A stretch of 64,000 bases of DNA from Siphonodentalium dalli (Eukaryota; Mollusca; Scaphopoda; Gadilida; Siphonodentaliidae). The translations under genes and the position numbers were made by a program. Below, piece after piece: positions 1-64,000 of this stretch (position 1 is its first letter; each line of letters begins with the position of its first letter). Under the pieces are notes generated by a model. The model searched no databases and was not told where the DNA came from. It saw nothing but the letters and a program-made list of their open reading frames with translations. The DNA lies in the NCBI GenBank assembly GCA_032622095.1, contig CP136069.1, forward strand, positions 2,327,462 to 2,391,461. Direction: 5' to 3'.

Positions 1-240
1 TCTTATACAGTTGTCCAAAAACTAAGTCAACTCGTACCCTGAGTCACTTTGAGTTTATCATATTATTTTATGGACATTAACATAGTCAACTCGTGGAGTG
101 ATGTGACTACAGTTTACCAAGACCAAGTCAACTCGTACCCTGATTTTACAATGTCATACACAAAGTCATTTCAATGACTTTGATATACTGAGTCATCTCG
201 AACCCTGCGCTCGGGTATACAATCGATATGAAACGAGGAC
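1..240. repeat. Short degenerate repeat with 'gtcaactcgtaccctga' core
   Basis: The core recurs about four times (near 25, 83, 125 and 190) with irregular spacing and substitutions. No coding potential is visible. It looks like the edge of a dispersed repeat cut by the window start. Confidence 0.5.
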
Positions 241-493
241 TACTGTCAGGAAAGGTATTTATCAGTTAATTAAATTTTAATTAGAATTTCTTATCACATC
301 ACCGGGACAATTTTTAGGTGCTATTTTTAGGAAAAAAAATCACACATCAAACTTTGGAGCATACCAAGAAGGAGAACTGTTACGTTGTTGTCACCCTCAA
401 TCACGAGAAAATTCAATTTAGATTTCACCATGGATATTTAATTACGATCAAAATAAACGACTTTAAACTCCTTTGTAGGCAAATATTTACATA

Positions 494-1600
494 GTGCACT
501 CAAAGGCTCCAAAATATCTCTCTGAACACTTTACCACAGTTAGCTCTTACTGTAGCTATGAATTAAGATCAGGGCAACAAAAAATCACAATCCCTCATGT
601 AGGTCCTTTTGGCTCGGACAGTTTCTGTTATACAGGAATAGTACTCTGGAATGATTTTTCTAACCAAATTGATCCCAAAGGTAACAACACATTATGGACC
701 AAGGCCATTCAATCAGAGTATTTTAATAGATATAAAAAATCTGAAAGTTCTATCTATAAGTACTATTAACAAAGTAGGCGATTGTGTAGTTTCATCATGC
801 ACTTAGGAGAGTTTGCTTTGTATATAACTTTGATTTAATGTCTAGAGTGTGGGTAGCCTTTGACTGTGGTGTCGTAGTACGTGATCGAACGGTGTCATCC
901 AGGTCGAAGGGAATAACATCACCTTACTGTCCATGGTACACTACGATAAGTTGGTGCTAGCCTTATAATCACCACATAACCACTGAACCTACACAATAGT
1001 CAAAGACACCCTCTCACCTATTTTAATCGATATATCTCCATATTTTTTAACTCTCGTGGAAAATATGTGCCGTTCAGCTCACTGTCATCTATCGTGACTT
1101 TAATTTCAACTGACCGTTTACATCTCATTGGTTAACTATAACATTATATATTTTAAAACCATAGTTTGTGATGGTAGGAAGCGTACGGGTGTGTTCCGGT
1201 CTCTCATGTGGCCTGAATCCATTGGGGACCATAATGGAAATAAATGGTCTTAGGACTGTTTTCTTATGCTATCCCCGCTGGTTTTTGGTCACCTGTTAGT
1301 GCCGGACAACTCCTTTACAGGCTCATAATCCTATATAAACGCCATACTCATGCTGGGCATTGGTCAGCTACGGTGGTGGTGATGTACCACATGGTACAAC
1401 ACATCCTTCCGTAGATGACCAATGTCCAGTAATAACTCAAATAATTTCTATATCTTTACAATCTGTGTTAATCTGTCACTTGTTACATGTATATCACATA
1501 TATACCATGTATTCCTGTTTTTTTATCTATACATGTAGGTTGTCCTACACAAATGTGTGTCTTAAAGACCATTAAAACGTATCTTATCTTATCTTATAGC
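494..1600 (+). mobile_element. 3' end of a non-LTR retrotransposon (LINE), decayed
   Basis: An open frame at 494-769 encodes 91 residues with the pattern usual at the C-terminus of LINE reverse transcriptases: an imperfect 'LRSGQQKITIPHVG..SFCYTGIVLWND' region, then a basic tail ending at a stop. The rest of the polymerase is absent upstream, so the copy is 5' truncated. About 800 bases of non-coding sequence follow and finish near 1570-1600 in a cttat-type microsatellite, a common LINE tail. The clade cannot be assigned from this fragment. The 71-residue frame at 1360-1575 lies in the 3' part and is not believed. Confidence 0.55.
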
Positions 1601-1670
1601 CCGTCTTTGTTACACTAAATCCTGTTCGGTGATTGGTCAACTGCCAATTGGGTGACCCGTTTCATACCCC

Positions 1671-3970
1671 AATTAGTCCAGTGCATTTATGGTTTCACCT
1701 CAAAATAATTGCAACACAAAGTTTCTCAGTGGGAATAAGTACTTTAACCCATCACAAATAATATACTAAAAATCAACAAGAATCAAGAAATGCGAAATTG
1801 ATGAATTTTGTGAAATAAATTTGTCAAAATTTGGTAAAATACTCATTTTATAGCTTTTTAAGGATGTTTATAAAAAACTTCCTTTCACATGTCCTTCCAT
1901 TTATATATCCATTCTGTAGAGTGCACAACCCTGATTACAGAACAGAAAACCTTTCCTAGATACGTTCAGTATTTTTTGAGTTATGTGCCTCCAAAATTTG
2001 GAGTTTGTCTAAATTTCTCAAAATTAGTTAAAATCCATTTTTTATGGTCTTGTATTTTAAAAAATAAAGAAAAATGAAGGGATTCCTTGTTGTTTTAGTC
2101 ATTTCCTCTCTAGGTTGTGCTCAAAATATGATTTCTTTATGCATCTATGATTGAGAGGACAAAAATATTCTTAAACAAAATGTGTGTTCCACCATTGTAT
2201 GGACAGCCAAATTTGCCTGTGGTCCAGAACCGGCGTGATGAAATAGCATATTTGATGTCATACAAATCAATAATTATATATCCATAATCCCTGTCTTTCT
2301 CATAATCACTTAAGTATACATCGTTAAACACATGGTAAAGGAATTTCCCAAATCATGGTGTAGAAAATCAGATTATGGCCCTATTAATCTTTAGAATTGA
2401 CTCATCTAAAAATGTCATTTTGGGGCGTTTTTTGTTCAATTTTAAAGGTTTTTGTGTATAAATTGTAAAAACAATGTATGTTTAATGTGCAAAATCATTT
2501 GAACTTTCCTCCTGAAACACTTTAGTGTTGAAATAAATGCCTTATGTTGGATATGTCAATGAATGTCACTGAATTTCACTAATTTTTCTGGAAACTGATG
2601 CCAAATTTGAATATGTGAAAAATGGGGTAGGGGAAACCATATTGACAAAATCTAGAAAATATGGACCTTGATGCATAAAACTTTAACATCACCAGCTCCT
2701 ACAAACCTTATTCTTTCATACAGAGTAAACTGCTTCCTGTTTTGATGTTCATATTTAGAGCTACGATCCTTTTTGTTGTAACTCAAAAGCGAAATGGCGA
2801 ATCATTATTTCGGGCTGGTTCTATATAACATGCTGATAAAAGTTCTAAATCAACATCTAATAATAATTAAAGTACTAAACTGTTTACCATGCAAGAATAA
2901 TCTGCACAAACTGGAATAAAACAACCCTTTTTATCCAATGACTAGAATATGGTGACAAGATCATAGCCTTTGTGATTTCATCTACCCCATTATCAACATT
3001 CAAATTTGGAGTCAGTTTCTTGAAAAATATGTGAAATCCAGTGACTGTTGATTGGCATAACCAATGTAATCATATTTTTCCCAACACTAAGTGTTTTAGG
3101 AGGAATGTTCAAATGATTTTACACATTAAACACTAATTGTATTCATTGTTGTTTACTATTTGTGCACCAAAAAACTTTAAAATGGACAATAACACCACAA
3201 AACAGTCCAAAATGGCATTTTTGGAAAACAGTCAATACAATGGATTCATAGGGCCATAAGTTGATTATGGCACATATATGTTGAGCAATTCCAGCACAGT
3301 GTATTTAACCTAGTATACTAAGAGGTTATGAGAAATACAGGGCATATGGATATCAATTTATTGAGTTGTATGACCTCAAATATGGTATTTCATCACACCA
3401 GTTCTGTGTCATAAGGCAAATTTGGCTAAGTCCATACAATGGAACACACATTTTGTTTAAGAATATTTTTGTCATCAAGATCATTGATGCATAAAGAAAT
3501 CATTTTTTGTGAACGATATAGTGAGGCAACTAATACAACAGTAAGATATCCCTTCATTGTTCTCTAGTTTTTAAAATACTAGACCCTAAATTATGGATTT
3601 TAGCTAATTCTTCAGAAATTGAGGCTCCGAAATTAGACAAACTCCCAATTTTGGAGGCACATAACTAAAAAAATTCTCCACGTATCTGGAAAATGTTTTC
3701 TGTTCTGTAATCAGGATTGTGTACTCAACAAACGGATCTACACATGTGAAAAGAAGTTTTTTATAAACATCCTTGAAAAGCTATAAAATTTTACCAAATT
3801 TTACTAAATTTATTTCACAAAATTTATCAATTTCGCCTTTCTTGATCCTTTTTGATTTGTATTATGTTGTTTATAATTGGTTAATAGACTTATTCCAGCT
3901 AAGAAACATTGTGTTGCAATTAGTTTGAGGATTGCATGGCACTTTATTCTCATAAATGCACTGAACTAAT
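1671..3970. mobile_element. 2.3-kb foldback (long inverted repeat) DNA element
   Basis: About 970 bases at 1671-2640 are matched, inverted, by 2975-3970 around a spacer of roughly 335 bases. Landmarks present on both arms in opposite orientation include 'tgcaacacaaag', 'ctgattacagaacag', 'caaaaatattcttaaacaaa' and 'aacactttagtgtt'-like stretches. The arms differ at many positions, so the element is old. A third copy of the outer end lies at 5091-5150 in the same orientation as the right arm, so 1671-5150 may be one larger element with an internal copy of its terminus. Confidence 0.75.
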
Positions 3971-4400
3971 AGGCACGAAGATCCTATATGAACATGGGAG
4001 GGAAAGATGTTATGAGTTATGTATTCAAGCGAACATCCCAAGCAATAATAATGAGTGCTCCGTCTCTCAAGATCGACAACGACGTTGTACACATCGACCC
4101 ACAACTCTTGTTTCAGAGGCTTATCACTGTTGCCAAAGCGCCGACCAGAGGTGATGTAACCTGCTGTATCAGACTTTTAGGTAGAAATGGATTTCATTTA
4201 CATACACTATCACCAAGTGCAGTGTTGGAAGGGGCTTAATTTTGAACCAACTGATTGGGGATGGCAGGTTAAGGATGGGCGGCTTAATCCTATCAAATGT
4301 GAGGAACCACCAGCTCCAATTCGTTGTAAATGTAAAACGGACTGCAAAAGCAATAGGTGCACATGCCTTATCAGAAAATCAGAACGATCTATCCAGACTT
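3936..4400 (+). pseudogene. Decayed transposon ORF with a cysteine cluster
   Basis: Two overlapping frames hold pieces of one former protein. The frame at 3988-4239 reads 'SAPSLKIDNDVVHIDPQLLF'. The frame from 4187 reads 'QVQCWKG', 'PTDWGWQVKDGRLNPIKCEE' and then the cysteine-rich 'IRCKCKTDCKSNRCTC'. The order suggests an ancestral C-terminal region broken by at least one frame change. A similar layout (FxPTxWGW followed by a Cys cluster) occurs, as far as I recall, in repeat-encoded proteins of cnidarians and molluscs. The fragment sits just inside the right end of the foldback and before the further terminal copy at 5091-5150, so it is probably the remnant of that element's own gene. Function unknown. 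Confidence 0.5.
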
Positions 4401-5090
4401 ATTATTTTTTCAAAATTCTATATATTTTTAATGAATTTCTCTATTTTTTCTCTTTTTTCACTATTTTGCCACAAGATATGGACAACTTAGTGTCATTGAT
4501 ACCTCAACCTGGCCTAAAATTGATGGAAAATCCCATATATAACTGACGGACAACAGTCCAAGTCCAACTATGGCAATTTTCTAATGCATAAACATGTAAT
4601 GTGAAATTCCATTTTTCTCTGATTCCATTTTTACATCTTTCACCCTAAATTATTTTGATTATTTTGATTATTTGCTTGTAGTAACAACATGAAAAAACCC
4701 CACAATTGTGGATATAACTATATAACAATAGTTCCAAGCCCAGTTATGACAATTTTGCAACTGCATCAGGAGTTATTGTAGACTTCCAGTTTTCACTGAA
4801 TTTTGGCAAATTTTTGACCCAAATTTTTCAAATTTAATCAATATTTATAGAATAAAATGATACAAAATCTTGGATACAACTGTACCACAGTTTATCATTG
4901 TGAAAATATAACAATTGTATGTTTACATCAAGAGTTATTAACAAAAAATGTTAATCTCCATTTTTCACCAAATTTTCATCATTTTCGCCACTTTTTGCCT
5001 CAAAAAGGCCATTTTGCATGTTCAGATTTTTGTTGATTTTTAGCTGAGTATACTCTATGATGCTCCCAACCAAAATAAAACATAAACTTT

Positions 5091-5150
5091 TGTGTTGCAA
5101 TTATTTTGAGGTTCAGCCCTATTTTCTCATAAATGCACTGGACTAAATAA
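5091..5150. repeat. Third copy of the foldback element terminus
   Basis: Contains 'ttgtgttgcaattattttga' and 'ctcataaatgcactggacta', matching the right arm end at 3905-3970 and, inverted, the left end near 1671. It probably marks the outer right boundary of the composite element. Confidence 0.65.
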
Positions 5151-5604
5151 CACAGACCGTAACACGAACATGACATCATAATTTGTTGACCTAATCTGGC
5201 CTAAATCACTGAAAGCGATCAGCAGAATAATTTGTTGTGCTTTTAAAAGTTCAGCCGAATTGCATATGAAGCCATTTATTTATATCAATTAGTTGCTAAT
5301 TTAAGTGCTTGTAAATCTTATATTGGGCTGAATTAATGTGCTGTGTAGGCTAGTCTCATATTCTTGGCATATTTTGTGATAATAAATAAATTAGAATACA
5401 TTCGTATTTGTTATGGGAATAAATCATCAAAAAGAAATGAATGTAGTGGGTGTTATTGGATACAGCGCTGTAGCGTTGGCAGACAAATTTAGTGAAAACT
5501 GCCCAAGCGACCACAATAAAAAGTAAAATAGGTTTTGTAAAAATTGGTCTGGAACCCTGAATACATCTTTAATTAATTAATTAATGTTAACCTTCTGATT
5601 ACAG
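5151..5604. other. No gene seen; AT-rich sequence before STIL-like exon A
   Basis: No open frame of note and no recognised repeat. A ttaattaa run occurs at about 5570-5584. The last bases form an acceptor ending in 'ctgattacag'. Confidence 0.5.
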
Positions 5605-6318
5605 TTTACCAGAATCCAGCCAATGGTTCCTGACGTCTCACTAATAATGAATGACACAAACCCAATTCCGAAAAAAATCTGGTCCGTCAGCTCCCAACAC
5701 TGCTCCGAAAACCATGAATTGCAGTGGATTCGTGTGACCAAGTACAAAGCGACCTGCTACAATCTCTGCACAGCATCAGAATATGAGGCCGCCGCAACCT
5801 GGAATGACTGGTTCTCAGTCTCAACATGGAACTACTGGTTCCCAGGGGTATCCACAGCGTCCGTATAATAATGTGAATCCAGTGTCTCTCAAGGATATCT
5901 GGTTAATAGCCAGACGCCATCTTCAACTAATGTTCTCAGACAGATTGTTCCGTTAATGCAGCAAAAATGTGTGCCAAATGGCTATAATCAAACTAATAAA
6001 TCTCGGACTATGTTCAATCAATCTCAACATCATCTAATCAACATATGGGCGTGGCTTCACAGCAGAATCACCCTATGAGAGTGGGTGACTGGTCAACATA
6101 TGGGCATGCATGGCCCCACAACAGATGGGTATGGTTGCTCAACAAAATCAGATGATTAGCGGAGCTTCATAAATGATTGACGGTTCTATGCCCGGGGGCA
6201 GCACTCTTCCTCGTACCTTTGTGATAAATCAGCCAATCGGTTCACAAAGATTGACTGGACCTCAGTTAAACTATGTTACTCAGAACACTTTTTCAGTTTC
6301 AGGCCGCTAATTCAGCAG
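5605..6318 (+). pseudogene. STIL: STIL-like exon A (Q/N/P-rich disordered region), broken
   Basis: The exon follows the acceptor 'ctgattacag' and ends at CAG|gttagt. Reading across three frames gives low-complexity segments typical of a disordered linker: 'NMRPPQPGMTGSQSQHGTTG', 'TPSSTNVLRQIVPLMQQK', 'PQQMGMVAQQNQMISGAS', 'GGSTLPRTFVINQPIGSQRL' and 'LNYVTQNTF'. Lesions are TGA at 5735, TAA at 6170, frame changes near 5885, 6030 and 6110, and one extra T in the run near 6291. Removing that T would put the end 'FQAANSA' in the phase needed to join exon B. Assignment to STIL rests on position and phase, since the sequence itself is too low in complexity to be diagnostic. Confidence 0.55.
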
Positions 6319-6395
6319 GTTAGTATATAATATCTCTGAATGATCTGTGCCGAATTTGGCCGCTAGTTCAGCAGGGCAGTATGTAACATGTCTTA
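6302..6395 (+). repeat. Exon A 3' edge plus donor, tandemly duplicated (56-bp period)
   Basis: The last 17 exon bases and the start of the intron (6302-6340) recur at 6358-6395. The real donor is CAG|gttagtat. In the copy the same position reads CAG|ggcagtat, so its GT has been lost. Confidence 0.75.
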
Positions 6396-6767
6396 ATCGG
6401 TATGATATATTTAAACGGACATAGCCTATTTGAACCTTCAAGTGATCCTTGATTCTCCTAGGTGGCACATGATTTAATTATGTTAACTGGTTCAGTGCTG
6501 AAAGCCCATATTAGGACCCTATGTAAGAGTGCTGGAAGCCCAGATATGGGCTTTGGCAATGACACTGTCTTGTTTAGTCAACTCTTGTTTAATTTAATCA
6601 TTTAAATAGCGTTTGTCAGGTAATATTTCAGAAATATTGTTACATATATAATTAAAATGGGACATTGTGAAGTTTGAATGGATGCCAACCAATAAAATTA
6701 TCAGAAAAGGTACTTATATCGCAAAAAGTTTGAGAAAAATTACAAATGTTTTGCCCTAAAGGGCGGC

Positions 6768-7115
6768 CGACAACCAAGCTCATGACCATAACCTAATCAG
6801 ACATCCAGGCTCATATTGATAACCTACTTTGACAAACAGACAACCAGACTCATAAACATAGCCTAATGAGACATCCAAGCCCATAACCATTGCCTAATGA
6901 GACATCCAGACTCATAATCATTGCCTAATGAGACATCCAGACCCATCACCATAGTCTAATGAGACACCAAGGCTCATAACCATAGCCTAATGGCTAATGA
7001 GACATCCAGGCCCATAGGCATAGCCTAATGAGACATCCATACTCATAACCATAGCCTATTGAGACATCCAAGCTCATAACCACAGCCCAGAGAGACATCC
7101 AGGCTCATAACATAA
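6768..7115. repeat. 31-bp minisatellite in the intron after STIL-like exon A
   Basis: About ten or eleven imperfect units of 'gcctaatgagacatccagg' plus 'ctcataaccata'. Units vary at a few positions and one contains an extra 'tggctaa'. No gene is present. Confidence 0.85.
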
Positions 7116-7490
7116 TCACAAATGCATAATATATGGGGGTTAAATTTGAGAAAAGAGTGCAAATTATCAACTCCGAGCATAAAATTCAATAATTTTCTGT
7201 TTGTTGAAATATATATACGCGTTTTATTACGTGTGTATAGGCTATTTAGCAGCGAACCAGTTAATGTTGTTATGGCAACGTAACAAGAATTTCAGAAGTT
7301 TGTGATATTAAAATCATTGCAAAACAACGAATGTTGATTGGAAAAGCTGAGAATAATATCACTTTTGTTTGTATTTGGGCATGTAATAAATATAGAGACT
7401 GTATACTCCCTCTAGTCCAGAGAAAAAATACCTACAGTTTGTTCATTGTATTCAATTAAATTTCAATGTATCAGAATGTATTGATTGAAA

Positions 7491-7915
7491 TAGTGTGTCT
7501 GACATTTGCAGAATGAGGTCCGCAGAGGGGTAATTTAGTCATGCTATCCCGCACGGTGGGCTCGTATCACCAAATTCACCCTCTGCTAACCTCATCTGCT
7601 TAGGCGTCAACTGATATGGGAGACCAAGGATCAGATTGAAGTTCCCCAGTTTAAGGTTGCTGATTTTCACCCATTAGTCACCTCGATTAAGCAATTTATC
7701 TTCTGCAATTTATGTGATATAGAAACTGAATAGAAGGGAAAAAGTAACCAAAAATAATATTAATTTGAGACTAGAGATACTTTTCAGTAGATGAGCCTGA
7801 AGCAGAATGATGTCCCTATAGCGTGAATTTAGTTATGCTAGCCCGCTGTGTGGGATAGCGTCACTAAATTCACCCTCTGGGTACCTCATTCTGCAAATGT
7901 CAGGCACTATTTGCC
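7491..7915. mobile_element. MITE family A, copy 1
   Basis: The ends form an inverted repeat: 'gcagaatgaggtccgcagag' at the left and 'accctctgggtacctcattc' at the right. Each end block also contains the internal palindromic motif 'ttcaccctctgg'/'agagggtgaa'. Related copies lie at about 43.3, 46.0, 52.5 and 59.7 kb. Confidence 0.75.
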
Positions 7916-7957
7916 CAGATCACCAATAGGTTACTCACGCATCCACTACACTTTCAG

Positions 7958-8139
7958 ATGAATATAAACGATCTCAGCTATTAACAGCACTGATGGTGAC
8001 ATCCAGCCCCGGCTCATCAGGATTCATCACAACCACAAACTCCACCCACAGAACAGCTGGCCCACGATATCTCTTCTGAATTACTGACACCCTTCAAAGA
8101 AACAGCTAATCTTCGCGATAACATCCACTCATTTATCAA
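7958..8139 (+). pseudogene. STIL: STIL-like exon B, frameshifted
   Basis: The acceptor is 'ctacactttcag' and the donor is ATCAA|gtgagt. The first part reads 'EYKRSQLLTALMVTSSPGSS' in one frame. The second part reads 'DSSQPQTPPTEQLAHDISSE' and then 'LLTPFKETANLRDNIHSFI' in another, so a frame change lies near 8010-8030. The final AA joins the first G of exon C to make a lysine codon. The start phase fits exon A once that exon's extra T is removed. Function as for the whole locus. Confidence 0.6.
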
Positions 8140-8157
8140 GTGAGTTCATGTGTTAGT

Positions 8158-8235
8158 AACCCACAGGGAGCCTCACACAGATGGAAGCATGCACTACAGA
8201 GTGTCGTCTGCTCCAGTCTATATGAGGCTCTCTAT
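8158..8235. mobile_element. MITE family B fragment next to the exon B donor
   Basis: Contains 'acccacagggagcctcacac', 'agatggaagcatgcactac' and 'gtcgtctgctccagtctat', the consensus core of family B. It begins 18 bases after the donor, and a second copy of the exon edge (8244-8261, 'atttatcaagtgagttc') follows it. The period between the two edges is 113 bases. Confidence 0.7.
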
Positions 8236-8406
8236 GTGTAGATATTTATCAAGTGAGTTCGTACTTATAAATAATATTTTCTCAACAATCATTCAATTTC
8301 TACTAAATAAATAATATCTACTAATATAATATTTAGCAAATCATTCGATAATAAGCCCAAGTTTGGAATGCATTAATAAATCGATAAAGTCAAGGAATCA
8401 TAATAG

Positions 8407-9137
8407 AAGAGGTGCCACGATTATTGATTTTGATAATCGATAATTGGTCGTCAATAATTGATTAATCGTATCTAATATCAATAACAGTGGAAGTATTCCG
8501 TAATATGGCCAATTGTCTGGGTGTTGGTTAAAAAACTTGTTTGTTGTAATTTTTACGTTAATAATGTGCACCATAAACCACCGGTAATGACTAATGAGCA
8601 CAATGTATTCAATACCAGCACATTTCTCGGCGATTGTGAGTTCATTAGAACGAACGTAGCCATTAACTTCAGTGTTATGAATAGCCAAACATACAAACAA
8701 TATAAAAGTAGGAATGCATGACGGACCGCCGATAGTTCCTAAAAAAAGGAATCTAATGTTACGGAAACTTGAAGTTTCAGCAAACTTCCAGAGTGTGGAT
8801 GACAATCACAAAGGTGCCCCAGAAATTTCAGGACTGAGAAAAAGTTAAGTAATTGATAATAGTGAGTTTCATTCAGCAGTCACCATCGATAAGTGATAGC
8901 CTGTACTAGTAACATCTAAGTATATTCATGTTGTCGGAATCTCTTTGATGCACGATCAAAGGTTGTTAAGCCTTCGGTTGTAGATTAAACTGTGTAAAAC
9001 AAACACGGTATTCAATAATACCCGGTACTTTCCGACGTCCGAAATAAATAACGGAGATTAATCAACGACGGAAATGGTAATCGATTATCGGCTTTATCAA
9101 CGGTTCATCGATTATACGATTAATCATGGCACCCCTA
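8407..9137. mobile_element. Non-autonomous hAT element, perfect 8-bp TSD
   Basis: Flanked by the direct repeat cataatag at 8399-8406 and 9138-9145. The ends are inverted: 'aagaggtgccacgattatt' at the left against 'taatcatggcacccctA' at the right, followed by AT-rich 'ataatcgat' repeats on both sides. TSD length and the GGTGCCA-type ends fit the hAT superfamily. No transposase is visible, and the 135-residue minus-strand frame at 8398-8805 is just an open stretch inside it. Confidence 0.85.
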
Positions 9138-9145
9138 CATAATAG

Positions 9146-9875
9146 CTTTTAATTTTAACAAATTTGATGAGTTGCGTAATGTATGTTTTTTGTCATTTGG
9201 CACTGCATAAATTTGATATAGCAAGGTACCTGTATATTTGATATAGGAAGGTACCTGTATATTTTGCATTGAAAACATCAGGTTAAATCCTCATTTACAT
9301 AAATATATAACATCCCATGCTTATTCCGGCCAATCGGCTTCATAATCCTGGTCGAGCCATATGTAAATGAGAGCTCAAAAAAAAAGAAATATTTCAGAAT
9401 TACTCACTAATTTAGTTATAAAATAGATAATGATGTATTGTTGATCGTTATGCATAGATAAATTATCAGCCGACAAGTCAGCATTGAGCACAAGATATTT
9501 TAGTTGATTGTTTATCGATTTTTAAAAAGTTGGATAGATTTTCGAAAAAATAGGATGGCAACATTGTTTGAGCAGAATCAACCTGGATATTTGACGTCTT
9601 GGGAGACAATATTCAGTGGTCAAATATGTATTAAATGCTATGGATAGAAATGGAATTATGGGGCGTTTATGGTATTAATTGAAAGTGGAATCCTTGGCCG
9701 ACACACCCGTGGCAACATCCATGCCATTGTTCGGATAAATAGGCTAAATTTGTCAGATTTCGAAATGATTGTAAATCAGGAGAATTCTATCGTTCCCCTT
9801 GTCTCTAGTATTCTACCACTGACATAAATGGTCTAACAGCGAACACGAGGTGGTTCCTCATTCGTCCACAAATAT
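9146..9875. other. No gene seen; AT-rich intronic sequence
   Basis: A short duplication of 'gatataggaaggtacctgta'-type sequence lies at 9215-9262. Nothing else was recognised. Confidence 0.5.
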
Positions 9876-9972
9876 GACTGCAGTTGATTGCATGAATGCA
9901 GTTGAGTACTGAGGTAACACCGGTGGTCAACCTTGTTAAGGAGGGTTGATTAATTAGAGCATAGCTGTACAC
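9876..9972. repeat. Dispersed repeat family E, end fragment
   Basis: The segment 'ttaaggagggttgattaatt' plus 'agagcata' recurs near 59140-59172 as 'ttaaaggggttgattaatta' with a shared flank ('accttgtta'). Probably the terminus of a DNA element. Confidence 0.5.
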
Positions 9973-10597
9973 GCTTGTTTATATAAACAGGCTGCCAGCA
10001 TCTGGCCTCAGTGTCACTTGATTTCTTATAAAAATTAATTGATCAGCGATATCGTCAGGGCATGTTGGGAATGTCTGCATAAGACGTTCATGTACTACAG
10101 CATTCTCATTCCAAATTAGCATGTAAGCATAGTATCGTCTCGTGGTTTACTAATAAAACATTCAAACGTACCTCATCAATATACGAGATTTGAATATGAG
10201 ACTTAATTTTGAGGATAGTATTCTCAGAGTAAGATATAATGAATATGAAGGGAGGAGAAACTTCCGTAAATAAACGAAACAGTAGCAACTGCATTCAACA
10301 TCAAAGCATTTTAATTTTTTTACACGCATGCACAGTGTCGGTTCTACAACTTAAGCTGGTTAAAGTGACAGTATATTATATCTAATATTGTCACAAAACA
10401 TTCAAGACAACAACATTCACAAATCAACCCATCTAGGCTATTTACGTAATATGTGTCTGATTAAAGGCTGCCATGTGTATTGAGTATGTAATACGGGTGA
10501 TAGGAGGTGGTATTTGAACTTGACATAAGACACGCTTTCAAACGACAATCACATGTGATTTATCATTAACGCCTGAAATTGAAGACTATGATCGTCG

Positions 10598-10820
10598 TTA
10601 TTTAATGTGTAGGAGGTTGGTTATAACAATGTCGTTGGAGAAAAGTGCTGGGGAATTCTTTGGAGAATGGGGCCGTGTTTCAGTTGGCCGTCGATTTGAT
10701 AAGAGGATTGTATATGTTCTCAAACTTGTGGAACTAGAAGGTTGTTTCAAACTAGTTCGATGTGATCCCCATGCATGCAATAACTGGTCAATATTTAATG
10801 AAAGCTTGATTATGCTTTAA
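10598..10820 (+). other. Unassigned 60-70-residue open frame
   Basis: A frame from the ATG at 10629 encodes about 63 residues beginning MSLEKSAGEFFGEWGRVSV. I see no domain, splice context or homologue. It lies in the intron between STIL-like exons B and C, outside the segmental duplication. The opposite strand is also open for 60 codons. It may be chance or part of an unrecognised transposon. Confidence 0.15.
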
Positions 10821-10937
10821 GTAAATGTTTAGATATACACATTTGAAATAAGGATGCCATTCTTTGGCTGAGATTTTTATTTTATTTTATGCTTGAATAT
10901 TATAATGAATTGTCATTTTTTAAATCCTAAGCATGAT

Positions 10938-11070
10938 GTCCGAAAGTTTATACACATAACTTCCTGTATTTGTTGGTTCCTGGAAATCCATGTACAAAAT
11001 TGAGTCCAAAAGTTTATACACATAACTGTTCCTGTATTCGCAGATTCATGTAAATCCATGTACGTAATTA
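10938..11070. repeat. About 65-bp repeat around 'gtccgaaagtttatacacataa'-type core
   Basis: Two units lie at 10938-11000 and 11005-11068, and a third at 12037-12100 beyond the pogo-like element. All end in 'aaatccatg'. The element therefore inserted into a short tandem array. Confidence 0.65.
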
Positions 11071-12035
11071 CAGTAAAACCTCTCCAAACCAAACACCATT
11101 CGGACCAGCCCTTCTGTTCGGTTTAAAAAGGTGTTCGGTTTATAGAAAATCGTACTACGGTCGGAATGTATTGACGTCACTACTAAGACTAAGAGTTGTC
11201 GAATCACAACCAACTCATTATTGATTAATTAAACTGTATTGAATAAATTACCAACTAAAATATAAATAACAATAGATAAAATAAATATAATAAGAATTAG
11301 AAACATGGTCTATTAAGATATAATACATGTATAGATAAGGCAGGAAACTTGGAAAAGATAAATTTTATGGTGATTTTTTAAAATTTCGCTAAAAATTTCA
11401 CATCATTAGTAGAGTAGTTTATTTAATATTCGTACCAATTTGCGGTGTTTTGTTCGGCGAACGCTTTGAACTGGATTATAACGGCAGCTGTCTGATTAAA
11501 TAACTATATGCTTATTTAACACTTTGAGTGAACAAAGGTGACTTCACAGTTAATACCGTGCTGACACTATGTTTTTACATCAATCACTGAGATGAATTGG
11601 ACTTTTTACGACCACTGTCCAAACTCAACACTAATTAGCTAAAAGTACACGATGGTAGTCTATTGTCACCACTAAAGTTTTAATCAACCTGTCACAATGA
11701 ATGAGCCATCACGACCACTCAGAGTTGAATGTATAGACCAGAAATTTAAACTTATAAAGGATCCCCAGTCTAGAGCCAAAACGAGCTCAGCATCAAGTAT
11801 GTCAAATCTACCGCACGTGCGTTCGGCTGGTAACGCTTTCCACATTTGGATGTCGGAGGTAATAATTAATGTATTCATTCACTTTTGGAATATAAAAGCC
11901 ATCCGATGTTCGGAATAGAGAGTTTCCGGTTTACATAGGTAATTTTTAGTGAGAATGCACTTTTGGGTCCAGACAATTTGTTCGGTATGGAGAGGGATTC
12001 GGTTTATAAAGCTCCGATTTGGAGAGGTTTTACTG
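11071..12035. mobile_element. pogo/Tc1-mariner-like non-autonomous element (copy 1)
   Basis: Terminal inverted repeats 'cagtaaaacctctccaaa' and 'tttggagaggttttactg' are each flanked by TA. A second, internal inverted motif ('gttcggtttata') lies near both ends. CAGT-starting ends with TA target duplication fit Tc1/mariner, most likely the pogo/Tigger branch. The 73-residue plus frame at 11697-11918 has no transposase catalytic signature I can recognise. The same element, duplicated with its surroundings, lies at 16392-17365. Confidence 0.8.
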
Positions 12036-12100
12036 TATGTCCGAAAATTAATACACGTAACTGTACCTGTATTCACGGGTTCATTTAAATCCATGCTATT

Positions 12101-13021
12101 AGAATGTTTCACTGATGAGTGTTTTATATTCCTTAAAGGCCTACTTAATTTTCGAATCTCCAGAAAACATGATTTACAACATATTCGATAATATATGCCA
12201 TTTGAAAGAAGTAGCCCCAAAACATTGTATTGTCGAATAAACTGTGAACTTGTGTGACACTGACGTGTGTTATGTGCTTAATTTCGATCTGGTGTGTACT
12301 GCCAGTTTATTATTTTCTATGGAAGGGGAATAACTCTTATCTTTTAGTTTTGAATTATGATGCATTCTGGGATGAATAATGGGGGAAGTCTCGTGGTGAA
12401 TCTGATAATCTATATCATTTGGTGGAGGCCTTTAGGCCACAGCTCTTCCGTATTCTGGTGGACTATTTATATTTCTGGTCCCTCTTACAAATGGTATATA
12501 ATATGGAATATCTTGTGTATAACGTGATCTGGCCAATCAAAAATTAAGTGGGGCTTTAAATATTGCAGTTTATCTGGGACAGCATAAACTCATAAATAGA
12601 CAAAATAGATAAAATCATTTATATTTATGCAGATGGTTCTATTCCCATCTACATGACCACTCTCCTCAGTCTAATGAGTTCCTGGAGTGAAGTGATTCTG
12701 GCACAGACATATCTCTGAGTTTTGTAAACTGGAGATGGATTATCTGAGAATGTTCTGTGGACGCTTTTTTCTCGGTTTGTAAGGGTACTTAAAATCTTAC
12801 TTCAAGATGAATCATGTGTGTCTGTTTCAAATCTCAGAGTATGCCTTCACAGTCAGTCAGGGGGACCCTGCTGAGATGCAAATGCTGTTGATGTGCGCAA
12901 ACATAGTATCTTTTTTTATTGGCCTTATCATTAACCATTACCTATATAGGAGCCATCTTTAGCATGTTAAATCATTACCTATATATGACCCATGTTTAAC
13001 ATTTCTGTCCTAATTTTACAG
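12101..13021. other. No gene seen; intron before STIL-like exon C
   Basis: The part up to about 12678 belongs to the segmental duplication. It contains 'ggtggaggcctttaggccac', a small palindrome. The rest is unremarkable and ends in the acceptor 'gtcctaattttacag'. Confidence 0.5.
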
Positions 13022-13239
13022 GTATTACAATCCATCCATGAATTCCACCGTAATTCCGAACATCAATTACAACTCTGTTATGTTCGACTTGGACACAGAC
13101 TCGTCCATGGAGATAAACGCCATGGCGATGAAATATCTATAGGACGAAGACCTGACTCGAGTGATGAAGCTACAGAGCTCCGCCATCTACAAAAAAGCGA
13201 AACAGGTACAGAAGAGCACTCTAATAATGCAGCTACTAG
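13022..13239 (+). pseudogene. STIL: STIL-like exon C (conserved 'ALKYL'-type region), one stop
   Basis: After the acceptor 'ctaattttacag' the first G completes the codon begun in exon B. The reading is 'YYNPSMNSTVIPNINYNSVM', then 'DTDSSMEINAMAMKYL', a TAG at 13140-13142, then 'DEDLTRVMKLQSSAIYKKAK' and 'QVQKSTLIMQLL', and a final G before gtaatt. The 'SxExNAxAxKYLxxxxL' pattern is a conserved block of STIL just upstream of the STAN motif. In vertebrates the stop position is occupied by a polar residue. Apart from the stop, the frame is open over all 72 codons. A CAG|gtacag inside the exon (13204) is an alternative donor. Confidence 0.72.
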
Positions 13240-13249
13240 GTAATTAGTT

Positions 13250-13800
13250 AGTAACCCACATGGAGCCCCACAGAGATGGAAACACACACTACGGAGTGTC
13301 GTCTGCACAGACTATGTGGGTCTCTCTGCTATGGGTGTATGTTTGTGTAACTTGGTGTATATTCTTCTTATACATTTAGTTCCCACAGGGAGCCTCACAC
13401 AGACTGAATCATGCACTGTGGAGTGCTGTCTACTCTATGTGGGGCTCTCTATGGGTCGACATTTATCAAGTGAGTTCATTTGTAATAACACACAGGGAGC
13501 CTCACACAGATGGAAGCATGCACTACAGAGTGTTATCTGCTCCAGTCTATGTGGGGTTCTCTATGGGTCGACATTTATCAAGTGAGTTCATGTGTAATAA
13601 CCCACAGGGAGCCTCACACAGACTGAAGCTTACACTATGGAGTGCTGTCTACTCTAGTCTATGTGGGGCTCTCTATGGGTCGACATTTATCAAGTGAGTT
13701 AATGTGTTATAACCCACAGGGAGCCTCACACAGATGGAAGCATGCACTACATAGTGTAATCTGATCCAGCCTATGTGGGGCTCTCTATAGGTTTGTGTTT
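13250..13800. repeat. 115-bp array combining MITE family B and an exon B donor edge
   Basis: Four to five units contain 'agggagcctcacacagatgg', 'gtctatgtggggctctctat' and 'gggtcgacatttatcaagtg'. The last part, 'atttatcaagtgagttcat', is the 3' edge of exon B with its splice donor, seen at about 13456, 13571 and 13686. Other family B copies in the window lack it. The first unit, directly after exon C, is more diverged. Frames at 13316-13697 read through the repeat and are not genes. Confidence 0.8.
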
Positions 13801-14049
13801 TCTATATAGTGATAAAGAGTGAAAATGTTTAATTTTGAATGAATATTCTTGAAATAGAATGATGGACATTGCATTTCAGTTCAAATTTTGCAACTCAACC
13901 ACTTTTGTTAAATGTTGATATGATTAAAATTAAATGTGATAATGTTGCATTAATTTTACTTGAATTTTCTAGTTGCAATCAGTTATGTTACATGTTGTCA
14001 GGGTTAACCCTTTCTATACAAAATACTCATTGATTAGTATTTATCCCTT

Positions 14050-14128
14050 AGGAAATGTTCAGATAATAAGTTCATTAAAACCATAATTATGTTGTTTGTT
14101 GAACTTTTTATCTGAACATTTCCTAAAT
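14050..14128. repeat. Short inverted repeat 'ttaggaaatgttcagataa'
   Basis: 'ttaggaaatgttcagataat' at 14049-14068 pairs with 'ttatctgaacatttcctaaa' at 14108-14127, giving a hairpin with a loop of about 40 bases. A related hairpin lies at 51680-51722. Confidence 0.7.
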
Positions 14129-14155
14129 AGGATTCCTTCTGCACTTTTATGATAA

Positions 14156-15663
14156 GGCCAAAAAAAATTAATAGTTCGGCTCTCGGGCCCCGGCGCATTG
14201 CCAAAAAGACCCCGCGTAGATGCTTTTTATTTCGAAAAATAACCTGGAAACGAAATCTGCGTACGATGAAATTTCTAGACTAATACAAAACTAGGAATTA
14301 AAACCGGAACGAAACTTCACATCATTACCGTATTGTCGCGGGTCATAGGAAATAAAAAGCATTAAAACATGGGTGGTCTGACGTGAACCAATAGAGAAGT
14401 AAGTATTTTTATGTAAGTATATCCTAAACCATCAGATGTCTGTTCATCGCGGTATAATTCAAATCCAAAAAAATTTTGTTCCGTATTGTGAACTCTGCAA
14501 TTCCGCGAGATTAATATTCCGCAAGACCGGAAATGTTAAAAATCGTCGGAAAATAAATGAAATTAAACTAATGCAGATCCAAAAATGGACATGTTGCTCC
14601 CAATTGAAGTAATCCACAAGACTAAAACGATTAGAAAGTGGTCTATCGTGTCAGTACCCGGCGATATAAACCGGGACCAGTTGCCAAAGACTTATTTAGC
14701 GGTAAAATCGATGATGTTCAACATGATGAAAATCCCGTTCCCGAAGAAATTAACCCTTACCACGAACACTCTCAGGGTAACACGGTCATCCATGTATTCG
14801 TCTCGGACAAGAAAACGGGGGAGTTTCAAAGAATAACTTTGAGTGCAGGTGTAGAGGAAACTGTTCAGTCATTTGTTCGATATATCAGGATTGAAATCAA
14901 ATTGAAAACTGACTTAAGCAGTGGTTCTGAATCAGCACCTAGTGTTAGCAGTCAACAGAGACAGAATGCATTCGAGATTTTGTTGAACAGTAGCAGAAAA
15001 CTTTGCTGGCCAGATAAATATTCTGAAGTGGATAATCGGGATATACAAAAAAATCATGTCCTGTATAATGATTTCATCGACTGGCTCCAAGAGCAGAAAC
15101 TTGGCTTCATGCCAAGTCATGTTAATACAGCAGGAAAAGATTTCTGCAAATTTGTTACAGATACACTCTGGTACGTGGATCCAGTCAGGAACCGATTTCA
15201 AGAACGGAGCATTTTATTGCCGAAAGTATTCGATAGATTCACCCGATACAATAACCCGAAGCTTCACAAGCATAAAATACCAAACATCTGCTTAGAAGAT
15301 TTAATAACACATGCCACTACCCTTGACCGTGTGACCGACCAACCGATACAAGACAGTCAACACTAATATAATATAAGTGACATTTATGTGTCAACACATG
15401 CAATGAACCACTGTTCTTTTTATTTTGTGAGCATTCCCTCATGTTTTTGCATTAAAGTTGTTGATAAAAGTTGTTGATAAAATTCTTCAGTCCAAAAAGG
15501 ATATATTACATGGTATAAAGTAAGGTAAAAGTAAGATAAATCAATTCCTTTTGCATCAGAAACACATCATAAATAATTATAAAAAATAAAAATAAAATCC
15601 TGCCTCCCTCACTGATTTGAAAAAAAAATTGCCCGAGAGCCTAATAATATATTTTTCTTGGCC
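14156..15663. mobile_element. PIF/Harbinger-like element with TAA TSD and an orphan ORF
   Basis: The ends are inverted: 'ggccaaaaaaaattaatag' then 'ggctctcggg' at the left, and 'cccgagagcc' then 'aatatatttttcttggcc' at the right. TAA flanks both sides (14153-14155, 15664-15666). GGCC-type ends with a 3-bp TWA target duplication are what PIF/Harbinger elements show. The element carries the open frame at 14585/14638-15366. The right half is repeated at 18122-18812 in the segmental duplication. Confidence 0.7.
14585..15366 (+). CDS. Transposon-borne protein of unknown function (about 240-260 aa, probably one frameshift)
   Basis: The ATG at 14585 opens a frame starting MDMLLPIEVIHKTKTIRKWS. The main long frame runs 14635-15366 in another register, so the present sequence probably has one frame change between about 14640 and 14760. 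The product is hydrophilic with no signal peptide or membrane segment. The C-terminal half ('YNDFIDWLQEQKLGFMPSHV', 'FCKFVTDTLWYVDPVRNRFQ', 'LLPKVFDRFTRYNNPKLHKH') is rich in aromatic and basic residues and looks folded. It contains no DDE catalytic triad or zinc finger that I can point to. Its location between Harbinger-like terminal repeats suggests the accessory, DNA-binding type of protein such elements carry beside the transposase, but that is inference. The truncated duplicate at 18134-18520 is nearly identical. Confidence 0.45.
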
Positions 15664-15840
15664 TAAGTTGTCTGCCTATATTTCCTGAACACCCCTCCAG
15701 ATGAAGAACAGACCATTCCAATGTAGACTTTTATAAATGACGGAAGAATCCATTTTGTAAAGAAAGGGTTAAAAGACTCGGGTGGAAGTAATAGTTTTCA
15801 TGACTTAAAGATGGTCACTCTTTTCCTAAACACGTTTTTT

Positions 15841-15861
15841 ATATATATATATATATATATA
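15841..15861. repeat. (TA)n microsatellite
   Basis: About ten TA units directly before the CTAG end of the Helitron-like element. The duplicate at 18906-18913 is much shorter because about 119 bases are missing there. Confidence 0.9.
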
Positions 15862-16133
15862 CTAGCCGATGAGCCGACGTTGTCCGGGCTATTCAAAAAC
15901 CAAATTTCAATTTCCGAGATCTGGTCTGCGCATGCGCGAAGCTGGCGTCGCACGGGCTCGGCGACCCGATAAAATTCGTATCCGGGGCTGCACGGGCTCG
16001 CCAATATGACAACGACCACCGCCTGGTCAAACTACACACACGTACCAAGTTTAGTCCCGATCGGTCGAGAATCGTAGATTTGTATTAATGACAGACAGAC
16101 AAACAGACAGAGGTCTTCAAAATATATATGAGA
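15862..16133 (-). mobile_element. Helitron-like non-autonomous element (copy 1)
   Basis: Read on the minus strand it starts TCTCATATATATTTTGAAGA and ends with a GC-rich stem ('cccggacaacgt') followed by 'ggctcatcggCTAG'. The TC start, 3' hairpin and CTAG end are Helitron-type termini. The same family, longer and internally repeated, occurs at 26426-27049. Confidence 0.6.
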
Positions 16134-16391
16134 TAACTAATCTATAAATACTAATGTGTGTCTCTGACTCTCTCTCTCTGAATGTTCCTTATAGCCGTCC
16201 ACATTTCTGCACCGATTGCGATAACATGAATTGTCATTTTTTAAATCCTAAGCATGATGTCCGAAAGTTTATACACATAACTTCCTGTATTTGTTGGTTC
16301 CTGGAAATCCATGTACAAAATTGAGTCCAAAAGTTTATACACATAACTGTTCCTGTATTCGCAGATTCATGTAAATCCATGTACGTAATTA

Positions 16392-17365
16392 CAGTAAAAC
16401 CTCTCCAAACCAAACACCATTCGGACCAGCCCTTCTGTTCGGTTTAAAACGGTGTTCGGTTTATAGAAAATCGTATTACGGTCGGAATGTATTGACGTCA
16501 TTACTAAGACTAAGAGTTGTCGAATCACAACCAACTCATTATTGATTAATTAAACTGTATTGAATAAATTACCAACTAAAATATAAATAACAATAGATAA
16601 AACATGTTATAATAAGAATTAGAAACATGGTCTATTAAGATATAATACATGTATAGATAAGGCAGGAAACTTGGAAAAGATAAATTTTATGGTGATTTTT
16701 TAAAATGTCGCTAAAAATTTCACATCATTAGTAGAGTAGTTTATTTAATATTCGTACCAATTTAATTTGCGGTGTTTTGTTCGGCGAACGCTTTGAACTG
16801 GATTATAACGGCAGCTGTCTGATTAAATAACTGTATGCTTATTTAACACTTTGAGTGAACAAAGGTGACTTCAGAGTTAATACCGTGCTGACACTATGTT
16901 TTTACATCAATCACTGAGATGAATTGGACTTTTTACGACCACTGTCCAAACTCAACACTAATTAGCTAAAAGTACACGATGGTAGTCTATTGTCACCACT
17001 AAAGTTTTAATCAACCTGTCACAATGAATGAGCCATCATGACCACTCAGAGTTGAATGTATAGACCAGAAATTTAAACTTATAAAGGATCCCCTGCAGTC
17101 TAGAGCCAAAACGAGCTCAGCATCAAGTATGTCAAATCTACCGCACGTGCGTTCGGTTGGTATCGCTTTCCACATTTGGATGTCGGAGGTAAAAATTAAT
17201 GTATTCATTCACTTTTGGAATATAAAAGCCGTCCGATGTTCGGAATAGAGAGTTTCCGGTTTACATAGGTAATTTTTAGTTAGAATGCACTTTTGGGTCC
17301 AGACAATTTGTTCGGTATGGAGAGGGATTCAGTTTATAAAGCTCCGATTTGGAGAGGTTTTACTG
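16392..17365. mobile_element. pogo/Tc1-mariner-like element (duplicate)
   Basis: Same ends and TA flanks as 11071-12035. It arrived with the segmental duplication, not by transposition, since its flanks also match. Confidence 0.8.
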
Positions 17366-17973
17366 TATGTCCGAAAATTTATACACGTAACTGTACCTGT
17401 ATTCGCGGGTTCTTTTAAATCCATGCTATTAGAGTGTTTTATATTCCTTAAAGGCCTACTTAATTTTCGAATCTCCAGAAAACATGATTTACAACATATT
17501 CGATAATATATGCCATTTGAAAGAAGTAGCCCCAAAACATTGTATTGTCGAATAAACTGTGAACTTGTGTGACACTGACGTGTGTTATATGCTTAATTTC
17601 GATCTGGTGTGTACTGCCAGTTTATTATTTTCTATGGAAGGGGAATAACTCTTATCTTTTAGTTTTGAATTATGATGCATTCTGGGATGAATAATGGGGG
17701 AAGTCTTGTGGTGAATCTGATAATCTATATTATTTGGTGGAGGCCTTTAGGCCACAGCTCTTCCGTATTCTGGTGGAATATATATATTTCTGGTCCCTCT
17801 TACAAATGGTATATAATATGGAATATCTTGTGTATAACGTGATCTGGCCAATCAAAAATTAAGTGGGCCTTTAAATATTGCAGTTTATCTGGGACAGCAT
17901 AAACTCATAAATAGACAAAATAGATAAAATCATTTCTATTTATGCAGATGGTTCTATTCCCACTCTCCTCAGT

Positions 17974-18120
17974 GGTTTGCCACACATGGTCGACGAGTTT
18001 ATCAGCCATTGAAATCACTGTTAGATTAGCCGTAAGTGTGCGGATTTCCTCCACCATTAAAACTGGCAATGTCGTGATATGGCCTTAGTGGCTAAAGCGA
18101 CATAAAACCCCAATCAATCA
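17974..18120 (+). mobile_element. 5'-truncated SINE at a deletion breakpoint
   Basis: This is the 3' half of the tRNA-derived SINE found complete at 31767-32083 on the minus strand, from 'ggtttgccacacatggtcga' to the tail 'accccaatcaatcaatca'. It lies exactly between copy 1-equivalent positions 12678 and 14969. The tRNA promoter region is missing. Confidence 0.85.
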
Positions 18121-18121
18121 A

Positions 18122-18520
18122 TCATTCGAGATTTTGTTGAACAGTTGCAGAAAACTTTGCTGGCCAGATAAATATTCTGAAGTGGATAATCGGGATATAC
18201 AAAAAAATCATGTCCTGTATAATGATTTCATCGACTGGCTCCAAGAGCAGAAACTTGGCTTCATGCCAAGTCATGTTAATACAGCAGGAAAAGTTTTCTG
18301 CAAATTTGTTACAGATACACTCTGGTACGTGGATCCAGTCAGGAACCGATTTCAAGAACGGAGCATTTTATTGCCGAAAGTATTCGATAGATTCACCCGA
18401 TACAATAACCCGAAGCTTCACAAGCATAAAATACCAAACATCTGCTTAGAAGATTTAATAACACATGCCACTACACTTGACCGTGTGACCGACCAACCGA
18501 TACAAGACAGTCCACACTAA
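18122..18520 (+). pseudogene. Truncated duplicate of the orphan transposon ORF
   Basis: The frame at 18134-18520 gives 128 residues equal to the C-terminal part of the protein at 14635-15366, with only a few substitutions near its ends. The N-terminal ~110 codons were removed by the 2.29-kb deletion. The first codons now read out of the SINE tail. It cannot be translated as the original protein. Confidence 0.8.
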
Positions 18521-18913
18521 TATAATAATATAAGTGACATTTATGTGTCAACACATGCAATGAACCACTGTTCTTTTTATTTTGTGAGCATTCCCTCATG
18601 TTTTTGCATTAAAGTTGTTGATAAAAGTTGTTGATAAAAATCTTCAGTCCAAAAAGGATATATTACATGGTATAAAGTAAGGTAAAAGTAAGATAAATCA
18701 ATTCCTTTTGCATCAGAAACACATCATAAATAATTATAAAAAATAAAAATAAAATCCTGCCTCCCTCACTGATTTGAAAAAAAAATTGCCCGAGAGCCTA
18801 ATAATATATTTTTCTTGGCCTAAGTTGTCTGCCTATATTTCCTGAACACCCCTCCAGATGAAGAACAGACCATTCCAATGTAGACTTTTATAAATGACGG
18901 AAGAATATATATA

Positions 18914-19185
18914 CTAGCCGATGAGCCGATGTTGTCCGGGCTATTCAAAAACCAAATTTCAATTTCTGAGATCTGGTCTGCGCATGCGCGAAGCTGGCGT
19001 CGCACGGGCTCGGCAACCCGATAAAATTCGTATCCGGGGCTGCATGGGCTCGCCAATATGACAACGACCACCGCCTGGTCAAACTACACACACGTACCAA
19101 ATTTAGTCCCGATCGGTCGAGAATCGTAGATTTGTATTAATGACAGACAGACAGACAGACAGAGGTCTTCAAAATATATATGAGA
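18914..19185 (-). mobile_element. Helitron-like non-autonomous element (duplicate)
   Basis: Same as 15862-16133 with a handful of substitutions, duplicated with its flanks. Confidence 0.6.
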
Positions 19186-19278
19186 TAACTAATCTATAAA
19201 TACTAATGTGTGTCTCTGACTCTCTCTCTCTGAATGTTCCTTATAGCCGTCCACATTTCTGCACCGATTGCGATAACA

Positions 19279-20890
19279 TTTGGCACTCCAGGTAACATGG
19301 TCTGGGTCTGTCCGACGTCTCGTTAATGTCATATCCACATGGGCAAACAGGTTTCTCCGGAACTAATGGCCCTCTTGGTAACATGGGATGGGTCCTGACT
19401 CGCCCGACATCGCTTTTTGACGTTATGACGAATGCACTGAAATTTGATACGGCCATGTATTTTGGCTCCATGTGTAGCATGAGCTTGGTCCGTACTCCAC
19501 CTGACATCATGTCAGGCCTCAGCCTAGGGGTCCAGAACAGGGAGACTTGAAGTCTCCCTCCAGGAAATTTAGGGAGACTTCAGGGAGAAGTGGGGAGACT
19601 ACCAAAAATTAACAATTTTCAAATATCGCTTTATTTTATAACATCTGACAATAAAATTTAAAAAAAGATAAAATAAGAAATAAAACTAAAAAAAATTGAC
19701 TTTATCTGAAATTAGCTTAATTAATTGTTATTATACATTTAAAAATTTTGGAAATGTTTTGTGTAGCTATCATTTAAGCAAGACAATTATCAATTTACAG
19801 TAGTAGTTAATTTTTTAACTAAATGAATGTAGTATTATTTCCTAGACTGCAGCTTGGAAGATACGTTTGTACAGTCTGAATCATGATGCATGTAACTTTG
19901 TAAGTTTAATTTGGTCACGGCTGTAATGTGGGTGTCCGCTAAAATAAACAATAAGGACTAACTAACAAAGGAGTTGCAAAAGCTTTTATTAATTAATGGC
20001 CTCCCTTAATTAATGCCAACATCACTGGTATAATCCGATTAAAGCAATAAACTTGACATTATTTTAATTACGGAAGCGGTCTCTTCAAAAAGCCCGACGC
20101 GGTCTCTTCAAAAAGTCCGACGCGTTACCGAAACGAACTTCCGAAGCGCCTGGTACATACTCTGATAATGTCGTAATTGTTTTATATCTGAAAAGCGGGA
20201 CTGCGGCCTTTTAAGTTAATTAAAACATTTATTTGTGACACTCACGATGGTCAGTAACAACACAGATGTTAACATCTCATCGTGTTTTCAGCGTGTCAAA
20301 ACATTCGTGATTAACATTCATTACCGCAAAGGGAATAAAGGCGACTGAATAACAACACAAAACAATAGGTCATATTTTATTTTTTATTTTAACACTTGGG
20401 TCTTTGTCTCTGCATCGTCTATTTCTTTTTGGGATGGCCGCCACAATTCATCTATATACGGACATGTCCGGAAAAGAAACTAGAAACAAAAATTAAGAAA
20501 AAAAAAAAAAAAATCCCCCTAAAATTGACGATAGGGCGAAGTTAGCGACAGTAAGGTGACAATCTCGCCCGAGTCGCCTTGTGAGCTGAGGCCTGCATCA
20601 TGTGTTGATGTTATGAGAACTAATGGCATTACATCCGCACTGAAATTCAGCCCTCTGGGTAACATGGACTGAGTTCTGATTCCCTAATCTTGCGCTTTGA
20701 TGTTAATGTCCGCACAGGCATTGTGGTTCTCAGAATCTACTGGGCGGATCTCACTTAAATTTGGTGTGGTATTTCGGCCCTCATGGTAACATGGGCTGGG
20801 TCTCAACTTCGCCTTTATTTTCTACAGTATCAGAACAAAGTACTTTAACAATAAAATGCTCTTTAATATCCCTGCAAAGGCGGGTACATC
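19279..20890. repeat. Repeat tract with 'ggtaacatggg' motifs, split by an inserted element
   Basis: 'ggtaacatgg' recurs at about 19292, 19379, 20658 and 20788 in similar surroundings. From about 19540 ('cagggagacttgaagtctcc') to about 20580 ('gagtcgccttg') an AT-rich stretch intervenes. Its ends are weakly inverted (cagggagactt/gagtcgccttg), as in hAT elements, but I could not find a target-site duplication. It includes a direct repeat 'gcggtctcttcaaaaagycc' at 20086-20125. No gene seen. Confidence 0.45.
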
Positions 20891-21610
20891 CACTAGTATA
20901 TATATATATTTCCGGGGCCCAATCTGGGGTATAATATCAGTTGAAGATTCCTGTCCAGAAATGCTTCTATCCATTAATTTTTATTTTATATCCATATTTT
21001 ATTATATAATGCGATAATTAAGTGGGGCATATTCTGTTACCATTTTTAGAATTTTAGAAAGAGTTATCAGTCCTTCCAACATGGAAAACACGGCGAGAAC
21101 ACTTATTTGCTCTCGCAATTCAGAAGACAGGTGTGATTGTGCCCATAATATAATCGTAAGTTGGGCTTTTCTCAAACAAAATGTCATTGTGGGATAGACC
21201 TATGTCCAGTTACACTTTCACATGCCCATAATTTAACTGAGATGGGAAAGGTTCTAAATATACCTTCAAATAGCTCAAAATATTGAATCAACGATTACAG
21301 TGACCAGAAACATTTTGACAAGAGGGACGAGTGCTAATTTTAGCCCCCATGAATTAAAAATTATGGGTGCGAAAGCAATCGCTCCTGTCTCCTGGTATCC
21401 CGCATGGTACACTCATAATGAACGCGAGCCGTAAATTGTCCCAAATTGTTTATATGTATATTTTATACCAGAAAATTCAAAATAAAATCAATATTAATTG
21501 ATGGAGTCATTTCCTGACAAGGGTCTTCGATTCATTCGTATTATTTTAGACCCAGGGAACTACATAAAACTTGTTATTTGAAGAGATAGACAATCAGTAA
21601 AGTTTCCTTG
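20891..21610. other. No gene seen; intron before STIL-like exon D
   Basis: A short TA microsatellite lies at about 20899-20910. The rest is AT-rich with no recognised repeat or coding frame. Confidence 0.5.
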
Positions 21611-21788
21611 GAGTAATAAACTATGAATTAACTCGCATTCTCATCTTATTTATAGGTAGCGATAAGGAGAGTAATAAACTATGAATTAACTCGCATTCTC
21701 ATCTTATTTATAGGTAGCGATAAGGAGAGTAATAAACTATGAATTAACTCGCATGCTCATCTTATTTCTAGGTAGCAATGAGGCGAGT
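21611..21788 (+). repeat. Acceptor and first bases of STIL-like exon D, tandemly triplicated (58-bp period)
   Basis: Units begin at 21611, 21669 and 21727 ('gagtaataaactatgaatta'). Each ends with a pyrimidine-rich stretch, tag, and the exon-like bases 'gtagcgataaggagagta'. The third unit is the real exon start (21772). Unit and exon share GAGTA at the breakpoint. Confidence 0.85.
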
Positions 21789-22588
21789 ACACCAAACGTG
21801 ACGAAATTCGGGATGTCACCGAATAACCTGACAATGGGAACGAACCAGTATGTGGAACATCATGGACTTCTAAGTGAAACAGTAACAACAACAATGCTAA
21901 TGAGACATTATTTCCATTAGACAAGACGATACAGTTGAAAGTAGATTATAGTGTTAATATTCCTGATATACCTATGAATGGGATGATGGCTAGTGATTCG
22001 ATTCAGTCAATGAGGATAGATTTGACACATCATCATACAAATGGGCTGGCGAGTGATTCGATTCAAATGACGAGGATAGCTTCGCTGCGTCATCATGATT
22101 ATCGTTATGGTAACCAGATGTCTCCTGTGAAAAATTGTGTTTTTTTTAGACTCACGACTCACGTGTTCCTCCTCAGCCGTTTGTTGATAAGAACCAATAC
22201 TTGTCGCCACTGATGAACCATGCTGGTGACAGATTTAATAACAGTGACGGCTAGTGGCAGATACCTGTGCAGCAATTCTCAATTTCAAGATCGTCACTAT
22301 GTCAACCAGCCACACCAAGGAAACAATTCACCATACCAACCTCATCGCTATGGTAATCAAACTAACAATCGGAGACCTGCTCCAGTGAGAAACGAGAATA
22401 TCCATCCTGCCACAGATTCAAGTCCAGTCAGTAGTTGCTATGGCAACCAGGCTTATACAGCCACCAGTCTGAAGAAGCATATTGGAAACATTAACCTGGT
22501 TCAGGAGGAGTATATGTTCAATGCTATTCAAGAAGAGGACAATATCTTAGATATACCAAAACTCAGACAGTTACCAAAATTATTATAA
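21772..22588 (+). pseudogene. STIL: STIL-like terminal exon D: STAN motif and C-terminus, broken
   Basis: GT after the acceptor completes the codon begun in exon C. The reading 'NVTKFGMSPNNLTMGTNQYV' then 'EHHGLL' is the STAN motif, the short helical segment with which STIL binds SAS-6 to build the cartwheel. A frame change near 21880 leads to 'NETLFPLDKTIQLKVDYSVN', another at the T8 run near 22140 leads to 'PPQPFVDKNQYLSPLMNHAG', TAG follows at about 22252, and a third change near 22280 leads to 'QDRHYVNQPHQGNNSPYQPH'. The last frame ends 'EEDNILDIPKLRQLPKLL' and TAA. A final L-R-Q-L-P-K-L is characteristic of STIL C-termini. A possible poly(A) signal (aataaa) lies near 22850. Confidence 0.75.
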
Positions 22589-22639
22589 CTAACCTAGTAA
22601 ATAGATCAGGGTTCCAGGCTAATTTTAATATTCCCATTT

Positions 22640-22970
22640 TTTTTTAAATGAGACATATTATGTTATTGGTCTTGCCGTCCATCCGTCTGTTTGCTTTGTT
22701 TTCTTGATGATAACTTTATATAGTCTCAACTGAATGGAATGAAATTTGGTATATGGGATTACTAGCACAAATTACAGATGGACCAGGAAGTGTTCAATGC
22801 AGGCTATTGTAATATGCTGAGTGCGATAAATTATTTGATAATTTGGCCAATAAATGCATTAGTAAGTTAGTACAGTACATCTGGGGATAGTGCTGAGTGG
22901 TATTTCGGTATACTGATTATAACGGTAAGATTTTCAATACCGTTACCGTCATTTTTTCCATAATCGGTAA
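22640..22970. repeat. Dispersed repeat fragments downstream of the STIL-like locus
   Basis: 'gtctcaactgaatggaatga' and 'tggtatttcggtatactg ... accgttaccg' resemble ends of common bivalve repeats, the latter like a hAT terminus. No boundaries could be fixed. Confidence 0.35.
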
Positions 22971-23430
22971 ACCTTGAAGATGGTATTATCGGGGTTACAG
23001 GTCATACTGGCCCGTTACCGGGTACATTGTGGTTTACCTTTATCGGAATACAAAGAAACTACTTGGTTTCTTTACACCATAGTTATCATTCTGACAGTTG
23101 AAAGAAACTGTTCATTCTTATGTCACTTCTTTCCTGAAGTCATTTGCCAAAAAATGCATTCCTTCACTACCGGGGACAAAATCCAGCCCAATATTATATT
23201 GCAAGTATGATTGCATCATGCATTCTGTGCTATTTTTAAACCACTGAATGTGTGGGACAGCTCATTATGTCCTGTGGTGTTATCGAGTGGGAATGATTGA
23301 TCAGGCCAAAATAAATTGAATGTGCGTTTCCAGTACCCGCCCGCCCCAATCTAAAACACCAAGCCCAACATCATTTTATTGATTTTGACCTTTTTCGTCG
23401 ATAAACATTTTTGTTAATCATCGCCAGATC

Positions 23431-23884
23431 TTTTTTATACCCCCCGCAACGAAGTTAGGGGGGGTATACTGGAGTCAGCTTGTCCATCCGTCTGTCGTCT
23501 GTCGTCCGTTGTCCGTCCGTGGACACAAATTTATCCGGAGTTTTTCTCAGTCGTTTTTTGATCAATTGTCGTGAAACTTGGCACAGACATCAACCACCAT
23601 GGGAACCTGTGCACCTGCGATTATGACGTCTGTCGGACTTTTTTTCGTGGAGTTATCCCCCCTTTTTCAACTTAGAAATTTTTTCGCAACATACATAATT
23701 TTGTCCAAGCTTTTATTTCTACATTTTTCGGTCAATAGGTTTAAGATTAGGGTTATGGTTGTACACCTGCAATGGGAACTGTTATTTTATTATTTTAACT
23801 AAATGTTTACTGACATGTCAAACATCTTAGTATTTTAAAAACAGGGGGGTATCCGTAGTCCCATTGGGACAGTCACACCTCTAG
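23431..23884 (+). mobile_element. 'ggggggtatac' dispersed element with gtccgtccgt tract
   Basis: Starts 'ataccccccgcaacgaagtt', continues with 'ccatccgtctgtcgtctgtc' and ends 'ggggggtatccgtagtccca'. A second copy lies inverted at 58142-58605, where 'aaaaagtccgacagatgtca' and 'ggttcccatggtggttgatg' match the interior here. The type is common in bivalve genomes. Its class is uncertain. Confidence 0.6.
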
Positions 23885-24104
23885 TTTAAGTTTGGTCATG
23901 CAGTTTACTATTTTACGATAATGATTCCACAAGTGTCCGATCATTGCTACCTAGCTCATTTAGTAGGCAAGCAGAGAGTCCTAATTTTTGAGTATTCAAA
24001 CCAAATGGTTGCCGATTACCACAATACGAAGGGGAACACCCCGACATTGTTACTCAGATATAATTTTTTGTACCTCCAGTGCCTGGCCTAAGTTTTACGG
24101 GAAA

Positions 24105-24725
24105 ATGGCTAATTATACCCCCACTTTCGAAGAAAATGGGGGGTATACTGGATTGACTGCGTCCGTCCGTCCGTCCGTCACGCTTTCTCCGTCCGTTCGT
24201 CCGTCCGTCCGACCTCATAACTCGAACAACTATGAACCGATATTTCATTAATTTTTTGTATGCAATCTCCTTAGGACGGTCTCTCCTAATGACGCTAATT
24301 GCGGTTCGGTCCGACTTTTTTTTTTCAAGTTACGCCTCTTTTTCGACTTATTTTGACTTAGAAAATTCTTTCCGACTTAATAACTTTAACAAATATGAAC
24401 CGATTTCAATAATTTTTGGTATACATGCTTCTCACAATACCCTCTCTACATGATGCGGCTAGGGATTGGCTCAGACTGTTTTTCGTAATATTACACCTCA
24501 TTTTCGACTTATTTTGACTTAGAAAATTCTGTCTGACTTAATAACTTTTAACAAATATGAACCGATTTTAATAATTTTTTCTGTACAAGCTTCTTGTGAC
24601 ACCATATCGATATTATTAGTCCAAATTTTTCTTTAAACTTAAAAATCTTTTTGGTTGAGTTTACGGATAATGCGGGTTGAATTTGCCACGGTGGGGGTAT
24701 GCTAGCACTCGAGTGCACACCTCTT
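24105..24725 (+). mobile_element. Related 'ggggggtatac' element with internal tandem units
   Basis: The head 'cgaagaaaatggggggtata' and a gtccgtccgt tract are followed by three similar blocks around 'tatgaaccgat ... gacttagaaaattc' (24228, 24388, 24549). It ends 'tcgagtgcacacctcttgtt'. Open frames here are repeat-derived. Confidence 0.5.
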
Positions 24726-24747
24726 GTTTTAATTTAGTTGTCGTCAT

Positions 24748-24770
24748 ATATATATATATATATATATATA
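24748..24770. repeat. (TA)n microsatellite
   Basis: Uninterrupted TA run of about eleven units. Confidence 0.9.
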
Positions 24771-25591
24771 TTTATCACCCCATTTATTCATTTTCATAAA
24801 AATAAATAAAATAAAACAAATTAAAGATGTTATGTTTAGAATATCTTATGCATGAAATCACCAATAAGTTATCCCCAGAGTATGTTATACTTGTGATAGT
24901 TACGTTACGCACGCGATGTTCTCCTGGCGTATTGCGATAATCGCCAACCAAACCGAATGACATTTTTATTGATGATAAACCAGTTCTGATAGAAATGTCG
25001 TTGCTAACGAATTTATTGAAATAAATACATGTATCATGAAGACATGATGTTAGTTGTAAATAATAACATAGTTATACTATCCTGCAGTCAGCAGAAGATT
25101 GTCGTAAATTGTAAAATCTGAGACCAATTAAAAAAATTAGTGGAAAATTAATATTGCGACAACATCAGACATTTTGCGAGAATTCACACCAATGTCACCC
25201 AGTGTTCCAGGTTAGCTAACCCATATGTTACCAGAATTGTTACTCAAACTGTTATAATCACTATTACCATTAACTGCTAATGGGCAACTCATTGAAAGTT
25301 TATAATTTTGAGTATCTAATTTTGGGACTTGATTAAGTAATAATTAAGAATCTGTGATATCGAGACCAACATCAGTACATGTAAAGAAACCATTGGTGCA
25401 ATCTGTTTTTCGTTTGCGGTATTTTTATTCTACATGTAGGTAACCGCATGCGAACTGAACGGTAATTTGCCTCAAATTTGCACGCCTGGACTGTTCGCTA
25501 TATAATTTTAATAGGCCTACATAATGAATGTCTTCTCATTGACTATGTCAAACAGTAATACAGTTATCTACTATATAATTTGAGACTTCCG

Positions 25592-25628
<37 letters not shown>

Positions 25629-25630
25629 AT
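25592..25630. repeat. (TA)n(TG)n microsatellite
   Basis: About 13 TA units followed by TG units. Confidence 0.9.
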
Positions 25631-25829
25631 ATATGTGGGTACTTCATGGAATCCAAAACGCGTGTACAGATTGAGCTCAAACTTCGTATATAAGTGTAAA
25701 ATCCCACCAACATGGCCGTGGTCGCGTTTTGGAGAAGCTCAGAGCACCGTTTCTCCAATCCCAAATCACCGCAATCGGCACTTTGCGCTTAATCGCGTTG
25801 ATATATAAAGAGCGTTCATTTTCCGCAGT

Positions 25830-26425
25830 GTCTATATAAAGAGCGTCGTTTTCGCTATCTACTTATCTGTATGACGGGAGTCTGTAGCATGTCGCTCGAA
25901 ATATTATGCAGAGACATTTCACGACGGGAAGCGTTTGTTTTCAATTCAATGCAATGTTATCGCTCGAGCGTTGTCTGTCGTTCCTAGGAAGGGGGGATTT
26001 CTACGGGTAAATTTCGTTTCGCTATCTACTTATCTGTATGACGGGAGTCTGTAGCCTGTCGCTCGAAATAGAGAGACATTTCACGACGGGAAGTGTTTGT
26101 TTTCAATTCAATGCAATGTTATCGCTCGAGCGTTGTCTGTCGTTCCTAGGAAGGGGGGATTTTTACAGGTAAATTTTTCCGCCAGAAACAAAAAATTTAA
26201 TTAAAACAATTTAAAATTAAAAAAAATTTAAAAATAAAAAAACAATTCAGAAAAAAAATATATTAAATTTAAAAAACATTAAATTCATATTAAAAAATTT
26301 AAAAAATGTCATGTTTCTGACGAAATTTGGTACAAATGCAGCACAAGTGTCTCGGAACCTGTTGCAATTGCTTTTTTGAACAAAGCCATGGGACGAATGC
26401 CGCCAGTGGCGGGCTAACCTGCTAG
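25830..26425 (+). mobile_element. Helitron-like element 1 of a head-to-tail chain
   Basis: Begins near 'tctatataaagagcgtcg' and ends with a short stem 'cgccagtggcgg' then 'gctaacctgCTAG'. It contains a 150-base direct repeat (25848-25999 and 26018-26170) including 'acttatctgtatgacgggag' and 'tcgctcgagcgttgtctgtc'. The A-rich stretch at 26190-26310 looks mutated and slippage-prone. The left boundary is uncertain. Confidence 0.5.
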
Positions 26426-27049
26426 TCTCATATATATTTTAAAGACCTCTGTCTGTCTGTTTGTCTGTTTGTCTGTCATTTATACAAATCTACGATTCTC
26501 AACCGATCGGGACGAAACTTGGTACGTGTGTGTAGTTTGACCAGGCGGTGGACGTTGTCGTATTGGCGAGCCCGTGCGGCGCCGGCTTCGCGCATGCGCT
26601 GACGAGATCTCGGAAATGGGTGGAGCTATCGACTTGAAATTTGCTATGTGAATGTATCTTGCCCCGGATACGAATTTTATCGGGTCGCCGAGCCCGTGCG
26701 ACGCCAGCTTCGCGCATGCGCAGACGAGATCTAGGAAATGGGTGGAGCTATCGACTTGAAATTTGGTATGTGAATGTATCTTGCCCCGGATACGAATTTT
26801 ATCGGGTTGCCGAGCCCGTGCGACGCCAGCTTCGCGCATGCGCAGACGAGATCTCGGAAAAGGGTGGATCTATCGACTTGAAATTTGGTATGTGAATGTA
26901 TCTTGCCCCGGATACGAATTTTATCGGGTCGCCGAGCCCGTGCGACGCCAGCTTCGCGCATGTGCAGACGAGATCTCGGAAACGGGTGGAGCTATCGACT
27001 TGAAATTTGGTTTTTGAATAGCCCGGACAACGTCTGGCTCATCGGCTAG
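26426..27049 (+). mobile_element. Helitron-like element 2, with four 122-bp internal repeats
   Basis: Begins TCTCATATATATTTTAAAGA directly after the previous CTAG. It ends with a 'cccggacaacgtctgg' stem and 'ctcatcggCTAG'. Four tandem units contain 'cttgccccggatacgaattt' and 'gacgccagcttcgcgcatg'. It is the long form of the elements at 15862 and 18914. Long open frames on both strands follow the repeat and are not genes. Confidence 0.65.
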
Positions 27050-27827
27050 TCTATTATATATTTTGGAAGATCTGTCTGTCTGTGTGTGTGTGTGTTCGTG
27101 ATGAACTCAAAAACGGCCGACCCGATTTCGATGAAACTTCGTATGTGAGGGTACTATCGGTCGGGAAGTGGCATAGGCATATTAATTTTCAGATCCGAGG
27201 TCAACTTTTCACGTGCCGAGGTCAAATCTGTTTTTACGCTGTGTTACGGGACTTTCATTTGAGTTTGGTGCTTACAAATCGATTCGAAACAGCGCGAATA
27301 ATAAAATGCCAGTCACAATAATGACACTGAGAATCTTTCGTGTTTCCTCTTTCCAACGATATATAATGCGTATGTATCCGTTTTAGTTATCTGCCTCAAT
27401 TATCAAGAAGAAGTGGTACTATCTTCCATCAGGATAAAAACAATGCGTAACTTCTATGACGTCGTTAGAGGTCATAACGTTAGATCACGTTAACGCTTAA
27501 CCGGCCGATGCATTTGACTGTTTCAGACGTCTTGGCGATATCTCGGGCACCGATGGTAATTTATCTTTACGTTGAAACTTGATAATTAATGAGCGTGTGT
27601 ATATGAGGCGCGTTTATATACTTGAGTGGAAATCAAATCGGGTTAAACTGGCGGATGTTTACGGACGAAATTTGATGCATAGGGTATCTCGGTATCCGCT
27701 GGGCCAATTTCCCGGTATCCGCTGGGCCGATTTCCACCATTTTTGGGGTGTTGGTGTTTGACCCCACCTGACCTTCAAAATGGTCAATTCAAGGTCAAAG
27801 CCCGGACGAAGTCGGGTCACCTTCTAG
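27050..27827 (+). mobile_element. Helitron-like element 3 of the chain
   Basis: Begins TCTATTATATATTTTGGAAG at the end of element 2. The 3' end is the hairpin 'cccggacgaagtcggg' followed by 'tcaccttCTAG'. No Rep/helicase coding sequence is visible. Confidence 0.65.
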
Positions 27828-28431
27828 TCTATTATATATTTTGGAAGATCTGTTTGTGTGTCTGTATCTGTGTGTCTGTGTTCGCGATGAACTCGAAAAC
27901 GGCCCAGCCGATTTCGATGAAACTTGGGTATATGGGGGTATTTTCGGCCGGGGGGTGGCATGGGCCTATTAATTTGCCTGTGCGACGTGACCTTGACCTT
28001 TGAAATCGGGTAATTTCAAGGTCAAACGCCCGAATATCACGGGATTTCAATGAAACTTGGTATGTGTGGGTATCTTCGGTCGGGGAGTGGCATAAACCTA
28101 TTAATTTGTCCGTGCGATGTGACCTTGACCTTGAAATCGGGTCAATTCAAGGTCAAATCGCCAATTTTGATGGGATTTCGACGAAATTTGATACATGGGG
28201 GTACTTTTGTCAACTGAGTGTTTTGGACGGGTCAAATCGTGACCCTGACCTTGACCTTCAAAATAATAAATTCAAGGTCAAATCGGGTAAAACCGGATGG
28301 ATTTCGACGGGCACGTTTGTCGGGTACTTTTGTCCGGGCAGTGTTTTGGACTGGTCAAATCGTGACCCCACTTGACCTTCAAAATGGACAATTCAAGGTC
28401 AAAGCCCGGACGAAGTCGGGTCACCTTCTAG
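27828..28431 (+). mobile_element. Helitron-like element 4 of the chain
   Basis: Same start and same terminal hairpin as element 3. The interior has three units around 'gtgaccttgaccttgaaatc' and 'aattcaaggtcaaa'. Frames on both strands are repeat-derived. Confidence 0.65.
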
Positions 28432-29137
28432 TACTATATGTAGTAGTCGACACGTCCCGATGATTCTTTTGGCATACTACTCCCGCATAGCCAATTATAA
28501 GCCTGGCATGCATTATTAATATATTATAATATATATGTAAGGCTGGTTGAAAGCTGTGATAGATAAATGTTTGTGCACAGTGAAGAAATAAAAACAGTTG
28601 GGTGCACTATCATGTAAATGAATTTCATTGGAGATGATTGATTTATAAGTATTGCTTTCGGATATTAATGCATATATTATTTTCTCTATTTCTGATGTCT
28701 GACTTCATAACTGCTCATTGTGTTCGGTTGTTAGTTAACTTTTGAAAATGCAAATTGGCCCACCCTCCCCAATATTTTTTATACCTGTTACCAGAAACAC
28801 GCATTCATGTTAGTTTGGCCTGACATTCATATGTATATGATTTATAATAATTAACCGGGAAGTGAATAATAGTTCTATATTAAGTTAAATACTTTGAAAG
28901 TAATAAATCCTTATTTCCCGGCATTTAATAAAAGCATACTTATTCACACCCGGCGGAACATTCCAATACCCAACTTTAATAAGAGCATGTGCTCTGTGCA
29001 AGTCGGCGGGGTTATATCAAAGCTCTTGGATGTATCCGCTGAATGATGGTTCCATAACTCGCAATTATTACATGTATTTGAGATCAGTGTACCTTGTCAT
29101 CAATCCATGCATGATGCATACAGACAAATGATACATT
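28432..29137. other. No gene seen
   Basis: AT-rich unique-looking sequence with no open frame or repeat that I recognise. Confidence 0.5.
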
Positions 29138-29250
29138 GCCATTCTTTCACACGGCACAATCGTTTCGACAATTCTACGACCGATTCCACGATTCTGCAGC
29201 TTGACAACCACGGTGCTACAGCGGTTTAACGATTCTGCGACCAGGCTGAT
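29138..29250. repeat. Left arm of a wide inverted repeat (partner 32668-32750)
   Basis: 'gattctgcagcttgacaacc' and 'acggtgctacagcggtttaa' are found inverted at 32672-32745 with about 85-90% agreement. A weaker inverted match links 29643-29668 ('acaacgacgattgtgcgacc') with 32248-32275. The two pairs could be ends of a 3.6-kb element. Confidence 0.6.
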
Positions 29251-30121
29251 GCGATAAACACGAAAAAAACATTGAGAAATGAATAATTCCAGAAATACGG
29301 ACAGGAATGTACCATATATTATATTTCTATTAGGTACGGCGATCTTCGATTCGATAATCTGTAAAGAGTTCAGCACTAGACAGTTAGCACAACAATACAT
29401 AATCTTTGACATAAATAGACCAGTTGTTTTGGATTTACACACATCACTGTGTGAAATTCATCTTTAGAGTTGAGAAAATATATATAACGTCCTATAAAAT
29501 TTAGTGGAAACCAAATAATAACATAGCCATACGTCTTTGGGTGATTTTTCACAACTAATGTTCACCTCAGTTCTGTGATTGATGTCGCTGTGTCCATATT
29601 TGCGTGGGTATCATCGCACTCAATTGACAATGCCGAGTAGTCAACTATGACAACGACGATTGTGCGACCAGCAATTGAAATTTCATTAAATTGTGCTCAC
29701 GAGAAGTCGCTTTCTAGTGAATGTCATGCTCGCTATTTATAATAGACATGAATACGCATATGAGTCACCTCAAGGCTACGAGATTAAGACTCTTTAATTT
29801 GGAGCCAGCTGAGGAAAATAAAGTAATGTCGAATTGTATATTGCTATACTGTACAGGTTTAATTTCCATATCCGTGTACCACACATTACATGATTTAAAT
29901 TGCCTTTCCGCCTATCCTACTTTCCTTCCGTCTGTCTGTACGCCTAACTAGCAGCCGACTCACAATGCCTCAGTATTTTCTTATTGTCAACATGTCTTAT
30001 TCTCAGTTGCGTTGTGGTATCGATGTTGGGGAAGGGTCGCCTTAGAAATTAACTCCACACTTGAAACTTAATTTTGTTTTGAGCATAATTCCACATTTTG
30101 ACATCCAGGTATCGGAGATGA

Positions 30122-30200
30122 TAATATATATATATGTATATATAGAGGGAGAGAGAGCGGAGGGAAGGGTGAGAGGGAGAGAGAGAGGGGAGGGAGGATA
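30122..30200. repeat. (TA)n then purine-rich GA tract
   Basis: A short TA run at 30124-30143 is followed by about 55 bases that are almost purely A and G on the + strand. Confidence 0.85.
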
Positions 30201-30672
30201 GATAATCTCTAATGAGTTTATTCGAGATGTTCTTTGCGAGGCTTGGAACTTAAATGGACGAGGTTAATAAATTGCATATAATTGGGACAAATTTGAAATC
30301 CACTTAATCACATAACCACATTTTAACAAGGAAAACAGGCTAAAAAAAACTGCGATTAAAAAAAATAATATTGATTTGCTTACCACAACACAAGAGGAAG
30401 TAAAGACACCTTCAAGACAAAATAATGTTCCATTTTAAATGTGTCTTTTAATTTTGGCAAAAGTGTATATATTGTATCACTAAATGATGAATAGGCGCGT
30501 GCTTCCCGGGATACTTGACATCACACCAGCAATGACCGCGCGGATTAATACTATTTTCGAAAAGTCTCGCATGACACCAACACTAGATATTGCAAATTTT
30601 TTTCCAACTCCTTTGCATTGACGAAAATAGATACAAAAACAAAGAGGCAAATTGTGGGACTATATTATCTCC

Positions 30673-30982
30673 GTCATATATATCTTGGACACTGAATGAA
30701 CTAATGGTTATATATTTCTTGCTTGCAAGATCATAGAAGTCGTTTTAAAATCGGTGAAAGATGCGACTTATCTTGCGACGTAGAAGAAATAAAAGGATCA
30801 AAATCTTACTTGTCATTCGCTTCTATAGCGAAAGGACTCACACGATTGGTCCAGAGGTAAAGTTGTTTAGGTTTGACAGTGCGCGTACTGTAGGTACTCC
30901 GTACCGATTTTTAAAACGACTTCTATGATCTTGCAAGCAAGAAATATATAACCATTAGTTCATTCAGTGTCCAAGATATTTA
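30673..30982. mobile_element. Hairpin element with near-perfect ~77-bp arms
   Basis: The arm at 30679-30756 ('cttggacactgaatgaacta ... agaagtcgttttaaaa') is repeated inverted at 30906-30982 with almost no differences. The loop is about 150 bases. The structure is that of a young MITE or foldback copy. Target-site duplication not resolved. Confidence 0.8.
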
Positions 30983-31766
30983 TTATAGGAGATACATATT
31001 TTGGGTAAATATTATTTTTCATCGCCAGCCAGAGTGCGCTATACTGTCGTATACATTTGTGAAGCGTCTCTGTCGACGCCGTAAATATATTCATTCTGCG
31101 TGCATTTTTAGCTTCTTTTAAGGATTTTGATATTTTAAAAAAAGGTATAAACACAGTTAAGAAACTCATTTTATAAAATGTTATATCCCAACATAACTCG
31201 TTTGGGATCCTCTATATAAATCATTATTATCCGTCCTTAATTACCACTATATATTTTTCGTGAACGCGGGCATGTATTTCATGAATATTCAAAAATCCAT
31301 ATATGGAATGCACCTCCAGAACTTTGACATGTAGACTAAAACCGCAATTTTTCTGTTATCCATCCCTTTAATTTTTATATTTTTTTAAAGTGTTGCTCAT
31401 TATTTTTCAGTTTCAGATAACCACACCCGGCTCTTTCGAAGTATTTTAACTAATACTTTCATACAAACATCTTTATAAAAGTAACTAAACGGTCAATAAT
31501 TTTTCGAGGACATCTTTATATGTAGGGCCTACCTGCTAATCAGAATATGACTAAAATAACTCATGTTATGGTAGGCTAAGTGGTGACATTTTCGTATAAA
31601 CAAGTCAACTTTACAGAAATTACAAAAACGCTGGGTGCACTAAGAAGAAAAATGTTCAGGTACATGTAAGTTGGGCATTTTGTCATGTTCTAATCTAAGA
31701 ATGCTCGTTTAGCGACAAATATCTTATGTGACTTGGTCTCTATATCTTCACATGTGGGGACCAGTA

Positions 31767-32083
31767 TTGATTGATTGATTGATTGATTGGGGTTTTATGT
31801 CGCTTTAGCAACTAAGGCCATATCACGACATTGCCAGTTTTAGTGGTGGAGGAAATCCGCACACTTACGGCCAATCTAACAGTGATTTCAATGGCTGATA
31901 AATTCGTCGACCATGTGCGGCAAACCACCGGCCATCGGCAAGTAACTGGCAACTTCACCAGATAACGATTTCGAGTTACAAAGTCCACGATGGAAACATG
32001 TGGATTTGAACCCTTATCGCCAGCGCTGGAAGACGAAATGGCTTGGAGTTGTACCCCTAACCGATTGAGCCACCGAGGCCCCC
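31767..32083 (-). mobile_element. Complete tRNA-derived SINE, perfect 12-bp TSD
   Basis: Flanked by tggggaccagta at 31755-31766 and 32084-32095. On the minus strand it begins 'ggggcctcggtggctcaatc' with an RNA polymerase III A box (tggctcaatcgg) and a B box (gggttcaaatcc), and ends in a (caat)n tail. Length is 317 bases. The perfect duplication and intact promoter boxes indicate recent LINE-mediated insertion. The 114-residue minus frame over it is not a gene. Its 3' half recurs at 17974-18120. Confidence 0.92.
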
Positions 32084-32667
32084 TGGGGACCAGTAAATAC
32101 ACAGTACTGTATTGAATCCAGGACATGTGCATTGTATAACGAAGGCACAGTTCCAAACATTATTGATGCAGCATAATGGGCTTACATGCAGAACTAAGCT
32201 GCCCGATCAGTGACAGATACGTCATATACAAATGAAAATTACCGTTCAACGAGTCGCACAATCGTCGTCATGGTCGAGGCGGGGTGTTGCCAAATAGTTG
32301 ACATTTTTACTGCATTTCTGTGTTTAGTTTAATCGAATATTGCGTCAACAGAGGTACGAATATGACAAATAATACATTTATGCTTATCAAAGCTTATGTT
32401 GGATGTTAATTTTCGCACTGTTAAGGTCCCTTTGTAGCCCAAGAAATGACTTTTTGCGATCGGTTCGCGGTTTGATCTGATTATCCAGATTTGACAGATG
32501 TGACTCATTTTATGTATAGATCTCATCTTCGTATGTATTCCGTGAGTCAACCTGGTGGACCTGCAAAGTCTACTCTACACGACGAATACAAGAAGAAGCC
32601 CACTTTTATCGTCCCAATTCAGTAAAAAGCCCGTTTATCTAAGTTTGTCATAAAATATCACGTATAA

Positions 32668-32750
32668 TAAGGTCACAGAATCGTTAAACTGCCGTAGCAC
32701 CGTGGTTGTCAAGCCGCATAATCGTGGAATTGGTCGAATCATTTCCTTAT
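32668..32750. repeat. Right arm of the wide inverted repeat
   Basis: Inverted match to 29150-29250 ('tagcaccgtggttgtcaagc'). Confidence 0.6.
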
Positions 32751-33299
32751 TTATTGTAAGCTGTGTAGCTATTCGATTTCCTCCAAAAACAGTTGACTTG
32801 TGTACCAAACGATTACTACTTAATGGGTGTTTTAAGGGATTAGTTGAAATAATTGGTAATACGGTATACCGCAGTATGGTTTTAGGACGACATGTGCTGT
32901 TAATTTATTCCAACATACCATCACTATTAATATGTGTGTTGATATTTATTATAAGTGTTATTTATATTACTTATTAGTTAAACATTTCTTACACGGAACA
33001 TCTCTCGATAAATACGTAATTTTCAATTTACCAATTACCAGGAAAACGTGATAGAATTATTTAAATTTACAACCACCTGGTGTTGTTTATGTTTACCTTA
33101 TGAGTGCTATGATGGAAAAAGCCGTCTTATTCAAGAGGTCAAATGCATTCATACTTTTTAGTTGTGGAGTTCCGAAAAAAGAAAAAAAAAATTCTACAGA
33201 ATAAACCAGTTGATTGTCACAATGGTGATATTTGATTACATTTATTGGTGGTTTTATGTGAGCTGGTCACTAACGTGTAAAGCCTGTTATAGATTGTGT

Positions 33300-34260
33300 A
33301 TTTAGGTATTATCGGACGTAAACTAGCATCTCGCTAGTAGCGCTATAGATAGATCAAAAGAGCTTGTGATGCAAATTTTACAACAAAAGTGCCCACAAAA
33401 GCCTGACCTTGATATCACGAGCTGAAAATTTTCATTATTTGGAATGCAGTAGTGTTTGTGGTCTACCAACTTCATATGGGATCTTTGAGGTGACCTCTAG
33501 ATGGACGTCATCAATTTGTTTTATTTGTCGAAATTCATCAAAAAACACTAGCAGCCATTGTGATTTCAAATTTTAACCCATTGGGACACCCTGCAGCCAG
33601 CATTTATTGGAGAATTGTTTTGAAAATTTACATTCATGTTTAGAATCACCTCTGGATGGTAACTATCGAATTTGAACAATTTTCAATCAAATACATGGCC
33701 ACTGGCAGATATCTTGGATGTTACTCTTTGCATGACTAAATCCTTTGGCACACCCTACAAACCACATCCCTGATCCGATCGTCACCAAACTTCAGATGAA
33801 TCTCCTGTTTACTCTTTTCTTTACTAAATAAATCCTTCGGCACAGGACACAGCCCTCAACCGATCATCACAAAACTTCATATTAATTTTCAGGGGGAGCA
33901 ATTTTACAAATTTCTTTACAAATCCAGCCACTAGCGGCCATCGTGAATTTCAAATTTGAAACCATCGGCACACCATGCATTCAACATTTATCGGCGAAAT
34001 GTTTTGAAAATTTACAGACATATTCAGGTTGAATTCTAGATAGTAGTTATCAAATTTGAATGATTTTCGATCAAAAACATAGCTGATGGCCTATCAATGG
34101 ATTTTACTCTTTCCATCACTAATATTTCGCCATGTCCTACAGCCAACATTTTTTAGCGAACTGATCCCAACCTTATGGCTGACCTCTGGTATTATTTAGA
34201 CATTTAAACTTTCCGCATTCTTTATCGCTCCATATTTGGAATTATCCCCTCTCTCCGAGT
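33300..34260. repeat. Degenerate array related to the 37-39 kb satellite
   Basis: 'tactctttgcatgactaaat', 'cctttggcac' and 'catggccactggcag' occur as in the array at 37440-39370, but strongly diverged. No gene seen. Confidence 0.5.
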
Positions 34261-34310
34261 TTGGCTACAGTGCCAGCGATGTCGGTATAACTGGAACCAT
34301 GAATACTTCT

Positions 34311-34568
34311 TTAACCCATTCATGATGGGAGCTGTGCTGGTTTAGCATTAAAGATCCTGTGCCATGCATTCTCTTATATATGCGAGTCTCCCATAGGGAG
34401 CCTCGCATATATTAGAGAATGTTCTGGCTTACAAGATCAAGTTAAATATTGTTAGGCCAATGCATTCTCTGATATATGCGAGGCTCCCTATGGGTGACTC
34501 GCATATATAAGAGATGCACTGGCACAGGGTTTTGCAAATTTCCGGTAGCTCCAGTCATGAAAGTGTTA
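34311..34568. mobile_element. MITE family C, copy 1 (TTAA-flanked double hairpin)
   Basis: TTAA at both ends (34311-34314, 34565-34568). Inside are two hairpins built from 'attctcttatatatgcgag' and its complement, separated by 'acaagatcaagttaaatatt'. TTAA duplication fits piggyBac- or Kolobok-type mobilisation. Confidence 0.75.
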
Positions 34569-34659
34569 AATAGAGAAATTATTACTGAACCGTCCTTTGC
34601 ATTACCGAGTCACATGACCTGATTAGTGTAAGAGAAAACATTTGCTATACAGGTTGCTA

Positions 34660-34912
34660 TTTGCTATGGCAACTATTACTGGCTTTTGTGATGTTGATGT
34701 AACATCTATCTAAATGTCAGTGAATGGAGAATCTTATAATTAAATGTATTATTTGTGGTGAAATGTACTTTCCGGCTTGACAGTCTTTCCATCTGTCTGA
34801 ATGTCAGTGAATGCAATCTAGTTGAGGTGGAGTATTCATTCAATGCAAGTCAAGAGGAGGACAACATCTTAGATATACCAAAAATGAGAGTTACCAAATG
34901 TTTTGTAGCTAG
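34660..34912 (+). pseudogene. STIL: Second, partial copy of the STIL C-terminal tail
   Basis: 34830-34890 reads 'VEYSFNASQEEDNILDIPKM', closely matching the exon D tail 'EEYMFNAIQEEDNILDIPKL'. The last residues are lost: the copy continues RVTKCF instead of RQLPKLL. Upstream, 'ttgctatggcaac' matches exon D near 22434. The copy is a duplicated exon fragment about 12 kb downstream of the first, and may be what is left of a tandem duplicate of the gene end. No splice site or start is convincing. Confidence 0.65.
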
Positions 34913-35245
34913 CTTAAGATGTAACATGTATTTGAATGAAAAACTTTTATATAAGGGATAATCTTGGTTTCCTAATGTAATGTCACAGTTTATAGACATT
35001 ATGTTGAACCACAAACCTATAAATTACATTTTTATAAACAGTTTGCGATTTAGCACGATTCTTTGTAATTATATTAAGAAACCAAAGTTAATACTTATAT
35101 ATTATGACATCGAGTGAAAAATATCAATCTGTAAATTCATTTTGATTTGGAAATATCATCATATATTGTGAACTTGATCATGCCATTGCCATGATGTTGT
35201 GATGAAATTCTTACGTTTACTTCTGCCCTAATGTAATTATCCTAT

Positions 35246-35477
35246 TTAACCCTTCCATGACTGGAGCTTCCTGAAATTTTGCGAAAACCCTGTGCCAATG
35301 CATTTTCTTACATATGCATAGGGAGCCGCGCATATATAAGAGGAAGCATTGGCCTAACAATATTTACCTTGATCTTGTAAGCATTCTCTTATATATGCAA
35401 GTCTCCCTATGGGAATGCACTATAGCACAGGATCTTTAATGCTTCACCAGCGCAACTCCCATCATGAAAGGGTTATA
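35246..35477. mobile_element. MITE family C, copy 2
   Basis: Begins 'ttaacccttccatgactgga' and ends near 'catgaaagggtta'. It is in opposite orientation to copy 1, and the first hairpin arm is partly deleted. Confidence 0.7.
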
Positions 35478-35574
35478 CACATTAGCATTTTGGAAACCAA
35501 CGGAAAAATGTTATAGAATATAAAGTGGATGTAATTATTATATAACAAAAGAAGTCCAGATGTCTGTGTGTCCG

Positions 35575-36155
35575 GATGTCAGTAACCGCAGTGGGGGGAA
35601 ATCTGTCTATCCTGGGAGGAATCTCCGTCTATCAAAGTATCCTGGGGGAATCCGTCTGTCCATGTGTCCTGGGGGAAATCTGTCTGTCCATGTATCCTGG
35701 GGGAATCTGTCTGTCCATGTGTCCTGGGGGTAATTCGCTGTCCATGTGTCCTGGGGGGAATCTAGGTCTGCCCATGTGTCCTGGGGAATCCGTCTATACA
35801 TGTGTCCTGGGGGAATCTATCTATCATGGGGGTGATCTGTATATCCATATAGCCTGGGGGAAATCTGTCTGTCCATGTGTCCTGGTGGTATCCTTCTATC
35901 CATTGTGGATTGGGGGGATCTGTCTGTACATGTGCCATGGGGGAATCTGTCTATACATGTATCCTTGGGGAATCTGTCTATCCATGTGTCCTGGGGGAAT
36001 CCGTCTATCCAAGCATCCTGGGGGGGGATCTGTCTCTCCATGTGTCCTGGGGGTATCCGTCTGTCCAGGGAGAAATCTATCTATCCATGTGTCCTGGGTG
36101 GAATCTGTCTATCATGGGAGGAAAATCTGTCTATCCATGTGTCCTGTCCATGTGG
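35575..36155. repeat. ~28-bp G-rich minisatellite
   Basis: About 20 variable units of 'tgtcctgggggaatctgtct' plus 'atccatg'. Almost every unit has a run of 4-7 G on the + strand. It is flanked on both sides by 'tgatgtcagtgaacg'/'ggatgtcagtaaccg', so it probably grew from that sequence. Frames of up to 194 codons cross it on several registers because the unit lacks stops. They are not genes. Confidence 0.88.
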
Positions 36156-36199
36156 ACTGATGTCAGTGAACGTGAATTTACATTTGTCTGAGCTTAATA

Positions 36200-36960
36200 G
36201 CCCCAGAACATTCATGCAAAATACGTCTTACCTTTATCAATATCATACCAACCTTGTTGTGATTTACTATGAGTATAAATGTATCTAACTTGCCATCGCA
36301 TCTGCAGAACCACGGTGGCCTCTTGGTGTGCATTGTATGGGAATGAATGCACCTTACCTTTATCAATATCATATCAGCCTCTTTGTGATTTAGTACGAGT
36401 ATAAATGTATCTGACTTGTTCGGGCATCACATCTGCAGAACCATGGCAGTCTCTTGTTGTGATTTAGTATGAGTATAAGTGTATCTAACTTGTTTGGGAA
36501 TCACATCTGCTGAACCATGGCGGCCTCTTGTTGTGCATTGTCTGAGAATGAATGCAACTTACCTTAATGAATATCATATCAGTCTCTTGTTGTGATTTAG
36601 TATGAGTATAAATGTATCTAACTTGTTTGGGCATCACATCTGCTGAACCACGGCGGCCTCTTGTTGTGCATTGTCTGAGAATGAATGCATCTTACTTTCA
36701 TGAATATCATATCAGTCTCTTGTTGTGATTTAGTATGAGTATAAATGTATCTAACTGGTATGGGCATCACATCTATGGAACCGCTGTGGCCTCTTTTTAT
36801 TATTTAGTATATTTATGAATGTATCTTACTTCTGAGCATCAAATATTAAACCACAGTTGTTATGACTGAGTATGAATGTCAAACCCATATGGGCATCCTA
36901 TCTACGGAACCATGGCGGCCTCTTGTTAGTATGAGTATGAATGTAACTAACCTGTATGTT
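36200..36960. repeat. ~125-130-bp tandem array
   Basis: Five to six units containing 'gtgatttagtatgagtataa', 'atgtatctaacttg' and 'accatggcggcctcttgttg'. On the minus strand most units carry an AAG|gtaag-like donor match ('aaaggtaag', 'ttaaggtaagt'). No exon was identified. Confidence 0.8.
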
Positions 36961-37359
36961 ATATAAATAGGATTTATTTATTTATTAAACTTATCAAACG
37001 CAATTTCAATCTATAAATTTTGTCATTCCCTCGAAGCCCCACACCAAATATGAGCCCATTCAGTTCTGGAGAGACCTTTTAAGAATGGAAATAGTTATGT
37101 CGCTGGTTATGCCTTATTTGACATGGTGACCCTTTTTTAACAAATCTGTATCCCAGTCACATAGGGACCATAACGCCAAATATGACCAACTCAATCTTCA
37201 GGTGCTGGAGACCTATGAAGAATTGCTATGGATGGAAAATCCCTAGTCACCCTAAGAACCTCCATACAAAATATGAGTTAATTACCCCCGATGGTTCTTG
37301 AGAAGATGCTTTAGAATTTACTATGGAGGGAAGTAGGTATGTCACTGGCCCCGCACTTT

Positions 37360-39470
37360 TTAGCTCAACTTACTTTTGTAAGTTTGAGCTATTGCCATGG
37401 TTTGGCGTCCGTCGTCCGTGTGTGCGAGTGTCCGTCAACAATTTCCTTTGGCGCGGGCTACAGGTCGTACCTTTGGTCTGATCTTTATGAAATTTGTCAT
37501 GAATGAGTCATTTTGGGGTCATTCGTCCAAAAAACATGGCCACTGGCAGCCATCTTGGATTTCAAGATTCAATCCATTGGGCGCGGGCTACAGGTCGTAC
37601 TGTTCGTCTGATCATGAAATTTGTCATGGGTGTTAATAATGATATGTAGATGGGAACGAGTCATTTTGGGGTCGTTCGGACGAAAAACATGGCCGGCAGC
37701 CATCTTGGATTTTACTCTTTGCATGACTAAATCCTTTGGCGCGGGCTACAGGTTGTACCTTGGTCTAATATTTATGAAATTTGTCACGAATGTTGACATT
37801 GGCATGTAGATGGGAATGAGTCATTTTGGGGTCATTCGGCCAAAAAACATGGCCGCTGGCAGCCATCTTGGATTTCAAGATTTAATCCATTGGCGCGGGC
37901 TACAGGTCATACTGTTCGTCTGATCATCATGAAATTTGTCATGGATGTTAATAATGACATGTAGATGGGAACGAGTGATTTTGGGGTCGTTCGGCCAAAA
38001 AACATGGCTGCCAGCAGCCATCTTGGATTTTACTCTTTGCATGACTAAATCCTTTGGCGCGGGCTACAGGTCGTTGTTTTGGTCGGAAGTTTATGAAATT
38101 TGTAATGGATGTTAACACTGTCATGTAGATGGGAACGAGTGATTTTGGAGTTGTTCGGCCAAAAAACATGGCCGCCAGCAGCCATCTTGGATTTTACTCT
38201 TTGCATGACTAAATCCTTTGGCGCGGGCTACAGGTTGTACCTTTGGTCTAATCTTTATGAAATTTGTCATGAATGTTGACATTGACATGTAGATGGGAAC
38301 GAATCATTGTGGGGTCATTCGGCCAAAAAACATGGCCGCTGGCGGCCATCTTAGATTTCAAAATTCAATCCATTGGCGCGGGCTACAGGTCGTACTGTTC
38401 GTCTGGTCATCATGAAATTTGTCATGGATGTTAATATTGACATGTAGATGGGAACGAGTCATTTTGGGGTTGTTTGGCCAATAAACATGGCCGCCAGCAG
38501 CCATCTTGGATTTTACTCTTTGCATGACTAAATCCTTTGGCGCGGGCTACAGGTTGTACCTTTGGTCTAATCTTTATGAAATTTGTCATGAATGTTAACA
38601 TTGACATGTAGATGGGAACGAATCATTGTGGGGTCATTCGGCCAAAAAACATGGCCGCTGGCGGCCATCTTAGATTTCAAAAATCAATCTATTGGCGCGG
38701 GCTACAGGTCGTCTGATCATCATGAAATTTGTCATGGATGTTAATATTGACATGCAGATGGGAACGAGTGATTTTGGAGTTGTTCGGCCAAAAAAGCATG
38801 GCCGCCAGCAGCCATCTTGGATTTTACTCTTTGCATGACTAAATCCTTTGGTGCGGGCTACAGGTCGTAGCTTTGGTCAGATGGTCATGAAATTTGTCGT
38901 GAATTATAACAATGACATGTAGATGGGAACGAGTCGTTTTGGGGTCATTCGGTCAAAAAACAAGGCCACCAGCATTTTACTCTTTGCATGACTAAATCCT
39001 TTGGCGTGGGCTACAGGTCATACCTTTAGTCTGATCTTTATGAAATTTGTCATGAATGTTGACATTGACATGTAGATGGGAACGAATCATTGTGGGGTCA
39101 TTCGGCCAAAAAACATGGCTGCCAGTGGCCATCTTGGATTTCAGAATTCAATCCATTGGCGCGGTCTACAGGTTGTACTGTTCGTCTGATCATCATGAAA
39201 TTTGCAGGTCGTAGCTTTGGTCAGATCTTCATAAAATTTGTCATGGATGTTAACAATTATACGTAGATGGGAAACGAGTCCTTTTGGGGTCAATTGGCAA
39301 AAAAAAATGGCCACCAGCAGCCATCTTGTATTTTACTCTTTGCATCACTAAATCCTTTGGCACAGGTTAGACATTTCAATTAGCACCTTTCCTATTCCTC
39401 CATTTACTGTCAACCATTAAATTATTCCCCTACCTAAGTTGAGCTACAGTGTCATTGACACTTTCATTTT
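37360..39470. repeat. Large satellite-like array, ~170/340-bp units
   Basis: Opens with the hairpin 'agctcaacttacttttgtaa'/'gtttgagct'. Units repeat 'ggcgcgggctacaggtcgta', 'catgtagatgggaacgagt' and 'cagccatcttggattttact', alternating two subtypes. It ends at 'ctacctaagttgagctacag'. Open frames inside are artefacts of the repeat. Confidence 0.88.
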
Positions 39471-39476
39471 AAAAAA

Positions 39477-40562
39477 AGGGGGCATACTGTTTTGCACCTG
39501 TCCATCCGTCTGTGCGTCCTGTGTCCGTAGTTTTATTTGGATTTTCCATTCTAGAGTTATTCATCTTTGTTTATCTGGAAATAGTGGCTTTTTGGTCCGT
39601 CTGGTGTCTGTTCATGTTGTAACTTCATCAGTTGTGCTGGGATCTCAACCAAATTTGGTGTGGATGTTCACAACTATGAGGACATTAAATAGAGGGTTCC
39701 ATCGTTTTGTTCGGATTTTCCATTCTAGAGTTATTCATCTTTGTTTATCTTGAAATGTTGGATTTTTGGTCCATCTAGTGTCTGTTCATGTCATAACCTG
39801 AACAGTAGTGCTCGGATCTTAATGAAATTTTGTATGGATGTTCACTACTATGAGGGCATTCAATAGAGGGTTCCATCGTTTTGTTCGGATTTTCCATTCT
39901 AGAGTTATACATCTTTGTTCATCTGGAAATGTTGACTTTTTTGTTCGTCTGGTGTCTGTTCATGTCGTAACTTCGACAGTTGTACTGGGATCTCAATGGG
40001 ATTTGGTATGGATGTTCACTACTATAAGGACATTAAAAAGAGGGTTCCATCGTTTTGTTCCGCTTTTCCATTCTAGAGTTATTCATCTTTGTTCATCTGG
40101 AAATGTTGGCTTTTTGGTCCGTCTGGTGTCTGTTCATGTCGTAACTTCAACAATTGTGCTGGGATCTCAATGGAATTTGGTATGGATATTCACTGCTATG
40201 AGGACATTCAATAGAGGGTTACATTGTTCTGTTCTGCTTTTCCATTCTAGAGTAATTCATCTTTGTTTATCTGGAAATGTTGGCTGTTTGATCCATCCGA
40301 TGTCTGTTCAGCTCATAACTTGAACAGTAATGCTCGGATCTCAATGAAATTTTGTATGGATGTTCACCACTATGAGGACATTTAATGGCACATTCAAATG
40401 TTTGTTTTGTTTTTATTGTTCTATAGTTACTCATCTTTGTTTATATGAAGATGCTGATTTCTGGGTCCATATGTCTGAGTATAGCCATCATAAGTTATAG
40501 ATGTGCCCACACTAGGCGGTATGCCACGAGGGGGTATGCACCGGACGACAGTCCATCTCTTG
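39477..40562 (+). mobile_element. Element with five ~185-bp internal repeats, inserted in the array
   Basis: Begins 'gggggcatactgttttgcac' and ends 'gcaccggacgacagtccatc'. Internal units carry 'attttccattctagagttat' and 'catctggaaatgttggcttt'. It interrupts the preceding array. A 415-base segment of the array lies on both sides (39055-39470 and 40565-40985). Frames of 104 and 161 codons are repeat-derived. Confidence 0.75.
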
Positions 40563-40990
40563 TTAAATTTGTCATGAATGTTGACATTGACATGTAGATG
40601 GGAACGAGTAATTTTGGGGTCATTCGGCAAAAAAACATGGCTGCTAGTGGCCATCTTGGATTTCAAAATTCAATCCATTGGCGCGGTCTACTGTTCGTCT
40701 GATCATCATGAAATTTGTAGGTCGTAACTTTGGTCAGATCTTCATAAAATTTGTCATGGATGTTAACAATGACACGTAGATGGGAACGACTCCTTTTGGG
40801 GGTAAATTGGCCGAAAAACATGGCCGCCAGCAGCCATTTTGGATTTTACTCTTTGTATGACTAAATCCTTTGACGTAGGTTAGACATTTCAATTAGCACC
40901 TTTCCTATTCCTCCATTTACTGTCAACCATTAAATTATTCCCCTACCTAAGTTGAGCTACAGTGTCATTGACACTTTCATTTGATTTGGT
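40563..40990. repeat. Duplicated end of the satellite-like array
   Basis: Matches 39055-39470 almost base for base, including 'cctacctaagttgagctaca' at its end. Direct repeat flanking the element at 39477-40562. Confidence 0.85.
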
Positions 40991-40999
40991 GACCTCAAT

Positions 41000-42480
41000 C
41001 CCAGTCACCAAATATGACTAAATTCTGGCTTGCAGTTCTGGAGAAAAAGATGTTGACCGACACGATGGTGTATCTGTATTGTAGTGAAGTTCCCTCCATT
41101 ATTTGTCGAGACACTGCTGTAAGCATGAATCATAAGACGCGTGTAATCTGACAATAACGGGCCAATGCTTGACACGAATTTTTATATTTTTTATATTATG
41201 CTTGTATATTATCCATTGATTTCCATATCATGTTATATGTATGTTTTCTTTATTTTCTGTATGTGTACATGTACATGTATATTGCCATACCCGAATGTAT
41301 TTGTTTGTGGTCGTGCAATAAAGATCTATCTACATGTATGTTGATCCTTTTATGAAGCCTTAGTATATAACATGCCACATAGCCAAGGGTAGGTCCAATG
41401 GGCTATTTTCGCCAGTGCATGGAATTTTTGGGAGGTACGTGTCCTGGTGCCATTTTTCTCGAGGCACCTGCAGATTTCGCACTGAATATTGCTAACATGC
41501 ATGTAAATACAGCAGTCTACATGTTTTACATTTGTAATACTCAAACTTATACAACTATTTTAACTGTGGGTTGAAATTAGTTCAATTTGGTATTCCATGT
41601 ATTATGTATAGCCATGCAAGGGGCAAATCCAACATTCCGAGACATGGGCCTCCTGACCTATTTTTCGCCATGCAGAGCAAACAATTTCTGCGCCATTTTG
41701 AGTAACGGAAAATATCTTGCCCGGCGCCAAGTTTTGGGCGCCCGAAGTTTCAACACTGAATATTTCTATCGAAAATAAATAATGCAATTCTCACAGTGGA
41801 GTCAAAATTTATACAATTCCATTTATATATAACAAAGAGCATATGATGATAAACATGAGTCGACTACACTCTATTATACAATGTTGTCCGATCATTCGAT
41901 AGTACTATATATCCAATCATCAGACCATCGAATGCTCAGACTAACGCACTGGCGGCAGTACATGTATCATCATAAAGAGATTCACTGGACTGAGTGGCCA
42001 TACCGGTATCAATTTGCTCACTTGGTAACGATAATAAGTGATCGTCCGAAAATAATGTAAATATTATCCATAAATGAATTAAATTAACATTTAACCAATT
42101 AAGTGTGCATTTGTTGTGTCCATCTCTGCTATAAAATAATGAAACATTATCTTAAGCAATAATGAAGCCAGTAAGCAATCACATTCACGCAACTGAAGTT
42201 CGACATACATGAATTTTGCTAGATAAGTTACATCAGCTGTGCACTGTTTCGGTGGTCTATAAAGCATAGCTCAGTCTATAACAGTATTTGTGCATGTGGT
42301 CTTTCGTTGGCTTCATAATCTATCTTCGAGAAAAAGCAAAGGTGTCCGTTGAGAATGCAACTGGTGCCAATGATTCGTTACAATTCGAATCAGTACAGCT
42401 GATTTTGCATCGAATCAAATCAGACAAAATATTCCGAATCGAATTGATTCACAGGGCCCTACATTAAGCTTTATATATAT
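41000..42480. other. No gene seen; two diverged ~200-bp duplicate blocks
   Basis: 41380-41490 and 41600-41765 share the order 'gccaatgggc..tattttcgcca..gcgccattt..cactgaatatt', an old duplication. A hAT-like right end may lie near 42440 ('attgattcacagggccct'). Confidence 0.4.
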
Positions 42481-42489
42481 CGCCTCGGT

Positions 42490-42585
42490 TATTAACCCTT
42501 TAAAAAGCCCCACATAGACTGTAGCAGACGATACCCTGTGTGAGGCTCCCTGTGGGAGGCTCCCTGTGGGTTAAACATTAAACTG
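42490..42585. mobile_element. MITE family B copy
   Basis: Contains 'aaaaagccccacatagactg' and 'gtgtgaggctccctgtggg', with the last part doubled. Confidence 0.65.
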
Positions 42586-43271
42586 TTTGGCCCAATGAAA
42601 TTTTCTTTGGCCATTTTCCAAAATAAATGGCCACCGACAGCAAGAACCCTGTTTCCATGCGAATATATTTCACATATAATTTATCAATCTACAGTATTAA
42701 TCGACGGAACGTTTTTGAACTTTTGAAAACTAAAATAACTTGGGTTTTTCCAGGGTGGCGATTGGACGCTCACTAACTCACTCATTGACGATTAATAAGT
42801 TGATTGGAAATTTAAATATGGTCTCATTCAGTATATCTGAAAATTTGACAGGTACCATTTTGAAATGACCAACATTTGGTGCCTGTCATTTTGACAGTCA
42901 GTAGAAAAAACATTATTTTGAGCCTTGATTTTGATACCAGGAACAGGGCAGAAATTTGACAAATGTTAAAGTAACAAGACATACAGAGATCAACAGAAAC
43001 TTCTATATTTCTCAATATATATAAAATATCTGTTAAATATTACAAACTGAATATATGGATAATAAGAATTTGTCCATCTTTTAATTGGATATAACTTTCA
43101 ATCACAGTTGTTGGAAATTCTTATCACAATCGGCCAGTAAATAAATTCACATACCATTACTTTAAAAATAATATAGACAAGTATGGAAAGCTTCTGTGTG
43201 AGATTGACGTGTCGCCATCTGAGATTGCGACGTCATAACCATAGTATTGCTTGTTATTAGTATAGGATGTG

Positions 43272-43537
43272 ACCAAGCCTGAGTTTAGTGTGCCTGTCAT
43301 TTGCAGAATGAGGTCCTCAGAGGGTGAAATGAGGTCCCCAGAGGGTGAATTTAGTGATGCTGGCCTGCTATACCTCATTCTGCATGGCCTCATCTGCTAT
43401 GGGAGACATATACTCAGATTGAAGTTCCCAAATAGTGAATATTGTTATATGCACCCATTGGGAACCTCAATTATGTGGGATAGCGTCACTAAATTCACCT
43501 TCAGCCAATGACAGAAGCACTAAACTCAGGCTTGGTT
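43272..43537. mobile_element. MITE family A, copy 2
   Basis: Ends are inverted: 'accaagcctgagtttagtg' at the left and 'cactaaactcaggcttggt' at the right, a perfect 19-base terminal repeat. Interior as in the other copies, with 'agagggtgaa' twice on the left side. Confidence 0.85.
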
Positions 43538-43539
43538 AT

Positions 43540-44750
43540 GACACAGGGAAGGCCGCCCGTAACTTTAATGATGATCTAACTCTTCCCAGAAAGTTTAATA
43601 CACATTCCGGGGTATAAAATAATAGATATCAATAGAGTAGTTTTAACAATTAATATTTATTTTATATAGTCAGTTTTCAGAGTAGGCTGGTCGTCAGAGG
43701 GTTAGACCCGGAATAAATATGTAATGAAGTCATAAATTCATAAAAACTACCACACACTTTGTGGCAAAACATTACTTCGCATGTTGCATGCACGAAATTA
43801 TTATGTTTGGATGCATTCTAAAACCAGAACTTTAAAGACTTAAGTCATTAGGTTTAATCCCACCCATCAGATGGATTTGTTTTAATGATATGTGTACCTT
43901 TAATGATATTTAACAATACTTTTTTCATTTCTAGTTGGTTTTCCGATATGTTGCTTTCGTCATAGCATGGCTTGGAGTGACGGCCAATATTGACAGCCAT
44001 TTCATGGCCACAATTGCATTAGTTTCTGTCCTTGTCACTCTATTCACCCCTGTATTCTAATTTCACAAAAACTGCATATATATCGATTGGAGGAGTAAGG
44101 CTTTCTGTTGATGCCGAAGACAGATATTGTTGAAAAACCAACTTGCCAAGGCCGAAAAAAGGGTATTTTTAAAATTGCTGTAAAAATGTTTGCTCAATGT
44201 GGATTTTAGCGGATTTTGGATATGTTATAGAGGAGATATTCCTGCTTCAAATGACGCCAAAATACCTTCATTACAAATTTATCAAGGGTAGGCACCTAGT
44301 TTTGGGTTTGACGACCAGCCTAGAGCTATTTAAATAATCTTCACAAAAAAGTTCAGAGCATACCAAAAGCATAACAAGAAGGACAACTCTATCTTGTTAA
44401 CCAGCATCCATCAAGGCAAATTGTATTTCAACTATGGATCTACCACGATCTTACGATTTCATCTGTATTTTATTCACGAAATAACTGTTTGTAGTCTTCA
44501 AATTGGGATTGTTGTTGTTGTAATTGTGCCCCAGAAGAGATAGACCATCTATAAAGTGATATTTATTGGTGGATTTTGATAATAAAATTTCCAGCAACTG
44601 TTCCAATGGTCATGTCAGTTGATTGCAATGTTGTATGATTATCAGTCGGTTAATGCAGTGCTCAAACCAACATTGAATGATTATTTCGAAACTGCTAGTG
44701 TTGTGAAACTGCTAAAAGCATCAATGGATTTAAAGATGCATAATCCGAAT
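43540..44750. other. No gene seen
   Basis: Unique-looking intergenic DNA. 44330-44470 shares diffuse similarity with 330-460 ('gagcataccaa', 'aactatggat'), a dispersed repeat. Confidence 0.4.
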
Positions 44751-44752
44751 AA

Positions 44753-44916
44753 CAGTAATGCCCTAAATAATCGACTCCTTAACAACAGCAGAATTATGGG
44801 TAATTTTTCAGGATTTAGTTGGAAATATGGCTTGTTGCCATTCATTGGAAAGCCCTCACTCTCAATTACCCATAAATCTGCTGTGGTTAAGGAGTCGATT
44901 ATTTAGGGCAATTCTG
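44753..44916. mobile_element. Palindromic MITE family D, copy 1 (centre deleted)
   Basis: Left end 'cagtaatgccctaaataatc', right end the complement 'gattatttagggcaattctg'. The central hairpin ('attggaaagccctcactc') is shortened. Confidence 0.85.
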
Positions 44917-45574
44917 TAACACTCACAAATTACTATTTCACTGGCTTCAGCTGGTTTCGGGGGTAAAAGATATTTGATTTGAGTCGAGGAAACCACCCAT
45001 CAAAGCTCAGTGTGATCAGATACCGAGTTTTGAAATCTATTACTTTTCACCACCAGTAATTTTTAGTGGCCTGGTAAAAAGTTGACGAGAAGACGGTCTC
45101 GAACCAAGTTGCAGATGAAGATGGATAACTCTAAAATCAAGTTAGATATTTCATTTCATTTTGTTGAACAAAACGTTGAAAAATAACAGGTTTTGGGAAA
45201 TTTTATATTATATTTAATTGTGGTTAGCATTATTTTTGGGCAATCTATCCATTCTGATAACTGAAGCGGCATTTCAAAAACATTTTGTTGTTGCTGGAAT
45301 CTGATGATATGGGGACCATCCAAACGGATTGAGTACCTTTAAGGTGTTGTTCCTAACAATCGATCATCGCAATAAAGATTATTCGGATATGTTAACCAAT
45401 CAACTACCAGTATTTTATGAGGTGATATGATATGTTAACCAAGCCAGTATCTGATAGCATATGATTAAATTATTGATCAATTCTGTTTCCTCCAATTTCC
45501 ATTTTCAATGAGATTTAACAATTAAATTATCAATGAATATATACAAATATATATATACGGTAGACGACTCTCTT

Positions 45575-45945
45575 TAGTGCATGCTTCCATCTGTGTGAGG
45601 CTCTATGTGGGTTAAACGCTCAACTTCAGCGATATCATTGGCTCATTCATTAGAGAGCCCCACATAAACTTGAGCAGATGACACTCCATAGAGCATGCTT
45701 CCATCTGTGTGAGGCTCCATATGGGTTAAACATTAAACTTTTTATCTTATTAATCGCCTCGATTAATAGAGAACCCCACATAAACTGGAGCAGACGACAT
45801 ACTTCCATCTGTGTGAGGTTCCCTGTGGGTTAAACACTAAAGTTTACATATTGCCTCTGTTCAGAGAGCCCCACACAGACTGGAGCAGACAACACTCCAT
45901 TGTATTCTTCCATCTGTGTGAGGCTCCCTGTGGGTTACCTATAAA
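45575..45945. mobile_element. Array of four MITE family B units
   Basis: Units of about 95-100 bases with 'gagagccccacataaactg', 'gcatgcttccatctgtgtga' and 'ggctccctgtgggttaaac'. They lie in inverse orientation to the 13.3-kb array and without the splice-donor motif. Confidence 0.8.
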
Positions 45946-45994
45946 ATATTCATGAGTCATTTCACTTATCGGAGTGGGTGCAAGTCTGGATAAT

Positions 45995-46228
45995 GGTATG
46001 TCTGTCATTTGCAGAATGAGGTCTCCAGAGGGTGAATTTAGTGAAACTGCCGCACAGAGTGGGCTAGCATCACCAAATTCACCTCTGGGAACCTCATTTT
46101 CCTTATCTTCTGCCTAAGCAAAATGAGGGCCCCCAGAGGGTGAATTTAGTGATACTAGCCCATCTTGTGGGATAGCGTCACTAAATTCACCATCTGGGGG
46201 ACCTCATTCTGCAAAAAACAGACACACA
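45995..46228. mobile_element. MITE family A, copy 3
   Basis: Starts 'tgtctgtcatttgcagaatg' and ends 'cctcattctgcaaaaaacag'. Inverted blocks with 'agagggtgaatttagtga'. Confidence 0.8.
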
Positions 46229-46479
46229 ATTATGTCCCCTGGGACTGTTGTGGTTCTCTCTCAATAAGTTTGTAAAAATCGAACTTTAGACCGATTCTAC
46301 ACATGGTTTCCATACAAGAACAGTCTTTTGACCAATATTTGTAAGAGATATGGATGCAAGTTAGTCCAAAATTTTAATGCGTGCAACTCGAAAAGTGTTC
46401 CACACAAAATGTCTGACAAACTTGACACATACTCCATGGAATGCAAATAAATCAACATCCAGTTCTTAAGTGACAATAC

Positions 46480-46918
46480 TGACTGGGTGAGACTCCCAGC
46501 TGTCCACAGAAACTCCCATGTAAGCGACCGGTGTGCATACTGATTATAGTGTGGTCCATTTCCATGGAGATAATGAATCATAAATTGACGCACATGATAG
46601 CATTGTAAAATCTTGCCTGGTTAAGACATCAGGCACTCACATCTGTCCACAGAAACTCCACTGTAAGCAATCTGTATGCCGATTATAGTGTGATCCGTTT
46701 CCATGGAGACATGGAATCATATGTTGACTAGAACATAAGAGTTATTCACCAGGTACGTTTCAACATGCACACTCTGCTATAACCAATCGGCCTATACACT
46801 AATACTGATTATAATGTGATCCGTTTCCATTGAGATACAAATCACTTTATATTGTGATCAGTTTCCAAGGAGACCCAAGTCATTTTGTAGAGTGCTCCAT
46901 TTCCATGGCGATGGCAGA
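46480..46918 (-). repeat. Tandem repeats in the presumed CRYZ 3' UTR
   Basis: Four or five diverged units of about 130-150 bases with 'tgatccgtttccatggagac'. The most CRYZ-proximal unit ('tccatttccatggcgatggc') abuts the stop codon, and further units resemble the stop-proximal sequence ('gaatcatatgttgac'). Frames here are not genes. Confidence 0.6.
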
Positions 46919-47080
46919 TCATACTTTGAGGACCATCTTGCCTGAAGCAGCGGCAGTTTGAATGATATCGACATGCGCCTGGGAGGCACTCTCCAGCGCG
47001 TACACAGGTCCGACATGTGGGCGGAGCCAACCAGCCGTCAATCCATCCTCTATGTATTTGTTCAATTCTTTGAACTCTTC
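46919..47080 (-). CDS. CRYZ: CRYZ terminal exon with stop codon
   Basis: Follows the acceptor 'tattaaattacag'. 53 codons from EEFKELNKYI through 'GWLRPHVGPVYALESASQAH' to 'GKMVLKV' and TGA (46921-46919). This is the C-terminal part of the catalytic fold, with the family's 'GWL(K/R)P' and 'A-H..I......GKM' positions conserved. Confidence 0.92.
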   Translation of the reverse strand, partial: EEFKELNKYIEDGLTAGWLRPHVGPVYALESASQAHVDIIQTAAASGKMVLKV

Positions 47081-50000
47081 CTGTAATTTAATAAATGTCA
47101 TTGAATGGAGCCTCATGGAGATAAATACATGCCTTCATTTCACAAACCAAATTATATAGAGAGTAATAATTGGTCCCGAGAATTATGCTAAATAATTCAC
47201 AAGAGGCGTGACACGTCAGTAAGAAATGAGTGTGCATTAGCGCACGAGTTTCTTACCCAAACATCTCTCGCTTCGAGTGAATTATTGAACATAACTCTCA
47301 GAACTAATTGATTACTCTATATATTACACTTGTACATCAATTTTGTTCGCCAAATATGATTAAAACACACAGAATTAATGCATGAAAGTCCAGATGTGGA
47401 GAAAGATCAACCATAAAAAATTCAGTCTAGATCAGTAAGCGACGTAACGTCAATGACGTCACGGGAAATGACATAATTCACTATAGTCCAAGTCTTCTTG
47501 TACTAAAACCAGCTAAGATATTGGGATGGCGATTTGCTGTTTTTAGTCCAAGCCCGCTTGTATACCATTCCTATCACACGAGTTACGCCCACGATCTGTG
47601 GCGGGAATTTGTGGTGTATTTTACTCGATTTACCTAGAAAATCAATACATGATGCTATATACATCGGAAAGGCTTACATCTTATGGTCATAATGGTGTAT
47701 AATAATCTAACTTTAATGTTAAATTACACATAGAATATTCCGGTTGATTGCCACAAACATCGATTTGTTTCTCTGTTTGTTTACGTTTTAACCGAAAGCC
47801 GAAGTGGTCCGAATAAGTTCGGCATAATCCGCTGTTTGTTCTGGGAATTCTACTTTCCGTTTCTATATATAGCGCGGGTTTTCCGAACAAAAATGGCGAA
47901 AACCGATCGCCCGAAAGTCCAGTTTTCTATGTGCTTTCAGAACAATTCCCGCACTAAAAACTTAATGACATAATGGAGGATCAGAACGGTAGTTTTGTTG
48001 ACAATTTTCGCAAGCAACTTGTCAAAATTGGAGCAAATTAGAACTCTTGTGTCTGACTTGCCATGCGTGTGATGTGCATTTTGACATCTGTGTTGATAAA
48101 ATAATCGGAGAACCGAATCACACAGTTACGAAATATAGTTCTTCCGTTTTAGTGGGACTTTTCAAACTTAAGGTTAAAAATTTATACAAATTTGATTTGA
48201 TTTTTTGTGTGCTTAACAAGAGCAGTATATTGCCCTGTTCGCTTAGTATATATCTTAATTTCGCGGAAGTCCACCAAATATGGGTGAAATGTAGCACCAT
48301 ATAAGGCATATTATATCTAATGCTCGTAACTTGTGTTTACACTGTCTTAAACGTTGAGAGGGTTCTAATTCCCGTAATTTATTTAGTGTATTACATTTAT
48401 ATCTCCAATGTTTAATTAATCTATTTATTATTTTATTTATTGACATACATAATTACGATTACAATGGAGAATTCATCGTAATGTGCGCTGTTGTCCAAAA
48501 TCTACGGAATATTTTCAACGGAAAATGCCGAACACAGTTCGCGAGGTCAACCGAGTTCGCATACTTTTAAAAAATTGTAAACATTGAGGTAAATGTCTCT
48601 TTTCGCATTAAATTACCGTTTTAAATTCACAACTGATGTGGGTTTCAGATAAAATAGCATGTCTTCTGCAGAAAATATCCGTTTATTGTCGCAATTGTGA
48701 TATTTTATTTCATATAATTGTGGTTTTATTTGAGCGGGTCACTAACGCTTAAGCTCTGTCATAAGAGAGCATATAGGACGGGCTTGGACTAAAAACAGCA
48801 AATCGCCATCCCAATATCTTAGCTGGTTTTTGTACAAGAAGACTTGGACTAAATTCACTAGTGACATTACCATTTTTAATTAACAGCGTAGGAGTGTAAT
48901 AAATTATAATCATCCCTCCATGACCTCAATGATACATGAAACCATGGGCAACAGGATGGGGTGGGTCTGATTAGAACAAGAGGTTGCACTGGGATACCCC
49001 CGATGTGCAAATTCAAATGTGGGCATTGCCGACGCCATCAACTAAGAGGGACCTCCACAATTGTCTCCTCCATTCAAAAAATGGTTCTAAAACATCAGCA
49101 GAAGAGCCGGATGCCACAAATTGTGAAAAATTGACAAACTAAGAGCCGTAAATCATGCCCAAAAAATTGGATGAGCCTTTTTCCTCACTGATTTGAGATG
49201 TTGTGGCAAGGAGCAGAGTAATTTCCAGGCCAGTTTTGGTACGTGTACCAGGTATGGGATCCCAAACTCCAGGCGCCCAAAAAACAGTTAGAAATGGAAT
49301 AAAAATACTCAGATAATTTGTTTTTGACCATTACTACTAAAAAACAAACAACAACTAACACTAAATCATCAAATAAAGCAAAAAATTGTATTTAATGGCA
49401 GTACTAGGGGGAGGCCACCCCATACCCTCCCCCAACTTAGGGCTGCAGCCTTTGGATATGACTTTGGCATATAAAACAGGAGTCCCCAAATAATTACTGG
49501 AAACTGCACTGGCAAGGAGCTTGAATAACAACAATTATTGAAATCTGTTAATCTGTTTCCTAGATAGGCTATATATCTGATTCTGTGATGTCACCAACTT
49601 TTTAGATAATACGACATCAAAATATTTAATTTAGGAATATAGGAAACAACTTTTGTCGAACAGTGGAGCAGTGGGCTCAAAGCACTAACCATAAAATCTA
49701 TTTACTGTTTCTTTCAATCACTGGTATTCCAAATTAGTGGAATTGTGCGTTGGCCTCTTATTTAGAATATATGGCATATAAAAGTGAGCAAATCATAATT
49801 GTTTTTTTCGAATGATCATGGCTACAGTAATGCTCTAAATAATCGACTCCTTAACCACAGCAGAATTATGGGTAACTTTTCAGGATTTAGTCAGAAATAT
49901 GGCTTGTTGCCATTCATCGGAAAGCTCTCACTGCTGTGGTTAAGGGGTCGATTATTTAGAGCATTACTGTGTAATGAATTTATAATGGTCCAGTAGTGGA

Positions 50001-53000
50001 TCAAATTCTCGGAACCTCTCCATCAGAAAGTTTAATGTTCACAACAAACGGGTTATGTCCCAAATGTAATTTGGGTATTTGACATAAAATAAAACTTGAC
50101 CAACATTTCTACTATAGCCCTACAAGCGCAGATTTTATTAAGGATTTGATAATCCATAGATGTCCTAATATTTCTTGAATCGATAGGAAATGCATAATTA
50201 TGAACAAAGCAGAAGATACATTCAGGTTGATGCGAATTCAATCAATGGGGAAAGTTACATGATGACCTTGTTCGTTGCCTTTCATTGAAATCGACATGAT
50301 GATCTATATGAATGAAATGAACATTATGACATGGACATGATTCTCCATCTAGTATCTCAAATGGAGAGCTCCACCAGCGTCAAAAATATAATAGTTAATT
50401 TCATTAAAAGGCTCCCAGTTCCCCTCTCGACAACCTAGAACTAGCTTCACTTTTGCACACTTAGATGTCGGTAGTTTATACTCTATTATAATTTGTACCA
50501 AACAAACAGAACTTGTATGTGTACATTATGAATCTTGACTCAAATGGCGCCACTTTTGACATCTATAAACCATACCAAGATTCCTCATATCATGGAGATG
50601 ATTATGTATAAGTTTGGTGGAAATCAGCGACAATTTTTTTCTGCCCCTCCCCCGTTTGTTCCCCTGACAACAGCATCACTTTAGAAAATTCTAACCTGCA
50701 CCATTATCTTTCTCGTAAAAAGGTACCCCAAATAGACCCCTCTGTTGTTATCTAGATGGTCCCCTGTGAATTTCTATAGAACACATACAGACAGACAGAC
50801 ATTCGCAAATATATATATAAGATAATAATTTGTACCAACAAACAGATACTTATGAACCCCTGGGTAAATGATAAAAACCCCACAAAATAAGGCTTATAGT
50901 TCATCATGTCAGAACTAAAGTGTTCTATCTCCGTAAAAATACTATTATACAATGAGTTTCGAGACAAAACATATCATATCTTAGGATCTTGGGTGTACTC
51001 ACGAAAAAAACACTTTGGAGATAGAACAATTTGCATAAAATTTTCTGTTTTTATTCCGTGCTATAGTGGTTTTTATGTTTGTCAATCATATAAAGGTGCA
51101 AAAATCCCAAATCATGCCATTTTCTGTGTTATTTTAACCAAATAATTATCATAGAGATAAGATGTTCACACCTAGGAGTGAGAAATGGTGGGAATCTATA
51201 AACTGATTCTGATCAGATTTTTGTTTAAAGCCACAGCTACATGTGAGTGATTTAATTATGGTTCGTTAATTACGGTAGCAAACGGTCAAATTATTTGTTT
51301 GAGTTATAAAGATGGTGATTGTGTCATCTGATAATTAGGGGATAGAGAAATAAACTATAAAAGGAAAAGAAACTTTCCAGAGAAGATGAGGCCTAAGCAG
51401 AATGCAAATGTGCGGCACCATATTTAAAAACAGACCAGCCTACATACTGACCTGGTTTGACATCATCACGCTGACGCCAGTCACAATGCCTTCCTTAGCC
51501 ATTATAGATCGTGGACTGATTTCTATCGGACCTCTGGCACCAACGATCTGGAAATTAAAACTTTTGGTATATTATCCCTTTCTGCACAGAATGGCTTGAA
51601 ATAATTCTTTTGGAGGGCTGTTCATGCAAAATCAGCAGACAACAGACAGATGAACTTATAATACAAATGCTGAAGGATTACTGTTCAGATAATAAGTTCA
51701 ACTTATCTGAACCTTTCCTAAAGGATAACGACTCATCTGTGAGTATTTAGTAAGGATGGATTAAAGACATATTATGTACTTGTTCGGGTGCATGAAACTG
51801 ATAAGTTAGTATCCAGGTGCTATGCCAACTGGAGGAATAGATCATTCTACTAACATCACCGAAAATTTCAAGCAAATCGACCGTACCACTCCATAGAAAA
51901 CATTGTCTGAACTACGCTAAATTGTAAATACTGATAATTTACTACTCGAATCGGGACGTTTCTATCAGCGATAAACTAACGAAAACAATTTCACCATCGG
52001 CAGTCAATGCATTTAAATAATAAAGAAGAATGTCGGTGTGTGTTGTCAATTAAGATATAATATTTGTAAAATAACTACTTTGAACAAGATTATTCTCAAT
52101 TTCTATTTGATCACCCTACCGGAGTGTTTCACATCACTTTAAAGATATCCTGTCCGATTTTACACAGTAAAACTAGGATCCTGCGAATATTCGATGTTCA
52201 ATTCATTATTCCACTCGGTCCCAATATTTGATTGCAATATGTTCAGGTAAACCCTATCATTCTCCATTACTTAAATTTTTGTGATTGTGATACAGATGGA
52301 AAATTATCACGCTAATCGCAGGTTCCGTGAAAAGTCTGAACAATTTTAAGCATCAACCAGACGGTCAACATTAGGTTTCAGAGAACAGGAATAATGAACA
52401 ATTTATTCAGACAGGCAGGCAAGGATCAACTCACAATCACAGGCTCAATTCATGGTTACAGAATGAGGTCCCCACAGGGTGAATTTAGTGACGCTATCCC
52501 ACATGACCTCATCTGCTATGTGAGACATAGACTCAGATTGAATTCCCAAATGGTGAATATTTTGATGTAAACCCATTGGGAACCTCAATTATGAAATGCG
52601 TCTAAACAGAATGAGGTCCCCAGAGGGTGAATTTAGTGATGCTAGCCTGCTATGCAAGATAGCGTCACTAAATTCGCCCTCTGGGAACCTCATTCTGCAA
52701 AATGACAGACACACTAAACTCAGGCTTGGTCAGTAATGTATGACATCCATCTCAAACCTCGCTGATAAAGTTTAATATTTAACCCACAGGGAGCCTCACA
52801 CAGATGGGAGCATGCACTACAAGTGTCATCTGCTCCAGTCTATCTGGGGCTCTCTATGGGTTAGACACTCATAACTATATCAGGCTTGTTCACAACATAG
52901 CATGAGATTTGAACAGCTTATGACAACATGTATGTACATGGGATGTGACCACACACAGAAGTTCATGGTAATCACCATGGTCATGTGACCTCTTCAAAAT

Positions 53001-56000
53001 GTAGGTGTAAATAACACATTTTGGCTGGGTATGGGTCCCTCCCTGAAGTATGTCAACCAGTGAAGGCAAACCCTTGCGAAAAGAAATCCGAGCTTTTTTT
53101 TAAAAAGTTTGGGAATCCTAGGAATTCATAGGATTTCCAAGGTTTGAACCAAGCTTTTTGAATGAAAAAATGTCTCAGTGTTGACCAAACCTTGGTAAAG
53201 CTAAGTAAAGCTTGGATCTAAATTTTACCAAACTTTACCAAGCTTTACCACGGTTGTCGCATAAAGTGAAACCTTGGAAAAAGCTTGGAAATCCTTGTCT
53301 CAGTGTTGACCAAACCTTGGTAAAGCTAAGTAAAGCTTGGATCTTAACTTTACCAAGGTTGTCACATGAAGGGGAACCTTGTAAAAGCTTGGAAATCCTT
53401 GGAAAAGCTTGGTAAAGCTTAGTCGCAAGTCACATGACTGGGTCACATGACTATGCAGACGTCACTGTTGTCTGTGGCAGACATTTTGAATCAACTGTTG
53501 CAGTGAGTTTAAATTTTCAGGTAATTTATTGCTTGTGTGGCCCTAATGTTTTCTATTTGACTCATAGAATATGGTTGTAGTGATATTTTTATTTATGATA
53601 TTATTTTAACAATTGTTTTACCATTTTCAAGAATGACCTTAACCCTTTACCCAACAGAAGGGCCATGTGCCAATGCATTATCTTATATATGCGAGTCGAC
53701 CATAGGTCGCCTCGCATATATAAGAGAATGCATTGGCTTAACACATTAAAAATTATAAAATTGTTAAAGAATGTAAGAAAAAATGGTAAAAAGTGTTAAA
53801 AAAAGATTTTTTTTAGGCCAATGCATTCTCTTATATATGCGAGGCGACCTATGGTCGACTCGCATATATAAGAGAATGCATTGGCACAGGGCATAACTGT
53901 AACTATCACAATGTGGTCAAGGAGCCGGTTCCAATGATATCCATAGTTGTATGGTTCTATTGAGACAGACCGAAGATATTTTAGGCTGTTGAAGCTTTAT
54001 TTGGCCGGTTTTGGCCGGTTTGTTGGGTAAAGGGTTAAGGACCACTATCTACCTTTTCATTCCAAAGGCTTGTCTATTATTGTCTATCATCCTATACATT
54101 GTACATGGTATAACATACCATAAAGTAACATTTATCTCAATCTAAATAGAATTAAAACATTCTGATTTAAAAGTGAACTTTGAATGAATAATGGCATGGT
54201 TCAAGACTGTTGTAAATTTCAAGAGATTGTATCATTAAGGATGATGATATTGTCAAAGTTGAAGCCTTTGCAGTGCCATTAGAGTCTGAGATTTTAACCT
54301 TTTAAATACAAAACAATTTTAACCTTGGTAAAGCTTGGTAAAGCTAGGCTGCAACCTTGGTAAAGCTTAGCTGTAACCTTGGTCAAGGTTGCAACCTTGG
54401 TAAAGCTTGGTAAAGCTAGGCTGCAACCTTGATAAAGCTTGGTAAAGCTAGGCTGCAACCTTGGTAAAGCTAGGCTGCAACCATGGTAAAACTTGGTAAA
54501 GCTAGGTTGGAAACCTCGGTAAAGCTTGGTAAAGCTAGGCTGCAACCTTGGTAAAGCTTGGAAAAGATAGGTTGGAAACTTTGGTAAAGCTTGGTTGGAA
54601 ACCTTGGTAAAGCTTGGTTTGTAACCTTGGGAAAGCTTGGTAAAGCTAGGCTGCAACCTTGGTAAACCTCGGAAAAGTTATGATTAAGATATTGTTAAGC
54701 TTGGAAATCCTTGGATGAGCTCGGTTGAATTTTCTGAGGTATTCCAAGGTTTTCCTAACTTGAAACGTTCCAATACCGCCCCAAGGATTTCCAAGCTTTT
54801 CCAAGTTCTCCGATCCTAGGATATCCTAGGAATTCCAAGGAATTTTCCTAACTATTCCAAGGTTTTATTTTGGTAAGTGAAGTGAGAAATAAATGCTAAG
54901 AATTACCAATTTCTGCATTATATCACCCATATATACAGAAATTGACTCATTGCCATTCATCAGAAAACTCTCACTGAGAGCTTTCTGATGAATGGCAACA
55001 AGCCATATTTCCGACTAAATCCTGAAAAATTACCCATACCAGTAATTCTGCTGTGGTTAAGGAATCGATTATTTAGGGCATTACTGTACTCATATAAACA
55101 TGAATATGCATCAAATAGCCATTAGTATGGAAACCCAGATGGTTGCCACGGTCACATGACCTCTATGAGTGGCTATGAACTTGTGATGCCTATGTCTAAT
55201 CACATATGAAGTTTCAACAAATTATTACAAGCAATACTTGAGATACACTATGTTACCCATGTACACACATAATGTTTTTATACATGTATGGTATACTTGG
55301 AAGTGGGGAATCTTTCCGTGGTGCTGACTGGCAGCGAAAGAGTTATTATGAGGTTTTGATGACCAGATATCGACTTTGAATAGAAAAAGAACCTCAATGC
55401 CTTCTAAGTGTATAAACCATAGATAGCCCCACATAAACTTCAGCAGACGACACTCCATAGTGCATGCTTCCATCTTTGTGAGGCTCCCTGTGGGTACATA
55501 CAACTACATGAAAAAATAGATTTACTTTGTTCTTATGTTCATTATTAATAACTCTCCAGTAATTACAATTCACATGTCAAAACCATTGTTATGTAAACAT
55601 TACTGTTACAGTGGAATTACAGATAAAAGTCCAATTAGTCAGGTCAGTAACATTTGAAAAGCTCAACGCATTGAAAAATATTCTGAAAATCATATTCAGT
55701 TTCTCCAAGTTCTCCTTATCAGTGATTTTAATGCATACATTTATATATTTTGGCACATTTATCCACTGCGAGTGACTTGGGTACAGTACCTTTAATTTCA
55801 GTTATCGCACATGTATGTTAACACACACTTCAGGGAGAATAAAATAATTGAGTTTACCACAACAGTTCCATGGAAGCTCATGAGATCTATGTCACTTTGT
55901 AGATTAACGTTGGACAGCATCTCAATAGTTAGATTCACACCAGATTCACCAACTTTAGCCTGAAAAAACAAGAGGCCGGTCACAATCAGCAGATGTGTAA

Positions 56001-59000
56001 GCCACACATTCAGCCATTTATAATATGCATCTCGATAGTTAGATTCACACCAGATTCACCAACTTTAGCCAGCAAATACAAGAGGCTGGTCACAATCAGC
56101 AGATGTGCAACCCACACATTAAACTATTTATAATAAACATCTCGATAGTTAAATTTACACCAGATTCACCAACTTTATAGCCTGAAAAAACAAGAGGCCG
56201 GTCACCACAATCGGCAGATGCGTAACACACACATTCAACCAGGGTTCTTGCTGACACTTGCCAAATTCGCCAATGGCAAAAAAAATTCACATTTGGCAAA
56301 AAAAAAATTTATTTGGCAAAAGTTTTGGCAAGTCACATTTTAATTCCTCACTAAAGTTGAAAAATATTGGTCAATCAATACCATTCATTTTAGGAAATTA
56401 GTACAATGGAATATATTAGTAGTGTTTTATATGGTTTCGGAAAAGTTCACACCTCCATTAATATGCAGTTAATTAGTATCGATGGGTGGAGGGATTACCC
56501 GTATTAAGTGTGATGGTGGTGTTTACATAGCTAAATTAATCCTCTTGTGATGTTCCATTATGATAAAGCAACGCTTCTACCATCATTGTATTGTTCGGTG
56601 ATTGGTTTATTGCTGTATGATAAACCACAATAGAGATGAGAGTATAATAATTAACTAACTGCTTTTCTATCGATATCAAACCGCGAGTGTTGGAACATAA
56701 GACTTAATCAAGGTAGCAGAAAATGATACTATTAGTGATAATATTTGGCAAATTCTAAAAAAAAATTGGCAAAAAATATTTACATTTGGCAAATTATTTG
56801 GCAAAAGTCAATTTCGGTCCAGAGCGGACCCTGCATTTAACTACTTATAATATTCATCTTGACAGTCAGATTTACACCAGATTCACCAACTTTAGCCTTC
56901 AAACAAAGAGGCCGGTCACAATCAACAGACCTGTAATCTGCATAGATCATGCCATGAATCTCTAGCCTGCCTAACACCCGTAAAGATCATATTCCACCAG
57001 TATAAAACCTTGGAACTTTTTGAAGTTTTGACAGAGAACTTTATAAAGTCGAAAAAATAAAGCGGGGAATATATTTCTTAGTTATTATCTGTTACTTTCT
57101 AAATAGTTTCTGATGTCTGATTGCGTTTTAAGATGACAAATGTGTCAATGATGAGGACAAATGTTTCAATGATGAGGACAAATTGGATAATTCAAATATA
57201 TTTTAATCAGGTGTCTAACATTTATTTTGTTGAGATACTCATCATTTCTATGGTTACTCATAGCTTTATCTAATCGAGATATCCATCGTTTCTATGGTTA
57301 CTCATACTATTATTTCATCAAGATATCCATCGTTTCTATGGTTTTACTCATACCTTTATTTCATTGAGATATCCATCGTTTCTATGGTTTTACTCATACC
57401 TTTATTTCATTGAGATATCCATCGTTTCTATGGTTACTCAAACCTTTATTTCATCGAGATATCCATCGTTTCTATGGTTACTCATACCTTTATTTCATCG
57501 AGATATCCATCATTTCTATGATTAAACACATGATCGGCACCATTTCTTCCTACTACGTCCATCCCCATCTGGGACCCTGCTGTTGCAAACACCTCCATGC
57601 CCAGATGCTTTCCGATCTGTACGCAGGCCAATCCAACCTGAAAACATGAAAAATATTATTTGTACGCAAGCCAATTTAAAGTGATGTGAAACACTCCGGT
57701 AGGTTGAGCAAATATAGAAATGGATAATAATATTGCTTAAAGTACCGGTAGTTATTTTTACGAATATAAATCCAAATTGACAACACACACCGTCATTCTT
57801 ATATATTAATTAAATAGAATGATGCTAGATGGCGAAATCTTTCCGTTAGTTTATCGCCAATTGTTGCGTCCTGAATTGAGATGTAAATATTTACAATTGA
57901 GCATAGTTCAGATGATGTTTTCTATGGAGTGGTATGGTCGATTTATTTGAAATTTTCGGTGGTGTTAGTAGAATGTAACATTCCCCAGGTTGGCATAGAG
58001 CCTGAGAACTAACTTATAAGTTTATCGCACTCGAACAAGTCCATAATATGTCTTTAACCTGCTGAAAACATAAAAAAAATATTCTGTACGCAGGCCAATC
58101 CAACCTGAAAACATGAAAAATAAAATTTTTCCTGTATAAATACCAACTAGAGGTGCGAGTGTCCCAATGTGACTAAGGATACCCCCCCCCCCCCTGTGTT
58201 TTAAAAACACTAAGATATTTCACATGTCAGTAAACATTTAGTTAAAATAATAAAATAACAGATTCCCATTGAAGTTGCACAAACCTAACCCCTAACACTA
58301 ATCCTAAACCTATTGACCTAAAAATTGTATAAAATTATATATGTTGCGAAACTTTTCTAAGTCGAAAAAGGGGGATAACTCCACCAAAAAAAGTCCGACA
58401 GATGTCATAATCACAGGTGCACAGGTTCCCATGGTGGTTGATGTCTGCGCCAAGTTTTACAGAAAACCATAAAAAAAACTCCAAACAAATTTGTGTCAAC
58501 AGACAACGGATGGACGACAGACAATAGATGGCTAAACTGATTCCAGTATACCCCCCCCCCCCCCCCCGCACCCAACAATTTTTTTGCAGGGGGGTATAAT
58601 TAAATATGGTCGGATATGACAAATACATTGCATATCTCTCTATCTTATGACAGCATTTCTGTTCAGTGACATTATGCAGCCTGTGTTTATGGATAGAGTC
58701 GGATATTTTGATAACCATTGGCTGCGATTTGGGAAAAGAATTATTGCGATGCCCAGCCGGCACGAAAAAATTAACTGGGTGTATGGCGGTCATGAGAATT
58801 ATCGCGGTGTATGGTGATCGCAAAACAAATCGTACATCCTGATATATAGAATCGTACATCCTGTTTATATATAGAATCGTACATCATGATATATAGAATC
58901 GTACATCCTGTTTATATATAGAATCGTACATCATGATATATAGAATCGTACATCCTGATATATAGAATCGTACATCCTGTTTATATATAGAATCATACAT

Positions 59001-59657
59001 CATGGTAAAACAAATTAAAGCGACTATAATTTACTTGGCTACTGCATTTAAAAAGATATGTCAAAATCTAGCTTTTGCGGAGATACCACTTGACCGCGGT
59101 TGACTGGTGGTATGACTGCGGTCATTTCCGGCCTATAACCTTGTTAAAGGGGTTGATTAATTAGAGCATAACTGTATATCTCTTTCTTCAGTCTATTAAG
59201 ATATTTACCAATTTGCCTGTGGTTTGAAATACGAGCCTTCTGAAAGTTTGAGGCGATGACAGCATTGTATTGATGGATTGGATTTGACCATGATTTTTGT
59301 GATACAATTCAGAATATCTACCACAAAATAACATTCATAAATCCATGGGAACCAAGGTTACTGACCAATCAGGATGAGCCTTGTATGCAGATTTAGGCAA
59401 GGTCATATTTCAAACTGCATAGTCTTGATCATAACAAGAGTTACAGTGAGAGCTTTCCGATGAATGGCAACAAGCCATATTTCCGACTAAATCCTAAAAA
59501 GTTACCTATAATTCTGCTGTGGTAAAGGAGTCGATAATTTAGGGCATTACTGTATTTCTTAAATAAACATCATCATACATTTGAAGTATAAGTTGATAAA
59601 CTTACCCCGCCACTTGCTCCATGAACCAGTAATGTCTGACCTTTCTTGGCATGACCC
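46919..59657 (-). CDS. CRYZ: Quinone oxidoreductase / zeta-crystallin (last five exons)
   Basis: Exons on the minus strand: 59657-59606, 57637-57488, 55959-55858, 51547-51452 and 47080-46919. All four introns are GT-AG and phase 0. Together they give 186 codons with no stop, against about 330 in the family, so the N-terminal third and first part of the Rossmann domain lie beyond 64 kb or were not recognisable. CRYZ is a cytosolic, zinc-free member of the medium-chain dehydrogenase/reductase family that reduces quinones using NADPH. 'VHGASGGVGLA' carries the dinucleotide-binding glycines, 'NLTIEMLSNVNL' and 'GARGPIEISPRSIMAKEG' match conserved blocks, and the end 'ASGKMVLKV' is the normal C-terminus. 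The introns (1.5-4.5 kb) are loaded with MITEs. Intactness suggests a working gene. Confidence 0.9.
47484..48851. mobile_element. MULE-like element, ~75-bp inverted ends and perfect 9-bp TSD
   Basis: Flanked by aattcacta at 47475-47483 and 48852-48860. Ends: 'tagtccaagtcttcttgtac' and its complement, continuing inverted through 'gatattgggatggcgatttg' to 'agtccaagcccg'. Long terminal repeats and a 9-base duplication are typical of Mutator-like elements. The interior has a promoter-like 'tatatatagcgcgg' (about 47865) and short frames, one (48047-48304) starting MCLTCHACDVHFDICVDKI with C..C..H spacing that might be a zinc-finger remnant. No transposase. It lies in the CRYZ intron. Confidence 0.85.
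48900..49823. other. CRYZ intron, no further gene seen
   Basis: No conserved frame on either strand; no repeat boundaries recognised. Confidence 0.4.
49824..49969. mobile_element. Palindromic MITE family D, copy 2
   Basis: 'cagtaatgctctaaataatc' against 'gattatttagagcattactg'. The central loop is deleted on the right side. Confidence 0.85.
51452..51547 (-). CDS. CRYZ: CRYZ internal exon
   Basis: Acceptor 'ttaatttccag', donor CAG|gtcagt. 32 codons: IVGARGPIEI, SPRSIMAKEG, IVTGVSVMMS, NQ. Matches the conserved 'VGSRG.IEINPR..MAKE' strand-helix region at the end of the cofactor-binding domain. Confidence 0.92.
51761..52140 (+). mobile_element. TTAA-flanked MITE family G, copy 1
   Basis: Ends 'ttaaagacatattatgtac' and 'ggagtgtttcacatcacttt'. 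A copy in the opposite orientation lies at 57680-58053. TTAA flanks both. Confidence 0.7.
52451..52727. mobile_element. MITE family A, copy 4
   Basis: 'acagaatgaggtccccacag' to 'cactaaactcaggcttggtc'. The left outer end is missing. Confidence 0.8.
52780..52866. mobile_element. MITE family B copy
   Basis: 'taacccacagggagcctcac' to 'atctggggctctctatgggt'. Confidence 0.75.
53070..54870. repeat. 'aaagcttggtaaagc' minisatellite, split by a family C MITE
   Basis: Units of 14-35 bases around 'ccttggtaaagcttggtaaa' occur at 53190-53425 and 54320-54670. The outer margins (53070-53180, 54690-54865) carry related 'ccaaggatttccaagctttt' sequence in opposite orientations, as though the array formed inside an element with inverted ends. 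A frame of 120 codons on the minus strand is repeat-derived. Confidence 0.8.
53639..54037. mobile_element. MITE family C, long variant, TTAA-flanked with perfect 14-bp ends
   Basis: TTAA, then 'ccctttacccaaca', and at the far end 'tgttgggtaaaggg', TTAA. Inside are two near-perfect hairpins around 'gcattctcttatatatgcga', the second with 30-base arms meeting at 'ggcgacctatggtcgac'. Ends and target site fit the piggyBac type. Confidence 0.88.
54951..55088. mobile_element. Palindromic MITE family D, copy 3 (left arm lost)
   Basis: The central hairpin 'ctctcactgagagctttctg' and the full right arm to 'ttagggcattactg' are kept. Confidence 0.8.
55420..55500. mobile_element. MITE family B copy
   Basis: 'gatagccccacataaacttc' to 'gtgaggctccctgtgggtac'. 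Confidence 0.7.
55858..55959 (-). CDS. CRYZ: CRYZ internal exon
   Basis: Acceptor 'cttgttttttcag', donor GTTGTG|gtaaac. 34 codons: AKVGESGVNLTIEMLSNVNL then QSDIDLMSFHGTVV, equivalent to the family block 'G.D.IIEMLANVNL..DL.LL..GGRV'. Phase 0 at both ends. The acceptor edge is repeated upstream (see the repeat at 55925-56910). Confidence 0.92.
55925..56910 (-). repeat. CRYZ: CRYZ exon acceptor edge, four tandem copies (~110-bp period)
   Basis: The first ~33 exon bases with the acceptor tract recur at 56061, 56171 and 56890 in addition to the true exon ('cagattcaccaactttagcc' on the + strand). The acceptor dinucleotide AG is lost in the first copy (ctg) and kept in the other two. The last gap is widened by the hAT insertion at 56240-56833. 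Confidence 0.88.
56240..56833. mobile_element. hAT-type MITE, 8-bp TSD, inside the exon-edge array
   Basis: Flanked by cattcaac (56232-56239) and catttaac (56834-56841). Ends 'cagggttcttgctga' and complement 'tccagagcggaccctg'. Sub-terminal 'tttggcaaa' repeats occur on both sides. Confidence 0.85.
57231..57520 (-). repeat. CRYZ: CRYZ exon donor edge, about seven tandem copies (44-46-bp period)
   Basis: The + strand shows 'gagatatccatcgtttctat' followed by 'ggttactcatacctttattt' at about 57231, 57276, 57319, 57365, 57411 and 57455, and then the exon itself at 57500. On the coding strand each unit is the last ~33 exon bases plus the donor AAG|gtatgag. Two decoys have the exact donor, others are altered (ATA|gtatgag, AAG|gtttgag, no GT in the most distal). 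Confidence 0.92.
57488..57637 (-). CDS. CRYZ: CRYZ internal exon, NADPH-binding fold
   Basis: Acceptor 'catgttttcag', donor AAG|gtatgag. 50 codons: VGLACVQIGKHLGMEVFATA, GSQMGMDVVGRNGADHVFNH, RNDGYLDEIK. This continues GASGG from the upstream exon to give GASGGVGLA, the nucleotide-binding loop, followed by 'ATAGS' and 'NGADHVFNHR', which are conserved in the family. Both borders of this exon are tandemly duplicated. Confidence 0.93.
57617..58130 (-). repeat. CRYZ: CRYZ exon acceptor edge, three copies, one split by a MITE
   Basis: The acceptor and first 21 exon bases recur with a period of about 44: true exon (57617-57660), a second unit broken by family G MITE (57661-57679 plus 58054-58085), and a third at about 58086-58130 with the exon bases and 'catgttttcag' unchanged. 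Confidence 0.88.
57680..58053 (-). mobile_element. TTAA-flanked MITE family G, copy 2
   Basis: Inverted relative to 51761-52140. Inserted at a TTAA inside the second unit of the acceptor-edge array, so it is younger than the array. Confidence 0.78.
58142..58605 (-). mobile_element. Inverted copy of the 'ggggggtatac' element
   Basis: Two long C runs (58181-58194 and 58554-58567) and interior sequence match the complement of 23431-23884. Frames here are repeat-derived, including the 174-codon one continuing to 58859. Confidence 0.7.
58837..58997. repeat. ~22/48-bp tandem repeat 'atatagaatcgtacatcctg'
   Basis: Seven units alternating 'catcctgtttatat' and 'catcatgatatat' forms. Confidence 0.9.
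59085..59175. repeat. Dispersed repeat family E, second copy
   Basis: 'ttaaaggggttgattaatta' with 'gagcataactgta'. Matches 9930-9972. Confidence 0.5.
59444..59552. mobile_element. Palindromic MITE family D, copy 4 (left arm lost)
   Basis: Begins at 'gtgagagctttccgatgaat' and runs to 'tttagggcattactg'. Confidence 0.8.
59606..59657 (-). CDS. CRYZ: CRYZ internal exon
   Basis: Acceptor 'tgtttatttctag', donor GGG|gtaagt. One base completes the previous codon, then 17 codons GHAKKGQTLLVHGASGG, matching 'V.AGESVLVHGASGG' of the family. The next exon continues VGLA. The upstream exon was not found up to 64000. Confidence 0.9.
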
Positions 59658-59720
59658 CTAGAAATAAACAACGCTCAGAAATAAACAGATAAAACAACAC
59701 TTAGAAATAAACTGATCAAG

Positions 59721-60085
59721 CTTCAGTTTAGTGAGTCTGTCATTTGCAGGTCCCCAGAGTGTGAATTTAGTGACACTATCTCACATAGCAGGCTAGCATA
59801 ACCAAATTCAACCTCTGGGGACCTCATTCTGCACGGCCTCATCTGCTATGGTAGACAAAGACTCAGATTGAATTTCCCAAATGGTGAATATTGTGATTTA
59901 CACCCATTGGGAACCTCGAGTATGCAATGTGTCGTCTGCCAATTTGAGGATATAGAGAAACTAAACTAAAAAAGAAATAGATTCTATGTGAAGAAGTTTA
60001 TACAGAAATTTGATAATAAACAAACTTTCCAGAGAAGATGATGTCTAAGCAGAGAGTGAATTTAGTGGGGACCTCATTTCTTTAT
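59721..60085. mobile_element. MITE family A, copy 5
   Basis: 'gtgagtctgtcatttgcagg' at the left. The right end is degenerate around 'agtgaatttagtggggacct'. Confidence 0.7.
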
Positions 60086-60212
60086 AATGTGGGATATGTT
60101 GAGATAACAAAGAGCCAATGAGCAGTTGTTATCTGATTATTCCTAAAGGAACTGCATGTAATCATCAATGCATATTTAATCAAGAAAGGGTTAAACTTTA
60201 AAGGCTAAATCT

Positions 60213-60345
60213 TGCTGTAATGTCAGACCTTTGTGGCGTGACCCCCTGGAAATAAGCCAAATAAAACAACAGTTATATAAATAAAATAAACATAAAATAC
60301 AAATAAAACAACAGTTATATAAATAAAATTAACATAAAATACAAA
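60213..60345 (-). repeat. CRYZ: Decayed duplicate of the CRYZ exon 59606-59657 acceptor edge
   Basis: 'atgtcagacctttgtggcgt' plus 'gacccc' and the following 'aaataaaacaacag' match 59632-59700 ('atgtctgacctttcttggca', 'gacccc', 'gataaaacaacac'). The exon part is mutated. The intron part has itself been duplicated (60245-60300 and 60300-60345). Confidence 0.75.
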
Positions 60346-60417
60346 TGCAGAAGGAATCCTATTCATTGGTTGGAAATATTCTGAAAAACTCAATTACAAC
60401 ACTGTATAAATGGTATA

Positions 60418-60619
60418 CAGTAATGCCCTAATTAATCGACTCCTTAACCACAGCAGAATTATGGGCAACTTTTCAGGATTTGGGCTTATTGCCATTCATC
60501 GGAAAGCTCTCAGTGAGAGCTTTCCGATGAATGGCAACAAGCCATATTTCCGACTAAATCCTGAAAAATTACAAATAATTCTGCTGTGGTAAAGGAGTCA
60601 ATTAATTAGGGCATTACTG
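60418..60619. mobile_element. Palindromic MITE family D, copy 5 (nearly complete)
   Basis: Runs from 'cagtaatgccctaattaatc' to 'ttaattagggcattactg'. The centre 'ctctcagtgagag' is the axis of symmetry. Confidence 0.9.
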
Positions 60620-61928
60620 CATGTCGGCCCTAGCAAATTTGTTTAAAGATACCATCTGATGTGACAGCGGAGATTTAATATAGTTACAACCAATAAATGT
60701 GTTCTTAAACTTTTAACAGGCAGTTCTCTAGTAATAATGTGACTTTGACAGACAAACTGATGACAGAGGGTCTGTTTCTTCGCGCATGCGCATATCATTA
60801 TTTTTAGAAAGAAAAAAAAATTTATCGTCGGAAAATGGGAAATACTTCATTAGAAATTTTGCGATCAAAGCACAAATTAATTAATATAATGCTTATACTT
60901 TGCATGAATGAGTCACACGTATGTTCATACCTCTGATTTTAGCAGCCAACTTGGTGACAGGGGGCTGTTTCTTCGCACATGCACAGAGGTGCATTTTGAA
61001 AGGATAAGAATTTTGTTATAAATATATAGCGCGACCAAAGGGAGCCGCAATATCTACATGTATATTGAACGTGGAATAGACTGTCTCAATGAAATACCTT
61101 GACATATTTCACCAAACAATTGTTCAGTCAGCATAGTAGATTGCTATAGGATTGAGCTTGTATACATGTATATACATCCCAGTTAAGAGCATCATGAGTT
61201 ACGTAGTCAGAAAGACTATATAACGTCAGGTGCCTCGGGTGTAGACCATTTAACATTCAGGACGTCAGGGTTCAAAGGGTTAAGGTTCAATCGCAGGTGG
61301 TTTTCTTCTTGTCTAGAATATCGATGGCAGATGGCAGGTGGAAAAATGCCATACACGAGAAGACCTGACCCCGCACCCTGGAACACTACACATGTAAACA
61401 GGTTGTAGAATATTTGTGACAGGAGCTACTCCTATGTATGCCAAAATGTAACATACATGTACGTTACTGTTGCTGCGCCCATATTCTATGAGGAATGGAT
61501 ATAAATAACAAATGATCGAGGCCAGTTTTCCAGTTGCAGATTGTAGAGTGTTTGGTGTCTTCATTGCACATCATTAAGAACATTTGCGACCATAACCAAG
61601 AAAAATATAGCACCAGAAGCAGCTGTCACCAGATCCGTGTACATACGTTACCAAATTTCAAAAGTATTTATACGAACGATATACGAGTTTCTCGAAATAC
61701 ATAATCGTGGATGCACTGGAACATCTGAATGTCGCTGAGTGTGATTGTTCATTTTAAGCCTGTAACATACATTACCATATGTTTTGAATAATTTATTGAG
61801 TTCAAGTGATATTTCTTATAGATAACCATCTTCGATCATCAAAATAAATTTTAGTCTAAATGTGTAAAAGGTGTTAGCTTGTGCTACATATGTCGATGTA
61901 GCATACGTTACTGTAGCATAAATTACTT
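60620..61928. other. No gene seen; probable CRYZ intron
   Basis: Two diverged blocks share 'gggtctgtttcttcgcgcat'/'ggggctgtttcttcgcacat' at 60770 and 60960. No CRYZ exon was recognised on the minus strand. Confidence 0.4.
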
Positions 61929-61929
61929 T

Positions 61930-62205
61930 GTAACCCTTTGATGATGGGAGCTACGCTGGTGCAGCATTAAAGATCCTGTGCCAGTGATTTCTTATAACAT
62001 ATATGCGAGTCTCCCATAGGAAGCCTCGCATATATAAGAGAATGCACTGGCTTACAAGGTCAAGGTAAATATTGTTAGGCCAATGTATGCTCTTATATAT
62101 GCATGGCTCCATATGGGAGATGAGAGACTCAATTATATAAGAGAATGCATTGGCACAGGGTATTCACAAAATCTCAGGAAGCTCCAGTCATGGAAATGTT
62201 ATAAA
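61930..62205. mobile_element. MITE family C, copy 4
   Basis: 'taaccctttgatgatgggag' to 'gctccagtcatggaaatgtt'. Double hairpin with 'ctcgcatatataagagaatg'. Confidence 0.75.
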
Positions 62206-62240
62206 CCAAGATATCTCAATAAAACCGTGATCCAAATACA

Positions 62241-62453
62241 CAGTAATTCCCTAAATAATCGACTCCTTAACCACAGCAAAATTATGGGTAACTTTTCAGG
62301 ATTTAGTCGGAAAAATGGCTTGTTGGCAATCATCAGAAAGCTCTCACTGAGAGCTTTCCGATGAATGGCAACAAGCCATATTTCCGACTAAATCCTGAAA
62401 AGTTACCCGTAATTCTGCTGTGGTTAAGGAGTCGATTACTTAGAGCATTACTG
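62241..62453. mobile_element. Palindromic MITE family D, copy 6 (complete, 213 bp)
   Basis: Both arms of about 105 bases are present and almost perfectly complementary, with axis 'ctctcactgagag'. TA flanks at both ends. It lies between family C pieces. Confidence 0.9.
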
Positions 62454-62459
62454 TATATA

Positions 62460-62612
62460 ACAGAAAACATTGGACTAACAATATTTACCTTGACCTTGTA
62501 AGCCATGGCATTCTCTTATATATGTGAGACTTGCATATATAAGAGGATGCACTGGCACAGGATCTTTAATGCTGCACCAGTATGCATCCCGTCATGAAAG
62601 GGATAATAACTG
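62460..62612. mobile_element. MITE family C, half copy
   Basis: From 'aacaatatttaccttgacct' to 'cccgtcatgaaaggg'. It may be the other half of the copy at 61930, split by the family D element. Confidence 0.65.
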
Positions 62613-62634
62613 CGGCGATATATAAAGTTTAATG

Positions 62635-62905
62635 TTTAACCCACATGGAGTCTCACACAGATGGAATCATTCACTACGGAGTGTCGTCAGCTGCAGTTTA
62701 TGTGGGGCTCTCTATGGGAGACTCGCATATATGAGAATGCACTGGCACAGATTCTTTAATGCTGCACCAGTGCAGCTCCCATCCTGAAAGAGATAATAAC
62801 CGAGGCGATATATAAAGTTTAATGTTTAACCCACAGGGAGCCTCACACTGATGGAAGCATGCACTGCAGAGTGTCGTCTGCTCCAGTCCATGTGGGGGGA
62901 TCAGG
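62635..62905. mobile_element. Two family B units around a family C remnant
   Basis: Family B at 62637-62710 and 62826-62897; between them 'gactcgcatatatgagaatg' to 'cccatcctgaaagag' is a family C arm. Both units are preceded by 'gcgatatataaagtttaatg'. Confidence 0.75.
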
Positions 62906-62906
62906 G

Positions 62907-64000
62907 TTGTCAAAGTACCGACGGTACCACAACTTTCGGTACCGGTTCCGTACTGATGTTCAGTACCGCAAACCGGGTCGGTATCGGTACTCATTGAGTG
63001 GACTTTTATACAGCAAATAACTTTTGTTTCGTGGGGTTCCATCATCAATTATTCATTAAGTTCAAGGTTTAGTCAAAGAACGAAAATGAAAATCTCAACG
63101 ACATTTACGATTAAGTTGTTGTCTGCAGCGGTTTTCGGTAAGTCGCAAAGGGAGGATTTTTTAAAAGACGGAATACAGAGTGGAACGAATGTAGACATGT
63201 ATGTTTGACTACTGGGTCGGCTAACATTGTAGACTTATCTGGATACACGGTACACCACTTTATTTGTGTGGTAATTAATTAGAGAACTCACTAATCGGCC
63301 ATATTACTCGCATGTTGTAATTTCATAAATGATGTCACCCAATGAAACCAAAGTCGTCTCCAGTAAGCAGAGTTGTAGTTGGCTAGTTCGAAAATTTGAA
63401 ATAAATTTAGAGAGAAAATAGTCAATACTCTCTGTGTCTGTGACATTAACTTTATATCACAATAAAAGTTAAAACAAGGTAAAATAAAACTCAATAGATG
63501 TCACTCATGTGATCATAAGCATCATTACTTCACAATACTCTGGTAACTCTGCCCTGGTTGCCCATGCCTCCATGTCACCACTCACAAGTCACAAATATCC
63601 CGTCATTCGAGTTCTACAGTGTCAACATCCATGTCATCATATATATCCATCGATGGTAATTTGGGTGTTTGGCACTTTTGCGCCTTGTGAACTTGTCGGT
63701 GCCCAAGCAGCCCAACAGACTCCTCTCAAATGATGCATGTGTCATAAATTTATACCGCGAAACGGCACGTGCATAATTGCATCCGGCGGCATTCCAGCCG
63801 CATCCAAGAAATGCAGTTATCACAAGCGCCTACACAATGCATGCATTCTGTCAATTTAGTGACAAGTTGTCATAGTGCGGCATACAGTGCCTTTGATGTT
63901 TGAATGTGCTGATGATATCACGATGACCAATCGCAGTTTTGTTTGGCGCGATGTTGAGCTGCTTAATTAACCCTTTTTATTTGTTAAGATGTATATTAAT
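62907..64000. other. hAT-like end, otherwise no gene seen
   Basis: 62907-63000 begins 'cagggttgtcaaagtaccga' and is rich in 'ggtacc'-type palindromes, like a hAT left end, but no right end was found. The remaining kilobase shows no recognised exon on either strand. Confidence 0.4.

Follow-up and report, generated by a model that had tools for sequence, protein, structure and literature searches.

Copies of exon borders in the introns of a zeta-crystallin-like gene and their probable origin by ordinary tandem duplication

Genes and exon borders in the window

The stretch of Siphonodentalium dalli DNA that we analysed (64 kb in all, referred to here as the window) carries at positions 46919–59657 of its minus strand a gene that, by both sequence match and intact frame, is a zeta-crystallin/quinone oxidoreductase (CRYZ) gene. 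Five exons of this CRYZ-like gene were placed on the minus strand by frame joining and by tblastn with a human CRYZ probe: Ea (59606–59657, 52 bp), Eb (57488–57637, 150 bp), Ec (55858–55959, 102 bp), Ed (51452–51547, 96 bp), and the last exon, Ee (46919–47080), which runs to the stop codon. Conceptual joining of the five exons yields a single open frame terminated by a stop codon. All four introns between them start with GT and end with AG (at Ea the donor reads GTAAGT and the acceptor CTAG). Exon Eb matches the Pfam domain ADH_zinc_N (E 2.8e-08), and the peptide encoded by Eb and Ec together matches PDB 1yb5, a quinone oxidoreductase (E 7.6e-21). In a tblastn search of the 64-kb window with the human probe, no exons were detected for roughly the 145 N-terminal residues. 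CRYZ was the sole Pfam match among ten open frames of the window, and scans of the window with Rfam (at the gathering threshold) and for tRNAs gave no matches. Of note, the lengths of the internal exons placed (150, 102, and 96) are all divisible by three, and phase 0 is shared by all four of the intervening introns.

A second gene, labeled 'STIL-like', lies on the plus strand. Its exons A, B (with the start assumed at 7930), and D contain stops in all three frames; in exon C one frame is open, but the frame expected to be coding holds a stop. The gene may be a decayed one. A Pfam search with two 'STIL-like' exon pieces gave no match, and the PDB matches to one exon peptide were mainly to designed repeat proteins, with weak single stretches, and lend no support to the STIL name. 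Because the exon frames are broken or uncertain, and because the STIL label is that of the preliminary description, the support that comes from this gene is weak and its borders weigh less than those of the CRYZ-like gene. (Six of its borders were tested; the start of exon B was left out as its position is too uncertain.) Approximately 100 bases from the end of the last 'STIL-like' exon recur as a 79.8% copy at 34815–34911, 12 kb downstream.

Copies of exon borders in the adjoining introns

A border was counted as copied when a same-strand gapped local alignment, at a distance of at most 1.5 kb, covered at least 10 bases on each side of the border with a score of at least 18. Six of the 15 borders passed: the acceptors of Ea, Eb, and Ec, the donor of Eb, the donor of A, and the acceptor of D. 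These comprise four of the nine readable CRYZ borders, with between one and six copies each, and two of the six 'STIL-like' borders. Nothing above threshold was found at the donors of Ea and Ec, either border of Ed, the acceptor of Ee, the acceptor of A, or either border of C. The claim made in the preliminary description that nearly every readable exon border is affected thus does not survive the use of one criterion throughout, nor does its range of 13–35 bases for the copied part of the exon, the actual span being 9 to approximately 43 bases. The underlying observation, that the exon edge and its splice site have been copied into the neighboring intron, stands at the six borders named; the donor of B has an exact 17-base copy that stays below threshold. 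A copy number of one to six per border is likewise upheld (six at the Eb donor, three at the Ec acceptor, and one each at the Ea acceptor and the A donor).

At all six borders that passed, the copied unit runs across the junction without a break, taking in sequence of both exon and intron. Since exon and intron remain joined in the copies, the copying must have taken place at the level of DNA, and copying from spliced RNA was rejected. Head-to-tail adjacent copies occur at the Eb donor, the Ec acceptor, the A donor, and the D acceptor. The copies of the Eb and Ea acceptors lie 467 and approximately 587 bases off, respectively, so that these two acceptors are today without a tandem copy above threshold. 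Most copies are 83–98% identical to their own exon edge, and the copied splice sites (decoys) range from identical to dead, with changes of GT to CT, GT to GG, and AG to TG.

The series with the most copies belongs to exon Eb. At its donor (57488) the functional copy and six more form an array at 57221–57524 on the minus strand (TRF period 44, 6.8 copies, score 453; the copies were also listed singly), which runs away from the exon in units of 44 or 46 bases, each made of 33 exon bases and 11–13 intron bases. In two of the decoys the junction region matches the functional site exactly (AAAG followed by GTATGAGT). Of the other four, one reads GTTTGAGT, another has ATA followed by GTATGAGT, a third carries CT instead of GT, and the last has decayed. 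Two of the decoy units are identical to each other. At the acceptor of the same exon (57637), a stretch of 37 bases across the junction has an exact counterpart 467 bases upstream in gene orientation, within a copy at 58083–58128 (minus strand) that comprises 22 exon bases plus intron and is 95.7% identical over 46 bases. A further, decayed copy of the Eb acceptor edge, without the AG, was read by eye at 57660–57682 (minus strand), approximately 43 bases from the exon edge.

The acceptor of Ec (55959) has a 110-base unit with three further copies, D1 to D3. The functional copy, D1, and D2 make up an array at 55916–56239 on the minus strand (TRF 55916–56241, period 110, score 488). D1, the nearest, has lost the AG; D2 has kept it and has a 2-base insertion in its exon part. 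D3 (56834–56936, minus strand; AG kept; 84–86% identical to parts of the array) lies beyond a 594-base insertion at 56240–56833 that cuts this outermost copy off from the rest. The ends of the insertion, read on the minus strand, are CAGGGTCC and GAACCCTG, and its flanks, GTTAAATG and GTTGAATG, look like an 8-base target duplication with one mismatch. From these ends and flanks we take it to be a probable hAT-type element.

The acceptor of Ea (59657) has a single copy, at 60217–60260 on the minus strand, approximately 587 bases upstream, in which CCAG is kept and which is 86% identical over 29 aligned exon positions. (An ungapped scan missed this copy.) Judged by position, the Ea acceptor and its copy have probably also been split by inserted sequence. 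Note that a 26-base tandem repeat found by TRF in the pyrimidine tract that precedes the Ea acceptor (59666–59716, minus strand) does not span the junction.

We asked what reading through from the decoys would entail. Past the Eb donor the sequence continues GTA TGA, that is, with a stop at the second codon; in-phase read-through meets a stop after 16 codons from the Eb acceptor copy, after 8 codons from D2, and after 19 codons from D3; and the Ea acceptor copy is followed by stops within 40 codons in all three frames. Use of these decoys would therefore be expected to hurt. That stops would be introduced by the decoys read, and that several decoys retain perfect splice sites (at 57420 and 57374 for the Eb donor, and at 58120 for the Eb acceptor), might be taken to mean that they are kept for a purpose, either generating premature-stop transcripts that lower CRYZ output or buffering the loss of the main site. 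We think this very unlikely, as the GT or AG has been lost in other copies of the same arrays and as arrays also occur far from placed exons.

The identity of the two Eb donor units, together with that of the Eb acceptor copy over 37 bases, would also be expected if the copies were artefacts of assembly, arising from haplotype copies or repeat expansion. Against this, the 83–98% identity of most copies to the exon edge goes with decoys that differ among themselves, and an array split by an insertion, as at Ec, is not readily produced by assembly errors. The range of decoys from identical to dead and the split Ec array instead speak for a neutral history, and an artefact appears extremely improbable.

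Copies at the borders of the 'STIL-like' gene are all on the plus strand. The donor of exon A (6318) and a copy 56 bases on, in which GT is now GG, were found at 6302–6382 by pattern search of the sequence. At the acceptor of exon D (21771), an array at 21611–21789 with a 58-base unit and 3.1 copies (TRF, 95% matches; sequence read) includes two decoys, both of which have kept the AG. At 8131–8260, sequence search found the donor of exon B (8139), an imperfect palindromic repeat of approximately 80 bp, and then a copy of the donor edge; this is the exact 17-base copy, which lies 113 bases on, includes just 9 exon bases, and falls below the score threshold applied to all borders. An array of the same repeat in which the donor edge of exon B appears three times, twice exactly and once with a single mismatch, was detected by TRF at 13382–13792, 5 kb off and past exon C.

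The palindromic repeat (CCCACAGGGAGCC...), which is 67% self-complementary, is scattered through the window on both strands (8157–8239, 13249–13792, 42506–42573, 45562–45938, 52780–52861, 55418–55512, 62637–62716, and 62827–62897), and at several of these places it recurs at close range with flanking DNA, as if promoting local duplication. We considered whether such a repeat, acting like a transposon, had carried the adjoining exon edges with it and so amplified them in tandem. An exon edge does alternate with the repeat at the donor of B and in the array at 13.4–13.8 kb, and the repeat is present more than once at close range at 45.6–45.9 and 62.6–62.9 kb. Its matches in the window, however, exclude the CRYZ junction units, the A donor, and the D acceptor, leaving the unit of the B donor as the only junction unit that holds a dispersed repeat, and we accord this explanation very little credence. 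A single mobile repeat behind all of the arrays was rejected, because the junction units differ in sequence and period between borders, as the preliminary description had already concluded.

Duplication background and enrichment at borders

Local duplication is frequent throughout the window. Of 1500 random positions in the window, 24% were spanned by a same-strand copy within 1 kb with a score of at least 18, which bears out, within this window only, the earlier suggestion that local duplication is unusually frequent here. At the same score, only 0.5% of 600 positions matched when compared with distant stretches as non-local controls; the border copies exceed chance similarity. TRF returned 72 rows in the 64 kb, with many different periods (overlapping rows describe one array), and arrays occur far from any placed exon, for example at 35.6–36.1, 36.2–36.9, and 37.4–40.9 kb.

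Other repeats were seen alongside these. Between the two genes, 37444–40980 is occupied by large arrays whose periods are close to 164 and 174 bases. A block of approximately 1.6 kb is present twice, nearly unchanged, at 10938–12570 and 16259–17880 (approximate ends, read by eye and from identical TRF rows), and resembles a pair of young repeats or transposons; an open frame of 243 aa in the block at 10938–12570 has no Pfam match. Parts of 14970–16170 recur at 18120–19240.

Whether 6 of 15 borders exceeds this background depends on how the background is counted. At the main threshold, raw coverage gave a P value of 0.13 when the background was the whole window and of 0.03 when it was the introns of the two genes; over all settings, the two backgrounds together gave values of 0.006 to 0.35. 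All P values in this section come from a tiny sample in a region chosen for looking striking, with borders within one gene that are dependent; neither the choice nor the dependence is corrected for in the figures by coverage, raw or weighted. Raw counting, in the unweighted shifts below as well, is biased toward the null: an array of several copies occupies many positions today, although it began as one event. When each position was weighted by its copy number, so that each array counted as one event, the base rate was 6.1% in the introns of the two genes and 8.3% in the whole window, and the P values for 6 of 15 fell to 0.00016 and 0.00085, respectively, at approximately 5–7 times expectation. 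Across eight settings (four score thresholds combined with two distance limits) the weighted P value lay between 0.00002 and 0.05, and the number of passing borders varied from 3 to 6 of 15. Old copies of an exon edge are more readily recognized when selection holds the edge itself constant, and we therefore allowed a reasoned detectability factor of 1.5, with which the weighted P values at the main threshold became 0.0014 and 0.0068. In circular shifts, in which the 15 borders were moved together, at least six matches were obtained in 16% of 1730 shifts (mean 3.6); for the CRYZ borders alone, at least four of nine were obtained in 20% of shifts, and a weighted circular shift gave a P value of 0.065. 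Together, these results make an enrichment of copies at junctions over the duplication background of the window suggestive but not established.

These numbers bear on the idea, also raised in the preliminary description, that exon-intron junctions act as genuine hotspots for local duplication, for example through polymerase stalling or breaks at changes in base composition or in transcribed DNA. Passing at 6 of 15 borders against an event-adjusted 6–8%, the raw P value of 0.03 against gene introns, and the presence of different units at the two borders of exon Eb are what would be expected of such hotspots. On the other side, neither the raw comparison with the whole window (0.13) nor the circular shift (0.16) reached significance, and 9 of the 15 borders failed, including all three of the last two CRYZ exons. 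Moreover, the CRYZ cluster lies at 55–60.4 kb, in a part of the window where intronic duplication is dense (28% by raw coverage and 11% when weighted, junction arrays included), as compared to 12% by raw coverage at 46.9–55 kb, and the position of the junction within the units varies, as judged by eye. We therefore regard junction hotspots as unlikely. The broader proposition that junctions are several-fold likelier than intron interiors to gain short tandem duplications, with decoy arrays that could feed intron sliding, intron gain, or regulated mis-splicing, seems to us more doubtful still.

Origin of the copies and comparison with known systems

The explanation that we favor, with a probability of roughly 0.75, is that local tandem duplications, which are common here, covered several exon-intron junctions by chance and that the extra copies are harmless. 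A tandem duplication with one end in an exon and the other in the intron would leave an intact exon with its original site, together with a spare edge and splice site deeper in the intron. As long as the splicing machinery picks the exon-proximal site, the spare copy would be tolerated like any other intronic duplication, and it could later multiply to form an array, decay as point mutations accumulate, or be interrupted by insertions. No selection would be needed to account for the intron side, as harm would come only from use of the far site. The earlier suggestion that only intron-side copies survive thus follows from the geometry of junction duplication together with the premature stops behind the CRYZ decoys that were read. 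The duplications presumably arose by slippage, template switching, or unequal exchange, the junctions probably not being specially preferred, and the decoys are likely unused in splicing.

We also entertained the idea that exon ends were born from the arrays. This was rejected for Eb and Ec, the ends of which encode residues that align with human CRYZ. In the conceptual joining the CRYZ frame uses the exon-proximal sites without the copies, which argues against the copies having been taken up into an exon or a new intron. One observation fits plain neutrality less well. Between decoys, the exon-derived parts are slightly more alike than the intron parts (116/129 versus 102/124 at Ec; 0.875 versus 0.743 at Eb); this excess likeness is a weak sign against plain neutrality, given small numbers and overlapping pairs, and local homogenization could explain it.

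Junction-crossing duplication is itself already known; what is notable here is the copy number and the involvement of several borders within one gene. In the potato RdRp gene, a tandem duplication across an intron-exon boundary created a new intron (PMC4974935). Both there and here the tandemly duplicated segment extends over an intron-exon boundary and includes the exon edge as well as splice signals. Unlike in the potato case, the exon frame here is kept, the copies lie within the old intron, several borders are affected, and one array has six further copies. For Drosophila, PMC2891723 argues for new intron positions from intron sliding or tandem duplication and cites counts in flies of frequent, mostly tandem duplications, many of which touch exons. 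In both settings duplicated splice-signal sequence is raw material for altered intron positions; in the fly cases it is coding sequence with proto-splice sites that was duplicated, whereas here existing junctions were copied and no moved intron is known.

Repeated sequence around splice sites is also a feature of introners (PMC9860276). Introners are elements copied into many genes, whereas the sequence and period of the units here are specific to each border and the copies are local, with only the B-donor edge recurring 5 kb away. An introner was rejected, because the junction units of different borders share no element. In the Pacific oyster, too, there are many short dispersed arrays, some of which are tied to mobile elements (PMC8268682); the abstract of that study of satellite arrays names no link to splice junctions, unlike what is seen for arrays of this window. 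No survey of junction-spanning tandem units was found among the best-ranked matches in the literature, which does not prove that there is none.

If junctions were true hotspots, then the starting material for intron sliding and intron gain could be followed in large numbers, and it would have to be asked how the spliceosome selects the correct site among several identical ones. As a product of ordinary duplication, the locus offers a clean natural series, in which an intact Eb exon is followed by six copies of its donor, two of which match the functional site exactly near the junction. This series would be useful for testing proximity rules in the choice of splice sites.
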